A stretch of 64,000 bases of DNA from Ulva prolifera (taxonomy: Eukaryota > Chlorophyta > Ulvophyceae > Ulvales > Ulvaceae). The stretch spans positions 9,194,985 to 9,258,984 of the forward strand of contig CM041196.1 of the NCBI GenBank assembly GCA_023078555.1, written 5' to 3'. This document shows positions 1 through 64,000 of the stretch, in pieces. The translations under genes were made by a program, and so were the position numbers. The notes under the pieces were generated by a model, which saw nothing but the letters and a program-made list of their open reading frames with translations, was not told the origin of the DNA and did no database searches. The stretch's first letter is position 1. Each line of letters starts with the position of its first letter.

Positions 1-127
1 TGAACAGCTGCCGCTGGGGGCGAGATTGAGGTTGTGTGCCCCCATGGCCAGCAAAACGAAGTCATGCTTCTTTCTTGCACACAGCGCCCCCATAGCCACA
101 TCGCGCATCTACTGCCACTCCTCCTGA

Positions 128-3100
128 CACACTGCCACGGCTTTATACGTCAGCCCGGACGCGCGCACCGCGTATGCCCCCGTCATGCCCGCAGTGATGG
201 GCGCCTGTGCATGTGCAGACCCGGCCGCGGCCAAGCCTCGCCTCACGCACCTGAATGTCCGCACACCTTTTGCGGACCCGGCACAGGTGCCGGACTCGAT
301 GCCCCCCTCCTCCACCACCGCCGTATCCCCCCGCGCCTCCCACGACGGCTCCACAGCCTCCCGCCATGAGCTGAGCGCCACCGGCTCCGCATCCTACGGT
401 ACCCCCGTAGCCACCCCGTCGGTCGGCCAGTCCTGGATGTCCGCCAACTCGACCTTCGTGACTCCAAACTCCCTCGCTTCGGCGGTGTCCGGCGCATCTT
501 TCATGTCTGCCGCGGACACCCTCCCCGGCCACAGTCTCCACCACAGCGTCGCCGCCAACCCTGAGGCGAGCTCTGCCTTTCTTCCCTCAGCCGTGCTGCC
601 GCACACGCCGCGCCTCGGGCCCCCTCCTGGCAGTCCCCCAGCCTGGCAGGGGCCGAGGGAGGCCGAGCCTGCGGTGGTGATCGAGGTGGATGACTTCAGC
701 GTGCACAGCGTGCACAGCGCTGCTGGTGGGCCAGGGGGCAGCGTGACTGTGCACATTCAGGATGTCGCAGCGTGGGAGGCCGGGGCGGTGCGCGACGGAG
801 AGGAGCACGCTGGGGGCAGCCCGGCTCGCGGCCCCACCGGGGTCTTCAGCCGGCCCCGCGGCCCGCAGATCCTCCACAGCGCGGCGGCGGCTGCGGCCAC
901 CACCGCTGGCGGGGCGTGGCCGCCCTCGTCGGCCCGCGGCCCCGGCAGCGTCGCCATGCACCCGCGCTGCGGTCCCGGCGTGCTGCCGCTCACCCCGAGC
1001 ATCGTCGGCTCGGACCGCGGCCACTCGGCTGCCCTCCCCGGGCAGCCGGCCACGCCGTCGCCGTTCCGGTTGCCGCAGATCCGCTCCCGGCCAGGTTCCG
1101 GAACGCTCCCGCGCAACGACAGCTTGCCACGTTCGGCGCGCCGCTCCAGCCACCTCAGCCGCTGTTCGTCCCTCTCTTTACTACACGTCCAGTCTCGGCC
1201 TTCTCCGTTCACCTCCTCAGCGCCGTTCGACGCTCCACAGTATGGCCCTCCGCCGCTCGTGTCCATCACATCACGCGTGGCGCCCATGCGTACTGATGTC
1301 GACGTGACCCCGCTGACCGTCACCGTCACGCCCCGGCTGATTCAGTTCGCTGTCAGCTGCGGAAAGCCGTTTGAGAAGCTGCTGCCTGCGGCGCCGCCGG
1401 CGACGGCGCTGCAGCTGCCCGCGGCAAGCGCACTGGTGGCGGCCGCTGACGCTGCTGTCGACGCTGCACTGCCGGCACAGACGCTATCGCTGCGTATGCA
1501 CGGGGTAGCTGTGGGTGTACTTCTGCCGTCCCCAGGCGAGACCACCGACTCGCAATCCGAGGTTGTTGCGACTGTGTCGGTGGATGAAGTCAGATGCGAG
1601 CTCGGCTCCATCTCTGACCCGCACCGGATCTCACGGCTGCTTGAGGATCTGCGGACTGCTCATGCATTTGAAGAGGAGCGCGAAGCGCCCAGCGGCGGCC
1701 AGAGACGGCGTGCCGCACTGCCGCTGGGGGTTGACTCCGCTGCGGCAGGGGGGCTGGCGGGGGAGCTCTGGCAGCATGCAGGGGCCGCCAGCGCTGTCCG
1801 GCTGCCGGCTGCGGCGCTCGCGGCGGCGCTGACGGTGCCAATGCATGCGAGGGTGGCTGAGGTGGCTCTGGGGATGCATGAGCGCTGGTCCGGGTCGGGC
1901 TACGAGGAGGCGGGGGACTGGGACATGCCGGACGGCATGCATGACGCGGCTGACGCAGCGCCGCTGCTGACTATCGCTGCTGCGGACGCCACCGTATGCA
2001 TGCCCTCCGCACAGTTTGCACCCGCAGACGCTGATGGTGAGGTGGTCACAGCGCGGGCAACAATCACGCATGACGATGTGAGGAGGGGCCAACGTGCGAT
2101 GGAAGCTAGCGAGAAGTTGGCTTCCGACATCGAGCTTTGCAGTGGCGGCCACGCCAGTGCTGCCAGGAGTGTGCCGTGGCTTCAGGTGCACGGCGCGCTC
2201 CAAGATGTCTGGGTGCGAGTAGCAGGGACATGCATGGAGCAGGCCTGTCTAGATGCCACCCTAGCCACCGCCAGCTGTTCATACAGCACGCCACCCCCCG
2301 ACAGCTACAGCGGAGGCGGCGTAAATACCGCAGTTCCGTCAGATGCATGGGCGGCATGCAGTGTCAACGTGAGCGACTTTAGCGTGGCGCAGGTGGGCGG
2401 GAAGCTCGACTCTGTGCTGCCTGCGATCACGCCGTTTGTGCCGGGTGGAATCCGGATGGCCACGCTGCGTGCTGTGCGTGTGCATGCAGCGGTGGACCCC
2501 ATGTCCGGGGCACCCCAGCAGCTTGCTGGTGAGGCGTGCGGGTTGCAGGTGATGGCAGACCCACCTGTAGCCACACAGTCAGGGTTCTGGGATTCTGCGG
2601 CTGGAACATCCGTGAGCGTGATTGGCGCTACGGGAGAAGGCTTTGCTCGCCCGTCCGGGCATGATGACGGCTCTGCCCACAGACCGTGGCCGGGGGTGGT
2701 GGCACAAGAGTCCTTGCTCAGGGTTGCGTTTGTGGCGGCAGACGGCGCTGACGTTCCAGCCGTGATCAATGTGCTTGTCCGCAATGCCTGCGTCAGCACC
2801 CTCTTCATCTCCGAGATCATCACCCTCGTGCAGTCGAACAGTGCGCCGTCGGATGGGGGCGAACAGTCAGGCAGTCCCCCGGACGACCATGACCCGGAGC
2901 CATCTGAGAAGAGCCACACAGCGGTTCCATGCATTTGTGTAGAGATCGTGGGATGTGAGCTGGCCGCGCCGGCACCGCCAGGGCGGCCGGCGCGTGGCGG
3001 TGAGGGGCCGGCCGGCGGTGCGGCGCTGCGCATCGGGCGCACCCGGGTGGTCCTGCATGGAGGGTGGCTACAGGTCAAACAGGCCGCGGCGGTGGCGTCT

Positions 3101-3194
3101 CTGACGGTGATGCAGCGGAGTGTGCGGCAGGCAGACTGGCTAAAGAGCGTGCCTTCGGAGCAGCTGCGGCAGGGCATGCAAATCGGGCTCGGAG
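128..3194 (+). CDS. VPS13-like exon 1 of window (partial)
   Basis: An open frame runs from just after a stop at 125-127 to a GGAG/GTGCGT donor after 3194 (phase 1). The true 5' border is unknown because no convincing acceptor was found; a start at 185 would be an arbitrary Met. The encoded protein is Ser/Pro/Ala-rich at first, then beta-strand-like with VPS13-type phrases such as VVATVSVDEVRCEL. It ends in a helix-like stretch (LKSVPSEQLRQGMQIG) that continues into the next exon. Confidence 0.6.
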
Positions 3195-6100
3195 GTGCGT
3201 GCTGTGCTGCTTACTGTGTGTTGTGTGCTGGTCGTCCTCCGAGCGGACACGACTGGGCACTAGCGATGCATGTGTGTCTTTGCTAGATTGTCGTGACTGC
3301 TGGTCTCTGGCGACGGATGCCATGGCAACCTGGTGTCGCTAGGTGCCCACCAGTTGTGCCTGGGCTGCTGCGTGTTGCGATTAAGGGGGCCCGTCAACAA
3401 ACATGTGTGGCCACCAGCGTTGCGTGGTATCTCTGAGAGCTCCGCACGGGCAGTGCTGCGCGTCTTGCTGCCATCGTGGTCCGTACGTAGTCAGCATCTT
3501 CTCAGCTACCATTAGATCGCCATGAGCAATGCGCTTCCCGTATTTCTGCGGGGCTCCACAAGGTGTCGCCTGCTCTGCGCTCTGCTGTGCTCTCCTCTCT
3601 GATGAGACCGTCCCGACAGAACCTCTGGCCATGGCGTCGGTGTGGCTGTTCTTGTAGCCTGCACCACCCTCCACATCAAGCTGATGCATATCCCGCTGTG
3701 CCATCGAAGCGCCAGCCCCGCATGGTTCTGTGGTTGCAGGTGCCGTCCCCGCAGACCACTCGGCAGTCCGCGGTTCATTCGGGCTTTCTTTGCATAGCGA
3801 AGTGTTCGCGAGCGCCACCTCCAGCCACCTCCCCCCCTCGCCAGCCGCAGCCCTCTCCACAGCTTTCTCTTCAGCCCGCTCCACCATCTTCTCCTCGGCC
3901 CTCTCGGCATTGCCATCTTGCCGCCTCTCTGTGGCGAGCGCACAAGCTGACTCCCTCCCAGTGGCGGCGGAAGCACCGGTAGCCATCCTCCTGACGGAAG
4001 ATCTGAGACTCGAAGTTCCGGCATCGCACCGCGGTCCCACGCTGCCTCCTACCTTGGGCATTTCCGATGCATCTTCGGGGCCGGCATCGACCGACCCCTG
4101 TGGAGATGGCCTGTCCTCAACCGCTCTCCTGTCGGCGTTGTCCGTGACGGTTGGTGCCAGCACGGAACGCTCATGCATTGACGTGGACGCTTCGGCATCT
4201 GGCCTTCATGCTGCGCTGTCTGCAGAGCAGGTCCAGGCTGTTGTATGCATGGTGCACATGCACGCCGCCAAGGCACAGCCTGCAGATGGAGGGCGTAATG
4301 CCGCTGGTGTGGGGTGCATGAGGCCGCCGGGTGGGGGTCCCGTGAGGGCGATTGCGATTGACGCGAGCAACTTTGACGGAGCTGCGTCAGATGATGACGA
4401 GGACGCCGCAGCGGCAGCGGAGGTCCCAGGGGAGGGCCTGGCAGGCACCATGTTCAGCGTTTCTATCAACGCGTGCAGCTTTCTGCAGCAGGTGTGCTGT
4501 CAGCAGGTCCTCACAAATGCGTTTGTACCTCGCGCCTCTTCTACACATCGTGCACTGATGCTCTGACTGTGCTGTCACTTGGCCTGGCAGTAGCCGTGCA
4601 GGACTGCGTAGTCTGGACATGGGCAACCAACACACACATGAGTGTTTGCTCGGAGAGCAGCAATGCGCCCACGTGGTGTAACGCACGTGATGCATGCAGG
4701 TGCTCCAGCGCAGCATGCGCTTTGCAGTCGGCCCCTGCTCGCTCGCCCTGTGCGCACAACCCTGCCGGCCCCTCTCCTCCGCCCCCTCTGCTGCTGCGAC
4801 CCAGACCACGCTGGTGCTCGACGCCCGCGGCATGCATGGGTCCGTGTGCCCCGCACCGGCACCCGGCGGCCGCCCGACCGCCACCATCGGCCTCGAGCCG
4901 ATCGCCGTTCGCCTCGTCACCGCCGATGCCCCTCCATCGCCTTCCTCCACCTGCGGCCCCTCCGTCAGCATCGCTGCAGAGGCAGTCTCGACTTCCACGT
5001 CCATGCTGTCAGTATTCAGCGGTAGCATGCCGCGAGCCAGCCGCGGGGAAGATGCGGAGGCTGCGCAGCACAGCGCGCTCGTCGCGCAGCTCTGCAGCGC
5101 GGCCGTCAATGCGGCGCCGGAAGCCGCCGCAACTCTCGCCGCAGCCGCCGCGTTTGGCGGGCTTGGGTCCGCACTCGATGTGTCGGCCAGACCGGGCGAG
5201 GCCGTGGCTGTGACGGTGGAAGTCGACGTGGCCACAGGTGCAAGTGGTCAGCGCATGCATGTTGACGTGGCTTTGCAGCCGGCAATGCTTGTGGTGGACG
5301 TGGCACACCTGCCCCCTGCGCTGAGCGTGCTCTCGCGCATTCTCCCGCCTGTTACAGGTGGCGGCGGCGGCAGCAGCGCCAGCGTGTCCACAGGTGCCGT
5401 CCAAACCGCACCTGCTGCACCGCCCATGCTGCGTGCTGTGCACCACACCGGCCCACGCCACACCGAACCGCCGTCTGCTGTGGAAGCGGCGGGTACGGCA
5501 GTCTCGGCTGCTTTGACTGCCAGCGCGCTGTCCATTGCCCTCGTCCAGCCCGTGGTGGACGGCGGCGACAGTAGCGTGGCGGTCGTGGCGCATGCATGCA
5601 TGAACGCCACGGCAAACATCCACGAGGCTTCGTCGCGGTGCACTGCCAGCCTGACGCAGGCAGCGGTATACGCCGCTCCGTGTGCAGCATGCCCTCGGGT
5701 GTGCGGCGGCGCAGCGCCACTGAGTCTGCGGCCGGTGTCGTGTGTCGCAGAGGTGTCCGGGGCCAGCGTCTCAGCAGCCGCTGCTGCAGCGCAGCACCCG
5801 CAGCAGGCGCAGCATGCACCTGAAGGCAATCGCGCGGACAGCCGCATCGTTTCAAGCATTCCCGGGGGGCCGCACGGATCATGCGTGCGAGTTGGGGTCG
5901 ATGTTGATGCTGTGAAGTTTGCGGTCGGCGCGGAGGACGTGGCGGTGGCGCAGCAGCTCATGCATGCGCTCCACGGCGCTGCGATGTTCGACTCGAGTGG
6001 AAGTGGCTACGAGGGCCCCCATAGCACCTGCTCGACCGGTGCCCCCCCAGCCAGCCAGCAGCCCTCCATGTCGGCCTCCCTCCCGATGCCCACCGCCACA

Positions 6101-9100
6101 CGCGGATCACACGACAGCTCGCTCGAAACCCCACCCGACAGCAGCTGGCGCCCGCCCTCGAAGACACTTGTGGACACCATCGTCGACAGCACCTCCGCCG
6201 CGCTGTGCACGCTGCGTGCTGCGGCCCACTGGACACTGGACTGCTCCGTCCGTGCTGTCGAGGCGGCGCTGATACAACGCCATGCAGTTGGCGGGTGCGC
6301 GTGCACGACGCATGGCGCACACGCATTGCCGTGCGAGCTGCATGCGGCTGACCTCAGCCGCGCGGGGCTCGTCGTCACGCCGCTGCTGGCGCTCTCGCTG
6401 CGGCCGCATGGGCAGCGGCGGACGGTGGCGGTGGTTGCGTCGACGTCGGGGGTATGTGCGGAGGTGGCTGTCGCCCTCGAGGCCAGGGTTCTGAACACCC
6501 TGTGCCAGCAGTGGGACGTGCTGCTGGAGGAGTGGCCGCTCGTGCTGCGTGCTGGGATGCAGCTCAATACAGGCGCTCCAGCCCTCGGGGTGCGTCGCTG
6601 CTTCCCTTTGTGTAGTGGTGCCGGCTCCGTTGCGCTGTCACTTATTAAACCAAACAAGAGCAAGTCAATAGCAGAAGCTTGAGCGAGCCGGTGTCTACGC
6701 TGACCATGCATGCACACAAATCCCCCGCCCGCGGTGTTGTTCCATTGCCGTACTTGCACCCGGCCCGGCTGGACCCTTGCAGCATTGAGTCCTCCTCAGG
6801 CTAGCGGCAGCGTGGCTTCTGATCCTCCACATGCCGATGCAGAAGCAGCTCGGCGGCAGCAGGACGTACAACACGCACGCCCACCTCGCCTCGGAGCACC
6901 TTCTCGCCACCTCCGCCTCCGACGCCTTCATCCCCGCCCTCCGCGCCGCAGCAGAGATCCTCCACTTCTCAACTTCCAGCGCGCCTGCTGCCGCCGCCGC
7001 CAAACGCGCCCGCGCTGCTGCCTCTCCGATGGATGTCTCGCTGACACCTGCTGCTAGTGTCCTCTCAGCCGCCTTACCTACGGCCGAAAGGCAGGGTGAG
7101 GGTGGTGGGCCGGCGGAGGCTGCGCGGCGGGCACTGTGGGAGGAGGCATGCTTCGTCAGGGTGCTCAGCGCGGCTGCCGTGGACGCGTTCGAGCGCCCCC
7201 TCGTCATCCGCAACTCCACAGGTGCGCGGATGAGGCCCGACATGCATATGCCTATGCCGGCTTCTTCTTATCATAAGTATCATAAGTATTGTATTCAGCA
7301 TCACTGTATGTATCTATCTATGTATCCGTTGTCCGGCGGCTGCTCCATTCCGGCCTCGCCTCCGCGTCGGGGCCTCGGCGTCGGCTTCGCGTCTGTGCAT
7401 CTGCGTCCAGAAACCCCGCGACGCAGGTCGCTTCGCGTTCGCGTCGTGCCTCTGCGGCGCTGTAGGACGTCGAAGTTGCGCTGCACCTCTGGCCACGCGC
7501 CTTTCAGCGGCGCTCCGCCACGGATGCGGCCGCTTCTGGCGCAGCCGAGGCATCGCATATTCTAATTAATTTATATACTTCATATCTATTGCATCAGAAA
7601 CGAATTGCATCGAGCTTCGAGCATGCCGCATCGGGCAGCAGAGCGCTGCACCTCTGGCCACGCTGGCTGCAGCGCTCCGCCACGGATGCGACCGCTTCGG
7701 AGCCAGCCGAGGCATCACAGAACTTAAATGTAGCATTTGCATTGTTTTCAGGGTGTCAGGCATCACTTGCATCGGCTTCAAGCATCAATCTTCTCAAGCG
7801 TCGAGGACCGACAGGCCCCCCTTCGGGCCACGTCTACTGGCTATCGAGCTTTTCAGCGGCGCTCCGCCACGGACGCGGCCGCTTCGATCACATATTCTGA
7901 TCATAACTTATGCATTATATTTACTGCGACAGAAATCGCTCGCATTGAGCGTCGAGCACCGTGCATCGAGCAGCAGAGCGCCGCAGCTGCGATGCACCTC
8001 TGGCCACGCTTGCTGCAGCGCTCCGCCTGCATCGAGCTTCATGCTTCAGCTTCGAGTATCAAAGCGCAAGAGCCCCCCGAAGGGGGGCTCGTCGCTTGTC
8101 TATCTATGTATCCGTTGTCCGGCGGCTGCTCCATTCCGGCGTCGCCTCCGCGTTGGGGCCTCGGCGTCGGCTTCGCGTCTGTGCATCTGCGTCCAGAAAC
8201 CCCGCGACGCAGGTCGCTTCGCGTTCGCGTCGTGCCTCTGCGGCGCTGTAGGACGTCGAAGTTGCGCTGCACCTCTGGCCACGCGCCTTTCAGCGGCGCT
8301 CCGCCACGGATGCGGCCGCTTCTGGCGCAGCCGAGGCATCGCATATTCTAATTAATTTATATACTTCATATCTATTGCATCAGAAACGAATTGCATCGAG
8401 CTTCGAGCATGCCGCATCGGGCAGCAGAGCGCTGCACCTCTGGCCACGCTGGCTGCAGCGCTCCGCCACGGATGCGACCGCTTCGGAGCCAGCCGAGGCA
8501 TCACAGAACTTAAATGTAGCATTTGCATTGTTTTCAGGGTGTCAGGCATCACTTGCATCGGCTTCAAGCATCAATCTTCTCAAGCGTCGAGGACCGACAG
8601 GCCCCCCTTCGGGCCACGTCTACTGGCTATCGAGCTTTTCAGCGGCGCTCCGCCACGGACGCGGCCGCTTCGATCACATATTCTGATCATAACTTATGCA
8701 TTATATTTACTGCGACAGAAATCGCTCGCATTGAGCGTCGAGCACCGTGCATCGAGCAGCAGAGCGCCGCAGCTGCGATGCACCTCTGGCCACGCTTGCT
8801 GCAGCGCTCCGCCTGCATCGAGCTTCATGCTTCAGCTTCGAGTATCAAAGCGCAAGAGCCCCCCGAAGGGGGGCTCGTCGCTTGTCTATCTATGTATCCG
8901 TTGTCCGGCGGCTGCTCCATTCCGGCGTCGCCTCCGCGTTGGGGCCTCGGCGTCGGCTTCGCGTCTGTGCATCTGCGTCCAGAAACCCCGCGACGCAGGT
9001 CGCTTCGCGTTCGCGTCGTGCCTCTGCGGCGCTGTAGGACGTCGAAGTTGCGCTGCACCTCTGGCCACGCGCCTTTCAGCGGCGCTCCGCCACGGATTCG

Positions 9101-12100
9101 GCCGCTTCTGGCGCAGCCGAGGCATCGCATATTCTAATTAAATTATATACTTCATATCTAATGCATCAGAAACGATTCGCATCGAGCTTCGAGCATGACG
9201 CATCGGGCAGCAGAGCGCTGCACCTCTGGTCACGCTGGCTGCAGCGCTCCGCCACGGACGCGGCCGCTTCGGAGCCAGCCGAGGCGTCACAGCACTTATG
9301 TGTAGCATTTGCATTGTTTTCAGCGTGTCGGGCATCGCTTGCGTCGGCTTCAAGCATCACGTTTTTCAAGCGTCACAGCCTGGCAGGCCCCCCTTCGGGC
9401 CCCCCTTCGGGCCACGTGTACTGGCTGTTGAGCTTTTCAGCGGCGCTCCGCCAAGGATGCGGGCGCTTCGAGCCCTGCTGAAATATCACATATTCTAATC
9501 GTAACTTATGCATTATATTTACCGCGACAGATACCGATTGCATTGAGCGTCGAGCACCGTGCATCGAGCAGCAGGGCGCCGCAGCTGCGATGCACCTCTG
9601 GCCACGCTGGCTGCAGCGCTCCGGCAGCATCGAGCTTCATGCTTCAGCTTCGAGCATCAAAGCGCAAGAGCCCCCCGAAGGGGGGCTCGTCGCTTGTCTC
9701 ATTATGAGCTCTACCCCACTCTGCACCGGGGTTGCATGCCCACTGTGGTGGCTGCGCTTTTCTCGACTTGGAATGTGGAGACATCGTGTCCTCAATCAGT
9801 TATTCCACAGCCAATACAGTATATTATCTCCTCGCTGGATCTACTGTTGAACCGTGCCACGCTGCGCTGTGTGATCTCATTGTGCCGTGCACGGTCGGTC
9901 GTATGCATGTCCACTGTGGCCACCAGGCTCTCCAGCACGCAGCAGCAGTCCTCGCAGTGCTCCTCAGCAGGTCATGCATGCAGGCCTGGCACTGTCCGTC
10001 GCGGTCGTGCCGCTCACAGCGTGGCCGCTCCCGCCGACTGCATACATCCCCGCCACGGCAGTCCGCGAAGACAAGGGCCCCGCCTCCCCCTTCCAGCCTC
10101 TCCACCTTCCGCCCTCCGCAGCACATGTCATGCTGTCCGCCCGCGACCTGTTCTCCCCTGCCAATGGTGCAGCAGACCTCGCAGGCATAGACCGCAGCTG
10201 TTTTGGTGTCAGCCTCTCGCTGTCCGTTCCCCCGGGCTCCCTCGTGCCAGCCGTGGGGGGCCGGGCGGCTGGGAACCGCGGCACCCTTACAGCGCAATTC
10301 CTTCCATTCCGATGCTTCCCATTGACACAGACGGCGTCCCGCTCTGAAGCTGTCGCAGTGCTCCGCAGTGACGGCACGCGTGCTCAGGTCACGCTGTGTG
10401 CTGTGGCGAGGGTCGGCGCCGCGGTGTGCCCGGAGATCGGCATTCACGCATGCGTGCGCGTGCGGAACATGCTGGACTCCACGCTGCTGGTGAGGCCGTG
10501 CCGAGCTGACCCCCGCGTGAGCGCTGGAGGCCACAGCACGCAGCAGGGGAGGCAGCCATGCGTTGCGATCCCACCCGGCGCGACCACGCACCTGCCCGCC
10601 GATTGTGTCGCCTCGCGCGGCGTACAGCTGCGTTTCGTGCATGTGACAGATCCGGGCTCTGAGCGCCAGACGGAGTCGTGGTCGCCCCGCATTCCGCTGA
10701 TGCAGACCAAGAACTCTACATCTCCGGACGCCCAGCAGGCAGCACGCGCCACGCCTGTGACCTGCGGAGCGAGCGTGATGAGTGTGCGGCAGCACGTGCT
10801 GCGTGCTGAGACCACAGCATGCGCAGCACAGCCGCTGGTGACAGACTTGCTCGTCCGGCCAGGGGTGTCCGTCATCAACACGACCCCTGTAGCCATTTCA
10901 GTCGCAGTTGCCGATGCAGAGCCATCGCCCGTTACAGTTCCACCCTTCGCGGCCAGAGGCGTCATGCTCCCCACCATCCCCCTCTTTGTGCAGCTGGAGG
11001 CAAATCTTGCGCACAACGCGGCCAGTGGCGCCGCGACCGTGTCCCCCAGCCGCCCTGCGCTCATGCATTGCCGCCATACGTCCAGCCAGGCGACATCGAC
11101 GATCGTGGCATCGCTTACGCGCATGAAGGACGCGGCATGCATTGTGCTCTCTGCGCATGCATGCGTGCTGAATCTATCTCCGGTGCCCCTCCATGCGGTC
11201 GCAGCGCGCGCGCAGCACTCGGCGGACACGGGCAGTGGAGACACTTCCGCGGTCACCGCGCCGCTGCCACTGCCCCGCCGGTTGCCTGGAAGCGTGACGG
11301 TGCGGGTAGCCACACCCAACCCCTCTCCCGGCCGTCCACGCTCAGCATCATCCGCCGCCGTTGCGACCCTCAAAGCGAGTCAGCGCACCGCGACCGTCCC
11401 AGCCCAGCCGAATTCGGCACGCGGCCTCCCCAGCATGGACGACATCGCCGCCGTGCCCGGTGGCGAAGGTGGCGCAACGGCGCCGTCACAGCCCAGCAGC
11501 CGCCCTGGCAGCGCCCGCCGCTCCACCACAGACACACATCTTGGCGATCTCGAGGCGGCAACCGCCTCCGGCTCCGCGCTGCCATCGCTCGCACAGCTTG
11601 AGCACCTGTGGCCACACATCGCGCCGACCAAGCCCCACGTGGCTGCTCCCGCCAAGGCCTCCGACACGCTGCCACGCCTCGCGGGTCTGGGGGATCTCCT
11701 GCATCGGCCACGGCGGGTGCCGCTGCGGCACCCGCCACGGTCTGCGTCGGTCCCCGCTCCTCCGCCCGAGATCAGCCTACGGCCGAGGCCGCCGCAGCGC
11801 CCCGACACGGCAGCCCCATCTCCAGCGACTGCCGCAGATCAGGCATTGCCCGAGGCGGCCGCCCAGCTGGAGCCGCTGCTGCTGGCTCTTCCACCGGAGG
11901 CAGGAGGGGCCGCAGACGGGGCCGCTCCAGCGCTGCTTCATCTCGCGCGTCTTGGCGACGCGGCTGCCGTTGCGCGCGCCCCCGCCACGCATGGGCACGT
12001 CCTCCGACTCCAAGGCCTCCGTAAGTACACCCTACCACTCACCAGCCACAGCGCGGCGGACCCAGTGGCCCGCACGCACACCCTGCACGTGCCGCTACAG

Positions 12101-15100
12101 CCGGGAGCCGGCCACACGGCCAAGCTCCATGTCAGCATGCATGAGCCGGGTGCATTCGGCGACAGCGCCGCCGACACAATCGCCGGACTTGACGAGACCC
12201 ACCCCGCGCTGCCCGCGCTCGGCGCTGTGGGCGCCCCAGCGCTGGTGTATGTCACCCCGATGCATGTGGTCGCGAACCGCATGCATGTGCACGTTGCACT
12301 TGAGCAACCGTCTGCCGGCGGCAAGGACATCGCGCCACAGTCCCACCAGCTGCTGGCCCCTGGCGCCACATCCCTGCTGCTGGCGCTGCCGCCACGCGAC
12401 GCTGACTCTGACTCCCCTCCGACAGTCCGCGTGACGGCGTCCGACAGCGGCTGGAAACGCTGCGCTACCGTCCCGCTCAGCCCCTCGCTCCCCGTGCCGA
12501 TCCAGCTCACTGCAATCACCGTTCCGCCGTCCGCCGCAACAGTACATACCGCGCCGATGCCGCTGCGTGCCGCGGCCCCCCCGCACCCCTGCCACGCCCC
12601 CGCGGCCCCAATCCCCCCGGTCACCTGCACAGCGCTCGACCCCTTCGCAGATGAGTGCGCGACTGTTCACATCGTGAACCTCACCGCGCACGGCCTGCGG
12701 GCGTACCAGCCGTCGCGCTCTCCGGCCCAGCGCACAGCACACAAAGCGAGCGCCGCGGCGCCGGGCAAACCCGAGACGATGCAGAACACGACGCAAGAGG
12801 TGCCGCCGCACTCCCGCCGGCCGTTCCTGTGGGATAGTGCGCTCACCGCAAAGATCGCAAAATGCATGGGCGACATGCGTACCGACCTCCCGACGCTCCC
12901 CTCCATCATGCTGCGGCTGGAGGTCGGTGTGAGCATTGACTTGCATGTGCAGCATGCACATGGGTGGCCCGTGGCTGTTGCGGACTGGCTCAGCTTGCCG
13001 TCCCGCCGCGTTCAGGTCCACAAGCTCGGAGCGGCAAAGGTGTTTGCGGACGGCGCGATGGCTCAAGACGCACGGGCCGTGGCTGAAGGCCTTCACGTCG
13101 ATGTCCGCAGGGTTGACGTGTGGCGGCTCGAGATCAGGGTGTCAGAGGACGACCCGCACGCCTGTAGCCACACACCTGCTGCCCACCCGGCAAGAGGCCC
13201 GCGCCCGCAGTCGTGCTTGCGCGCGGAGCTCAGCTTTGCGGGCGCGCTGCTGACTGTGGTTCATGCCGAGCGCTCCCGTGAGGTCCTTGTGGCCACATTC
13301 AATGGCGTGCATGCGTGTCTGGAGCTGGACGACGAGGGGCGCATGCATGTGCGCGGCAGCGTGGCGAGCATGCGTGCGACCAACAGCTATCGGCGGGCGC
13401 TGTTCCGCGTGATGCTTGCCAGCCCTGTGGTCACCGCGCGCACCACTCAGGTGTGCATCCGCGCGCCGGTAACCCCTAACCCCTATGGGGGGGGGAGGCC
13501 ACGCCGTTATCATGGACGAGCTGTCAAGCCTGCCGCTGTGTACCACTGAGCCGTCCCTGCTTGCCAGCCCGCCCACATGTACCGTGCAACGCACGTGTGA
13601 TGCACCGACGTAGATGCGGGCGTGCATCATGAGGTGAATGCCTGCATGCATGCAAGGCCGGGAGTTTGTTGTACAGCAATGGGTGTCGCCTACATGTGTA
13701 CCACCTGGTGATAAGCCCACCTCCCGCCACATCAACGTGCATCCCCACATACACAAGTGACGGCGGTTCAGCCCCTTGCATGACGCTGTTCACAGTGCTT
13801 TGCAGGGTTGGTCCGATGGCAGCGAGCCTGCGATCCGCGCCGTCATCACCGGCACACTCACGCCACACTCCCTCACTGTCGTCACTGCGCGCGTGCATGC
13901 CGCGCGCCTCGCGCTACAGCTCGAAGCCGACTTCATCAACGCAGCCATCGCCACCACACAGACCTTCGCCCGCGCCGCTCTGGCCGACCCATCCCCGGCC
14001 ACTGCGGCGGGCCCCGCCCCTGCACGCGTGCTTGCCGCGCCACTCCTCGCTGCAACCACAGCCCCTAGCCTCTCATGCACGCCCTGCGGCCTCCTGCTCA
14101 CACCACCGCACCGGCCTGCCGACACATGCATAGGGGAGGCGTTTTCAGCCCCGTCGGCAGAATCGGAGGAGCCAGGGTTCCCGGCTGTGCTGACGCTGCC
14201 GCCGTCACCCAGCGCGGCGCCAGAGCCACGGGTGACGGTCGCCGGCGTGCGCATCGAGCCGATGGCCGTCACGTTCAGCTTCTCGGCTCCGCGGCGCGCG
14301 GCAGCGGCGGGGGAGGTCGTGGGTGCCGCGAGGGCGGACGGCGCGGCCGCGCCAGGCGTGCTCGGACGCGCGGTGTCATCGGTCCTCGCGGCCGCCGGAA
14401 TCTCCGCGGCAAACCTCACGCTGCCAGGCTTCTCCGGGCCGCAACACCCAGCGGACCCCGCGGCCGTGGCGCAGCTGTGGGCTGCGGATGTCCAAGCGGC
14501 GATGCGTATGGTGCGCATCACCCGCTTTCCTAAGCTCATGCAGCATGATTTATGCCCCCCCCCCCCCCCCCCCCCCCGGGGTTCCACAGTGCATGTGACT
14601 TTACAGCCATCTCACCCTGCTCCATTACCATTGACACTCTGTCACCGCGCCATAGCGGACCAACACATGCATTGCTGCTCACCGACGCGCTGGGTGCCGC
14701 TGCAGAATGCCCCCTGGCTCATCGGTGCCATGGACATCCTCGGCAGCCCTGCGCAGCTGTTCTCGCTCCTCTACGGCAGCCTCGCAGACCTGCTCGCGCT
14801 CCCGGCGCGCAACGTGCGGCTCGCGCTTGCGTACGCGCGCGGCGCCGCGCCCGCCTCCGCTGCGGAGCCCGCCCTCGGAGAGGGCCTACCCCCGCCCGGC
14901 CTCCTCCGCGCCGCCGCCCTCGTGGCCGCGCTGTCCTCCAGCAGCCTACGCGTCGGCGCCGACGCCGCCTACGCCATCGCCGCCGCGAGCCGCCGCAGCG
15001 TCGCTGCGATGCACCAGTACGGCCCCTGTGGCCACCATTTGCGCATTGTCAATGTTTTCGACAGTCACTGCCAAGCAGTCTGTGTGGCCTGCCTCATGCA

Positions 15101-16798
15101 TATTGCCGGTGCCGCACAGGCGTTTCGCTAGGCTGAGCCAAGCATGTAGATTTGGGGGTACCATCTGCACGTCGGGCCAAATTCACGTAACGTTTTCGTT
15201 GTATGTGTCAGTGGTTGTTGTGAGTCGCTGCATACGTGTGCAGGCTGACTTTGCGCGCCATTGCCTCGTATGTATCAGTACTTTAAGCATGCATGCATGC
15301 GCTGCACACATGTGCAGGCTGACGACGCACCTGCTGCCGGAGCCGTTCCGGCCGACGCTCAGCGTGCTGCCGCTGCTGCTGGCGCTGCCGGCGGCCGCGG
15401 TCGAGTGCTTCGCCGCGACGGTGCGCGCACACTCGCTGTGGCTGCTGCCGCTGTCCCTCATGCTCGCGCTCTTCAAGGCCGCCGCCGGCGCCGCGCTGAT
15501 GCCGGCGGCCCTCCTCCTCGGCAACTCCGAGGTGCGAACCTCTCGCCCCCTGCACCTGTGGCCACAAACCCCTCAGCCTCTGTGACCCCCTCCAGCGAGG
15601 CGTGTTTTGTTAGCCCTCTGTCTGCACTCTGACCAGTGCTGTGTAATATACCATCACGCAGGCGTTGCTGTGGCAAGGTAGTTCGATCAGATCATCCTGA
15701 TGCTGAACGCTGTGAGCATGTATTCCATCGTTGTGTCGGCAGGTCCAGCCTCATGCACGTGCTGCATGCTCACAGCTCTGCGCGTTGCTGTTGGGAGACA
15801 TCATCTGGAGCCGCACGAGTGAGGTTTCGTATGTGCTGCAGCTGGCGTGTGCGACGTGCATGCATGCGATGCGCCCGCCGCAGCTCACCGCCGCCATCCG
15901 CACCCCCCGACGCATCTCCCGCGCCCTGCCCCTCGGGCCGTACAACCCCCTCGCCGCCGCGGCGGCCGCCGCTCTGTCCGACCGTACCATTGTAGATGAC
16001 GAGGCGCGCTTAAGCCACGTCACCCTCCTCCACCCTGACCCCTTTTCCGATTCGATTGACACCGGCACATGGACGGCACAAACCTCCCCACGGCAGCCGA
16101 CACACGTTGGCGCACCTGTGGCCACCCTGTCCTCCACCACCCTCCACATTCTCCAGCTGCGCGATGCACCGTCCACTGCTAGCGCAGTGGCCCCTGTGGT
16201 CACAGAAGTGCTCGCCCGGCTTCCGCTCTCCGCGGTGTGTAGCACAGCGGTCGATGATCAGTGGCTAGAGGTGGTCTTCACCGCCCTCGCCAACCACCAG
16301 GCTGCCGGAGATGACGCCGTGGCGGTGCCGGATTCCGTGGAGCACGGCAGCACATTGGTTCGCAAAGATGGCGGGCCTGCAGCCTCAGCACAGCGTGCTG
16401 AATCACAGCACGCAGCAGCTCCTGCACTGCCCTTGGAGTCGGCCAGCACCGCACTCAGCACGGGCGGGCTTGATGATGGTGGCACTGGCGGTAGCGGCGA
16501 CACTGATGTGGAACGCACAGGCAGCGGCGAGAGCAAGCCCCCGCCGCCGCGGGCGACAACCCCTCCGCAGGCTGTGGGCCCAGGGGAGGGACTGGGGAGC
16601 GCGGGGCTGCCGTTCAGGGTCCTCAGGGTGCGGTGCGCGGACGCGGACGGCGCCGCAGCGCTGCGGGCGGCTGTCGCGCGGCGGCAGGCGACGGTGCAGG
16701 AGATGCTGCGGCGGCGCGGCGCGCTCGCACAGGGTGCGGCTGATGGCCACAATGACGCGGTCGCTGCGGGCGGCGGCCCGGCCACCGAACATGAATAG
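128..16798 (+). CDS. VPS13: VPS13-family bridge-like lipid-transfer protein, 5'-incomplete, nine exons
   Basis: Proposed exons with matching phases are about 128-3194, 3740-4491, 4700-6589, 6843-7221, 9984-13450, 13806-14510, 14706-15016, 15318-15531 and 15743 (or 15776)-16798, giving about 3,950 residues. VPS13 proteins are rod-shaped lipid-transfer bridges at membrane contact sites. Here the middle is a long beta-rich, low-complexity region. It is followed by VAB-like repeats, each with the expected Asn (RNSTGLALSV, RVRNMLDSTL, VSVINTTPVA, CVLNLSPVPL, VHIVNLTAHG), then a DILGSPAQL motif like the family DILGNPVGL. Near the C terminus are a RTPR...GPYNP motif and a PH-like ending. The chorein N terminus is not in the window, so the gene begins upstream. 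VPS13 paralogues differ mainly in parts not visible here, so the paralogue cannot be named. Family assignment is good; exact exon borders are inferred from splice consensus and phase. Confidence 0.78.
3740..4491 (+). CDS. VPS13-like exon 2
   Basis: The acceptor TGTGGTTGCAG ends at 3739 and supplies the two bases needed to complete the Gly codon begun by the previous exon. The donor is CAG/GTGTGC after 4491 (phase 0). The encoded 250 residues are Ala/Ser-rich with an acidic run (about 4391-4420) and end SINACSFLQQ, continuing as VLQRSMRFAV in the next exon. No domain is recognised on its own; it is assigned by frame continuity. Confidence 0.6.
4700..6589 (+). CDS. VPS13-like exon 3
   Basis: The acceptor is TGCATGCAG at 4691-4699 and the donor GGG/GTGCGT follows 6589; both are phase 0. 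It encodes 630 residues alternating low-complexity Ala/Pro/Ser stretches with beta-strand-like segments (AVAVTVEVDVATG, VGVDVDAVKFAVG) that fit the repeating beta-groove of VPS13 rods. The end, VLRAGMQLNTGAPALG, is the type of helix-loop that precedes the VAB domain. Confidence 0.62.
6843..7221 (+). CDS. VPS13-like exon 4 (entry to VAB domain)
   Basis: It starts after GATGCAG (phase 0) and ends ACAG/GTGCGC (phase 1). Its last residues, PLVIRNST, join across the 2.8-kb intron to GLALSVAVVPL, giving the N-T-G-L pattern that opens a VPS13 adaptor-binding (VAB) repeat. The clean phase match over this long intron is the main support for the exon. Confidence 0.68.
7313..8098. repeat. 786-bp tandem repeat, copy 1
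   Basis: The unit runs from a TATCTATGTATCCGTTGTCC start to the same sequence 786 bases later. Inside are sub-repeats of a GC-rich phrase (CTCTGGCCACG followed by GCGCTCCGCCACGGATGCGG) alternating with AT-rich spacers near 7561-7590 and 7896-7925. It differs from copy 2 at only a few positions, e.g. 7355 and 7368. Confidence 0.93.
8099..8884. repeat. 786-bp tandem repeat, copy 2
   Basis: Nearly identical to copy 1 with an offset of exactly 786 bases. Its GC hairpin (GAGCCCCCC, loop GAA, GGGGGGCTC) lies at 8856-8876; the equivalent of copy 1 is at 8070-8090. Confidence 0.93.
8885..9697. repeat. 786-bp tandem repeat, diverged copy 3 (about 812 bp)
   Basis: The first 250 bases are almost identical to copies 1 and 2. 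The rest carries scattered substitutions and small insertions, including a doubled GGCCCCCCTTC block near 9386-9413. The hairpin is at 9668-9688. The higher divergence suggests this is the older edge of the array. Confidence 0.88.
9984..13450 (+). CDS. VPS13-like exon 5 (VAB adaptor-binding domain)
   Basis: A 1,156-codon exon between CATGCATGCAG and CAG/GTGTGC. It contains repeated beta modules with an Asn in the position expected for VAB repeats: RVRNMLDSTL near 10463, VSVINTTPVA near 10866, CVLNLSPVPL near 11163, possibly VVANRMHVHV near 12270, and VHIVNLTAHG near 12666. In the family the VAB domain binds adaptors that place VPS13 on organelles. A Pro/Ala/Arg-rich insert (about 11300-11990) interrupts it. 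The end (AELSFAGALLTVVHAE, SYRRALFRVMLASPVV) resembles the section leading to the C-terminal domain. Confidence 0.75.
13806..14510 (+). CDS. VPS13-like exon 6
   Basis: It starts after GCTTTGCAG (phase 0) and is proposed to end ATG/GTGCGC (phase 0). It begins GWSDGSEPAIRAVITGTL, followed by amphipathic stretches (HAARLALQLEADFINAAI) typical of the VPS13 C-terminal half. The end, LWAADVQAAMRM, joins to NAPWLIGAMDILGSP. The donor was chosen because it removes the poly-C tract and keeps phase. Confidence 0.65.
14555..14577. repeat. 23-base poly-C tract in an intron
   Basis: An uninterrupted run of 23 C followed by GGGG. It lies in the proposed intron 14511-14705. On the minus strand it is a G run able to form quadruplex structures. 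Confidence 0.95.
14706..15016 (+). CDS. VPS13-like exon 7 (DILGNP-type motif)
   Basis: It starts after GCCGCTGCAG with NAPWLIGAMDILGSPAQL, the best single match to the VPS13 C-terminal signature (DILGNPVGL). It continues FSLLYGSLADLLALP, matching the ...GVxDFFYEP section. It is proposed to end CA/GTACGG in phase 2, which fits the next exon's single leading base. The Tyr/Pro landmarks of the family are partly lost. Confidence 0.7.
15318..15531 (+). CDS. VPS13-like exon 8 (hydrophobic)
   Basis: It lies between ACATGTGCAG and GAG/GTGCGA, with phase 2 entry and phase 0 exit, both consistent with the neighbours. It encodes 71 residues with two hydrophobic helices (SVLPLLLALPAAAVECF and WLLPLSLMLALFKAAAG). 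Such strongly hydrophobic segments are not typical of VPS13, so they are either diverged amphipathic helices of the C-terminal domain or a lineage-specific membrane anchor. Confidence 0.58.
15743..16798 (+). CDS. VPS13-like last exon (C-terminal, PH-like)
   Basis: Two in-phase acceptors are possible (15742 and 15775). The family motif RxPR...LxPY appears as RTPRRISRALPLGPYNP. A Ser/Gly/Pro linker follows, then FRVLRVRCADADGAAALRAAV, which looks like the last strand and helix of a PH-like domain, and a Glu-rich end with a stop at 16796-16798. Codon use is strongly GC-ending, like the rest of the gene. Confidence 0.7.
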   Translation, partial: VQPHARAACSQLCALLLGDIIWSRTSEVSYVLQLACATCMHAMRPPQLTAAIRTPRRISRALPLGPYNPLAAAAAAALSDRTIVDDEARLSHVTLLHPDPFSDSIDTGTWTAQTSPRQPTHVGAPVATLSSTTLHILQLRDAPSTASAVAPVVTEVLARLPLSAVCSTAVDDQWLEVVFTALANHQAAGDDAVAVPDSVEHGSTLVRKDGGPAASAQRAESQHAAAPALPLESASTALSTGGLDDGGTGGSGDTDVERTGSGESKPPPPRATTPPQAVGPGEGLGSAGLPFRVLRVRCADADGAAALRAAVARRQATVQEMLRRRGALAQGAADGHNDAVAAGGGPATEHE

Positions 16799-17456
16799 GG
16801 TCCATGTTTTTTTAGAGCGATCAGGATCGGAGGCGTCCTCCCAGCATGTAGCAGCTACCACATGTGGTCCCTTCGGCCAAGACAAGGCGGCATTACTGTC
16901 TCTGTATGTGAGCGTGTGACACATGTGGGGACAGGTGCTCCACGGTTGCGCTCTGTCAGCGGCGGCGCGGACGTTGCAGCACACGACCCGCCCGCGCCTC
17001 GCCAGCTGCGCCAATAGACTTCTCCGCGACGTGGCCAGTCTGCGGCGCTCGCCGCGGCCAGCGGAGCGGCCGTCTGCGGCGCACAGGCGCTTGATTCCTA
17101 CCTCCACGCTCCTCGAGGCCGCCCTGTTGCGCTACATGCTGCTGACGGTGCGTCTCCGCCACTCCTCACCACGCATGCATGCTGACAATGTATGCCTGTT
17201 AAGTTGATTTAGGACTCAGCCTCGAGTCACGCCAGACCTGCACGCCATGCAGTCTCACTTTGGGATTCTTGCATGCAGAGTTGGAGTGGCTTGGCGACCG
17301 TGCAAACTCCTGCTGTGGCTGCCTACGGGGCGTCTGGCACCCTGGCGGAGCGAGGTCGGCGCGGCGCAGAGGGCCTGCCATAGCATCGCCAGAGATGCTG
17401 CCACAGGCGGACTCATGCCGCCGCAGATGTGATGCGCAGCTTCCCGTTCTAGGCCG

Positions 17457-17476
17457 TTTTTTTTTTTTTTTTTTTT
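17457..17476. repeat. 20-base poly-T tract
   Basis: An uninterrupted T run; read on the minus strand it would be a poly-A. No target-site duplication or retroelement body was recognised next to it. Confidence 0.9.
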
Positions 17477-18722
17477 CGAGCACGTCGAGAGCTGCCATCA
17501 CAGTCAGCCTGTGTTTTGAGCTTTTTATTTTCAATGTGAAGGAGAGTTGCACAAGCAGCGGCGCCTTGCCGTTGAGATCGAGCTTGGGCGAGAGGTGCCT
17601 CTGCATGCATGCATGCCGGGCAGAGCGTTGCCGTTTTGTGTGTCCGCAAGCGTGGCGCGGCCTCCGTGTGGAGGTGGTCGCTGTTTGCATCTGCACACGG
17701 CGCTATCATGGTATTGTCTGCGTGGGGTCGCATGCACACTCATGCATGGACATGCTCCCGAAGGCCGACGGAGGGCCGCTCATGGAAACCGGGTTAGCGC
17801 TGCCGCTGTTTCAAACGCGTTGCTGTGGCGCTGGGGTGTGATTCGTTGCAGAGGGTGCGATTCGTTGCAGATGCATGGGGAATTATTGGAGTGCAGTTTG
17901 GCGGGTCTGGCTGCAGAGTTTGTAGAGTCTGTTCATTTGCTGGTGGCATCCGTGTGTCGGCAGAGTAGCATAGCCCTGCGATGTGTAGAGCTGCATACTC
18001 AGGGTCGTGATAGATCGATAGGTTATAAAAGGTCGGCAATGTGCAGAGCTGATGGAGATGAAGCATGCGAACTGTAGTGCTATATCTGTAGTGTGGGCAA
18101 GGCATTGCCAGAGACGGCTGCAAGTTGTAATAAACGCCTGGCGCCTCGGAGATGTTGTGGTTTAGCCCCAGCACTGATGCTGTCAAGTGGCGTTGCTGAA
18201 ATACCACTGCACTTCTGTCAGCTCGTGAATATCATCGGTTGTAAGTATGTGTGGTTCCTGGGACAGGCCATGTTGACAAGGCCTATACTATATATTGTAT
18301 CTGGTAGGGATTCCACCATGAAGTTTCTGGCAGATAATACCGGTGTTACCATTGTGTTGGCGTTGCTGCGAATGTCCTGCGAGTGTTACGAATGCACCAT
18401 TGCAGCAACAAGTTGCGGAGCAAACTCAGTGGGCTGTCACATCGTATGAGCCAACAGAGCATGCAACCAAAGATTCGAGAAAAACATCTGAGACGGCCTG
18501 AGGGCTGCATGCTGACAAAGAATAACAAGTATTCTCGTGGATGTGACGGTGAAAAATGGTCCAATTGTGGTGGATGCGCGGATGGGAAGTGTTGTTGTGC
18601 TACGTATTGAGCTGTAAGTAATGCACCGTGATTGGCACGTTATGCAACGACAGGCACATTGCGGAATGGACCGATCATTTGACATGCTTCGTGGACTTGC
18701 TTTTTTTGTATGAGGTCTCTGC

Positions 18723-19283
18723 TTGCACTGCTCAGATCCGCTTGTACAAATAACCACTGTGCAGCCCAGTGCTAGCCAATATCGTGCCCCAAAGTACTTG
18801 ACACCCATATGGTGCTGTGCAACAAACATCGGAAACGAAAAGCTGGACCGATCGGCCGTTGTGATGCAGATGTATGCGCACTCCCTCCAGCCGGCGTCCA
18901 GCAAGTCCAGCGTCTTGAGGCGGTTCAGCCTGCTTGCCACAGGCAACAGCTGCCCTGCGTGCCGCAGCCAGATGTCCAAGATAGCAAATGTACACGTACG
19001 CATTTCAGCAAAAAATGCACGTGAGGTCCGGTGCTCGCGCCTAACAGGCCTGCGCGCGACAGATTTCATCGACGACGCGTTCGACGAGACGCCCCATGAC
19101 CAGCAGAGGACGACGAAATCAGGAAACAGACTACATAAAAGCATGTGCTTGGTCAACGTGCTTTGCTATTGTCAGCTTGCAGTCGTCATGACGACCAGTC
19201 TAGATCTGCCAGAGGTCACGATCGAGAACAGCATCGTTGAACAACTGGCCCGAAACATCCGACACCTCACAAATGGACTCTAA
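18723..19283 (+). CDS. Possible hypothetical protein (186 aa)
   Basis: A 186-codon open frame in an AT-richer region. It has a CPAC pair (NSCPACRSQMSK) and an acidic tail (LDLPEVTIENSIVEQL) before TAA, followed by AT-rich sequence. No family is recognised and the start is arbitrary. A 239-codon frame on the other strand (18437-19156) overlaps it, so at most one is real and both may be chance. Reported only because the region is otherwise unexplained. Confidence 0.2.
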   Translation: MHCSDPLVQITTVQPSASQYRAPKYLTPIWCCATNIGNEKLDRSAVVMQMYAHSLQPASSKSSVLRRFSLLATGNSCPACRSQMSKIANVHVRISAKNAREVRCSRLTGLRATDFIDDAFDETPHDQQRTTKSGNRLHKSMCLVNVLCYCQLAVVMTTSLDLPEVTIENSIVEQLARNIRHLTNGL

Positions 19284-19826
19284 GAAGATTTTTAATATTC
19301 AGCCACTGTAGAGGCTGGCTGTAAAGTACAACGGCAAGGCCAACGCACGCTAATTATATAAGACGTCTGTACAAGGCTTCCGTACGGAGCCAGCTGGGCA
19401 CACACCATTCGCCGCTGAAGCCCGCACGCCCGCATGGATCCAATCAACTGCAAATCAAGTGTTGCGGTTGGGCTGGCTGATCCGAGCAGCGGCTGTGTTG
19501 AAGATTCTGCGAAATGCCCTGCAGCAATATTGGATTAAACCGAAGGCACCGTAGCCACGCTCATGCGAGCGTGTGACGCTTCGCGGAGCAGATTCACAGA
19601 ATGTTTCCTCCAGCGCACCACCACAGCATACAACCGAATATCAACCAGAAGCTCCCATGATGATGTAATAGCCGCATGTCGATGCGCCACCCCAGCCGTT
19701 ACCAGATACGCGAGCTCGAGCGGCCCAAGGTTGCGGATATACCCACTGAGTCAGAGGGCTGCATAGTACATAACGGCATTGCGACCTCTGGTTTCTTGTC
19801 GATAGAGTCTGCCTACCCTGATCTAG

Positions 19827-22800
19827 ATGGCTCGCCTGGCAAAGGCAAAAAGAGATGCGGAAATGGAGACGCTCGCGAAATCGAAGCGAAAAAGAGAAAT
19901 GCTAGTATGTGCACTCAGCGCAGAACTCCCTGCAAACTCACCGCAGCGTCAGCCTGACTTATATACTAAAGAAATGTCTGTTGCGCTGCGCGCAGGTAAA
20001 AGTCGACGTCAAGGAGGAGGAGGATTCGCCCGTCATCCATGCCGAGTCGGATTCAGAGACATCGGAATCGGATTCGGAGACATCGGACAAGCCACTACTT
20101 CGTCCAGTGAAGACAAAGAAGGAAGAGAGCCAGTGTATCAACACCAAAGGCGCGTACCAACCATACCATTTACCCGTGATGTCTCCGGTGTGATGTGTTC
20201 GATTGGTGCACGTGGACCGGTACCGCAGCAGCTAGCTGCATGAATTCTTAAGATTGAGATTCGTTTCTTTGTTCGGAGACATATATCTAGAGCTGTGTAG
20301 GGGTAACAGTGCTAGTAGTAGCTGTACTAGTTGTATGACCAGTGTGTTGGACCTGAAACACGATCGACGGATGCATTTCACAAAGGAATGCGATGTCGTC
20401 ATACTTCAAGTTGATCGAGATGTATATCTCCATGCATGTTGCAAGCCGGCAGTGAGCAGCAACTTGAAGCCACACTGGCAGTGGCACCGCCATGGGCACT
20501 CCATCTGAGCGGCAATGGCATTGCCTCAGTTCTAGCTTCTAGAACTACACCATTCCCAGCGGCCAAATCCGGATCCGTCACGGTGTCATGCTGCAGCAGC
20601 CCCACCTCTGTCAATCGCCACCCAAATGAAAACAGTATGTTTGCATGATGTCAATGCCGTTCTACCTGTACACATGCCCGGTCTGCCACAAACAACTTTG
20701 AAGTCACTGACAGGCACTTCAGGGCGATCACGCCGCGGCATGGACGTGGCACCATTTCGTGGCACCCTGATGCACGCATGGGCCTCCAGAAGCAGCCATG
20801 GCTGCAACCGTCCATGCACATGGGTGCACACGTGTACAATGCTTGATGGTTTCACTCAGTGGTGGCTGCGTCTACTAGACTAGAACATAGCATATATGTT
20901 CTTTCAAGTTGGCATTGTGGGTCTAGGCCATGACATACTATAGTAGTACATGCACGTTACTGTGCATATATCTGCCTGTAAACTTGTCTGCAGCATTGGT
21001 CATCATTCATAGCTCTGGCACAAGAGGGCCTGCTGGTGAACCAGAGTCTGCGCCACCGCAATGCATATTCTCCCGACATCTGCGCATCAAGACGGGGGTT
21101 TGCTTGATCCATCCACCAGATGGGCACATGCATGCATGCATTGACTTGTATCGTGGACGGTCACACGTGTGGGTCCGACGCATGCGTTGCTGCGTCGCGT
21201 CTACAGTGGCATCGGACATATTGAGACAGGGTGCACGTGCACCGCATTGATCTGCCAGCAATGTTAACCCGGTACAGACGCACGTAACTGCCGGCTGGAG
21301 AACGATCGCGAGGTACCCTGCGGTCCTGTAGACACCGTGTGACGTGCCCCCCGTGGCCACGTGGCCGTTGGTTGTTGCTGCAACCGCGTCTCGACTCAGC
21401 AGATATCTGAATGATCAGCTCGGGCACTGTTGTTTGCAGGCGCTGCTGCTGGAGGTGCTCCTCAGGTTGACCCCCCGGACGCCTTCACGCTCAATCCGGA
21501 GCAGCGAGCGGCGTTCGCGTCCATCCTGGGCCTCCTCCGAGACGTCCGTCAGCGCAACGCCGATGCCTCGGCGCCGACAGGTGGCTCCCAGCCGCGGCAG
21601 CAGCGATTCATTCCAAAAGTCAGCATCATCGGGGCGTCGGGCACCGGGAAGACGCACCTGCTGCGCTGCCTCCTCGCCGCCGCCGCCGCAGCGGGCGCCG
21701 TGACCCTGCCCACGGCGTTTTCCGCTGCGTCGGCACGCGCCCTCGGCGGGGAGACGGCGCGTGCGGCGTTCGGCCTGCGTGACCGTGGAGCGCCAGCTGC
21801 AGCCTACGTCGACCGTACTCGGTTCAAGGTCGATGTCGTCGTCATCGACGATGCGATGATGTTGACCGCAAACCACCTTGATTCGGCCGTGAGTTCAGTC
21901 CTGCGCGGTGCCGGGTCTGCGGTGATGATCATCCTGGCTCTGAACCCCGCTGCTATGCTGCCGGTGATGGGCGGGCTGTCGAAGGAGCAGCGAGTCGCCC
22001 GCTGCATCATCTCGGCGAGCAACTGGAGCCCCTTCCGAAACAGCAAGCACAGATACACCCTGCTGCAGCAGATGCGCATCCGGAGCGCCTCGCTGGCACA
22101 GGCCGTGTGTGGCCTGGGGAACGGGACGGCCAACGCTTTATCAGAGCACGACTCCTGCGAAGGGTGTATGCAGTCCGTTCTGCTGCCGCGGGATGTATTT
22201 GCGCAAGAGTTCAGCCTCGTCAGGGTGCGGCAGTGGCTGCTGGAGGGGGCAGCCGGCGCGGCGCCGGGCATGGCCATGGTCATATGCGCAACAAACCCTC
22301 AAGTGCAGGAGCACAATGATGCATTGCTGCAGTTGCTGCCGGGCGCCGAGCGGGTGTACGTCGCCACTGCGAGCGTACGCATGCATGCGCGTACAGTAGT
22401 AGTACGAGCGTCGCCAGCGGCACCCGTGTCCGCTTCCCCCGCCCGCCTGCCAGAGCTTGATCATCCATGTGCTTTGAGCGCAGCCGTGGATGAGGGCTGC
22501 ACGTCGACCTCGGACGGCGGCTCCAGCGCCGGGGCGGGCTCAAAAGGTGGTGCGGACGGCGGTTCCAGCTCGACGGCAGGCACGAAGAGCAAAGCGGACG
22601 GCGACGCTAGCTCCGAGTCAGGCTCTGAAGGTGATGCAGGCGGCGGCCCGACCTCCAGCGCGGGCTCGAAAAGCACCGCCGATGGCGACTCCAGCTCTGA
22701 GGCGGGCTCAGACGGCAGTGCAGGCGGCGACCCGACCTCCAGCGCGGGCTCGAAAAGCACCTCCGACGGCGGCTCCAGCTCCGAGGCGGGCTCGGAGGAC

Positions 22801-23349
22801 AACTCAGACGGCGACTGCGACAATGAGGTGGGGGCGTGCGTGTGTGTGACTGAGCAGGAACAGCAAGTTGAGTTTGTCCGCAAGCCACGCGAGACGAATT
22901 GTGACGACATGCTGCGCCTCAAAGTCGGGGCCCCAGTGCGCGTCAGCTGTAATGTGTGGCCAGAGGAGGGGCTGTTCACCGACGCGCTTGCGACGGTGGT
23001 TGCGATGGAGGCCGACACCGTTACCGTCCGCATGGTGTCGCCGCGGCCGGGGGCGGCGGAGGTCGCCGAGTTTGGGCGCTCGCTGTTCGATGACGGAGTA
23101 TACCAATTCCCGCTGAAGCTGGCGTGGGCGGTTACGGCCCACCGGGCGGCCGCGTTCACGCCAGAGCGGGTGGTGGTGGACTTGCGGAAGCCCTGCTGGG
23201 CGCACGGACAGCTTGCTGTGATGCTCGGCAGGGCACGCAGCCGCAGCGGCCTGCGGGTGCTGCGTGGCGGAAGTTGCTATGGCGATGCGTCGGATGGTGT
23301 GGTGGCGCGGAACGTCGTGTTGAAGGAGGTCGTTGCGGGCGTGCAGTAG
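19827..23349 (+). CDS. PIF1-like SF1 helicase, copy 1 (three exons)
   Basis: Exons are 19827-19904 (MARLAKAKRDAEMETL..., basic coiled-coil-like), 19996-20134 (VKVDVKEEEDSP, then SDSETSE repeats) and 21440-23349. Phases fit: 0, then T/GC forming Cys. The last exon has Walker A GASGTGKT, motif Ia TAFSAASARALGG, Walker B VVVIDDAMM (DD instead of DE), motif IV LLQQMRI, then FPLKLAWAVTAHRAAAFTP (normally HKSQGxT) and AVMLGRARS (normally VALSRxxS). PIF1 helicases unwind G4 and replication intermediates in nuclei and mitochondria. Motif III (GDxxQLPPV) is replaced by LALNPAAMLPV. A Ser/Gly/Asp minisatellite (22483-22805) interrupts the protein. The altered motifs raise doubt about full helicase activity. 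Unseen exons inside the 1.3-kb second intron are possible. Confidence 0.72.
20135..21439 (+). other. Intron 2 of helicase copy 1
   Basis: Proposed GT-AG intron of 1.3 kb from GTATCA to TTGTTTGCAG. Nothing recognisable inside. Additional small exons cannot be excluded without transcripts. Confidence 0.5.
22483..22805 (+). repeat. In-frame minisatellite, main period 84 bp (28 codons)
   Basis: Repeats of Ser/Gly/Asp/Ala-rich units (SSAGSKSTADGDSSSEAGS type); the string ACCTCCAGCGCGGGCTCGAA occurs at 22651 and again at 22735. Shorter degenerate units precede them. The frame is kept throughout. Helicase copy 2 has only a short acidic linker (about 29940-30050) at this place. Confidence 0.85.
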
Positions 23350-24277
23350 CGGGCGTGAGCGTACTGTGAGCGCTGCCGCTGAGTGCATGCGTTGTGATGT
23401 TGCACGTATGCAGGTGGTGATGCATGAGCGGGGTGTGCATGAAGTTGAATGTGATCGTGAATCTGGTGCTGATGGGGAATTTCCCTTGAATGTTTGAATG
23501 TGTGTGTGCCATGTGGCAAAACGGCCAGGGGGAGGGGGCGCTGGTATGTTTGATCAACGTCGACAGGCATATGCTCCATGCGTTTGAGGTCTCTACCCAT
23601 GCTGCAAGAAACAGCTGCCATGAATATTATTTACGAGTGAACACGGCGTTGCGCCCCTGCTGTCGCATGCCATGCGTATGCCATGTAGGATACCTCGGTA
23701 ACGCAAAGCTGTATTACCCGGATACTGTGTTACGTACACCTAGGGACCCTGGACCGCACAGTCTGGGCACGAGTGCATGCATTGCGCTGTGCATGCTGTG
23801 CAATGCCATTGCAGTTCGGCCGCGCCGGGCTCAGACACATGGATGAGACAGCCACGCACACGGCGCCTGTAGCTGCGCATGTGCATCTCTCCACAATGAC
23901 CATCAGATCGATAAGTTTCAGCCGTGGCAGGCGCAGGGGGACCGCTTCCACCCCCCACGAGCTCGGCAGCCAAGTGCGGCAGCCATCAGTGCCGATGTGC
24001 TACCACCTCGTGAGTCACCCTCGGTTTGGAGTGGGCCCGTTGTGAGCTGGGCCAGGCCCGTGAGCGCCTCTGCCAAACCGAGAACCCAGAGGCTCCTATC
24101 ATGATAGGGTGCACCCGGAGCATAAAAACTGACCCTGCCACCGCTGGAGGTGACACGGATTCAATGCCCCTGAGCGCATCTCTGACAAGCTTGCTCTGCA
24201 CAAGCCGCGGAGCAGGAGCCAGATCTGATCTCTAGGGACAAGAGCGAGGCGGACGGTGGCGGAGGGATCCCCAGGTG

Positions 24278-24300
24278 CCCCCCCCCCCCCCCCCCCCCCC
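24278..24300. repeat. 23-base poly-C tract
   Basis: A perfect C run followed directly by ATGAGCTG. It is matched by a G run at 24760-24780. Confidence 0.95.
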
Positions 24301-24759
24301 ATGAGCTGAAGTTCTTGTGACGTGCATTTGAATAGCACCCACCAATACCCTGTTGCGGAGGTGGAGGCTGTGCAGAAGGCTGTGATCAGGTCCCTGTGGC
24401 ATGGGGGCAGCGCGGAAGCCGTCGAGGCACCGCGAGATCTGCTTCCGGGTCCATCGGAATCTAGCGATGGGGTCACACCGTCTTGCAGACGGCAGCATGG
24501 GCGATGATGCTTGCAAGCGCGGTGGCCGGCGGTTCCGTGTGGACGCTGTGCGCACCTGCAGCAGTTTAAGCAAACACTTGTAGCCACATGTGACTTGCAG
24601 CCATATGTGGCTTCAGGCCTCACCACTGTACAACGACACATGGAGCTGCTCGGCTGTGCCGTGCAGACGATGAAGGTGGGGGCTGTGTGGCCTGCAGTGG
24701 TCGAACAATGGTTGAGGCAGCCCTCTAAAGGCTTGGTGCAGGCTCCAAGGCCGCGGGGT

Positions 24760-24780
24760 GGGGGGGGGGGGGGGGGGGGG
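24760..24780. repeat. 21-base poly-G tract
   Basis: A perfect G run preceded by CCGCGGGGT. With the C run 460 bp before it, this forms an inverted homopolymer pair. Confidence 0.95.
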
Positions 24781-25519
24781 TGGCTCTGGGGGCTGCCGCC
24801 CGGCCGCCCCCCGCAGTGCGCAGGCCCGGCGGGGCGGTCTCCTGCTGGGCCGGTGTGGGTGCGGCTGTTGTGGGTGAGTGGGTGAGTGGGTGTGGGCTTG
24901 CACGTATATGAACGTGTGAGTGTTGGCGCCTTGGTGGTGGTGTGCATCAGAGCGGACGCTCTGCAGGCTGCTTGCGTGGGACGCGGTTTGCTATGTGCTT
25001 GGTGGTGTACGGTGGCTTGTCCCGTGAGGGCTGCTGACTGTGGGTATGCCGTGCTGTGCTGTGTTGCGTTGGTGACCAGAGCTGCTCAGAGCTGTGGCTG
25101 TGGTGCTACCTGCTCCCTCACCTGCGGCCCATAGAGGCCGTGGAGCTCTCCATGCAGTCACATCTGCATACATACAAGTAAAGCATATCTACATTTAGTT
25201 AGCCAGATCCTGTAGAGGGCACTGACAACTCCGAACGAACGGGACCACAGTGCTGACACCGCATGCTTTGCACACGCCTGCGACGCTGTGTCAGAATCTT
25301 CGAGTGGTGTACAAAGGTACGTGGAGGCACAGCGTCACAAGCCTCTGGGCAGAGCTGCTGGCTGTGCTGTTTGCAACTGTGTGCAAAATGGCACCACGAC
25401 TGACTGTGTTTGTGGTTTGTGCATTCTCTCTCCATCTGCAGCACTCACATGTGAACAGGCCTGGTCGTGGATCGCACTCACATCTGAACAGGCACAGCAT
25501 CACAGGCCCATAGGCCATG

Positions 25520-25570
25520 CTGCACACCGACTGCACACCGACTGCACACCGACTGCACACCGACTGCACA
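25520..25570. repeat. 11-bp tandem repeat (CTGCACACCGA), about 4.6 copies
   Basis: Four perfect head-to-tail copies and a partial fifth. Intergenic. Confidence 0.95.
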
Positions 25571-26821
25571 TGGCGGCATACTTTATGCTCGTATTACTGC
25601 GTACCTCCACATGTCCTCAGAATCTGTGTAGTGTATGCAGATCTAGGTTTGCATGGTGTAGAGGGAGCCTGGCACGGAGGCTGCAGTGTGGCATGAGATG
25701 CTGTGCACACTGTGGCAGCTCTTGCCTTATGTTTTGTTCCAAGTGCGCAGACGTGGTATGGTGAGGGGCTGTGGACTGCACCTCGTCAGCTCCGTGTTGT
25801 AGGCACCTGGTGTAGCCTTGGCACCAGGTGTGACAGGAGGGGTGTCCACCACCTCAGCGACCTTGTACATGCCTTAAGCAAGATTGCGAAGGGCACAATA
25901 CATATGCTTGCGAGTTGCTGTGACTGCTACAGATACTCGTCAGCGAGTCCACAGGTGTACCAGTGCGCAAACGAGCAAGGAGATACGATGCTTGACTTTG
26001 CAGCACTCTATTTAATGCACACATTTATCGCTCCGAACGCACCTGAGGCCCGGGAGTCAGACCAACCGGGCATGCGGGATGGACCTCCTCGACAGAGTGG
26101 TACAGAAGTTCACACGTGCCTGGCGCGAGAAGATACTGGGCTACGAGATATGCACTAGATTCAGAGAGAAATAATTTGCTGAAAGTGCCCCTGGGGCGCG
26201 TCCAGAAGTTGATCTCCGCGCGGTCGCGCCGGAGGACAGTCTGAGACAAGCATCATAGCATGACGAGCCCAGAACGCCCATCACACCAGACCTTAAACTA
26301 CAGACTCAAATATAGCTGCTGCCAAGTCTGGCTGGTACAACTGCATGGTCACCATACGACAAATCACCCTTTCGATCGCTCCTTCCGCATCGTGCCTGCT
26401 GGACACGCACCATTCTCGTCTACAGGCTGCATGCGCCATGGCATTACGTGTACTGGGCATAATTGTACGGCAGGGCTGGCTGGCTCGATTTGCTTGCCCG
26501 TTCTGTTGGAGATGTCCTCCACCGAGACAAAGACACCCCCGCCATGTGCATTGACGATTCGCGGAGCAATCTCAGCGGACGTCGCTCGCAACTGGTCCAA
26601 CACAGCACACGATCAGCTGCAAAAAGATTTAAGGAGCTCCGACAACTGCATGCCGATGAACAGTGATCTGGTTGTCTCAGCCGTTGCCGAATCCGAGTGG
26701 CCCACCAGCTCGCCCACCACTGCGTACACGTAGGTAGCAGCGTCTGCCACTGAGTCCGAGTTCTGCATCGTACACACCGCCAGTACACTCTGTATCTACT
26801 TGTGGATAGGTCTGTTTGACA

Positions 26822-29800
26822 ATGCAGACGGCGTCTCGGGTGAAGGTAGAAAGAGATGCGGAAGTGGATAGGCTCAGGAAGCGAAAGCGAGACAAGCTGG
26901 TACGGCCTCTGCTTGCACATCTCTCCGCGGGGCAATTCCACTGCATTATTCGCCTCAATTCAAGCTTTTAGCGATGCATGTTGGGCTGTGTGCAGGTAAA
27001 AGTCGAGATTAAGGAGGAGGAAGGTGCCCCTGTCGACAAACCAGATCCGGACGGATTGAAGAAGCGGCATCATAAGACCACCGTCAAATGTGCGGCTTCC
27101 TCGATCACCAGTTGTGTAATGCTGTCAGCTCGATGCTCTCCCGATCGGCCCTCTGCATGGGATTTCGAGGCCCTCTGCATGGGATCTGTCGCTGCAGCTG
27201 TACTGGGACATGTACATGGATGGCTCATGACTCGGGGAAGGCGTGTTCTAAAATCGAGTGATCAGCCTCATCAAGCCTCTACTTGCTCGGAGCTTTTTGG
27301 GGCAAGTGATCTGTCTCACCTGCTGCAGAAGTGCATGCATGCTCCGCACACAGCCCCAATCGCTGCTGCACACACTGGGGCAACACATGACTCATGCCTT
27401 GGAGGGACTTGTTCATTGTACACAAATGTACAGCATGAATAATATACGTTGCAGCCTCTCCAATGTAGACTAAATCATGTTTTGAGAATGCTCATGCATC
27501 AGCTGACCTAGGTGCACGTGAAGCTGAGTCTGCTGAGATTAGCAGCAACTCAATTTACAAAAGATCGGGCCGCGATATGACAGCTGACCATTTAAATAAG
27601 AAAACATAGCGTCTCGCAGTGGTGTCTCCCAAGGATGCTGATCAGCCTCAGAGGACAGCAAACGCACGACACTTCGGCATATGTGGTCCCGTTAATTCGG
27701 AGTTGTCAATGCCCAATAGGATACGGCTCAGTAAATTTAGATTTCCTTGACTTTACACTCATATTCATGTGATGATACAGCATGACCACCGCCACTCCAT
27801 TCTCTGAGCTCATTACTGAACACGATGCATGAGAGGCCATCTATAGAGGCAGCACAGGCGGGTATGAATGCAGGATCAATGTAATGCTCCCACGTGCATG
27901 ATCAATGTAATGCTCCCACGTGTGTTCATGTATTCTTCGTATGTTGCATGTTACAATTGCAAGCTCATGGTTGAGCAGGAAGCGCCACGGCCATTGCATC
28001 ACCTTCTGCACTACAGGATGGCCACATCTGTTCCATCCACTCCGAGCTGCATTATCGGTCAGTGTGCTCTGCTGCGACAGGTAAATTAGCGCCTGAGCAA
28101 ACGGTGTGCATGCACTGATAGGGGTAGCATTAGTGTTGCTGTCCCTGAGGTGCTACAAATGGTGCTGGTGCTATCTGCCTTGCCAGTTTATTAACAAATT
28201 CTTCCTCATAGCACAGCTATGTAGAGTGCGTGCGGGTGGCAGCCTAGTCAGTCTATCCGTTGCGACATGCCACGAACCATGTCATAAGTAAACCATGTCA
28301 CAAGTAGCGGTGCACTCAAAAACTGTCACCCGCCGGCATCAACGTACTTCATGGGCTGTGACGTCTGTTAATAGCAATGGCACCCAAGGCTGTCTTGTGT
28401 TGCCCGTTCCATCATTTCTAGTGTGTGTGACGTGGCATGATGCCGCATGCATTTAGCTGTTTGCAAGCTTGTTGGCGTGCCTGCGGGCGTTCACGTCTCT
28501 GTTACAAATGACTAAGTTTTGAACTGAGGACACTAGCTGCAGAACGATAGAGCCCTTGAAACTTCGAGCCAGCTGATGAAATAGTGCAGATGTTTTTTGG
28601 GCTGTGCACGTCGACTCCGAGATGGCGGCCTGTTCCATGTCCTGCCGACGGCCAGATGCATGCAGGCATCCCACACATGCATTGTCTCACTGGTCAGAGT
28701 CACATGTGTCGCACAAAAGGTCCACCCGGAACGATGTTACGTCACTGTACGGTCGAGGGTATATTAATCTTTGAGCAAACCTGCAACATGTGCAGAAGTG
28801 TGCAGAAGTGACTGCGCCCCGAATTCTGTGGTGCCTCGCGCAGTAGCACACACGTCAGTAGTGGCATTTGTATAACCGAGCTTGAAATCTGTAATTTGCA
28901 CAGCTGCCGTGGGCGCCGATCCCCATGTTCAACCAAGATCCATGCAATAGTTCAGCCAGAGCGTCTTGGCTGCAGGTGTTGCCGACATGAAGGCCCCGCC
29001 GGCCGCTCCGGAAGAGGCCTTCACGCTCAACCCAGAGCAGAGGGCCAGCTTTAAGTTCATCATGCGCACCCTACGCCACGTCCGCGAGCTCAACGCTGGC
29101 ACCCTCGCCGCAGCCGGGGGCGACCGGCAGCGACAGCAGCGCTACGTCGCCAACATGAGCATCGTCGGGGCGGCAGGCACCGGGAAGTCGCACCTGCTGC
29201 GCTGCCTCCTCGCCGCCGCCGCCGCCGAGGGCGCGGCGACCCTACCGACCGCCTCCTCCGCCGCGGCGGCGCACGCGCTCGGCGGGGTGACCACGCATGC
29301 GGCGTTCGGCCTGTGCGACCACGGCGCCTCGGCCCGGGTTGACTTCACGCGCATCCGCGAGGCGGACCTCATCGTCATCGACGAGGCGATGCTTCTCCGC
29401 GCGGACCACCTCGACGCGGTCGTCGGGGACGTCCTGCAGCGTGCGCGCTTCGCGGGGGTCGTCGTCATTGCCGTGAACCCAGCGGGCATGCAGCTGGTGC
29501 AGATCGGGGGGACGAAGGCCGCAAAGATCGCCCGCTGCATCGTGTCTGCCGCTTGCTGGCCCAAGTTCCGGGACAGCAAGTGGCAGTGCACCCTGACGCA
29601 GCAGATGCGCATCGAGTGTGCCGCGCTGGCGGAGGCTGTGCGGGGCCTCGGGGACGGCACAGCCACTGCGCAGTCCTCATCGGAGTCTGTTGAAGGGTGC
29701 ACGCAGGCTGTGGTGCTCCCCCCCGGCGTGTTCACGCGCGTGTGCAGCGCGGACACGGCGCAGCGGTGGCTGCTAGAGACGCCTCCCGGGGCGCTGCCGG

Positions 29801-30573
29801 GTATGGTCATTTGCACGACGAACTACCAGGCCGACGAGCATAACGATGCAGTCCTGCGGCTGCTGCCGGGCGTGGCGAAGGTGTACCGCACCTGCGGAAT
29901 GCCGGAGCTCCCGGAGCGCCAGACGTACGGCCGAGTGAGTGACCCTTACAGTGGCCTGGGTGCGTACGCGGACGAGGGCTGGGAGACCACGGCAGATGCC
30001 GGTGGCACCTCCGAGTGCGGGTCGGACAGCAGCGCGGATGGTGAATGGGACGAGGTCTTGGGGGCGCGTGTGCGGGTGGTCGAGCATGTGCAGCAGACGC
30101 CGTTCACCCGCCAGCCCAAGCAAGCGAACTGTGTGGACGAGCTGCACCTCAAAGTCGGTGCTCTCGTGCGTGTGGCGTGCAACGTGTGCGTTGAGGAGGG
30201 GCTGTACACCGAGGCGCTCGCGACGGTGGTGGCTTTGGGGGCCGACACCGTCACCGTGCGCATGGTGTCGCCGCGGCCGGGGGCGGCGGAGGTCGCCGAG
30301 TTCGGGCGGCTGCAGTACGCGGATGGGGTGTACCAGTTCCCGCTGAAGCTGGCGTATGCGGTGACGGCGCACCGGGCGGCCGCGTTCACGCCGGATCGGG
30401 CGGTGGTGGACCTGCGGGGGAGGGGTTGCTGGGCGCATGGGCAGCTTGCGACGATGCTGAGTAGGGCACACACCCTGCTCGTGCTACATGATGGTGATGT
30501 CTGGGGGAGCTCGTCTGGTGGCGTCACCACACGAAACGTTGTGTTGAGAGAGGTCATAGCCGGGGTGCAGTAG
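26822..30573 (+). CDS. PIF1-like SF1 helicase, copy 2 (three exons)
   Basis: Exons are 26822-26899 (26 codons, same length as in copy 1), 26996-27089 (VKVEIKEEEGAP...) and 28976-30573. Phases are identical to copy 1. The last exon has Walker A GAAGTGKS, motif Ia TASSAAAAHALGGVTTHAAF, Walker B LIVIDEAMLL, motif IV LTQQMRIECA, TTNYQADEHNDAVLRLL, FPLKLAYAVTAHRAAAFTP and TMLSRAHTL. It keeps canonical DE in Walker B and SR in motif VI, so it is closer to a working helicase than copy 1. Motif III is again NPAGMQLV instead of GDxxQLPPV. The protein is about 590 residues. Both copies end EV(I/V)AGVQ. It is a tandem duplicate; exons, introns and the 5' flank are all related. Confidence 0.76.
27090..28975 (+). 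other. Intron 2 of helicase copy 2
   Basis: Proposed 1.9-kb intron from GTGCGG to TTGGCTGCAG. It holds one copy of a 48-bp dispersed repeat (27705-27752) and a direct duplication of a 27-base segment near 27870-27925. No gene seen. Confidence 0.5.
27705..27752. repeat. Dispersed 48-bp repeat, copy 1
   Basis: Shares the string ATACGGCTCAGTAAATTTAG and its flanks with 54692-54742, about 27 kb away, with few mismatches. Flanks beyond about 50 bp are unrelated. Confidence 0.85.
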
Positions 30574-31049
30574 GTGGTGTGATTGTAGCATGAGCGCTGC
30601 AGTTGATGACCGAATGCATCGTGATGGTGCCCAGTGCCTGCGCGTCGTGGTGATGCGCGTGCAGAAGACGGGTGTGCGTGACTGCTGACTGGAAACACGT
30701 TCTGGTTGAGACATGTGTGGCAGATAGAGTGTGTTATTCGAGGATGGCCATCTGCCACGGCAAGGGGTCGATTGTAATGCGTGCTAGATGTGCTCCATGG
30801 GTCCATGGGTGATAGTCTGCGCTACTGCCTTCTGCTGCGGAATCGTGATTCGTGTTGCGCAGTGCATGACGTGCGTGTACCGTGTACAGCAGGATACATC
30901 AGCAACACAGAGATTCGTTGCCTGGCCACCTGTGACCACTCCCAGCACAACCCCTCTGCAGGAACCCCTCTGGTTCAACACAAGGTACACTGCGGCTGCT
31001 CCGTCATACAACGTCCTTTATGCTCGACCGCATGTTACAACGGGGCGCT

Positions 31050-31240
31050 GGCGCCTGACGCGTCGACGCGCTCCAGTACAGGCTGCAGGGTCAACACAAA
31101 CAGGAGGGGGCCCAGGGGGTCACCTTCAAGTTGGTGGATGCCACGTTGGCAGAGAACCGGCTCGACGTCTTCCGGAGCGCTGGCGATGTGCAGCGGGGTC
31201 CTGGCGCCGTACGCCCATTGCGTGAAGGGCAGCAAAAAAA
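31050..31240 (-). pseudogene. Non-LTR retrotransposon reverse-transcriptase relic
   Basis: The minus strand reads QWAYGARTPLHIAS, then GIHQLEGDPLGPLLFVLTLQ, then PVLERV. This is the core of a LINE-type reverse transcriptase, where GVxQGDPLGPLLFALAL is the family signature. Here two extra residues sit between HQ and GDPLGP. The catalytic YxDD block and flanking domains are not found, so it is an isolated fragment. An A-rich stretch (31232-31252) lies just beyond it. Confidence 0.7.
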
Positions 31241-32083
31241 AACCAAAAAAACCGCATGTCACCCCAACACCCCCTTCATGCATTCAGCACCTGAGCCGCC
31301 ACCAGCCATGCTGTCCTCCGGCGTGCGCGGGCATCGAATGCGTGTCCGCACGCTGCAGTATCGTGCAATTTGTATGATTCCCCGGTACAGCCGTGGGCGC
31401 CGCGGGCGCCCGTATGCGTTTCCGGTGGCCCCTGACAACTCTCGCGGCTGACCTGTACTGTGTGTACACTGGCTGCTTGGCCGGCAGGCATCCTCGCGTG
31501 CTGAATTAGCAATGAGCCTGCAGTAGCACTCAGCCCATGAGCACTCTTCACGCTGAACTGACCACCACCATACATGCACATGTGCTGCACAACACTTCTC
31601 AATGTGCACACTGTGCTAGCTCCAACTAGGACTGACGTCCGGCAAAGGGGGACGCACCGACGCCAACCCACCAGCAATGGCAATTGACATTCAATAGTTT
31701 TACACATGTCATCGAGCAATGCCCGTGCCCCAGTTCAGCAGTGAACAGAGGCAGCAGTGCTCCGGGCCCCCGGTATGCTCCACAGCCTGCTCGGCTCGAG
31801 TAGTGCGTGCAAGCTCAGATCCAAGCGGCAGTGGAGCGATGCGGGCCCAACCCCCATCAGCTGGTGGCATGTCATCCGGACGATGGGAGCAGCTCCAGCA
31901 GCGCCGGCGTGGCTCTTGCCGTCCCATCATGCACCGCCCTTGCATCATGTGTTTGCACCATGCATACGGAATCAGCAGCACGGGAATGCCACGCAATGCA
32001 TGGGCATGGCGGACATTGGCTCTCCCCCGAGTATCCGCACGGCATGTGCGATATCCCTTCATTTGCTCTGGGGCCAGGCAGCA

Positions 32084-32215
32084 GCCGGGGGTGTTGCAAT
32101 CGCAAGAACACAGCAACGGCGCACACACGAGTCAGAGCACAGATGGGGGTGCGGCTCTGAGCCACACAGTCACGCTGCAGCACCGCCGCAGTGCCGCTGC
32201 GATTCGTACAACTGG
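32084..32215. repeat. Duplicated intergenic block, copy 1
   Basis: About 125 bp aligning with 34232-34352 (shared strings include GCGCACACACGAGTCAGAGC against GCGCACACAAGTCAGAGCGC). It lies about 0.4 kb from one end of pseudogene A, mirroring the other copy beyond its opposite end. Confidence 0.65.
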
Positions 32216-32454
32216 GAGTGGCCCAACCTCCGCCCGGGAGCCTCCTAAGACATGCCGCCTCGATGCTGCGATACAAATACGGAGCAGGTGGGAAAGGAGT
32301 CCTTTCAAAGGACAGGGCGCTGCTTCATCCAGCCCGCTGCGCACAGCGCACTGATCGTCCTCATGCGTGTGAAGCACTTCTGACTCCGCAGCAGTAGTCA
32401 ACACTCGGGGTCACAAGTGCAAGATCTACAGAGCAGCCGGGTGACACCTCAAGC

Positions 32455-33940
32455 TTAATCGATGTCGACATGAGCGAGGCCGGCCAACACCGGCGCCACT
32501 TCCCGCCCTTCCACGCCGTCGCCATCGTTGAAGCAGAGCAGCCGGCGGAGGCGCGGCTAACACTCCAGGGCTGCCGCCACCTCCTCCAGGCCATCTACAC
32601 CATCCGTCTCACCAAAGACACTTAGTGCCTCGAGGCCGGACAGTCGCCGCAGCAGCCCAGCCAGCCACGCATGGTGAGCACCCGCGGCCACGCTGTCCTC
32701 CTCGACTGAGCGCAAGAGGCCATTCCCACTGCTGCCAAGCTCCCGAATCTGCGCAGCCTCCCCCCCTCCGCCCGGCTGCGCCAGCGCCTCCAGCACAGCC
32801 ATGGACCCGACGTGAGTCGTGTGGTTGCACTCGACCGCCAGCCGCGTGAGCCCCTGCAGCCGGGGGCGTCCACGAGGCGCAGGAACCCTGCATCCCCGAG
32901 CCGATTATACCCCAGGCACAGCGCTTGCAGACCTGGTGTATCATCAAGCAAAGCAACAGTGGATGAGATAAAGCCGTCTGGAAGACGTTCGCAGTTGCTG
33001 CTCCGGTCGAGCAGAGGTCAGGCGCGCCAGCAGAGGAGCGTTCTCGCCAAGAATGCGGCGGTGCACTCGCGCGACAGACAGGTGCCACCCGTCGCCGAGG
33101 CGCAGGCCAGGCAGGCCGAGACAGCGCAGTGCCGTGAGCTCCATCAACGCACACAGGCCCAGCACCATCCGCCCCCCGCCGCCCCCCCTTTCCTGCCGCT
33201 GATACGCCCCATTGTCAATCGCTGCATGCAGCTCAGAATCTGACAATAGCAGAGACAAGCGAGTCACATGCATGCCAGAATCCGGGGGGGGCAACCCCCG
33301 GGGGGTCGCAGGCAGTCTCCGAATCGGAGCCACAATGCGGGCCGTGGTCGAGACATGCTCGCTTTGCCGCCGGCTCCTCGTCAGGCCTGTGGCCCTCCTC
33401 AACTGATGCACACATCGGGCCGTCCTCCGCATCAGATGGGCATTCGGAGGTGTCACACGCCTCCTCTAGACCGCGGAGCAGCTGGGGGGCTCCTTCAGGG
33501 TCCCAGGCGCGTTCCAGGGTCCCCCCCGCCAGCGGCGCCGCCGCCGCCAGCACCTGGCACATTGTTGACTCGCACTGCGCGTCACAGAAGCTCTCGCCGT
33601 ACAGCGCCCGCGCTCGCACTGGAGCAGGGGTCCTTGCGGTCTTTGAACGTGGCGTAGCTGGCCCTGTGACTGGCGGCTGCATGCATGGAGCTGGCCCTGT
33701 GATGGGACGGCGCGTGCATGGAGCTGGCCCTGTGATGGGACGGCGCGGAGGCGCGCAGCTGCGCCGGCGCGTCGCGTCGCACCACCGCGGCGGCTCCGGC
33801 ACGGCCGCGGGTGCGCGCTCCGACTGCGCGCGTCCTCGCTGAGACACAGCATCACTTGGGTCGCGGCGTTGCCGGCATACGGCGCCGGGGGCAGCCTCGG
33901 AGCTGTGGGCGGCGCGAGCTCGGCGCGGGGGTCCATTGGA
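32455..33940 (-). pseudogene. Scrambled SKP1-like/LRR family pseudogene (A)
   Basis: Pieces of the array family occur here in broken order. ELAPP...LCLSEDARS and VPEPPRWC come first (33940-33790), then a 33-bp tandem repeat. Next is an earlier module (MCQVLAAAAPLAGG...EEPAAKRACLD, 33600-33340), then MHVTRLSLLLSDSEL, then a few LRRs in different frames (32951-32600). The end is GLEEVAAALEC, a TAG stop, and PRLRRLLCFND...LAGLAHVDID before TAA at 32455. No exon 1 or 2 was found. Frameshifts, the internal stop and the rearrangement show it is dead. Confidence 0.8.
33655..33755. repeat. 33-bp tandem repeat inside pseudogene A
   Basis: Roughly three copies of a unit built on GGAGCTGGCCCTGTGATGGG. 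It sits exactly where the pseudogene order is scrambled. Confidence 0.85.
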
Positions 33941-34081
33941 GCAGCTTCAGCATATCCAGCAGCACCGGCATGGCGGCTCCGTCCGCTTCATGCATCGGGC
34001 TGGCGGCATGTATCTGCAAACAGCACACACGAAGTTGGCAGCAGGGGATTGCAATGCAACAAGATGCTGGGGCGGGTGTCA

Positions 34082-34164
34082 CTTGTACCCTGGGAACCAC
34101 ATGCTTGTACCCTGGCAACCACATGCTTGTACCCTGGGAACCACATGCTTGTACCCTGGTCACC
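34082..34164. repeat. 22-bp tandem repeat, about 3.8 copies
   Basis: Units of CTTGTACCCTGGGAACCACA plus TG, with one- or two-base differences. Intergenic. Confidence 0.95.
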
Positions 34165-34231
34165 AGTCACCGCATGGCTGATCTGTACATGGATCGCGAT
34201 CGGCGCATACGATTCGGCTCATTCGGCACCA

Positions 34232-34352
34232 GGTGTTGCAGGAGCAGGCCCCCGGCGCGCACACAAGTCAGAGCGCAGGTGGGGAGGAGGAGCCTCTGAT
34301 CCACACACTCACGCCACAGTACCGCCCCCGGAGCCTGCCTGCCATTCACACA
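34232..34352. repeat. Duplicated intergenic block, copy 2
   Basis: Aligns with 32084-32215 (see that entry). The two copies flank pseudogene A. Confidence 0.65.
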
Positions 34353-34674
34353 ACTAGGTCTGCTCTACATCAATGTCGACGACCAGGATGAAAATCGCGG
34401 CTGCCCTGCAAATCGGGAGCAGCTGGCACCGCCGATCTGTGGCACGGCGGTCACATCACTGGGGAAAATCCACAGGCGGGGCTGTTGGCTGTTGCCCAGC
34501 AGTTCAGGAGCAGGAGTGTGTATGCACAGACCGCTCCTCCGGCGAGCATGATGTGCACCGCAAAAACACCAACAGTCCTCACAGACACGCCACTCCCCTG
34601 GCCTGAATCCGCAGCACTGAAGCGCAGCTGTAGTCACCAACACCGGACCTGTGAAACAGTGCGTCACACTCCAG

Positions 34675-34735
34675 GCAGGCGTACGTCGACATGAGCCAGG
34701 CCAGTCAACAGCGGCGCCACAGCTCGCCGCTGCCA
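34675..34735 (-). pseudogene. C-terminal LRR-family remnant 3' of gene B
   Basis: The minus strand reads VAPLLTGLAHVDV, matching the family C terminus (gene B ends VAPLLSGLGHVLTD). It stands alone about 75 bp beyond gene B's stop, preceded by unrelated residues. Confidence 0.6.
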
Positions 34736-34808
34736 CCCGTTCTCACCACGGAGCATCCGCAGCCGGCAGCATCAGCAAGGCACCGGCCGGCAGGGCGCAC
34801 CGTCGCGG

Positions 34809-37800
34809 TCAGTCTGTGAGCACATGGCCGAGGCCGCTGAGCAGCGGCGCCACAGCCGCCTCTGCACCGCATACACGGCCACGCGTGTACGGATCGGCGC
34901 GCAGAAACACCCGCAGCCGGCACAGCCGCGGCAGGGCCTCCAGCACCCCGACCACCTCCCGCAGGCCCGCCATGTCCTCGAACATGTGCCGGATGTTGAG
35001 CGCCTCGAGGCTGGTCATCTGCCGCAGGAGAGCGGCGAGCGCAGCGGCGTGCGGGGGCGCGATGATGTTGTCGCTGATGTCGAGCTCCCGCACCCCCGGG
35101 CCCCCCGCGGCAGAGGCCTCGACGAGCGCCTGGAGAACCGCGCACACGCCCGCGTGCGTCGCGTCACTGCCTTCGATGGCAAGCCGTGTCAGGCCCGTGA
35201 TGTAGGGCAGCTTTGCCACCTGCAGGAGGCCCACGTCCCGCAGCCAGTTCCAGCCTACGCTCAGCGAGCACAGCGCCGGGGTGGCGGCAAGCAGCTCGAG
35301 CAGGCCTGGGATCAGCTGCCTGCCTAGGTGAGCAGCGCAGCTGCGCTGGCAGTACCCCGTCAGGTCGAGCGCGGCCAGCTGGGTGAGGAGCTGCCCATTC
35401 CCGCGGGCGAGGTTGCCGTGCAGGCGAGAGACAGGCAGGTATGTGTCACTGTATCCCCACAGGCCAAGCGTGCTGAGGCTCGTGAGAGCTGTCAACTCCG
35501 TCGCCGCGCACAGGCCGAGCACCAGCTCGGCGCCGTCAGAAGGCTCTGCCAGCAAGCCCACATCTGCGCCGACGTACAGCTCCCGCAGGCCCGTGAGCTG
35601 CTTCACGGCGCGAATGACCCGCTGCGTCACGGCCGGATGCTCAACCACAGGCACCAGCGTCAGCGACGTGAGCCGCGTCAGCTGCGACAGCCCGGTTGCT
35701 CGAGACGCAGACGGCAGGCAGAAGCACTCCATGAGTGACAGCTCCGAGAGCTGAGTCAGCGTGGCCACGTCGCTGACGAGGCGCGCCAGCGCCGCACGAT
35801 CCAACGCACCCCAGTGGTCGGCAACGCAGTCCACGCGGATGCGGAGAGCCTGAAGTGCGGGCAGGGACTGGAGCGCCGCGCCCAGCTCCAAAGGGCTCAG
35901 GTACATCGGCTCGGCGGCAGATATGCTGAGCTCCCGCAGCGTGCGCAGCTGCGCCAGCGCGACACACCACCGCGGCGGCTCCGGCGCGGCCGCGTTCGAA
36001 AAGCGCCTGTACACAACCCCGCTGAGACACAGCGTCAGCTGCGTCATGCAGACGCCGGTGGCCGGGGCCGGGGGCGGAGGTACGGACGGGGCAAGCTCAG
36101 TCTGGGAGGGGCCTGCACCGGCGCCTGCTGCATGCGTGCGCGGAGAGCGCCGCACACGCGCACGCTTTGCGGCCGGCTCCTGATCTGCGCCGCTACCCTC
36201 ACGCAGCGGCGCCGGGGCAGCAGGTGGGTGCCTCCTGGAATGCCTTGGTTCTGATGAGGAGACAGCACCAAGGGTTGCATCGGCAGGGGAGGGGCCGGCG
36301 GGGTCCCAGCCGCGCTCGGAGCTGCCCCCGGCAAGCGGCGCCGCCGCCGCGAGCAGTCGGAACAGGATCGATGCGCAATCCGGTCCGCATGTGTGAGGCG
36401 CCTCGCGATCGGCCAGGACTGCCCGGCTGGCAAGGGAGAGCCGCGGCGGCGCGCCGGCCTGTGTGCCGGGGCCGCGGTCAGAATGCAACGCGCACGTCTT
36501 GCCGCAGGCGGGCAGGGGCGGCAGCACGAGAGCGTCGCCGGCGCAGCACGCCCGCGCGATGGCCGGGTGGAAGGTGGGTGGAAGCAGCTGCACGAGGCGC
36601 GAGAGCTGCTCGCCCGCGGGCTCGCGGGGGCACGTGGCGGAGAAGGGGTAGCTGCCACCACGCCGATCCATCGCGGCCATCACGGCCGGCCAGAAGCGTG
36701 GGGCCATGGAGCGCGTCATCTGCACACGCATGCACATGCATGCCAGTGCCCCCTCGCCACTCGCAACCCGAACATTCCCGCAGATTCTGCGGCTTTATTC
36801 GTGAAGACGAATGCATCATGCACACGCACAGCAACCCCTCCAGGACGTCATCACAGCAGTGTGCAGGGTCGAGATGTCGGCTCGAGAGCTGTCCATCCAT
36901 GATTTGTGGTGGGTTCCATCCGGTGCCGGGCTCAGCAGCTGCAGTTGCTACACGCACCATGGGGAGACCCCTGCAGTCAGTAGCGGAGCATGGAAGTCCA
37001 GTCTTTTCATGGCTCTACCATTGATTTGCCACAGGGGGCGATGGCAGTGCACGGGAGGCACCGCACCTGTGCCGCCCTGGTAAGTTCCTCCTCTGATGGT
37101 TGGGCTGAAGCAGCCACACCCGCGCCGCCTCTCACCAGCGCCAGGAGGAGTGACCGCGAGGCGGCGGCCACCGTGACGGAGTCTTTCAGAAAGTCCGCAG
37201 CCTGCATGCACACGCCCCATCCCGCTGTCCTTTCAGCATGAGATTGAGCCGGCCTCGGCCCTTGTAGCAGCTTCTGGGAGACCCCCCCCCTCCCCCATGA
37301 GACAGTATATTGTCATGCAATGTTTACTCCGGACCGCTGTGATGTTAATGTGGTGGAGAGATCGAGCAGTACGCTGTGTGAACCCCCCCAACAGTGCGTG
37401 GCCTGACGATTCGATTTGATGCGATGTGTTCGTCACTGACAGCGACGAACACATTGCCGTCACGATGCTAACACACACCTCTCGACTATCTCCGACATAA
37501 TATTCCAAAAGGCGTGCTTTGAGTGCTTAGCCAGGAGCATCCCGTCTTGCGCTGGCCTGAGAACGACAACATCGCTCACATATATCCAGTGACGCCAACG
37601 ACACGGGTGGCCAGGTAGGTCTACGCTGCATCATCGAGGAATCAACGTACCGTCAGCGCATCGAGGAGCAGGTTGTCCTGCAGCTCGACGTACTCATCGG
37701 CGCCACCGTCCGAAGCCTTATCCTGCTGTGCAAAAGCCAGCCATGCCAAGACCTCCGCCACGGACAGCGGCAGCGGCAGATCAGCTGTAGACTCTTGCTG

Positions 37801-37947
37801 GAGCAAATCCTGGATCAAACTGCATCGCTGGGCACAGGCTAGCGGTACATCCAGATCTTCTACAAGCGGGGTCCCGGACACGATGGTTGTCGTGCCGGAG
37901 GACAACCTCAGACATGTCATATTTAACGGTTGATCCAGAACTTCCAT
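34809..37947 (-). CDS. SKP1/BTB-like plus LRR protein, gene B (intact, about 780 aa)
   Basis: Exon 1 is 37651-37947, exon 2 37067-37201 and exon 3 34809-36719, all phase 0. Exons 1 and 2 give CLRLSSGTTTIVSGTPL, SLIQDLL, ADLPLPLSVAEVLAWLAFAQ, then LLDALT joined to AADFLKDSVTVAAASRSLLL and PSEEELTRAAQ. This matches SKP1 (IKLQSSDG, TIKTML, DPVPLPNV, TLFELILAANYLDIKGLL, TPEEIR). Exon 3 starts MTRSMAPRFWPAVMAAMD, has a Cys-containing LLPPTFHPAIARACC module, then QEPAAKRARVRR (NLS-like), then about 14 RNI-type LRRs (LCLSIGWNWLRD-like units) to HVLTD. The likely role, inferred, is a nuclear ubiquitin-ligase adaptor and receptor. Start chosen at the first Met before the SKP1-like strand. Confidence 0.7.
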
Positions 37948-38942
37948 CGCATCAAACTAAAATCTAAGTTGGTACTTCACTGCTCCCGAGGCAGGCTTGT
38001 GCAAACACAATGCCACCACGCAGGACAAGATCTGCATGTCTGTTTGTCCTACGAACGGAACATCAATTCCACAACAAAAATCCAGCCGGCTGCTACATGC
38101 AGATCTCAGACTCCCAGTGTCAGCTTCAGGAGCGGCTACGACGGTTCTGCCATTGGCGGCTGTCGCGCCATTGCTGATCCGGCCCTTCCGCCACATCTCC
38201 TGCAGATGTTCTGCAGGCCAAGGGAAAGCAGGCAGCGGCAGCCTGCATGAAGGTCTCCACCCCAACGCATGTGAATTTGTCCAGGTAGAATTTTGAACCA
38301 GAACTGAATCAACTGAACGCACAGCAGAGCTGGGGAAAGCATCCGTCACATATGAACTGGAACCGAACACTGCCCTATGGATCTGCATTGCTGTCGTCAC
38401 GACAAAGTACGGTTGGCCCAGCGCAGGTGCCACCGCACCCCATGAGCATCTTCAGCACCACGCGCTTCCACAGATCTGATCATTGTGACGCTTGCCAATG
38501 CAGTGCTGACAATGCACTGGTAGCCTGCCAGCACTCGGGACCCTTGTGGCTGGCTGCCCTCCACGCAAGCTGGGGCAATGCGCGCCATGGGCCACCGCAG
38601 TGCAGTGCAGCCAGTCTGCAGCGCCTGTGCATCTGCAGCATGTGTCACCTCAGCATGTGCACACACACACACACACACACACACAGTTTGTGAGGCGCGA
38701 GTGTCGCAGCCCTCAAAGCACACGTGCGCCTCACAGCGCGCAAAAACTGCCGAGCTCACAGCAGTGTAATGCAGTGCTGCAGCTGCAAAAATCACGAGCA
38801 GCTCGGCCACGCATTCGCAAGCAGCAGTATACCTGGACCACCCGATGATCCCACAAACTCCTCGAGACGACCCGCTGCGCTCTCCTTCTGCGCACATACT
38901 CCACCTGTGCACAGCTCCCACTGCCGGCATGCACTTTCACGG
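37948..38942. other. Intergenic stretch between genes B and C
   Basis: Contains a (CA)13 microsatellite (38660-38685). Otherwise no recognisable gene; should hold the gene B promoter and the 3' flank of gene C. Confidence 0.6.
38660..38685. repeat. (CA)13 microsatellite
   Basis: Perfect dinucleotide run in the spacer between genes B and C. Confidence 0.97.
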
Positions 38943-41900
38943 TCAGTCTACAAGCACATGCCCGAGGCCAGTCAGCAGCGGTGCCACAGCCGCCTCTGCG
39001 CCGCACAGGCGGCGGCGGCGCATGTACTGGTCGGCGTTTAAGAAAACCCGCAGGCGGCGCAGCCGCGGCAGGGCCTCCAGGGCCCCGACTACCTCCCGCA
39101 CGGCCGCCATCTCCGTGAACATGTGCCGGACGTTGAGCGCCTCGAGGCTCGTCATCTGCCGCAGCACAGCGCCCAGCGCGGCCGCATCCGGCGCCTCGAT
39201 GGAGTTCCCGCTGATGTCGAGCTCCTGCACCCCCGGGCCCCCCGCGGCAGAGGCCTGGACGAGCGCCTGGAGAACCGCGCACACGCCCGCGTGGGATGCG
39301 TCGCAGCAGTCAATCGCGAGCCGCGTCAGGCTTGGAACGCATGGGAGCTCTGCCAGCTGGAGCAGGCCTGCGTCGCGCAGCCAGTTGTGGCCCAATCTCA
39401 GCGAGCGCAGCGCGGTGGTGGCGGCTAGCATCCGCAGCATGCATGACACCGGCCACTTCCCTCCGCTGCGCTGGTGACATCCGGTCAAGTCTAGCGCGGC
39501 CAGACGGGAGAGGAGGCGCTCATTCTCGCTGGCAAGGCGGTAGTACAGGCTCCGTAGTAATGGGCATGCAATAGGGGCCGACTCCGGACAGGCCTGGCGT
39601 GCTGAGGCTTGTCAGCGCGGTGAGTTCGGTCGCAGCGCAGAGACCCACCACAAGGTGCACTCCGGCGGCGGGATGTTCCCACGCGCCCATGTTTGCTCCC
39701 ACGCGCAGCTCCCGCAGCCCAGTGAGTGCCCTCACGGCGCGCATGAACGGCTCCGGCGCGGCCGATCGCTCAACTAGCGGCTGCAGCGCCAGGGACGTAA
39801 GGCTCGTCAGCCGCGACAGCTCGGTCACTCGCGCCGTGAGGTCAGGCTCGCCGAGGCAGAAGCACTCGATGAGTGACAGCGCTGAGAGCTGAGTCAGCAT
39901 GGCCACTCTGCTGACTAGGCCCGCCAGCGCAACGTTAACGTACCTCAGGTCACTCCAGTCCCCGCCATTGCATCTGCTACAGTGGATATGGAGCGCGTGC
40001 AGGGCGGGCAGGGTCTCAAGGGCCGCGCCGAACTGCGGAGGGCTCAGCTGCATCGGCTCAACGGCGGAAACGCTGAGCTCCCGCAGCATGCGCAGTTGCG
40101 CCAGCGCGACACACCACCGCGGCGGCTCCGGCACGCCCGGGCTCCCGCGGCCCCAGTACTCCTCCCAACTGAGACACAGCGTCAGCTGCGTCACGGCATT
40201 GACGGCAGTCGGAGGAGACCTTGGACTCAGGGGCGCGGCAAGCTCGGCGTGCGAGGCCCCTGCGGCGGCTCCTGGTACATGCGTGTGCTGGGGGCGCTGC
40301 GTACACCTGCGCTGTGCGGCGGGCTCATGATCGGTGCCACTCCCTTCTGGCACCGGCACGACTGCCACAGGTCGTTCCGTGGAGTGCATACACTCCGATG
40401 AGTAGACGGTGCCACCGCCCGCATTCACAGGGGAGGGGCCGGCGGGGTCCCAGGCGCGCTCGGAGCTGCCCACGGCGAGCGGCGCCGCCGCCGCCAGCAG
40501 GCGGAACAAGACCGATGCGCACTCCGGCCCGCACATGCCGGGCACTGTGTTTCGGGCTGTCGTGAGTGATGTCGTGAGTCTGGGCCCGTCTGGGGCGTCT
40601 GAGCTGCCTCTGCGGAGCTGCGGCGGCGCGCCGACCCGTGTGCGCGTGCCCCGGTGCTTAGCGCACGTATCCGCGCAACGGGGCAGTCGGGGGAGGATGA
40701 GGTGGCTGCCGCTGCAGCATGCCTGGGAGACGGCCGGGTGGAGGGTGTGCGGAAGCAGCCGCACGAGCCGCGAGAGCTGCTTGCCAGAGGGCACGCGCAA
40801 GTCTGTGGCGGAGAAGGGTTGCTTTCCGCCGCGCCACTCCACCGCGGCGACGATGCTCGGCCAGAAGCGCGGGGGCACCGAGCTCGTGATCTGCACATGC
40901 ATGCGTGCCCCTGTCGCCACTCGCATATGCATGCTGAACGTTCAGCAGGGTGTATGCATGAAGGCGCATCATGCACATGCACAGCTCCTCTTACGAACTT
41001 CGTCCGGGCATTTTCCAGGTCGGCGATGTCTGCTTGAAATCGAGACGCGCCCGCACACGGTTTTTTGCTAGGTCCTGGCTGATGTCAATTCAACTGCGGT
41101 CCGGACATCCCACCACGGAGATTCCCAACGGGCATTTCCAGATCAGCTGCGCTAGGATGCACACAAGGGGGTCGTCGAGGTGAACGGGAGGTCACACCTG
41201 AGCTGCTCTTGCGTGCTCCTTCTCTGATGGGACGGCAGGGGCTGCCTTCATCTTGCCGGCTCTCACCAGCACCAGGAGGAGTGTCCGTGAGATGGCTGCT
41301 GCCGTGACGGAGTCCTGCAGAAAGTCTGCCACCTGCACAACCCACATCTCTGAGTTTGAGAGCTTCATCCTAAAGTCAGTGCCTATCAACATTACAAGCA
41401 GCTTCTTATACCGTGTGGCCATGTGCAAGCTTTGGAGGCTAGTCGATTGCTTGGTAAGGACGCAACAGCCTTCCGCAAGATGAGCTCTTGCAAGCGGCCC
41501 GTGGCGTAGGATATTTGCAGCGGGATGTTTATGGCGGGCTACGGGCTGTGTTGGCTTCCCTTGTATTACAGCCATGTTGAATCGATTTAAAAAAAAATCC
41601 GTGTGCTACACGTTGCAGTGCATGCACGTGAAGAGCCACAGAATCACATCCCTGTTATCACGAGAACACATATGTCATGACCATCGTTTATACATATCTG
41701 TGGGAAGCTTACTCTCAGTGCATCCAGGAGCGTCTTGTCTCGCTTGCTTATGAGCTGAGTACCGCTGTGGCCATCTTCTGCAGCTGTGCATGCCTGGGCG
41801 CACACTAGCCATGCTTTAACTTCTGCTATCGAGAATGGCACGGGCATGTCGACATTCGAGCTGTCGTCGTGTTTGTAGAGTTCCGCGATGACACCGCTTC

Positions 41901-42024
41901 GCTGGGCGAACGCGCCTGGCACGGCTAGAACCTCCTCTAGGCATACAAACGATGCCGATCGAGATGAAAGGCGAAGAGCAACAGTACATGAGAGTTGATG
42001 TTTCGTGTCCATGCTATCATGCAC
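38943..42024 (-). pseudogene. SKP1/BTB-like plus LRR gene C, one frameshift
   Basis: Exon 1 is 41713-42024 (VALRLSSRSASFVCLEEV, DMPVPFSIAEVKAWLVCAQ, TLLDALR), exon 2 41198-41332 (VADFLQDSVTAAAISRTLLL) and exon 3 38943-40890. Exon 3 is open from 40890 to about 39565 and again to 38943 in another frame. Its length is a multiple of three plus one, so a single extra base (or two missing) near 39555-39575 breaks it between GLSGVGPYC and CPLLRSLYYRLASEN. All other domains are present: HEPAAQRRC in place of the usual NLS, LRRs, and the HVLVD end. It is either a young pseudogene or a sequencing error; splice sites and coding pattern look well kept. Confidence 0.68.
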
Positions 42025-44460
42025 GCCACGGAAAGGCTATGAAACTCAGAGTGTATTCTTCTCCCACCAGACTGCCTGTTATATTCGCCAAGCGGAGACA
42101 ACGTCCCGTGGGATTTCCAAAAGGCTAATCGCAACGTGTGTGTCTCAGGCGCGATTCCGGCTTGTGCAAGTCGCGGCATGTCGCTCCACGCGCTCTTGTA
42201 ATGGCGAGCTGCGCGCAGCTGCGGTGAAGGTATCACAAGATACACAAGACAGACAGCAACGCGCATGCAGAACACTGCAACACCATCGGATCCGTGAGTA
42301 GCACAAACATCAACGTTGTTTTCTGTTGGGCTTGACCCATTGTGAGCTGCATGCTCATCCTGATAATCCTGGCCCTTGCCAGCTGGACGATTGCACTGTA
42401 TATATCTATAGCGTTGCATCACTTGGCTGCTGCGATTGTGCCAAACAGCTGCCTTATGCACACCACATTCCTTTAATCACATAGTGCAACACTCTCGCGC
42501 GAGTCTCCTTATCATGCACGACAGGCTGGTCAGGAGAGCCCGTTCGACACGATCCGCGACGTAACATGGACCAGCATACTCATAGACAAAGCTTCGAGAG
42601 ATCAGCGATGCGTCGCATCGGATCTGCCCCGAAAACTGTGGGGTCGCGCCAAATTCCAGATCTGGCGAGTGTCGACGTCTTCGAGCTGCACGGCTGCATT
42701 TAGTCTGATGCTTCACGTCTACGAATTGCAGTCGCCAGAAATCACGGGATGCTTCGAAGTGCTGTATGTTCATCAGCCAGCCAGAACTGGAGGCCAGCAG
42801 CGCACATCAGATCTAACAGCCATACTGCCAGTACACCGTCGGACACAAATGCGCTGACCGATCATATCTGCTGCACGTGTCGGGAATCATAGCTTTTGCA
42901 GCGTACCTAAAGCTGCTTTTGCTGTGCAGCGATCGATGCTGTTCAGCAGCTGAGCACGACAGATGCTTTTCATCCAACACAGAGTTCTAGCAATCATGAC
43001 AGTCCTTCAAAAGTGTGGTCCTTGCAGAGTTACACTTGCAGTGCTGGGAAAAACAGAGGCGCAACAATCCATGTTTGACATACTCAGCTGTCATAGCAGT
43101 TGACCTGCCTCGACCACACTGACAAACATATTCTGCAAACCTACTGCGCAGATGATGCTCCTGAATGTGCTCCTGAGTGATCAGTGAAGGGACGTAAGGT
43201 TTGCAATGTCTAGTGTTCATACTGTGGCGGCCAGTGCCCAGTGTTCTTTCTCACTGTGCAGCAGGTATCTGTCATCTATCAGCTCGCATGGCTTTGCCAC
43301 AGCCGATGCACTCGCAAAAAGGCATGCCACATGCCAGATTGAAACAAAACAAAAACTCTACACTACATACTTCTGCTTGCATCTCCATAATGGGATCCGT
43401 TCAGCCTCCAGAGCTGGCCATCACCGACACACACACACACCGCAAGCAGCCTGTGCACACGCCCGACACTCTCCCCTTGTGCTCAACTCAACTGGTTCAA
43501 CACCAGCCACACCGGCGGTGGTTGCCCGCAATCAAGCAACCCATCACCTTGCACATCCCATAGAATGCAACCCACCGAGATGTCTCAACATCCACTGCCA
43601 CTCACCACCTGCAGCCTCCGCAGCTGCGTCAAGGCAAAGTACCTTGTCCCCTGATTCTGTTCATTCTGGGTGCGCGGTGGAGCCTGCGGTCGCCATGCTC
43701 ACATGTCTTGCATGCATGGTCCATGACCACACACGCCAATCAACATGACAGCACATGCCACTCCACGTAGTGCAGGCAGCACCAAGCATGCCAGACACGC
43801 ACTCATTGCATGCAACACATGCAACACACGATTGTTGCCCGTGGTATACACAAACCCAACGAAAGCCTATAGGGCAAGTGCATCTGCAACTGCTACAGGC
43901 AGTGCAGATGCTTCAGCATTCAGATCTGCCGAAGCTGCTCGCACTGACAGCCTGACTCAGCCAGCCACGCATCATGCATCGGACGCATGCATGGCCATGG
44001 TATGCATGCCAATGCCTGACGTAGATGTTGCAAGTACCAAGTGGATCACCATCACATACGGAGGGAGCCTACAGCATATCCCGCAGGCCGCACCCCCTGA
44101 CGTGGGTGCACACAAGAGCAAGACAAGAAGGCACGCACCTCAGACTACTACAACTGCGCCCGGCACGCAGCTGACCATGTCAACCGCATATATAAAGCAT
44201 CAGTCAGCACCAGATGATATCGAGCAACAGAATGGCAGCGCGTACAGGAGAGAATGCACAGACGTCTGCGGAACCGCATACAACCGGGTCCGCCTTGCTG
44301 CCCCGCGGAGCCCTTTCAACTGTGTGCTCACGATCAAGGTGATAGGAGTGACCACTGCGAGGGAGCACCACTGCTAGGAAGGTAATCGAGTGAACAAACA
44401 GTCCACATCGCTCATCCGAGCATGTCGCGCACCATTCACCGGCGGCCCGCACCTGCTGAG
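42025..44460. other. Intergenic stretch between genes C and D
   Basis: No recognised gene or repeat family. Two adjacent + strand open frames (43206-43748, 43745-44377) are Thr/His/Ala-rich without motifs and are judged chance. An imperfect TATATAAAG string occurs near 44187. Confidence 0.55.
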
Positions 44461-47400
44461 TCAATCCATCTGCACATGCTCGAGGCCAGCCAGCAAGGGC
44501 TCTGCAGCTTCAGCACTCGCAGCGCCGCAACGCCCACACACCCCAGGGGGGCTCGGCAGCCGCAGGCGGCAGAGGCGCGGCAGTGCCTCCAGCGCAGGCA
44601 CCAGCTCCTTCAGGCCCCCCGGCCCATCAAACACGCCCCGCAGGTTGAGCGCCTCGAGGGTCGTCAGCTGCCGCAGCAGGGCGGCCACCTCCGCCGCATG
44701 CTTTGGGGCGACGCAGTTGCTGCTGATGTCGAGCTCCCGCAGCCCCTCTCCCCCCGCCGCAGCAGCTCTGACCGCAGCCTTGAGCACCGCAGCGGCGCCG
44801 GTGAGGGTTGCGTAGTTGCCGTGGAGGTCCAGCTTTGTCAGTCGCGAGATGAAGCGGGCGATGTGGGCCAGCGCGTCATCGCCGAGGCGATAGTATCTCA
44901 GGCTCAACCACCGCAGTGCTGGAAGATCGGCGAGAAGGCCGAGCAGAGCCGTGACGATCTCCTGGCGGCGGCCGTCGATGGCACAGTCTAGGTTCAGGGC
45001 CGTCAGGCGAGCCAGCAGCGGGGGATTCTCATGGCGGATCCAGTGAAGCAGTCTTCCAATCACACAAGCCCCACCGCCGAAGCTAGACGGCAACTCGAGC
45101 CGTGTCAACGCCACGAGCTCAGTAGCGGCGCACAGCTGCAGCGTGACCTGTGCAGCTGTCGCGTGCTCACCACTCACACACGTGTCCATCTCGGCATGGA
45201 GGCGCTCCAGCACTGCCATCTGCTTGACCGCATGAACAAGCACGTCGCTGCCTTCAGGGCCCATGACAAGCCCCTTGACAGCAAGCGAGGTGAGCCTCGT
45301 GAGCCTGGACAGGCGAGAAACCTCTGGCAAGGAGACCTTGCTCGTCGGACCTCTCTCATCATCCGAGCGCATGGTGCCAAGATAGAAGCAGTTTGCCAGT
45401 GAAAGCGCCGTGAGCTGTTCCATTGCGGCGACAGCGCTGATGAGACGCGCTAGCGACTCACGCCGCGCAAACGTGCAGTCATCATCGCTGCAGCACTCGC
45501 AGTTGATGCTCAGCTTCTGCAGGGCTGGAAGCGACTGCAGCGCTGCCCCGAACTCGGGAGGGCTCAGCCGCGAAGGCTCGGACGCTGTGACGCTCAGCTC
45601 CCGCAGAGTGCGCAGCTGCGCCAGCGCGGTGCACCACCGCGGGGACTCGTATACACTGCCGCCCCAGAAATTCTGACAGCCATCACCTTCAAGGCTCAGC
45701 ACCAGCTGGGTGGTGCGCGGGCCAGCCCACTGCGGCAGGCTGGAAGCGGCTTTGTGTGGTGGCAGCAAGGCCACGGTGGCAGCTGCCGGGGAACGCTTCA
45801 CTGAGGGCTCCTGCCGGAAGCCCGTGGTGGTCTGTAGATTGCAGTGGTTGGAACAGGACTCTGAGGTAGCTGAAACGTGAGAGCTGGCATCTTCTGCAGG
45901 TGGCTCGGAGGCGCGGCCATCTTCGGCGCTTCGCGACACTACAGGAGCCAACAGAGTGAGGAGCTGGAACAGTGTAGAGGTGCGGTCGGGCCTGTGTGGG
46001 GTTGCGGCAACGTCGTCTGCAGTCACACCGGCTGCAGCGGTTTGGTCAGCATCCGTTGCATCCTGTCTGGCTCGGTGGGTTGCGCAAGTGTCCCCGCACG
46101 CCCGCAGTGGTGGTATGCTGATGGAGGTGCCATTTCTGTTGCAGCTGCAGCACGCTTGGAGGGCGGTGGGATGGAAGCTAGAAGGGAGCAGCCGCAGGAT
46201 CCTCTGGAAGGCTGAGCTGTCAGGCTGGCGGTCGTATGGAGGGTTGCAAGAGAAGGGGCTGTCGCAGCATCTCCGATTCACCGAGGCAAAGATGGTGGGC
46301 AGGCAGTGCTCGGGCACAGCATGTGCGATCTGCAAACATGCCATGAGTCAGGACAATCATGCGACGTTGATCAATCAAGACGCATGCCTACCTCTGCACA
46401 ATTAGGTGAGACAGGCCTGGGCAGTGGGGCTGACGATGGGAGACGAGTATGGATGGCTAGTAGTAGAATGCTGTTGACCACAGTGTGGGGACATGGACAG
46501 ACACTCAGCAGATATCAGTAAGCAGCAAGGCGCACTTTCAACGCCCTCGCACACTCCGCGTCTGTTGGTGGAATCAAGGGACAAGTCTGCGGCTCCAGCA
46601 TTGCCAGCAGGAGTGCCCGGCAGAGGGCTGCTACTGTAGTTGAGTCCTGAAGGAAAACGGCAGCCTGCATGCGCACCAACCTGCCCGCTTGTTCAATGGC
46701 TGCTTCAAGTTGAACTGTTCAAATGTGGTTGTGTCTGCAGAAGCGACAGGTGTTTAGCGATCGCTTCCTCGTGAACCTGCCACTTGGAAAGACGTTGGTA
46801 GATCTAGTGATTGTTCAAATGGTCACTGTCTCAGCAAGGCAAAAAAACGCAACATGGCAAATAGTCTTCTGTGCGCCAGGGACGACCATGATCACAGATG
46901 CAACATTTTGAGCCGCAGAATTGCTTCAAACATGAGATCTATACCGGGACTGCGAGGGCGGTGACCTGTCGCGAGCATCGCGAACGATTAGAACCATGCC
47001 CTGATCCAACCCAGCAATACTGCTTGCCTAATGATGTAAAGCTTTACTTCTGGAATTGTTTGCATAACAAGAGCACTGAGAGACTTCGTGAGCGCTTGGT
47101 CAACACAGGCTGGTCAATCGAAACTCCTTTCGCTGTGCATGAATAACCTATGATAACATGGAAGCTCCTGATCGCGAAATATTTACATCTCGCACCTTCA
47201 GAGCACTCGTCAGCGTGTCGTCGTCCTGTTCGAGGCATGACATTCCCTTGTCCACAACGGTCTTGACTTGCTGAGCGCACGCCAGCCACGCCTTGACCTC
47301 TGACATCGTCAACGGCAGCGGCAGATCAGCTTCCTTGCCATCGTTCACTGTGGCAAGGTCTTCAATGAGCTCTGATCGGCGAGCACACCAGTGTGGTATA

Positions 47401-47483
47401 TCCAGGGCCTCTGTTGCGGACACGAATGACACTCGATCGGCAGATAGTCGAAGACTGAATGAGATCTGATCACAGGGACACAT
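44461..47483 (-). CDS. SKP1/BTB-like plus LRR protein, gene D (intact, about 761 aa)
   Basis: Exon 1 is 47196-47483 (SLRLSADRVSFVSATEALDI, ADLPLPLTMSEVKAWLACAQ, DDDTLTSALK), exon 2 46536-46664 (AAVFLQDSTTVAALCRALLL; 43 codons) and exon 3 44461-46329. Exon 3 opens IAHAVPEHCLPTIFASV, has LLPSSFHPTALQACC and RACGDTCATH, a weak basic motif (EPSVKRSPAAA), then LRRs and ends LLAGLEHVQMD. I started translation at MCPCDQISF because sister genes begin just before the same strand, but the frame stays open up to 47909. Exon 2 has AAV instead of AAD, otherwise the SKP1-like core is complete. No breaks seen. Confidence 0.7.
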
Positions 47484-48571
47484 GTTCGCAAGGAGTGGAA
47501 CAGCTGTCAACGTTGTCTTGCGCTGGGGAGAAACAGCATATGCTACGTATACCTGGCAGCGCTGGTAGCCCGCGACAGCATACCGAACGCAAGCCAGCCT
47601 ATAAAGCCGTTTACGTTGTCGAGAATGCTTTATGGTTGCGGGGATTCCATCACAGGTAGCAAGGGTAACAGCTCCCGCCCCGGTGCACTGCACCGATTTC
47701 CTGCATCCCGGACTCCCGGTACATCGAAACCAGCCAACACAGACAAGGCGCTTCTGTAGAGGCGTTGGGATGTATGCATCACCTGCCAGCGTGTATACAT
47801 GTATGTTGGCAAGCAAGGGTGCATTGCATGATCGCATTTGCACGCCTGCCAAGGAGATGGGATCACTCTGTTGGGACAAATTTGCGTAAGCTACTAGTAG
47901 CCACCACATGCATGGTGCCTATTGTCCGGCTGTCGTCGATGTCCGGTAACTATGTCCATGTTAACGACTTGACACATGCAGCACGCGTGGTATGATCTGC
48001 CAGGAGTTTTTGGCTTTGCAATTGACCGAGGGCTGCAGCAATCCTTTGCACTCACAGGCCAAGCTACCCACATCACTTGCAGTTTGCAATCGGGCCGCAG
48101 GTGCATACATTCTTGGTGTTGTGTGTGGATCCAGCCTAGCTGTATGTGCAGCCCTGCAAAGGCAGCGAGATCAGCATGCACGCCGAAGGCATGTGTTCCG
48201 CCTCAGCTGACGGAGCCACACATTCACGCCGGGCAGTTTCTCCAACATACATTCCGCATCCAGCGATGCCATTCGTAGCACATATTCGTGCAGGCACAGA
48301 CAAAGAATTCCACTACCCTTCCACGGGAGCACACAGTCCTTGTCACACCTGTGCGTGGTTCACCATGCACATGCATATGACCCGCTGCTATACACTCACG
48401 GCGCTATGCACATACACCCTACACGGCACCAAACACACGTTCTGGGGGCCTCCCTTTGCCACCTGTCGCATCTGCAAAATCAGTAAAGTACTCCCAAAGG
48501 CGGCCTATACTATCCTACAAACACGGACTGGCAGCTCCTGCGCATGCACTGGGCATCCCACTGGCTGGCAA

Positions 48572-48605
48572 CTCAGCTCACGACACCGCGGTGTCGTGAG
48601 CTGAG
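48572..48605. repeat. 34-bp perfect palindrome
   Basis: CTCAGCTCACGACACCG is followed without spacer by its exact reverse complement, CGGTGTCGTGAGCTGAG. It is the longest perfect inverted repeat I noticed in the window. Confidence 0.97.
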
Positions 48606-48639
48606 GGGGTGTGGGCGCGCCCACGCCCCCTCTAGATCC

Positions 48640-48960
48640 CTCTGCAGCACACCCTCCCTTGTCACCCATGCATGAATGCCATGCGCCCCAGCCCGTGTCA
48701 ACCCCCCGTTCCCCATCTCCCGCCACACTGCTGCACACAGAGATCGATGCCCGGGTACGTCCTCCGCCCCAGCTGCCCTCTGCATCATGTGGCAGCAGCC
48801 GGACGGCAGCGCGCGCCCCCCGCCCGTAGCTGTCCGTGCCTGCAGAGCAACCATGCATGCTGGTCAAGATGCAGCCACGGAGTGACACAGGCAGCGCCCG
48901 CACGGCGGTGCACGGCCAGCCGCGGCGCCTGCGTGTGCGGTGGCTCACACGGAGTGCTCA
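48640..48960. repeat. 0.35-kb intergenic repeat, copy 1
   Basis: Shares ordered short blocks with the three other copies: ATGCATG, TTCCCCATC, CTGCCCTCTGCA, GGCAGCAGCCGGA, TGCCTGCA, then GCATGC. It lies about 0.3 kb 3' of the D' LRR fragment. Confidence 0.6.
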
Positions 48961-49271
48961 TCACGGTCAAGCTGAGAAAAGTGAGTGCAGCTTGCCTCGC
49001 TGCAGAACGGCATGTTGCAAAGTGCGTGTCCCCTCATACGTAAGGCGGCACATCAAAACAAGTGAATGCGAATCGCATTGCCATGCATATCATGTTCACA
49101 ATCGCTAGGCTGGCCCGCAGGACGCTTGCAGGCTCAGTAGGGGACCCAACAACGACCCGCGCAGTCAGGGTCCAGTCAGCAGGGGGCAGAGGCAGCACAC
49201 ACCTGCACGGTCGGACAGCATGCACACGCCAGTCAGGCCGCTCCGCGGTGGCAGGCTACAGGATGCTCACT

Positions 49272-49579
49272 TCAGGGCGAGCCTGCAGCATTGCACACAT
49301 CCAGCACACACTGGCGGCGTAGAAGCGGCAGCGACTCCACGGCGGCCACCAGCTCCCGTAGGCCCCCCGGCTTGTCAAATACGCTCGGCAGGTTGAGCGC
49401 CTCGAGGCTCGTCAGCTGCCGTAGCAGGGCGGTCACCTCCGCCGCAGCCTCCACGGGGACGTCGTTGCCGCCGATGTCGAGCTCCCGCAGTCCCTCTGCG
49501 CCCGCGGCAGCGCCTCTGGCCACAGCTCTCAGCATATGCTCGGTGTTGCGTGTGGACCCTTCGAATGCGCAGCCCTGCA
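49272..49579 (-). pseudogene. C-terminal LRR fragment D'
   Basis: The minus strand encodes only the last two or three LRRs: HMLRAVARGAAAGAEGLREL, DIGGNDVPVEAAAEVTALLR, QLTSLEALNL, then LRRQCVLDVCNAAG and a stop. The ending matches gene E (RRQCVVDVLNNAGPS), so it is a partial duplicate of E. The frame is unbroken and begins after CATGCAG, so it could also act as an alternative last exon; with no upstream part it is treated as a fragment. Confidence 0.72.
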
Positions 49580-50931
49580 TGGGCAGCACAATGTGGCATA
49601 CAATAGGCGCAGACTCTGACACAATCTGCATCGGACGCAATCAGCTTCATCTGGTGGGCCCCTAGACAATTTCAAGTGTCGCCTATGCACAACTCGGTTC
49701 TTGAATAGACATTCCGCAAGCACCCGATAAACATGTGGCAGGCCATCTCAATACCGCAGGCGAGCATGTACCAGCACAGTGTCTGCTCAGAAGCAACCTG
49801 TGCACACCAACCCGTGAGGTCTGCACACATGCATGTGCCCTGCTGCTGTACATTCACTGGAAAATGAAACCGATGCTTCAGAGGCGTTGCTTCATGTGAC
49901 ACGTGCTACCGTCTCTCTGTATTTCTCACACCAGAAGTCACAGATGCAAACAGTCCGCACCAACCCCGGGAGAGGCTGAACATGCACATGCATGCAGCAT
50001 GCTGCTGTACAGCCACCAGCACAACAGAATGATTGCCTGCAGTGACATGGGCTAAATTGTGACAAGCAGACTGTCCCCCCACCCAGGGTCGAACAAAGTA
50101 CAAGAGCCGTTACATGGCAGAGCACCAATTGCCGTAAGGTAAACTACAAGATATGCCATTCCCAATCTCCAATGCATGCGTCGCCGTACCCCTCTGCGAG
50201 AAATCCTTGTCGCCCAGCGCTCGCCACAAGCATGTGTACACTGTGGCGGATCTGCGGGCTTGCCCTGCATTCCGGGCGGCCCCTGCGTGGCGTGGCAGTG
50301 GCCGGCCTGCTGGGCGTTGCTCCACGTTGCCCCTGAGATGCGGCTGCCAGTGCCTGCAAAGCAGCGCATGCATGTTGGCCCAAACATGCCATTGGAACAA
50401 CACAGCGCAGCACACACAGAGCGATGCGCTGTCAGCCACGGTGCTGCAGCTACATGCACCCACTGTTGGTCAACGATGTGTGCCCATCAGGCCTCGCTGC
50501 TGAATCTTGGTTGAGCTCCGCCCAACGCAGGTTGGGACATCTCATGATGCATGTGGTTGCATGTCTCGGGCAGTGCACAGCGCATCAAAGTTGACATGCC
50601 GTGCTTCTGCAACACATGCAGCATCCGCAGGGCTGAGTCGGCCAAGCCGAGTCAGCCGAGCTGAGTCAGCACATCGAACAACCTGCGGCACATTCGCCCC
50701 AGGATGCACTTGGACTCACCATGCACACTGTGCCCACAGCAATTGGGCATGGACGCCACCCACAGTACAGGACAATCGTAGCCTTGACTTCACAGTTTCG
50801 CGCGAAGTACTCGAAGTGTACATGACCTACGCCAGTAGTCCGGGCACACAGGGTGGCAGGCAGAGGCAGCACACACCTCTGAGGTCGGTCAACGTGCACA
50901 TGCTGCTCAGCTGCGGAAGCCTGCAGATTGC
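49580..50931. other. Spacer between the D' fragment and gene E
   Basis: Contains copy 2 of the 0.35-kb repeat (about 50160-50480). The 3' flank of gene E (50820-50931) resembles the 3' flank of D' (49140-49271), again pointing to duplication. Confidence 0.6.
50160..50480. repeat. 0.35-kb intergenic repeat, copy 2
   Basis: Shares CAGTGCCTGCAAAGCAGCGC and ACACACAGAGCGATGCGCTG with copy 3 (GCGCTGCCTGCAAAGCAGTG, ACACACAGAACGACGCACTG), and GGCCGGCCTGCTGGGC with copy 4. It lies about 0.45 kb 3' of gene E. Confidence 0.7.
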
Positions 50932-53900
50932 TCAGTGCAGAGAGGGACCCGCGTTGTTCAGGACATCCACCACACACTGGCGGCGCAGGCGCGGCAGGGC
51001 CTCCACGGCAGGTACCAGCTCCCGCAGGCTGCTCCCCAGCCCGGCAAACACGCCCTGCAGCTCCAGCGCCTCAAGGGTCGTCAGCTGCTGCAGCAGGGCG
51101 GCCACCTCCGCCGCGGCCTCGTGGGCGACTTCGTTTTTGCTGATGTCGAGCTCGCGCAGCCCCTCTCCCCCCGCCGCAGCGGCGCTGACCGCAGCGCTCA
51201 GCACCGCATTGACGCCGCGGTGGGTCGCACGGTTCGACTGTACGTCCAGCTTTGTCAGCCGTGAGACGAACGGAGCTACACGCACCAGCGCCTCGTCCCT
51301 GAGCTTGTTGTAGCTCAGGCTCAATGACTGCAGTGCTGGAAGGCTGGCGATAAGGCCTATCGCAGCAGTGACCTGCTTCTCACATTTGCAACGGATGGCC
51401 CAGTCCAGAGACAAGGAGCGCAAGCGGGCCAGCAACGCGGGGTTCTCGCGCCGAACTCGCGGGAGCAATCCCACAATGAGCTGACACCGCATATCGCCCC
51501 ACTCCCTCTCCGCCAGCTTGAGGTGCGTCAGCGCTGTGAGCTCAGTAGCTGAGCACAGCTTGAGTGTGACCTCGGCAACGTCCTCAAGCTCCTCGTCGCT
51601 GTAATCACAATCATCTGTGTCCATTTCAACATGAAGGCGCTGCAGTGCTGTCAACTGTTTGACAGCATGAACAAACTCGTCGACGCATTCCGTGCCCATG
51701 ATTGGCCCCTGGACAGTCAGCGAGGTGAGCCTGGTGAGCCGGGACAGCTGAGAAACCTCCGGCAAACAAACCTCCTCCATGCGACCTGCCCAATCCGGCG
51801 AGATCATGGTGCCGAGAAACAAGCAGTTCCTCACCGACAGCTCCGTGAGCTGTTCCCGTGTGGCCACTGAGCTGATGAGATATGCCAGCGACTCTCGCCG
51901 AGTGTTCTCATTACGGACTCGGTTGTGACGGGCCCTGATGTCACAGCAACCGCACTCGATGCTGAGCTTCTGCAGAGCTGGCAGGGACTGCAGCGCCATC
52001 CCAAAGTCACTGGGGCTCAGCTCAGAAGGCTCGTCTGCGGACACGGTCAGCTGCCGAAGGGTGCGCAGCTGCGCGAGTGCGGCGCACCACCAGGAGCACG
52101 TGAATATATTCCTGCCCCGAGACTTCTGGCGGCGATCATGTTCGAGGGTCAGCTCCAGGCGGGTGACGGCAGGGCCACCCCACTGTGGCAGCTCAGACGC
52201 TGCCCTTGGGAGACGGAGCAAATCCCTGTGTGCCTTTGCCGGAGAGGTCTTGCCGACACAAATGCGCTTCGCAGCAGGCTCCTCCCGGTCGCTGTCATGA
52301 CTGCAGATCTGTGAGACGCCGGAGTTGTGAGAGCGCTGCTCATCATGTGCAGGTGGCCTGGTGGCGCCACCTGCAGGAGACACAGCTGTGTCTCCAACGC
52401 ACTGGGAGCTGCGGTCGGGTAGTTGTGCCAGCAGCATGAGGAGCTGGAACAGCATGGAGGTGCAGTCTGGCTCACACGTGTTGCCTGTGTTGTCGGATTC
52501 AAACACGTTAGCATCATCTTCGTGGTGTTCTGAGTCTCGCAGCCGTCCGCATGTCTCATTGTAGGCCTCCAACGCTGGTAACCTGATGGACGTGCCATTT
52601 TCGTTGCGGATGCAGCATGCTCGCAGGATGGTGGGATGGAAGCTGGAAGGGAGCAGTCGCAGGATCCTCTGGAAGTGCGCCCTGTCAGGCCAGCATTGGA
52701 AAGGACGGGTGGAAGACAAGGGCCTGTAGCAGCGCGCCACGTCGATCGCGGCAAAGATCGATGGCAGGTGATGCTGGGGCACAGCGTGCACGATCTGCAG
52801 AACATCACATGAATCAAGCTTCGCAACATCGCTGGCAAGTCTGTACAGAACGATCTTGCATGATGCATGCCCACTAGTCAAAGCTGTGCAGCAGGAAATG
52901 GAGAATCGAACATGGTGTATTACAATCGTGCAGCTTTGAGGAATCAGGATGGCAAGGTTCAGTATGCTGTCACTTCGAATGCTCAGGAGACATCGATGGG
53001 CAGCAGGCTGCACCCGGGAAGCCCTCATACGCTCCGCTTCTGACGGCGGACTCCATGTATCAGTTTCACGTCCCAGCATTGCCAGTACGAGAGCCCGAGA
53101 GAGGGCTGCTGCTGTAGTCGTGTCCTGGAGAAAGTCTGCTGCCTGCATGCCACCTGCCCATTCGGCGTACGTGACAAGAGTGTCTCGATCATACTGTGCC
53201 CATCTAATGAATCATGGTATGTGGGCTTGCAAGTCGCAAGAAGGCCAGATCATGCAAACTCCTCCTGTAGCTGGTGATTGTCCCTTTCTTGCTCAACAGC
53301 TTGTCAGCAAGGCTGACAGATGCAGCGGGTGTCACAAAGTTTTCCTGTGCACATTGAATGAAATCTCAAAGAAGGAGGCACACAACCCACGCAGTCTGGC
53401 TGCAAAGATCAATCACGGTCAAAGACTACGAGCGTGGTCAATCAACTGTAAACACGCATCGCGCACGTTCAAAACGTCTCGCATGCCATCACGCAGAAGC
53501 ATTGCGGTCAGAGTGCAGAACATTGCTGATTCTAGATACAGTGAAAAACCACACTCCGTGACAAACGCGCGAGAGTGAAGTCCTAGGCTGCCCCACCAGG
53601 CTCGCGTTGTCGATCCTTACGTTGGGACACTATTTTGAATTCAGCTGTGGTAACAAATTATATGAAGGCAGTACCTTCAGTGCATTTGTCAGTGTGTCGT
53701 CGTCCTGTTCGAGTGGTGATTGGAAAAGGCATTTGCCACGTTCGACAACAGCCTTGACTTGCTGAGAGCACGCGAGCCACGCCTTGATCTCGGCCATGGA
53801 CAATGGCAGTGGTAGATCGACATTCATGCCGTCGTTCAGCGCCTCGAGGTCATCAAAAAGCTTGCAACGTTGCGCACACCAGTCTGGGATGTCAACGACC

Positions 53901-53974
53901 TCTGTCGCTGACACAAACGACGTCCGATCGGTAGAGCGTCGCAGATTGAGTACGGAAGTATCAGAATTGCGCAT
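50932..53974 (-). CDS. SKP1/BTB-like plus LRR protein, gene E (intact, about 763 aa)
   Basis: Exon 1 is 53675-53974 (LRRSTDRTSFVSATEVVDI, VDLPLPLSMAEIKAWLACSQ, DDDTLTNALK), exon 2 53014-53142 (AADFLQDTTTAAALSRALVL) and exon 3 50932-52794 (IVHAVPQHHLPSIFAAID, LLPSSFHPTILRACC, EEPAAKRICVGK, LRRs). The C terminus differs from most sisters: RRQCVVDVLNNAGPSLH instead of a GxxHxxxD end. Intron 2 (52795-53013, 219 nt) has no stop and a length divisible by three, so the frame runs open from exon 2 to the end; a retained-intron protein with 73 extra residues is possible. Confidence 0.7.
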
Positions 53975-54691
53975 TTTTGCAGGGCTGTGAAGAGCGGATC
54001 AGCTAATACCTTCCGTGTGCGCCAGCAACGCTAGCTAGTGTATACCACATGCAACCTAGCAGGGCTAATGTCCAGCGACAACGCAGCATTGGCATCAGTG
54101 CCTACAGAGACGATCTATGTGCATATGCGTCCTGCCGGTGGACACGGAATCCAAGTCAGGACAGCTGAGTGACCATTCGGGCGTCCTTCCTACGAAACGC
54201 CACTGTCTCGCGTGCAAGACCCCCGGTAAATCGAGACAGCCCTTTTCGAACGTGGCGCGTTCCAACGTCTCTTGAACGCCGGGGGGGCACCCGATCGGGA
54301 ACGCGTGACTCTGTGGGCTAGCGCGCTGCGTGTATGCATCAACGGCTACGCGAGATCATCAACGTGCATTGAGACTGCCGTCATTGTGGGCTTGACTGGC
54401 AATGGGAGTTCATGCCGGGCAGTGTTTACATCTGAGGTGCATATGCCGAGATCAGGCTTTCCAACCAAGTGAGGGCTAGCAGCTGCAGAATCACTGTACA
54501 CGCAAGTATGCACGGAGCATCCTTCGCATGCCAGTGCCGGAACGGCCGTAGCAACATCAAATTGCAACCTCATTGTACATGGACTCAACCATGGCGCTAG
54601 CCCTACACACTTGGAACATAACATAGCAGGTACAAGGGACAGATGCATCTTCTGAAGCGGCCTGACGATCAACCTGGGCACGTGCACCACC

Positions 54692-54742
54692 ATGTCAATG
54701 TCCAATAGGCTACGGCTCAGTACATTTAGATTTACTTAACTT
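54692..54742. repeat. Dispersed 48-bp repeat, copy 2
   Basis: Matches 27705-27752, same orientation, with a handful of mismatches (TACGGCTCAGTACATTTAGA here). Confidence 0.85.
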
Positions 54743-54839
54743 GACGTGCATGGGCCCCTGCGCAAGAAGCATCCCAGCGACTATTCAACCATGACTGTGG
54801 GGGCCCTCGCGTCAGCACACCGAGCGATTGCAAATCTCT

Positions 54840-55250
54840 CCGTCGCCTCCCATGCATGAGATGCCGCAGATCCTTGCATGCACTCGTCATTCCCCATCCC
54901 TCGACCCAAGCCACGCAACGGTCGGTGTCAACGCTCGCCTTTCATCACACCTGCTGCCCTCTGCACCGTGGCTGTGCGGCGGCAGCCGGAAAGCAGTGGG
55001 CGCCCCACGCAGCTGGCGCTGCCTGCAAAGCAGTGCACCCATGATGACAAAAGACATGACCGCCGAAAGACACAGCACAGCACACACAGAACGACGCACT
55101 GCCAGCTACTAGTAATGCGGTGCTGCCCCTGCGCCCACAGTCAGTCAACGGACATGTACGTGCACAAGCAGTGTCCGTACGACAGCACCTGTGTCACCTG
55201 GGTGAACCTTCCCCCGTCAACAAGTCGCACGCCGGAAAAGTGTGTACTGT
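54840..55250. repeat. 0.35-kb intergenic repeat, copy 3
   Basis: Best-extended copy. After the shared core it continues GTCAGTCAAC and CACCTGTGTCACCTGGGTGA, which copy 4 matches as GTCAGTCAAC and CTGTGTAGCCTGGGTGA. It lies about 0.8 kb 3' of gene F. Confidence 0.7.
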
Positions 55251-55559
55251 CCATGCATGTTCCCAGGCAGTGCGTAGCGCCCACAGATCGACATGACTTC
55301 AAGTCATCACATGCATGATATGGATGGATGGGTCCGCCGAGCTGAGTCAGTGTTTCAAACGACTGGCTGCGAGTTGACCCCCGAATGCCGCTCAGCTTGG
55401 CACGCATACCGTGTCGCCTGAAGTGGGTAGGGTTGGCGGTGGGCATGCAGGACATGCTTTTGAAATGCAAGTCACGTTACGGCATTATCAGTCAGGGCAC
55501 ACTGCGCAGCAGAAGATGACAGCGCGCACTCCGTATGGTCAGGTTATGTGCGCATGTGT

Positions 55560-55660
55560 CAGCGCAGTCAGCATTGCCACTGTAGAACACTCGGGGCAGG
55601 ACCGGCCCGACTCATTGAGGGTGTCCAGCACACGCTGGCAGTGGAGAGCTGAGGTCCCCA
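55560..55660 (-). pseudogene. E-type C-terminal remnant 3' of gene F
   Basis: The minus strand reads CQRVLDTLNESGRS, aligning with gene E's RQCVVDVLNNAGPS. Only this tail is left; the LRRs before it are lost. Confidence 0.5.
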
Positions 55661-55674
55661 GGCGCATGGACGGT

Positions 55675-55772
55675 CTCCTGGCGGCCGCCCAGCACGCCAC
55701 CCGGCAGGCCGCCCAGCACGCCACGCAGCGCAGCACGCCCAGCACGCCACGCAGCGCAGCACGCGCACCTCG
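55675..55772. repeat. CAGCACGCCACGC minisatellite
   Basis: Imperfect head-to-tail units of CCCAGCACGCCACGCAGCG type, four to five copies. Intergenic. Confidence 0.88.
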
Positions 55773-56062
55773 TCTTGCGCTCCTCAGGCACCGAAAGTCT
55801 CGCGGAGCCCTGCAGACCAGTGTTGGGTCATCGGGCCCGATCACATAGAGCAATTCCAAATATTCACACCTATTTTCGGGGTCACAGCCCTGGAAATGCT
55901 GCAACGCGACCCAACACTGCTGCAGACTGTGGACTCGTGGACACATTGACTCGGACATGCACCGGTAGCAAGCAAACATACTCTGATATCTCCTTGGCAC
56001 AATGGTCTAGACAACTGGTGATGGCACACGGCCCACAGTTCAAGGGTGGCACACACGTTCGC

Positions 56063-59000
56063 TCAGTCGATCTTCACGTGCCTGAGGCCAGCCAGCAGCG
56101 GCGCATCAGCCGCGTCTGAAGTGTCACCGTGGTGCCTGGCGCCACGGGTATCAGGCAGCCGCAGGCGGCTGAGGCGCGGCAGCGCCTTCACGGCAGGCAC
56201 CAGCTCTTGCAGGCCCCCTCCCCATTTGAAGATGCTCCGCAACTTCAGCACCTCGAGGCTCGTCACCAGCCGCAGCACGGCGGCCACCTCGGCGGCAGCC
56301 CTCAAATCGACATGGTTTTCGCTGATGTCGAGCTCCCGCAGCCCCTCCGCACCCGCGGCAGCGGCTCTGACCGCAGCCTGCAGCACGGCAGTGATGCCGA
56401 GGTGGGTCGCGCGGTTGCCGTAGCCGACGTCCAGCTTTATCAGCCGAGAGATAAAGGGAGCTAGGCGCACCAGCCCCTCATCCTGGAGGCGACAGGTACG
56501 CATGCTCAAACACCGCAGTGATTGAAGGTTCGCGAGGAGGCGTAGCACGGCAGCGATCTGCTCGTTATCATACCCTCTGATGGCAAGGTCCAGGTTCAAG
56601 GCGGCCAGGCGACCCAGCAGCGACGGGTTCTCTCGGCCGATCCGCCCTGGCAGTGTATCAATCACATGGCGTCCCATGCCAAAACGGAAGCCAATCGGCA
56701 GCTCGAGGCGTGTCAGCGCGACGAGCTCACTTGCAGCGCACAGCTGTAGCATCATCTCGCCAGCAGCGTCATCTTCTCCACTCGTAGCTGTGCACATCTC
56801 AGCACGCAGGTGCTCGAGCGCCGTCATCTGCTTGATCGCATGAACCAGTGCATCACTGCCCTCCGGGCCCGCCATAGGCCCCTCGACAACCAGCGAGGTG
56901 AGCCTCGTCAGCCCGGACAGCTGAGATATTTCTTGCACGGAGGAGTTCCCCACGGGGCCGTTCAGATCGTCCGCACGCATGGTGCCAAGGTAGAAGCAAT
57001 GCATCAGTGACAGAGCGGTGAGCTGTTCCAGTGCAGCCACAGCGCTGATCAGGCGCGCCACCGGCGCATGCCGGGTGTATTGAGCATCCTCATTGATGCA
57101 GAGCCCACCGTCGATGCTCAGCTTCCGGAGGGCGGGGAGGGACTGCAGCGCCGCGCCGAACTGCAGGGGGCTCAGCCGTAACGGCTCCAATGCAGAGACA
57201 CTCAGCTCCTGGAGCGTACTCGGCTGGGCCAGCGTGGCGCACCACCGGGGGGACTCATACACGTGCACGTATCCGCGTTGCATGCTCCGTATGTCATCGT
57301 TGTCGAGGGACAACACCAGCTGCGCGACGCCAGCTCCTCTCCGGAGTGGCTGCTCGAACGTCGCCGTTGCGGAAGCGTGCACCACCTCGGTCGCTGTTGC
57401 TGGGGTGTGTCGGGTTGAACACAGGTGCTTTGTGGCGCGCCCCTGCTGGACGCCTGGCTCCGGCTGACGATCGCTGTGACGGGTCGGCGAATGCGTCAAC
57501 ACGCTGTCCAGAGAGCTCATTGCAGGGGCCGCTTGCAGGGCGACGTCGCGTGTGTCCCGGACGTCCTCATGGCTGCAGCGTGCCTCGGGCATCAACGCAG
57601 TGAGGAGCTGGGACAGCAAAGAGTTGCAGTCTGGGCCGCATGTGCCAGAAGCGGCACGGTCGCCGATCGGGTGCACCGAAATGTACCTGGAAGGGACCCC
57701 TGCTCGCTTCCTGGCGTGGTGAGCTGCGCAAGCTTGCACGCAGGGCGGCAGGGGTGGTATGCTGACCAAGGTGCCACTTTCATTGCAGCTGCAGGCGTGC
57801 AGGATGCTGGCCTGGAAGGTGGCAGGCAGCAGCCGCAGGAGCCTCAGGAAGGTGAGGCCGTCGGGCAGGCGGCGGGAAGGTCGGTCAGCAGAGAAGGGGC
57901 TGTCTCCGCGGGCACGTTCGCGGTCGATCGTGTCAAAGATGGCGGGCAGACAGTGCGGGGGCACAGCGTGAGCGATCTGCCACTTGTCAGGAGAGGCTGC
58001 TCACCACAGGTAGGAGCAAGCTGTACGCATGGGGTGGATCGTCTATGACCCATGATCAGAGTGTGAGAACTTGCTGAAGTAGGCCAACAAGTTGAGGCGT
58101 CAACAAGGTCAACTAGTTGAGGTCTGAGTTGAGGTCTGAGGTCAACAAGTTGAGGTCTGACAATCATGGCCAGACATCTGTTCACTAATTTGTTGATATG
58201 ACGCAGGCGAGACAGGTAGCACCACGAGAACAGTGTGCAACACATACGCATGAACATCGACACAGCAAACCCAAGCTACCTGTTGGCCAGTGTGTAAAGA
58301 GCTGGGCAGACACTCAGCAAGGGGTGGCAGGACGCACTCGGGAGGCCTCTGCACAATCCGCTTCTGTAGGAGGCCGTCGCAGGTTAGTCTCACGGCCCAG
58401 GATTGCTGGCAGGAGAGCCCGGGAGAGGTCTGCCGCTGTTGCTGAGTCCCGCAGGAAGTCTGCAGCCTGCATGCCACCCGCCTGACCACTCATCTGTACT
58501 TGCAGATATGTCTACAGCTTCTGTGCACATACAAGCAGTATCTGTGTTTCTGGTCCCATGTGACCCGAACAAAGGTCTGCTCAAGCACGTTGATGTAGGC
58601 ATGGTTGACTCTTGTGGTGGATGACGTCTGTGCAGGGGAAAGAAAATGCACATGATTGTGTGTACTGCCTCCCATACCCCACAGCTGAACAAACGCAGAT
58701 GCAGACACTGCAGACTCGAATCCCGGTTTCCAGGATCAGTCTTGTATCTGGACTGCGAGCGCAATCAAAACGAGTGGCCACCTCGGGACGCATCGCGAGC
58801 AGTTGACAGCGTACCCGTGCCTCAACGCGGTGGCACAATTTGCAATATGCCGATCAATTATTATTTGTTGGGTGCTTTTGAAGCAAGTAAACAGACAATC
58901 GCGCGAGGGCGCGCAGGCGGGATCAGCTGCACCTAAACGGCTGTGTCGACCCATGCTTCAACGAACAATGTCGCACTCAGCTGGAATGACTACAGACAAG

Positions 59001-59299
59001 CTCCACACCTTCAGTGCGTCTGTGACCGTGTGGTCGTCTAGAGTCAGCCGTGTGTGTGCCGAGTTGACAACAATCGTCCATCTCTGAGCGCATGCCAGCC
59101 ACGCCTTGACCTCAGACATGGACAGTGGGAGTGGCAGGTCTACATCTGAGCCATCCTGTACGCCTGCGAGGTCTTCAATCAGCTCGCATCGACGGGCACA
59201 CCGGGTTGGGATGGCTAGCGCTTCTGTCGGGGACACGAACGACACAGATCCATCCGCAGATCGACGCAGCCAGAGCGAATGTTGATCGGGTGTATCCAT
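56063..59299 (-). CDS. SKP1/BTB-like plus LRR protein, gene F (intact, about 777 aa)
   Basis: Exon 1 is 59009-59299 (MDTPDQHSLWLRRSADGSVS, VDLPLPLSMSEVKAWLACAQ, DDHTVTDALK; frame open to 59410), exon 2 58338-58466 (AADFLRDSATAADLSRALLP) and exon 3 56063-57976 (IAHAVPPHCLPAIFDTID, LLPATFQASILHACSC, CVQACAAHHARKR). The usual NLS is replaced by GRATKHLCSTRH. LRRs follow to LLAGLRHVKID before the stop. The middle module keeps the LLPxxF and ACxC pattern although the FHP motif is lost. No frame breaks. Same strand, exon lengths (exon 2 is 129 nt in D, E, F and G) and phases as its neighbours. Confidence 0.7.
58083..58160. repeat. GTTGAGGTCTGAG-type short tandem repeat in intron 2 of gene F
   Basis: Four to five imperfect units containing CAACAAGTTGAGG and TTGAGGTCTGAG, inside the proposed intron 57977-58337. 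Confidence 0.85.
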
Positions 59300-60689
59300 C
59301 CTAGACAGGCTGCGAAGTGGGATGGCCCTACGCGATTGCTCCAGCTGGTCAAGCTTGAAATAGCAGCACGATAAATAGCGGAAACACTGCATGCAGTAGC
59401 CAGACTGCAACAGCGTTGCCGGTGGTCACTTTCCACTGTGTACAGAAATCACGTGTGGGTGGGCAGAGTTCAGTGTCGACACCGCTCAGAGCCCTCGTCC
59501 TGCTGAGATACGGAAGGCCGTGCACTGCAGCATCCCCGATGAATCTTTCGCATGCGTGCTGCAGGCACTCTGAACGTCACGCGTCTGCTGGCTTTGAACT
59601 TTGTCATGTGGGTTCAAGCGGGTGCACTACTTGCCGCTCGGGACTATCATCCTGCCGGTCTCAGCTGAACTACTGCCGCGGGCCTGCGGATATGTATCGG
59701 AAGTCTGGGATTGTCATCTCTCGGGAGCAGGGGTTGCGGTATGATGCGGGCCTGGAGGACGCGATCCTGCCGGACTGAGTTGTGAGTGCGGTTGTAGTGT
59801 TCGTGTGTGTGTGAGTGTATGTTGCTGTTGATTCGGATGAGATTCGGTTTCGGTGTTTGTTTTCTCCCGTTCACTCTTTTGTAATATACTGCCGCGGGCC
59901 TGAGTGCATCAGGCGACCTCCGCGCGGGATCTGCAATGCACGCTATGGCATCGGTTTGTCAATGTGCATCGCAGATTCGGCGTGATTCCTTCTGCCCATG
60001 TATCTCAGAGATAGAAACAAATAAAGTCATGCATAAATTACACATTCCTGTGACTGTAGTTGGCCAACGGCTGCAGCGTCACTGCACATTACACACATGG
60101 CCATGGAGTCCTCTAGGCATACCACCGGCAGCGCGGCGGATCCACAAGCAAGCCTGCGTTGTGGTGCGTGTGGAACTGTACCTTTCTAGCAGTATGCGTA
60201 GCTCAGCACAGGCAGCACATTGCAGCATGCACGGGGAATAGCTGAATTCAGTGTCATCTGCAGATGCGCATCACGATCAAATTTGGTGCGGGTAGCAGCC
60301 CGGACCCACCATGGCAGATGGCAGCAGGCGATCTGACTTGCATACATGCATGCACGGCTCCTCGATGCACACCGCGGCTCCAAGGCCCCATTCCTCAGGG
60401 CGGCACGGAGCGCTAGCCCACACAGGCCACATCGCTACCAGAAGCGCGCCATGCGCGTGCATGGCCTGTTGCTGTACTGCGTTAATGAATATATATTCAA
60501 ATGAAGGACACAGCGGCATGTCGGAGACTCGAGATCTGTGCGGCTACATGTGCCACTGGCATGCCAGATGCCATGGCATCGGCCACGATCCCAGGGGTGC
60601 ACCATGGGAGATTTCAAAGCGGTTTGTGCTACACGCAAAGGGTGGCAGACACCAACGGCCCTCCGCGCTCCCCCTCCCCGAGTCTCACA

Positions 60690-61060
60690 CACCTGATCCC
60701 CATGCATGCATGGCATGCTATGTGCACCCATGGGAGCCCTCCTCCGAGTCGTGCACCATCCCTCACCAAGCGCCTCACACTGCGGCCGATCTCTGGGATG
60801 CTTCCTTGCAGCTGCACTCTGAGTGGCCTGGCGGCGGCCGGCCTGCTGGGCACGCCCCTGACGTGCAGCTGTCGGAGCGTGCGCATCAACGCGTGCATGG
60901 TGGCCAGGCCGCCACTGCACACAGCACGGCACGCACGCAGCGGTGCGTGTCGGCTGCAGCGCTGCCCCTGCCCCCGCGGTCAGTCAACATCCACTGGCAG
61001 GGCGCAGGCGGCGCTAGCTGTGTAGCCTGGGTGAAGCCCCCATCGCCACGGAGTCTTCAG
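60690..61060. repeat. 0.35-kb intergenic repeat, copy 4
   Basis: Shares GGCCGGCCTGCTGGGC with copy 2 and GTCAGTCAAC...GCCTGGGTGAA with copy 3. It lies about 0.3 kb 3' of gene G. A 295-codon + strand frame crosses it but is not shared by the other copies. Confidence 0.65.
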
Positions 61061-61074
61061 TGGCCAGCAGCGGA

Positions 61075-61170
61075 GTCGCAAAAGGACCTTCTGAGCAGGG
61101 GTGATCTCCGACACGCCATCCAGCGCCCCAAACCTGCGCCGCAAATCAAACAAGTCAAGCGCGGCATTGC
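61075..61170 (-). pseudogene. Degenerate LRR C-terminal remnant 3' of gene G
   Basis: The minus strand reads ALDLFDLRRRFGALDGVSEI, then TPAQKVLLRLR. This aligns with the family phrase LEALNLRGMFDGPGGLQELV, PALEALPRLGRLR. Short and diverged, but in the same relative place as other C-terminal remnants. Confidence 0.45.
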
Positions 61171-61260
61171 TGACTTACGGGCCCTGGAGCCTGTGTGATC
61201 ATGACTGATTCTGACTAGGGTGTGCACTGATAGCAAGTGAATGCATGTCTCCATGGGAAA

Positions 61261-61313
61261 GTCAGCGCTCAACGCGCACAATAACATCCCAGGTCAGCGC
61301 TCAACGCGCACAA
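61261..61313. repeat. 21-bp direct repeat pair
   Basis: GTCAGCGCTCAACGCGCACA plus A occurs at 61261-61281 and 61293-61313, just 3' of gene G's stop codon. Any role in 3'-end formation is unknown. Confidence 0.9.
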
Positions 61314-61338
61314 TTCAAGTTTGGACACACACCTTTGC

Positions 61339-63625
61339 TCAGTCCATCTGCATGTGCTTGAGGCCGGTCAGCAGCGGCTCAACATCCACAGTCGCAGTGC
61401 CGCCAGGGTGACAGATGCCAGAGGTCTCAGGCAGCCGCAGGCGTCCGAGGCGCGGCAGCGCCTCTAGAGCAGGCACCAACTCCTGTAGGCCCCCCGGCCC
61501 GTCAAACATGCCCCGCAAGTTCAGCGCGTCCAGGGTCGTCAGCTGCCGCAGAAGGGCGGCCACCTCTGCCGCGCGGTCCGGCGCAATAAGGTTGCTGCCG
61601 ATGTCTAGCTCCCGCAGCCCCTCTGCGCCTACGGCAGCGGCGCTGGCCGCAACAAGGAGCACGGCGGTGACGCCGATGTGGGTCGCGCGATTGCCATGGA
61701 CATCCAGCGCTGTGAGGGCTGAGATGGAGGGTGCTATGTGCACCAGCGCGTCGTCCCTGAGGTCGTTGTGACGTAGGCTCAACGACCGCAAGGCTGCCAG
61801 GTTGGCAAGAAGGCCTAGCACGGCTCTGACATGCTGTTTAAGGGAGTGATACTTCTCGTAACTGCCATCGAGAGCGCAGTCTAAACACAAGGCGGTCAAG
61901 CGGGTGAGCACCGGAGGTCTGTCTCTGAGCATCCGGTCGAGCAGTGCACCGCGATAAAAGGCCTCGCCTCCACAAGAGCTGCTCGGCAGCTCGAGGCGGG
62001 TGAGCGCCACAAGCTCAGTAGCAGAGCACAGCTGCAGCAGCATCTGTACAGCAGGCGCATGTACATCACTCTTATGTGTGTCCACGCCCACATGGAGGCG
62101 CTTCAGCGCCGTCATCTGCTTGACAGCATGAACAAGCACGTCGCTGGACTCTGGGCCCATCATGGGCGCCCTGACAGCCAGCGAGGTGAGCCTCGTGAGC
62201 CTAGACAGCTGATGCACTTGGGGGAGGGGCGCCCTGTCAGTCACAATCAGGTGATCGTCGTAGTGCATGGTGCCAAAATAGAAGCAGTTGGTCATGGACA
62301 GCTCCTCGAGCTGCTCCACCGCGGCCACAGCGAAGATCAGGCGCGTCAGCGGCTGACTCCGGGCGAATTCGCATCCGTCATCGCTGCAATACTCACAGTC
62401 GATGCTCAGCTTCCGCAGGGCAGGCAGGGACTGCAGTGCCACCCCAAACTCGGAAGGGCTCAGTCGGGCAGGCTCGAGTGCAGAGACGCACAGCCTCTGC
62501 AGCGTGTGCAGCTGCGCCAGTGCGGTACACCACCGGTGGGACTCGTGTGCACTCCCGCCCCAGTAATGCTGGAAGCCATCGCCTTTCAGGCACAGCTGCA
62601 GCTCAGTGATGCCACAGCCACGCCCGTGCGGCAGCTCGATTGCCGCCCGGGGGGCTGGCAACCACCCCTTGATGGCCGGTGAGTCGCGACTCACACAGAT
62701 GCGCTTTGCTGCGGGCGCTTCCTGAAAGCCCGTTGCGCGCTGATGGTTGCTACGGACAGTCTGCGGCTGTGACTTGACAGAGTCATGAGAGGATTCAGCA
62801 GGCTCAGCCGGCGAAGCGGCGCCGCATGGGTTTCCGTCCTGATCGGGACTGCGGGTTGCTGCCGGCGCCAACAGCGTGAGGAGCCTGGGCAGGATAGAGT
62901 CGCAGTCTGGCCCACACGTGTTTACAGTGATATCTTCTGCAATCAGGTCAAGTGCAGCATCTTTGTCCTCCTCTCTTGCTTCCTCCCTGGCCTTGTGAGC
63001 TGCGCAATTCTCCATGCAAGCCCGCAACGGTGGTATGCTGACGGTGGTGCCATCGTTGCAGATGCAGCATGCTTGTAGGATAGCGGGGTGGAAGCTGGAA
63101 GGGAGCAGCTGCAGCATTCTATCAAAGCTCGCGCTGTCAGGCTGGCGGTGGCGCGGAGGGCTGGATGAGAAGGGGATGTCTTCGCTTGCCCGGTCGACCG
63201 CAGCAAAGACAGAGGCCAGGAGGTGCTGGGGCACAGCATGCGCGATCTGCAAAAGATATGCTATGATGTTTGACATGAGTCAGGCTGATCACCACTGCTG
63301 GAGTCATGCCGGGCATACAAATAGTCAGGGTGCATGCCCATGTATTGCGGCTTTGCACACACACGCGTACTCGGTCCCCAGTCCCTAGACTATATAGGTC
63401 TCATGATGATGCTGTGGTCAGGATGACAGTGATCAGAAACTGTTTGCCTAGACATGGGTAGACACTCCGACGGCTTCACAGAGCAGAAGGCCGCACCCAG
63501 GCTGCCCTTGCACGCTCCAGCTCTGAAGGTGGCCTCCAAGGGAAAATCTGAGGGCCCAGCATCGCTAACAACAGTGACTGGGACACGGCAGCTGCTGTTT
63601 GAGAGTCCTGGAGATAGTCTGCGGC
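61339..63625 (-). CDS. SKP1/BTB-like plus LRR protein, gene G (exon 1 beyond window)
   Basis: Exon 2 is 63497-63625 (AADYLQDSQTAAAVSQSLLL) and exon 3 61339-63246 (IAHAVPQHLLASVFAAVD, LLPSSFHPAILQACC, EAPAAKRICVSR, LRRs, LLTGLKHMQMD). Exon 1, with the first half of the SKP1-like fold, is expected 530-545 bases past 63625, outside the window. Support comes from 63885-63975, which resembles intron 1 of genes F and D (CAGGACTGCAGGCGCGATCA against TGGACTGCGAGCGCAATCAA). The exon 3 frame is intact. Confidence 0.7.
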
Positions 63626-64000
63626 CTGCACGCCACGCCTCCTGCCCGCTCAGCCGTGGTCACAGACGTGTCCGTAAAATCAGTCATGCTCTCTTATTGG
63701 GCTTGTAGGTCGTACGAAGGGCGGCTCAAGGTACACTTTTCTGGAGCTGATGATTGCTCCCCTGCTTGCAGCTCAGCAAGGCGGGCAGAAGGCAGTGGAC
63801 TTTGCAAATAGCATACCACGCACAACGAAAGAGCACACAGAAAAGGATCGTAATGTGACATCTCAACATCAGAGCCATACCAGGACTGCAGGCGCGATCA
63901 ATCAAGCGGACTCTCACGATGCATCGCGATCGCTCAATGCCTCTCCCGAGCTTCTACCCAGCAACATGTATCACAGGACAAGGATGAAAAACTGCATTTT
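63626..64000 (-). other. Part of intron 1 of gene G
   Basis: By homology with genes D and F this is intron sequence. No exon 1 motif (LPLPLS, LACAQ) is present before the window ends. Confidence 0.6.

What the first reader, a model, noticed from the sequence alone, without database searches (positions are those of the whole stretch)
34809..63625. Tandem family joining a SKP1/BTB-like domain to an LRR receptor
Six members share exons encoding a SKP1-like fold: LRLSxDxxSFVSxxEALDI, ELIEDL, LPLPLSxxEVKAWLACAQ, TLTxALK, then AADFLQDxTTxAALSRALLL and PPxExERxRA. They line up in order with SKP1 landmarks (IKLQSSDG, TIKTML, DPVPLPNV, TLFELILAANYLDIKGLL, TPEEIR). This is followed in the same protein by a long RNI-type LRR domain. 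In known SCF ligases SKP1 and the F-box-LRR receptor are separate proteins. A direct fusion, expanded in tandem, would be a self-contained cullin adaptor-receptor. This is inference from sequence pattern only.
Basis: partly seen in the sequence, partly recalled or inferred. Interest (0 to 1): 0.92.

Follow-up and report, generated by a model that had tools for sequence, protein, structure and literature searches.

The report
Algal SKP1-like LRR fusion gene family
A green alga (apparently the sea lettuce Ulva) carries dozens of genes in which a domain resembling SKP1, the adaptor of ubiquitin ligases, is joined to a leucine-rich-repeat recognition domain, which looks like a large home-grown repertoire of one-piece target-destruction receptors.

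Summary
Six tandem genes on the minus strand share exons 1+2 (POZ-like module) and exon 3 (RNI-type LRR), with equally placed phase-0 GT-AG introns and dN/dS below 1. The genome holds 54 exon-1 places; 43 have an LRR exon within 4 kb downstream on the same strand (47 within 8 kb).

The SKP1-like reading is supported but remote. Pfam and PDB sequence searches miss the window members. Profile-profile comparison with SKP1 reaches E 2e-4 (probability 46%) once dispersed members are added and beats 400 shuffled controls; with SKP1 alone as target it is E 1.5e-3 (17%). The exon-1 model has SKP1-like element order; the ten best second-look structural rows are all SKP1/ASK1, at low Z. A genome scan with Pfam Skp1_POZ returned three places: SKP1, elongin C, and a gene that proved to have the same exon 1-2-LRR layout and just passes Pfam's cutoff.

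Best explanation: one-chain cullin-RING adaptor-receptors, working like BTB-CUL3 adaptors but with a SKP1-derived module. Cullin binding, ubiquitination and transcript splicing are inferred. Precedents exist in kind (BTB-Kelch; chlamydial BTB-LRR): a new variant, not a new kind.

The parts
34809..36719 (-). Member A exon 3: short helical lead-in plus RNI-type LRR domain, with stop codon
   Evidence: aligned in A4
37067..37201 (-). Member A exon 2: AADFL helix and PSEEELTRAAQ tail
37651..37920 (-). Member A exon 1: SKP1-like POZ core (start codon uncertain)
38943..40890 (-). Member B exon 3, reading frame broken once near 39.55 kb (pseudogene or sequence error)
41198..41332 (-). Member B exon 2
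41713..42012 (-). Member B exon 1
44461..46329 (-). Member C exon 3 (folded: AlphaFold pLDDT 70.1, pTM 0.73, RNI-type LRR)
46536..46664 (-). Member C exon 2
47196..47483 (-). Member C exon 1 (folded: AlphaFold pLDDT 70.1, pTM 0.50; three strands, two short helices, strand, long helix, short helix)
50932..52794 (-). Member D exon 3 (C-terminal end diverged)
53014..53142 (-). Member D exon 2
53675..53974 (-). Member D exon 1
56063..57976 (-). Member E exon 3
58338..58466 (-). Member E exon 2
59009..59299 (-). Member E exon 1
61339..63246 (-). Member F exon 3
63497..63625 (-). Member F exon 2; its exon 1 lies beyond the window at extended coordinate 64151-64438 (locus L003:1151-1438)
49314..49490 (-). 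Relic of an exon 3 (LRR end only) between members C and D
   Evidence: one TGA inside the longer match
32458..33168 (-). Relic of a further exon 3 downstream of member A, with stops

Best explanation
Each intact gene encodes a protein of about 760-780 residues. The N-terminal 135-145 residues (exons 1+2) form a divergent SKP1-like POZ module: strands, two short helices, the PxP strand, helix, a variable linker, the AADFL helix and a short PPSxxExxRA-like tail. Exon 3 adds a short helical segment, a low-confidence linker and an RNI-type LRR. Most likely the POZ module docks on one of the alga's cullins (CUL1-type by kinship) while the faster-evolving LRR binds targets, so one chain does the work of SKP1 plus an F-box-LRR protein and presents targets for ubiquitination. 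Tandem birth-and-death expansion supplies a repertoire of specificities, plausibly toward microbes. Shown: gene structure in DNA, coding constraint, family size, LRR fold (predicted), remote SKP1 kinship. Inferred: transcript splicing, cullin docking, ubiquitination, targets.
Confidence: 0.56

Rival explanations
1. The N-terminal module is a POZ/SKP1-like domain used only for assembly (self-association or pairing with other adaptors), and the LRR proteins are sensors or scaffolds with no ubiquitin role.
For: POZ domains have many non-cullin roles (PMC1257465 passages); cullin-face residues are only partly kept.
Against: The closest profile is SKP1, a dedicated cullin adaptor, ahead of elongin C and BTB; one of the most conserved stretches of the module, AADFLxD, corresponds to SKP1's AANYLD.
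Confidence: 0.23
2. It is a CUL3-type BTB adaptor that converged on SKP1-like motifs, rather than a SKP1 derivative.
For: Single-chain architecture BTB + repeat domain is the CUL3 style; an extra N-terminal strand is predicted; with the bridge gene included the BTB score (17.6) slightly exceeds that of elongin C (16.7).
Against: SKP1 scores well above BTB with and without the bridge gene (26.1 vs 12.8; 29.8 vs 17.6; the BTB profile has only 4 sequences); the family HMM ranks the C2 gene and SKP1 above two BTBs of the same genome; the dispersed member passes Skp1_POZ and shows no BTB match.
Confidence: 0.13
3. Exons 1-2 and exon 3 are separate neighbouring genes (an adaptor gene and an LRR gene) duplicated together, never one protein.
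For: No RNA evidence; one ENA-derived ORF (P0001) is called from an ATG just before exon 3.
Against: In the six window members exons 1 and 2 run open into in-frame donors, and the acceptors of exons 2 and 3 are conserved and phase 0; linkage persists at isolated loci.
Confidence: 0.07

Closest known systems
SKP1 / ASK1 (Pfam PF03931 + PF01466)
   Same: Order of secondary-structure elements in exon 1, PxP strand, variable linker after the third helix, AA-x-aromatic-L helix, P-rich tail; best profile score
   Different: 19% identity in the profile alignment, PF01466 not matched, not a free-standing protein, Asn of PxPN and Asn108 lost, extra N-terminal strand, joined to an LRR
F-box-LRR (FBXL) receptors such as FBXL2, FBXL17, TIR1
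   Different: No F-box found by Pfam in the proteins scanned; a SKP1-like module stands where the F-box would be
BTB-Kelch and MATH-BTB adaptors of CUL3
   Same: One chain holds the POZ domain and the target-binding domain; large lineage-specific expansions (PMC1257465, passages)
   Different: Module nearer to SKP1 than to BTB; LRR instead of Kelch or MATH
Chlamydial BTB-LRR proteins (43 in endosymbiont UWE25; expanded F-box, BTB and LRR families of Parachlamydiaceae)
   Same: POZ-type domain fused to LRR (PMC1257465, passages); tandem duplication and dN/dS below 1 in the expanded families (PMC4209131, passages)
   Different: Bacterial proteins, many predicted to be secreted into a host; here intron-bearing genes of an alga; one pattern scan of prokaryote genomes with the LRR exon found no relative

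Membership tests
SKP1 family | Pfam Skp1_POZ (PF03931) over its curated cutoff | tested here: not met
   Not met for window members nor five dispersed exons 1; met only for the dispersed member at C2:4190908 (22.0-22.6 vs 21.9 bits; 21.1 when exon 2 is appended)
SKP1 family | Pfam Skp1 C-terminal domain (PF01466) | tested here: not met
   Only the true SKP1 on C3 matches
SKP1 family | Free-standing protein of about 160 residues | tested here: not met
   Module is joined by gene structure to an LRR exon
SKP1 family | POZ fold of the core | tested here: inconclusive
SKP1 family | CUL1-contact residues (PxPN, Asn108-Tyr109) | tested here: inconclusive
   PxP 14 of 23, Asn not kept; aromatic at Tyr109 21 of 23, Asp at Asn108 20 of 23
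BTB/POZ family (PF00651) | Pfam BTB match | tested here: not met
   0 of 23 members; genome has 4 matches elsewhere
F-box-LRR proteins | F-box before the LRR | tested here: not met
   No F-box match at E<=10 in one full-length model, two partial models and the exon 3 of the C2 member
F-box-LRR proteins | RNI-type LRR | tested here: met
Cullin-RING ligase substrate adaptors | Binding to a cullin and ubiquitination of a target | not testable with these tools
   No experiment; genome has three cullin loci

The most novel reading that the evidence does not exclude
A SKP1 copy was captured by LRR genes in the lineage of Ulva and gave rise to one-piece CUL1 adaptor-receptors that bypass the F-box altogether; with 54 exon-1 places, tandem birth-and-death and varied LRRs they act as the alga's main repertoire of intracellular recognition receptors, a functional counterpart of plant NLRs that answers by marking microbial or viral proteins for destruction.
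Probability: 0.22. Interest if true: 0.88.

Novelty: new variant of a known kind. Interest (0 to 1): 0.66.

Why it matters
If true, the family shows SKP1, normally a free adaptor shared by F-box proteins, hard-wired to a receptor domain, in a repertoire that outnumbers the F-box and BTB matches found in the same genome (54 exon-1 places, damaged copies included, against 11 and 4; all lower bounds). It offers a direct test of whether an F-box is dispensable when the receptor carries its own SKP1, and a candidate recognition system in a seaweed that requires bacteria for proper morphogenesis (PMC8891106, passages).

Tried and rejected
Pfam scans of spliced models, of 23 members and of five dispersed exons 1: no SKP1/BTB. 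Family profile and C2 gene against the PDB: each one unrelated designed chain, E 0.72 and 0.98. Protein database: the full-length query gave four LRR-exon ORFs (only the 8000 best candidates scored); residues 1-250 gave only P0001, an exon-3 ORF, among 3838 candidates. So no database relative of exons 1-2 was found, although the database holds at least one U. mutabilis protein; how complete that set is I do not know. Viral contigs and prokaryote genomes with the exon-3 protein: none (close relatives only). Positive selection in the LRR: not supported by whole-exon dN/dS (0.42-0.64); site tests not run. Chance similarity to SKP1: judged unlikely from shuffles, a reversed profile (10.3) and 21 LRR-exon windows (10.7-18.2) against 23.0 observed. 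Papers: ten searches listed no title or abstract start describing a SKP1-LRR fusion or this family; three listings were cut to the best 20 of more, and only open-licence PMC is held. Passages were read in PMC1257465, PMC8891106 and PMC4209131; nothing else. Loci left out of the 23-row alignment: damaged copies L014-L017, L010 (no exon 2 found), L025 and L030 (atypical exon 2), L028 (near copy of L027), L036 (same as L005), a split exon 1 in L004/L036 and a fragment in L005; places without fetched DNA were not used.
Full report
ORGANISM. The window is C1:9194985-9258984 of an 88.9 Mb, 44-contig eukaryotic genome. Its SKP1 is 95% identical (over 59% of the query) to a protein of the Ulva mutabilis set (jgi/Ulvmu1, P0020) and 96% identical to an unnamed contig product (P0005). 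I take it as Ulva or a close relative.

GENES IN THE WINDOW. Six tandem genes (A-F) on the minus strand have three coding exons: exon 1 (90-100 codons), exon 2 (43-45 codons), exon 3 (620-637 codons in A and C-F). Introns are 380-542 bases (intron 1) and 206-361 bases (intron 2, members A and C-F), phase 0 with GT-AG ends. F's exon 1 lies outside the window. B's exon 3 has one frame break. Two relics of exon 3 lie at 49314-49490 and 32458-33168.

ARE THE EXONS REAL? Twenty-three members with both exons assigned were compared: GT after exon 1 in 23 of 23, AG before exon 2 in 23 of 23, GT after exon 2 in 20 of 23. Exon ends came from HMM matches, some extended by eye to the conserved K|GT, so the first figure is partly by construction. 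Nei-Gojobori dN/dS for the ten pairs of A, C, D, E, F is 0.15-0.40 for exons 1+2 and 0.42-0.64 for exon 3; dS is saturated in several pairs. These look like constrained coding exons, the LRR exon being the looser one.

HOW LARGE IS THE FAMILY? One exon-1 query found 44 places; two diverged queries raised the union to 54 (merged). The 54 include damaged copies and three pairs that repeat at a spacing of about 43.5 kb with identical scores. An exon-3 query found 79 matches, several per gene in places. Of 54 exon-1 places, 43 have an exon-3 match within 4 kb and 47 within 8 kb downstream on the same strand; the reversed arrangement occurs for 3, and 21 have one upstream on the same strand, as expected in tandem arrays. 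Most places lie on C1 (30) and C9 (13), the rest on C8 (4), C2 (3), C4 (2), C3 and C5.

DISPERSED MEMBERS. I fetched the DNA upstream of four LRR loci chosen by exon 3 alone (C6:2.75, C10:0.98, C3:5.29, C2:3.44 Mb) and one locus chosen by exon 1 (C1:6.39 Mb). All five show, on the strand of the LRR exon, a splice acceptor followed by an exon-2 start (AADFLRD, AAQFLQD, VADFFGD, AADVLQD, AASFLQD). By HMM the exon-2 matches are weak (E 1e-4 to 1.4). Exon 1 is clear on C1, C2 and C6 (E 8e-20 to 9e-9) and weak on C10 (E 0.005) and C3 (E 0.6). The exon-2 pattern occurs once in each of six fetched stretches, six times in the member part of the window and not at all in the first 30 kb. The pattern was written after seeing these variants, so the control is indicative.

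IS IT SKP1-LIKE? Direct tests fail for window members: no Pfam family for exons 1-2 in 3 models, no SKP1/BTB family in 23 members, none for five dispersed exons 1, no SKP1 chain in the PDB. Profile-profile comparison with the 23 members gave probability 3-7%, aligned in register over most of the domain; 0 of 200 column shuffles and 1 of 200 block shuffles reached it. Adding five dispersed members raised it to probability 46%, E 2.1e-4; the match-column version (29.8) beat all 200 column shuffles (max 22.8) and all 200 block shuffles (max 24.6). That target profile held 43 SKP1 and 2 elongin C sequences. Against separate profiles the score is 26.1 for SKP1 (probability 17%, E 1.5e-3), 16.5 for elongin C and 12.8 for BTB; with the bridge gene below included, 29.8, 16.7 and 17.6.

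THE BRIDGE. A genome-wide search with Pfam Skp1_POZ at E<=10 returned three places: SKP1 (C3:341891), C6:4111384 and C2:4190908. C6 reads as elongin C (named from its sequence by recall). C2:4190908 scores 22.0-22.6 bits against a cutoff of 21.9 as exon 1 alone, and 21.1 with exon 2 appended. Downstream on the same strand are an exon-2-like stretch (Q|AADLLIDKETTADVAHLIAGRLF, L059:1839, 3' end not located) and an LRR exon over three Pfam LRR cutoffs. It matches the family built without it at probability 95%, E 7e-8, and the SKP1 profile at probability 37%, E 3.6e-4. It finds no SKP1 chain in the PDB by sequence.

CULLIN FACE. One of the most conserved stretches of the module is AADFLxD, at the place of SKP1's AANYLD: aromatic at the Tyr109 position in 21 of 23, Asp at the Asn108 position in 20 of 23; PxP kept in 14 of 23, the following Asn not. 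PMC1257465 (passages read) says the PxPN strand of Skp1 takes part in Cul1 interactions and that Skp1 has low-complexity insertions after the third helix and two extra C-terminal helices. The role of Asn108/Tyr109 is recalled. The face is similar but not identical, and cullin choice is open.

GENOME BACKGROUND. The genome has one SKP1, three cullin loci, four BTB matches and eleven F-box matches at E<=0.001 (six-frame, lower bounds).

MECHANISM. Rivals are a POZ assembly domain without ubiquitin role (0.23), a BTB-CUL3 adaptor by descent (0.13) and two separate genes (0.07).

KNOWN OR NEW. Single-chain POZ adaptors are known (BTB-Kelch, MATH-BTB), and BTB-LRR proteins are reported from a chlamydial endosymbiont (PMC1257465; related expansions in PMC4209131; passages read). 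A SKP1-derived module fused to an LRR and expanded in an alga did not appear in the listings of ten paper searches (open-licence PMC only, three lists cut) nor in the protein database. Hence: new variant of a known kind.

Noticed in passing
window 28951-30573 (+): Long ORF matching PIF1-like helicase (PF05970, 52.5 bits over cutoff 25.9) next to the gene cluster, possibly from a mobile element.
   Followed up: partly
G000 C5:9754587 and C8:5992576; C8:6002002 and C2:3828477: Two pairs of near-identical damaged family copies (stops in exon 1 in three of four) on different contigs, one about 5 kb from a contig end.
   Followed up: no
G000 C1:9425975-9482280: Three exon-1 places recur with identical scores about 43.5 kb further on: a recent segmental duplication or an assembly duplication.
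   Followed up: no
L027/L028 with L047/L053 (C9:3.34-3.36 Mb): A paralogue pair has dS 0.15 in exons 1+2 but 0.55 in exon 3, suggesting gene conversion or exon exchange between SKP1-like and LRR parts.
   Followed up: partly
G000 C1:9261190-9261471 (L010): An intact exon 1 with no exon 2 found in the scanned locus and its nearest downstream exon-3 match 4.9 kb away: possibly a lone exon 1.
   Followed up: no
window 58080-58160: Short tandem repeat of CAGACCTCAACT-like units inside intron 2 of member E.
   Followed up: no
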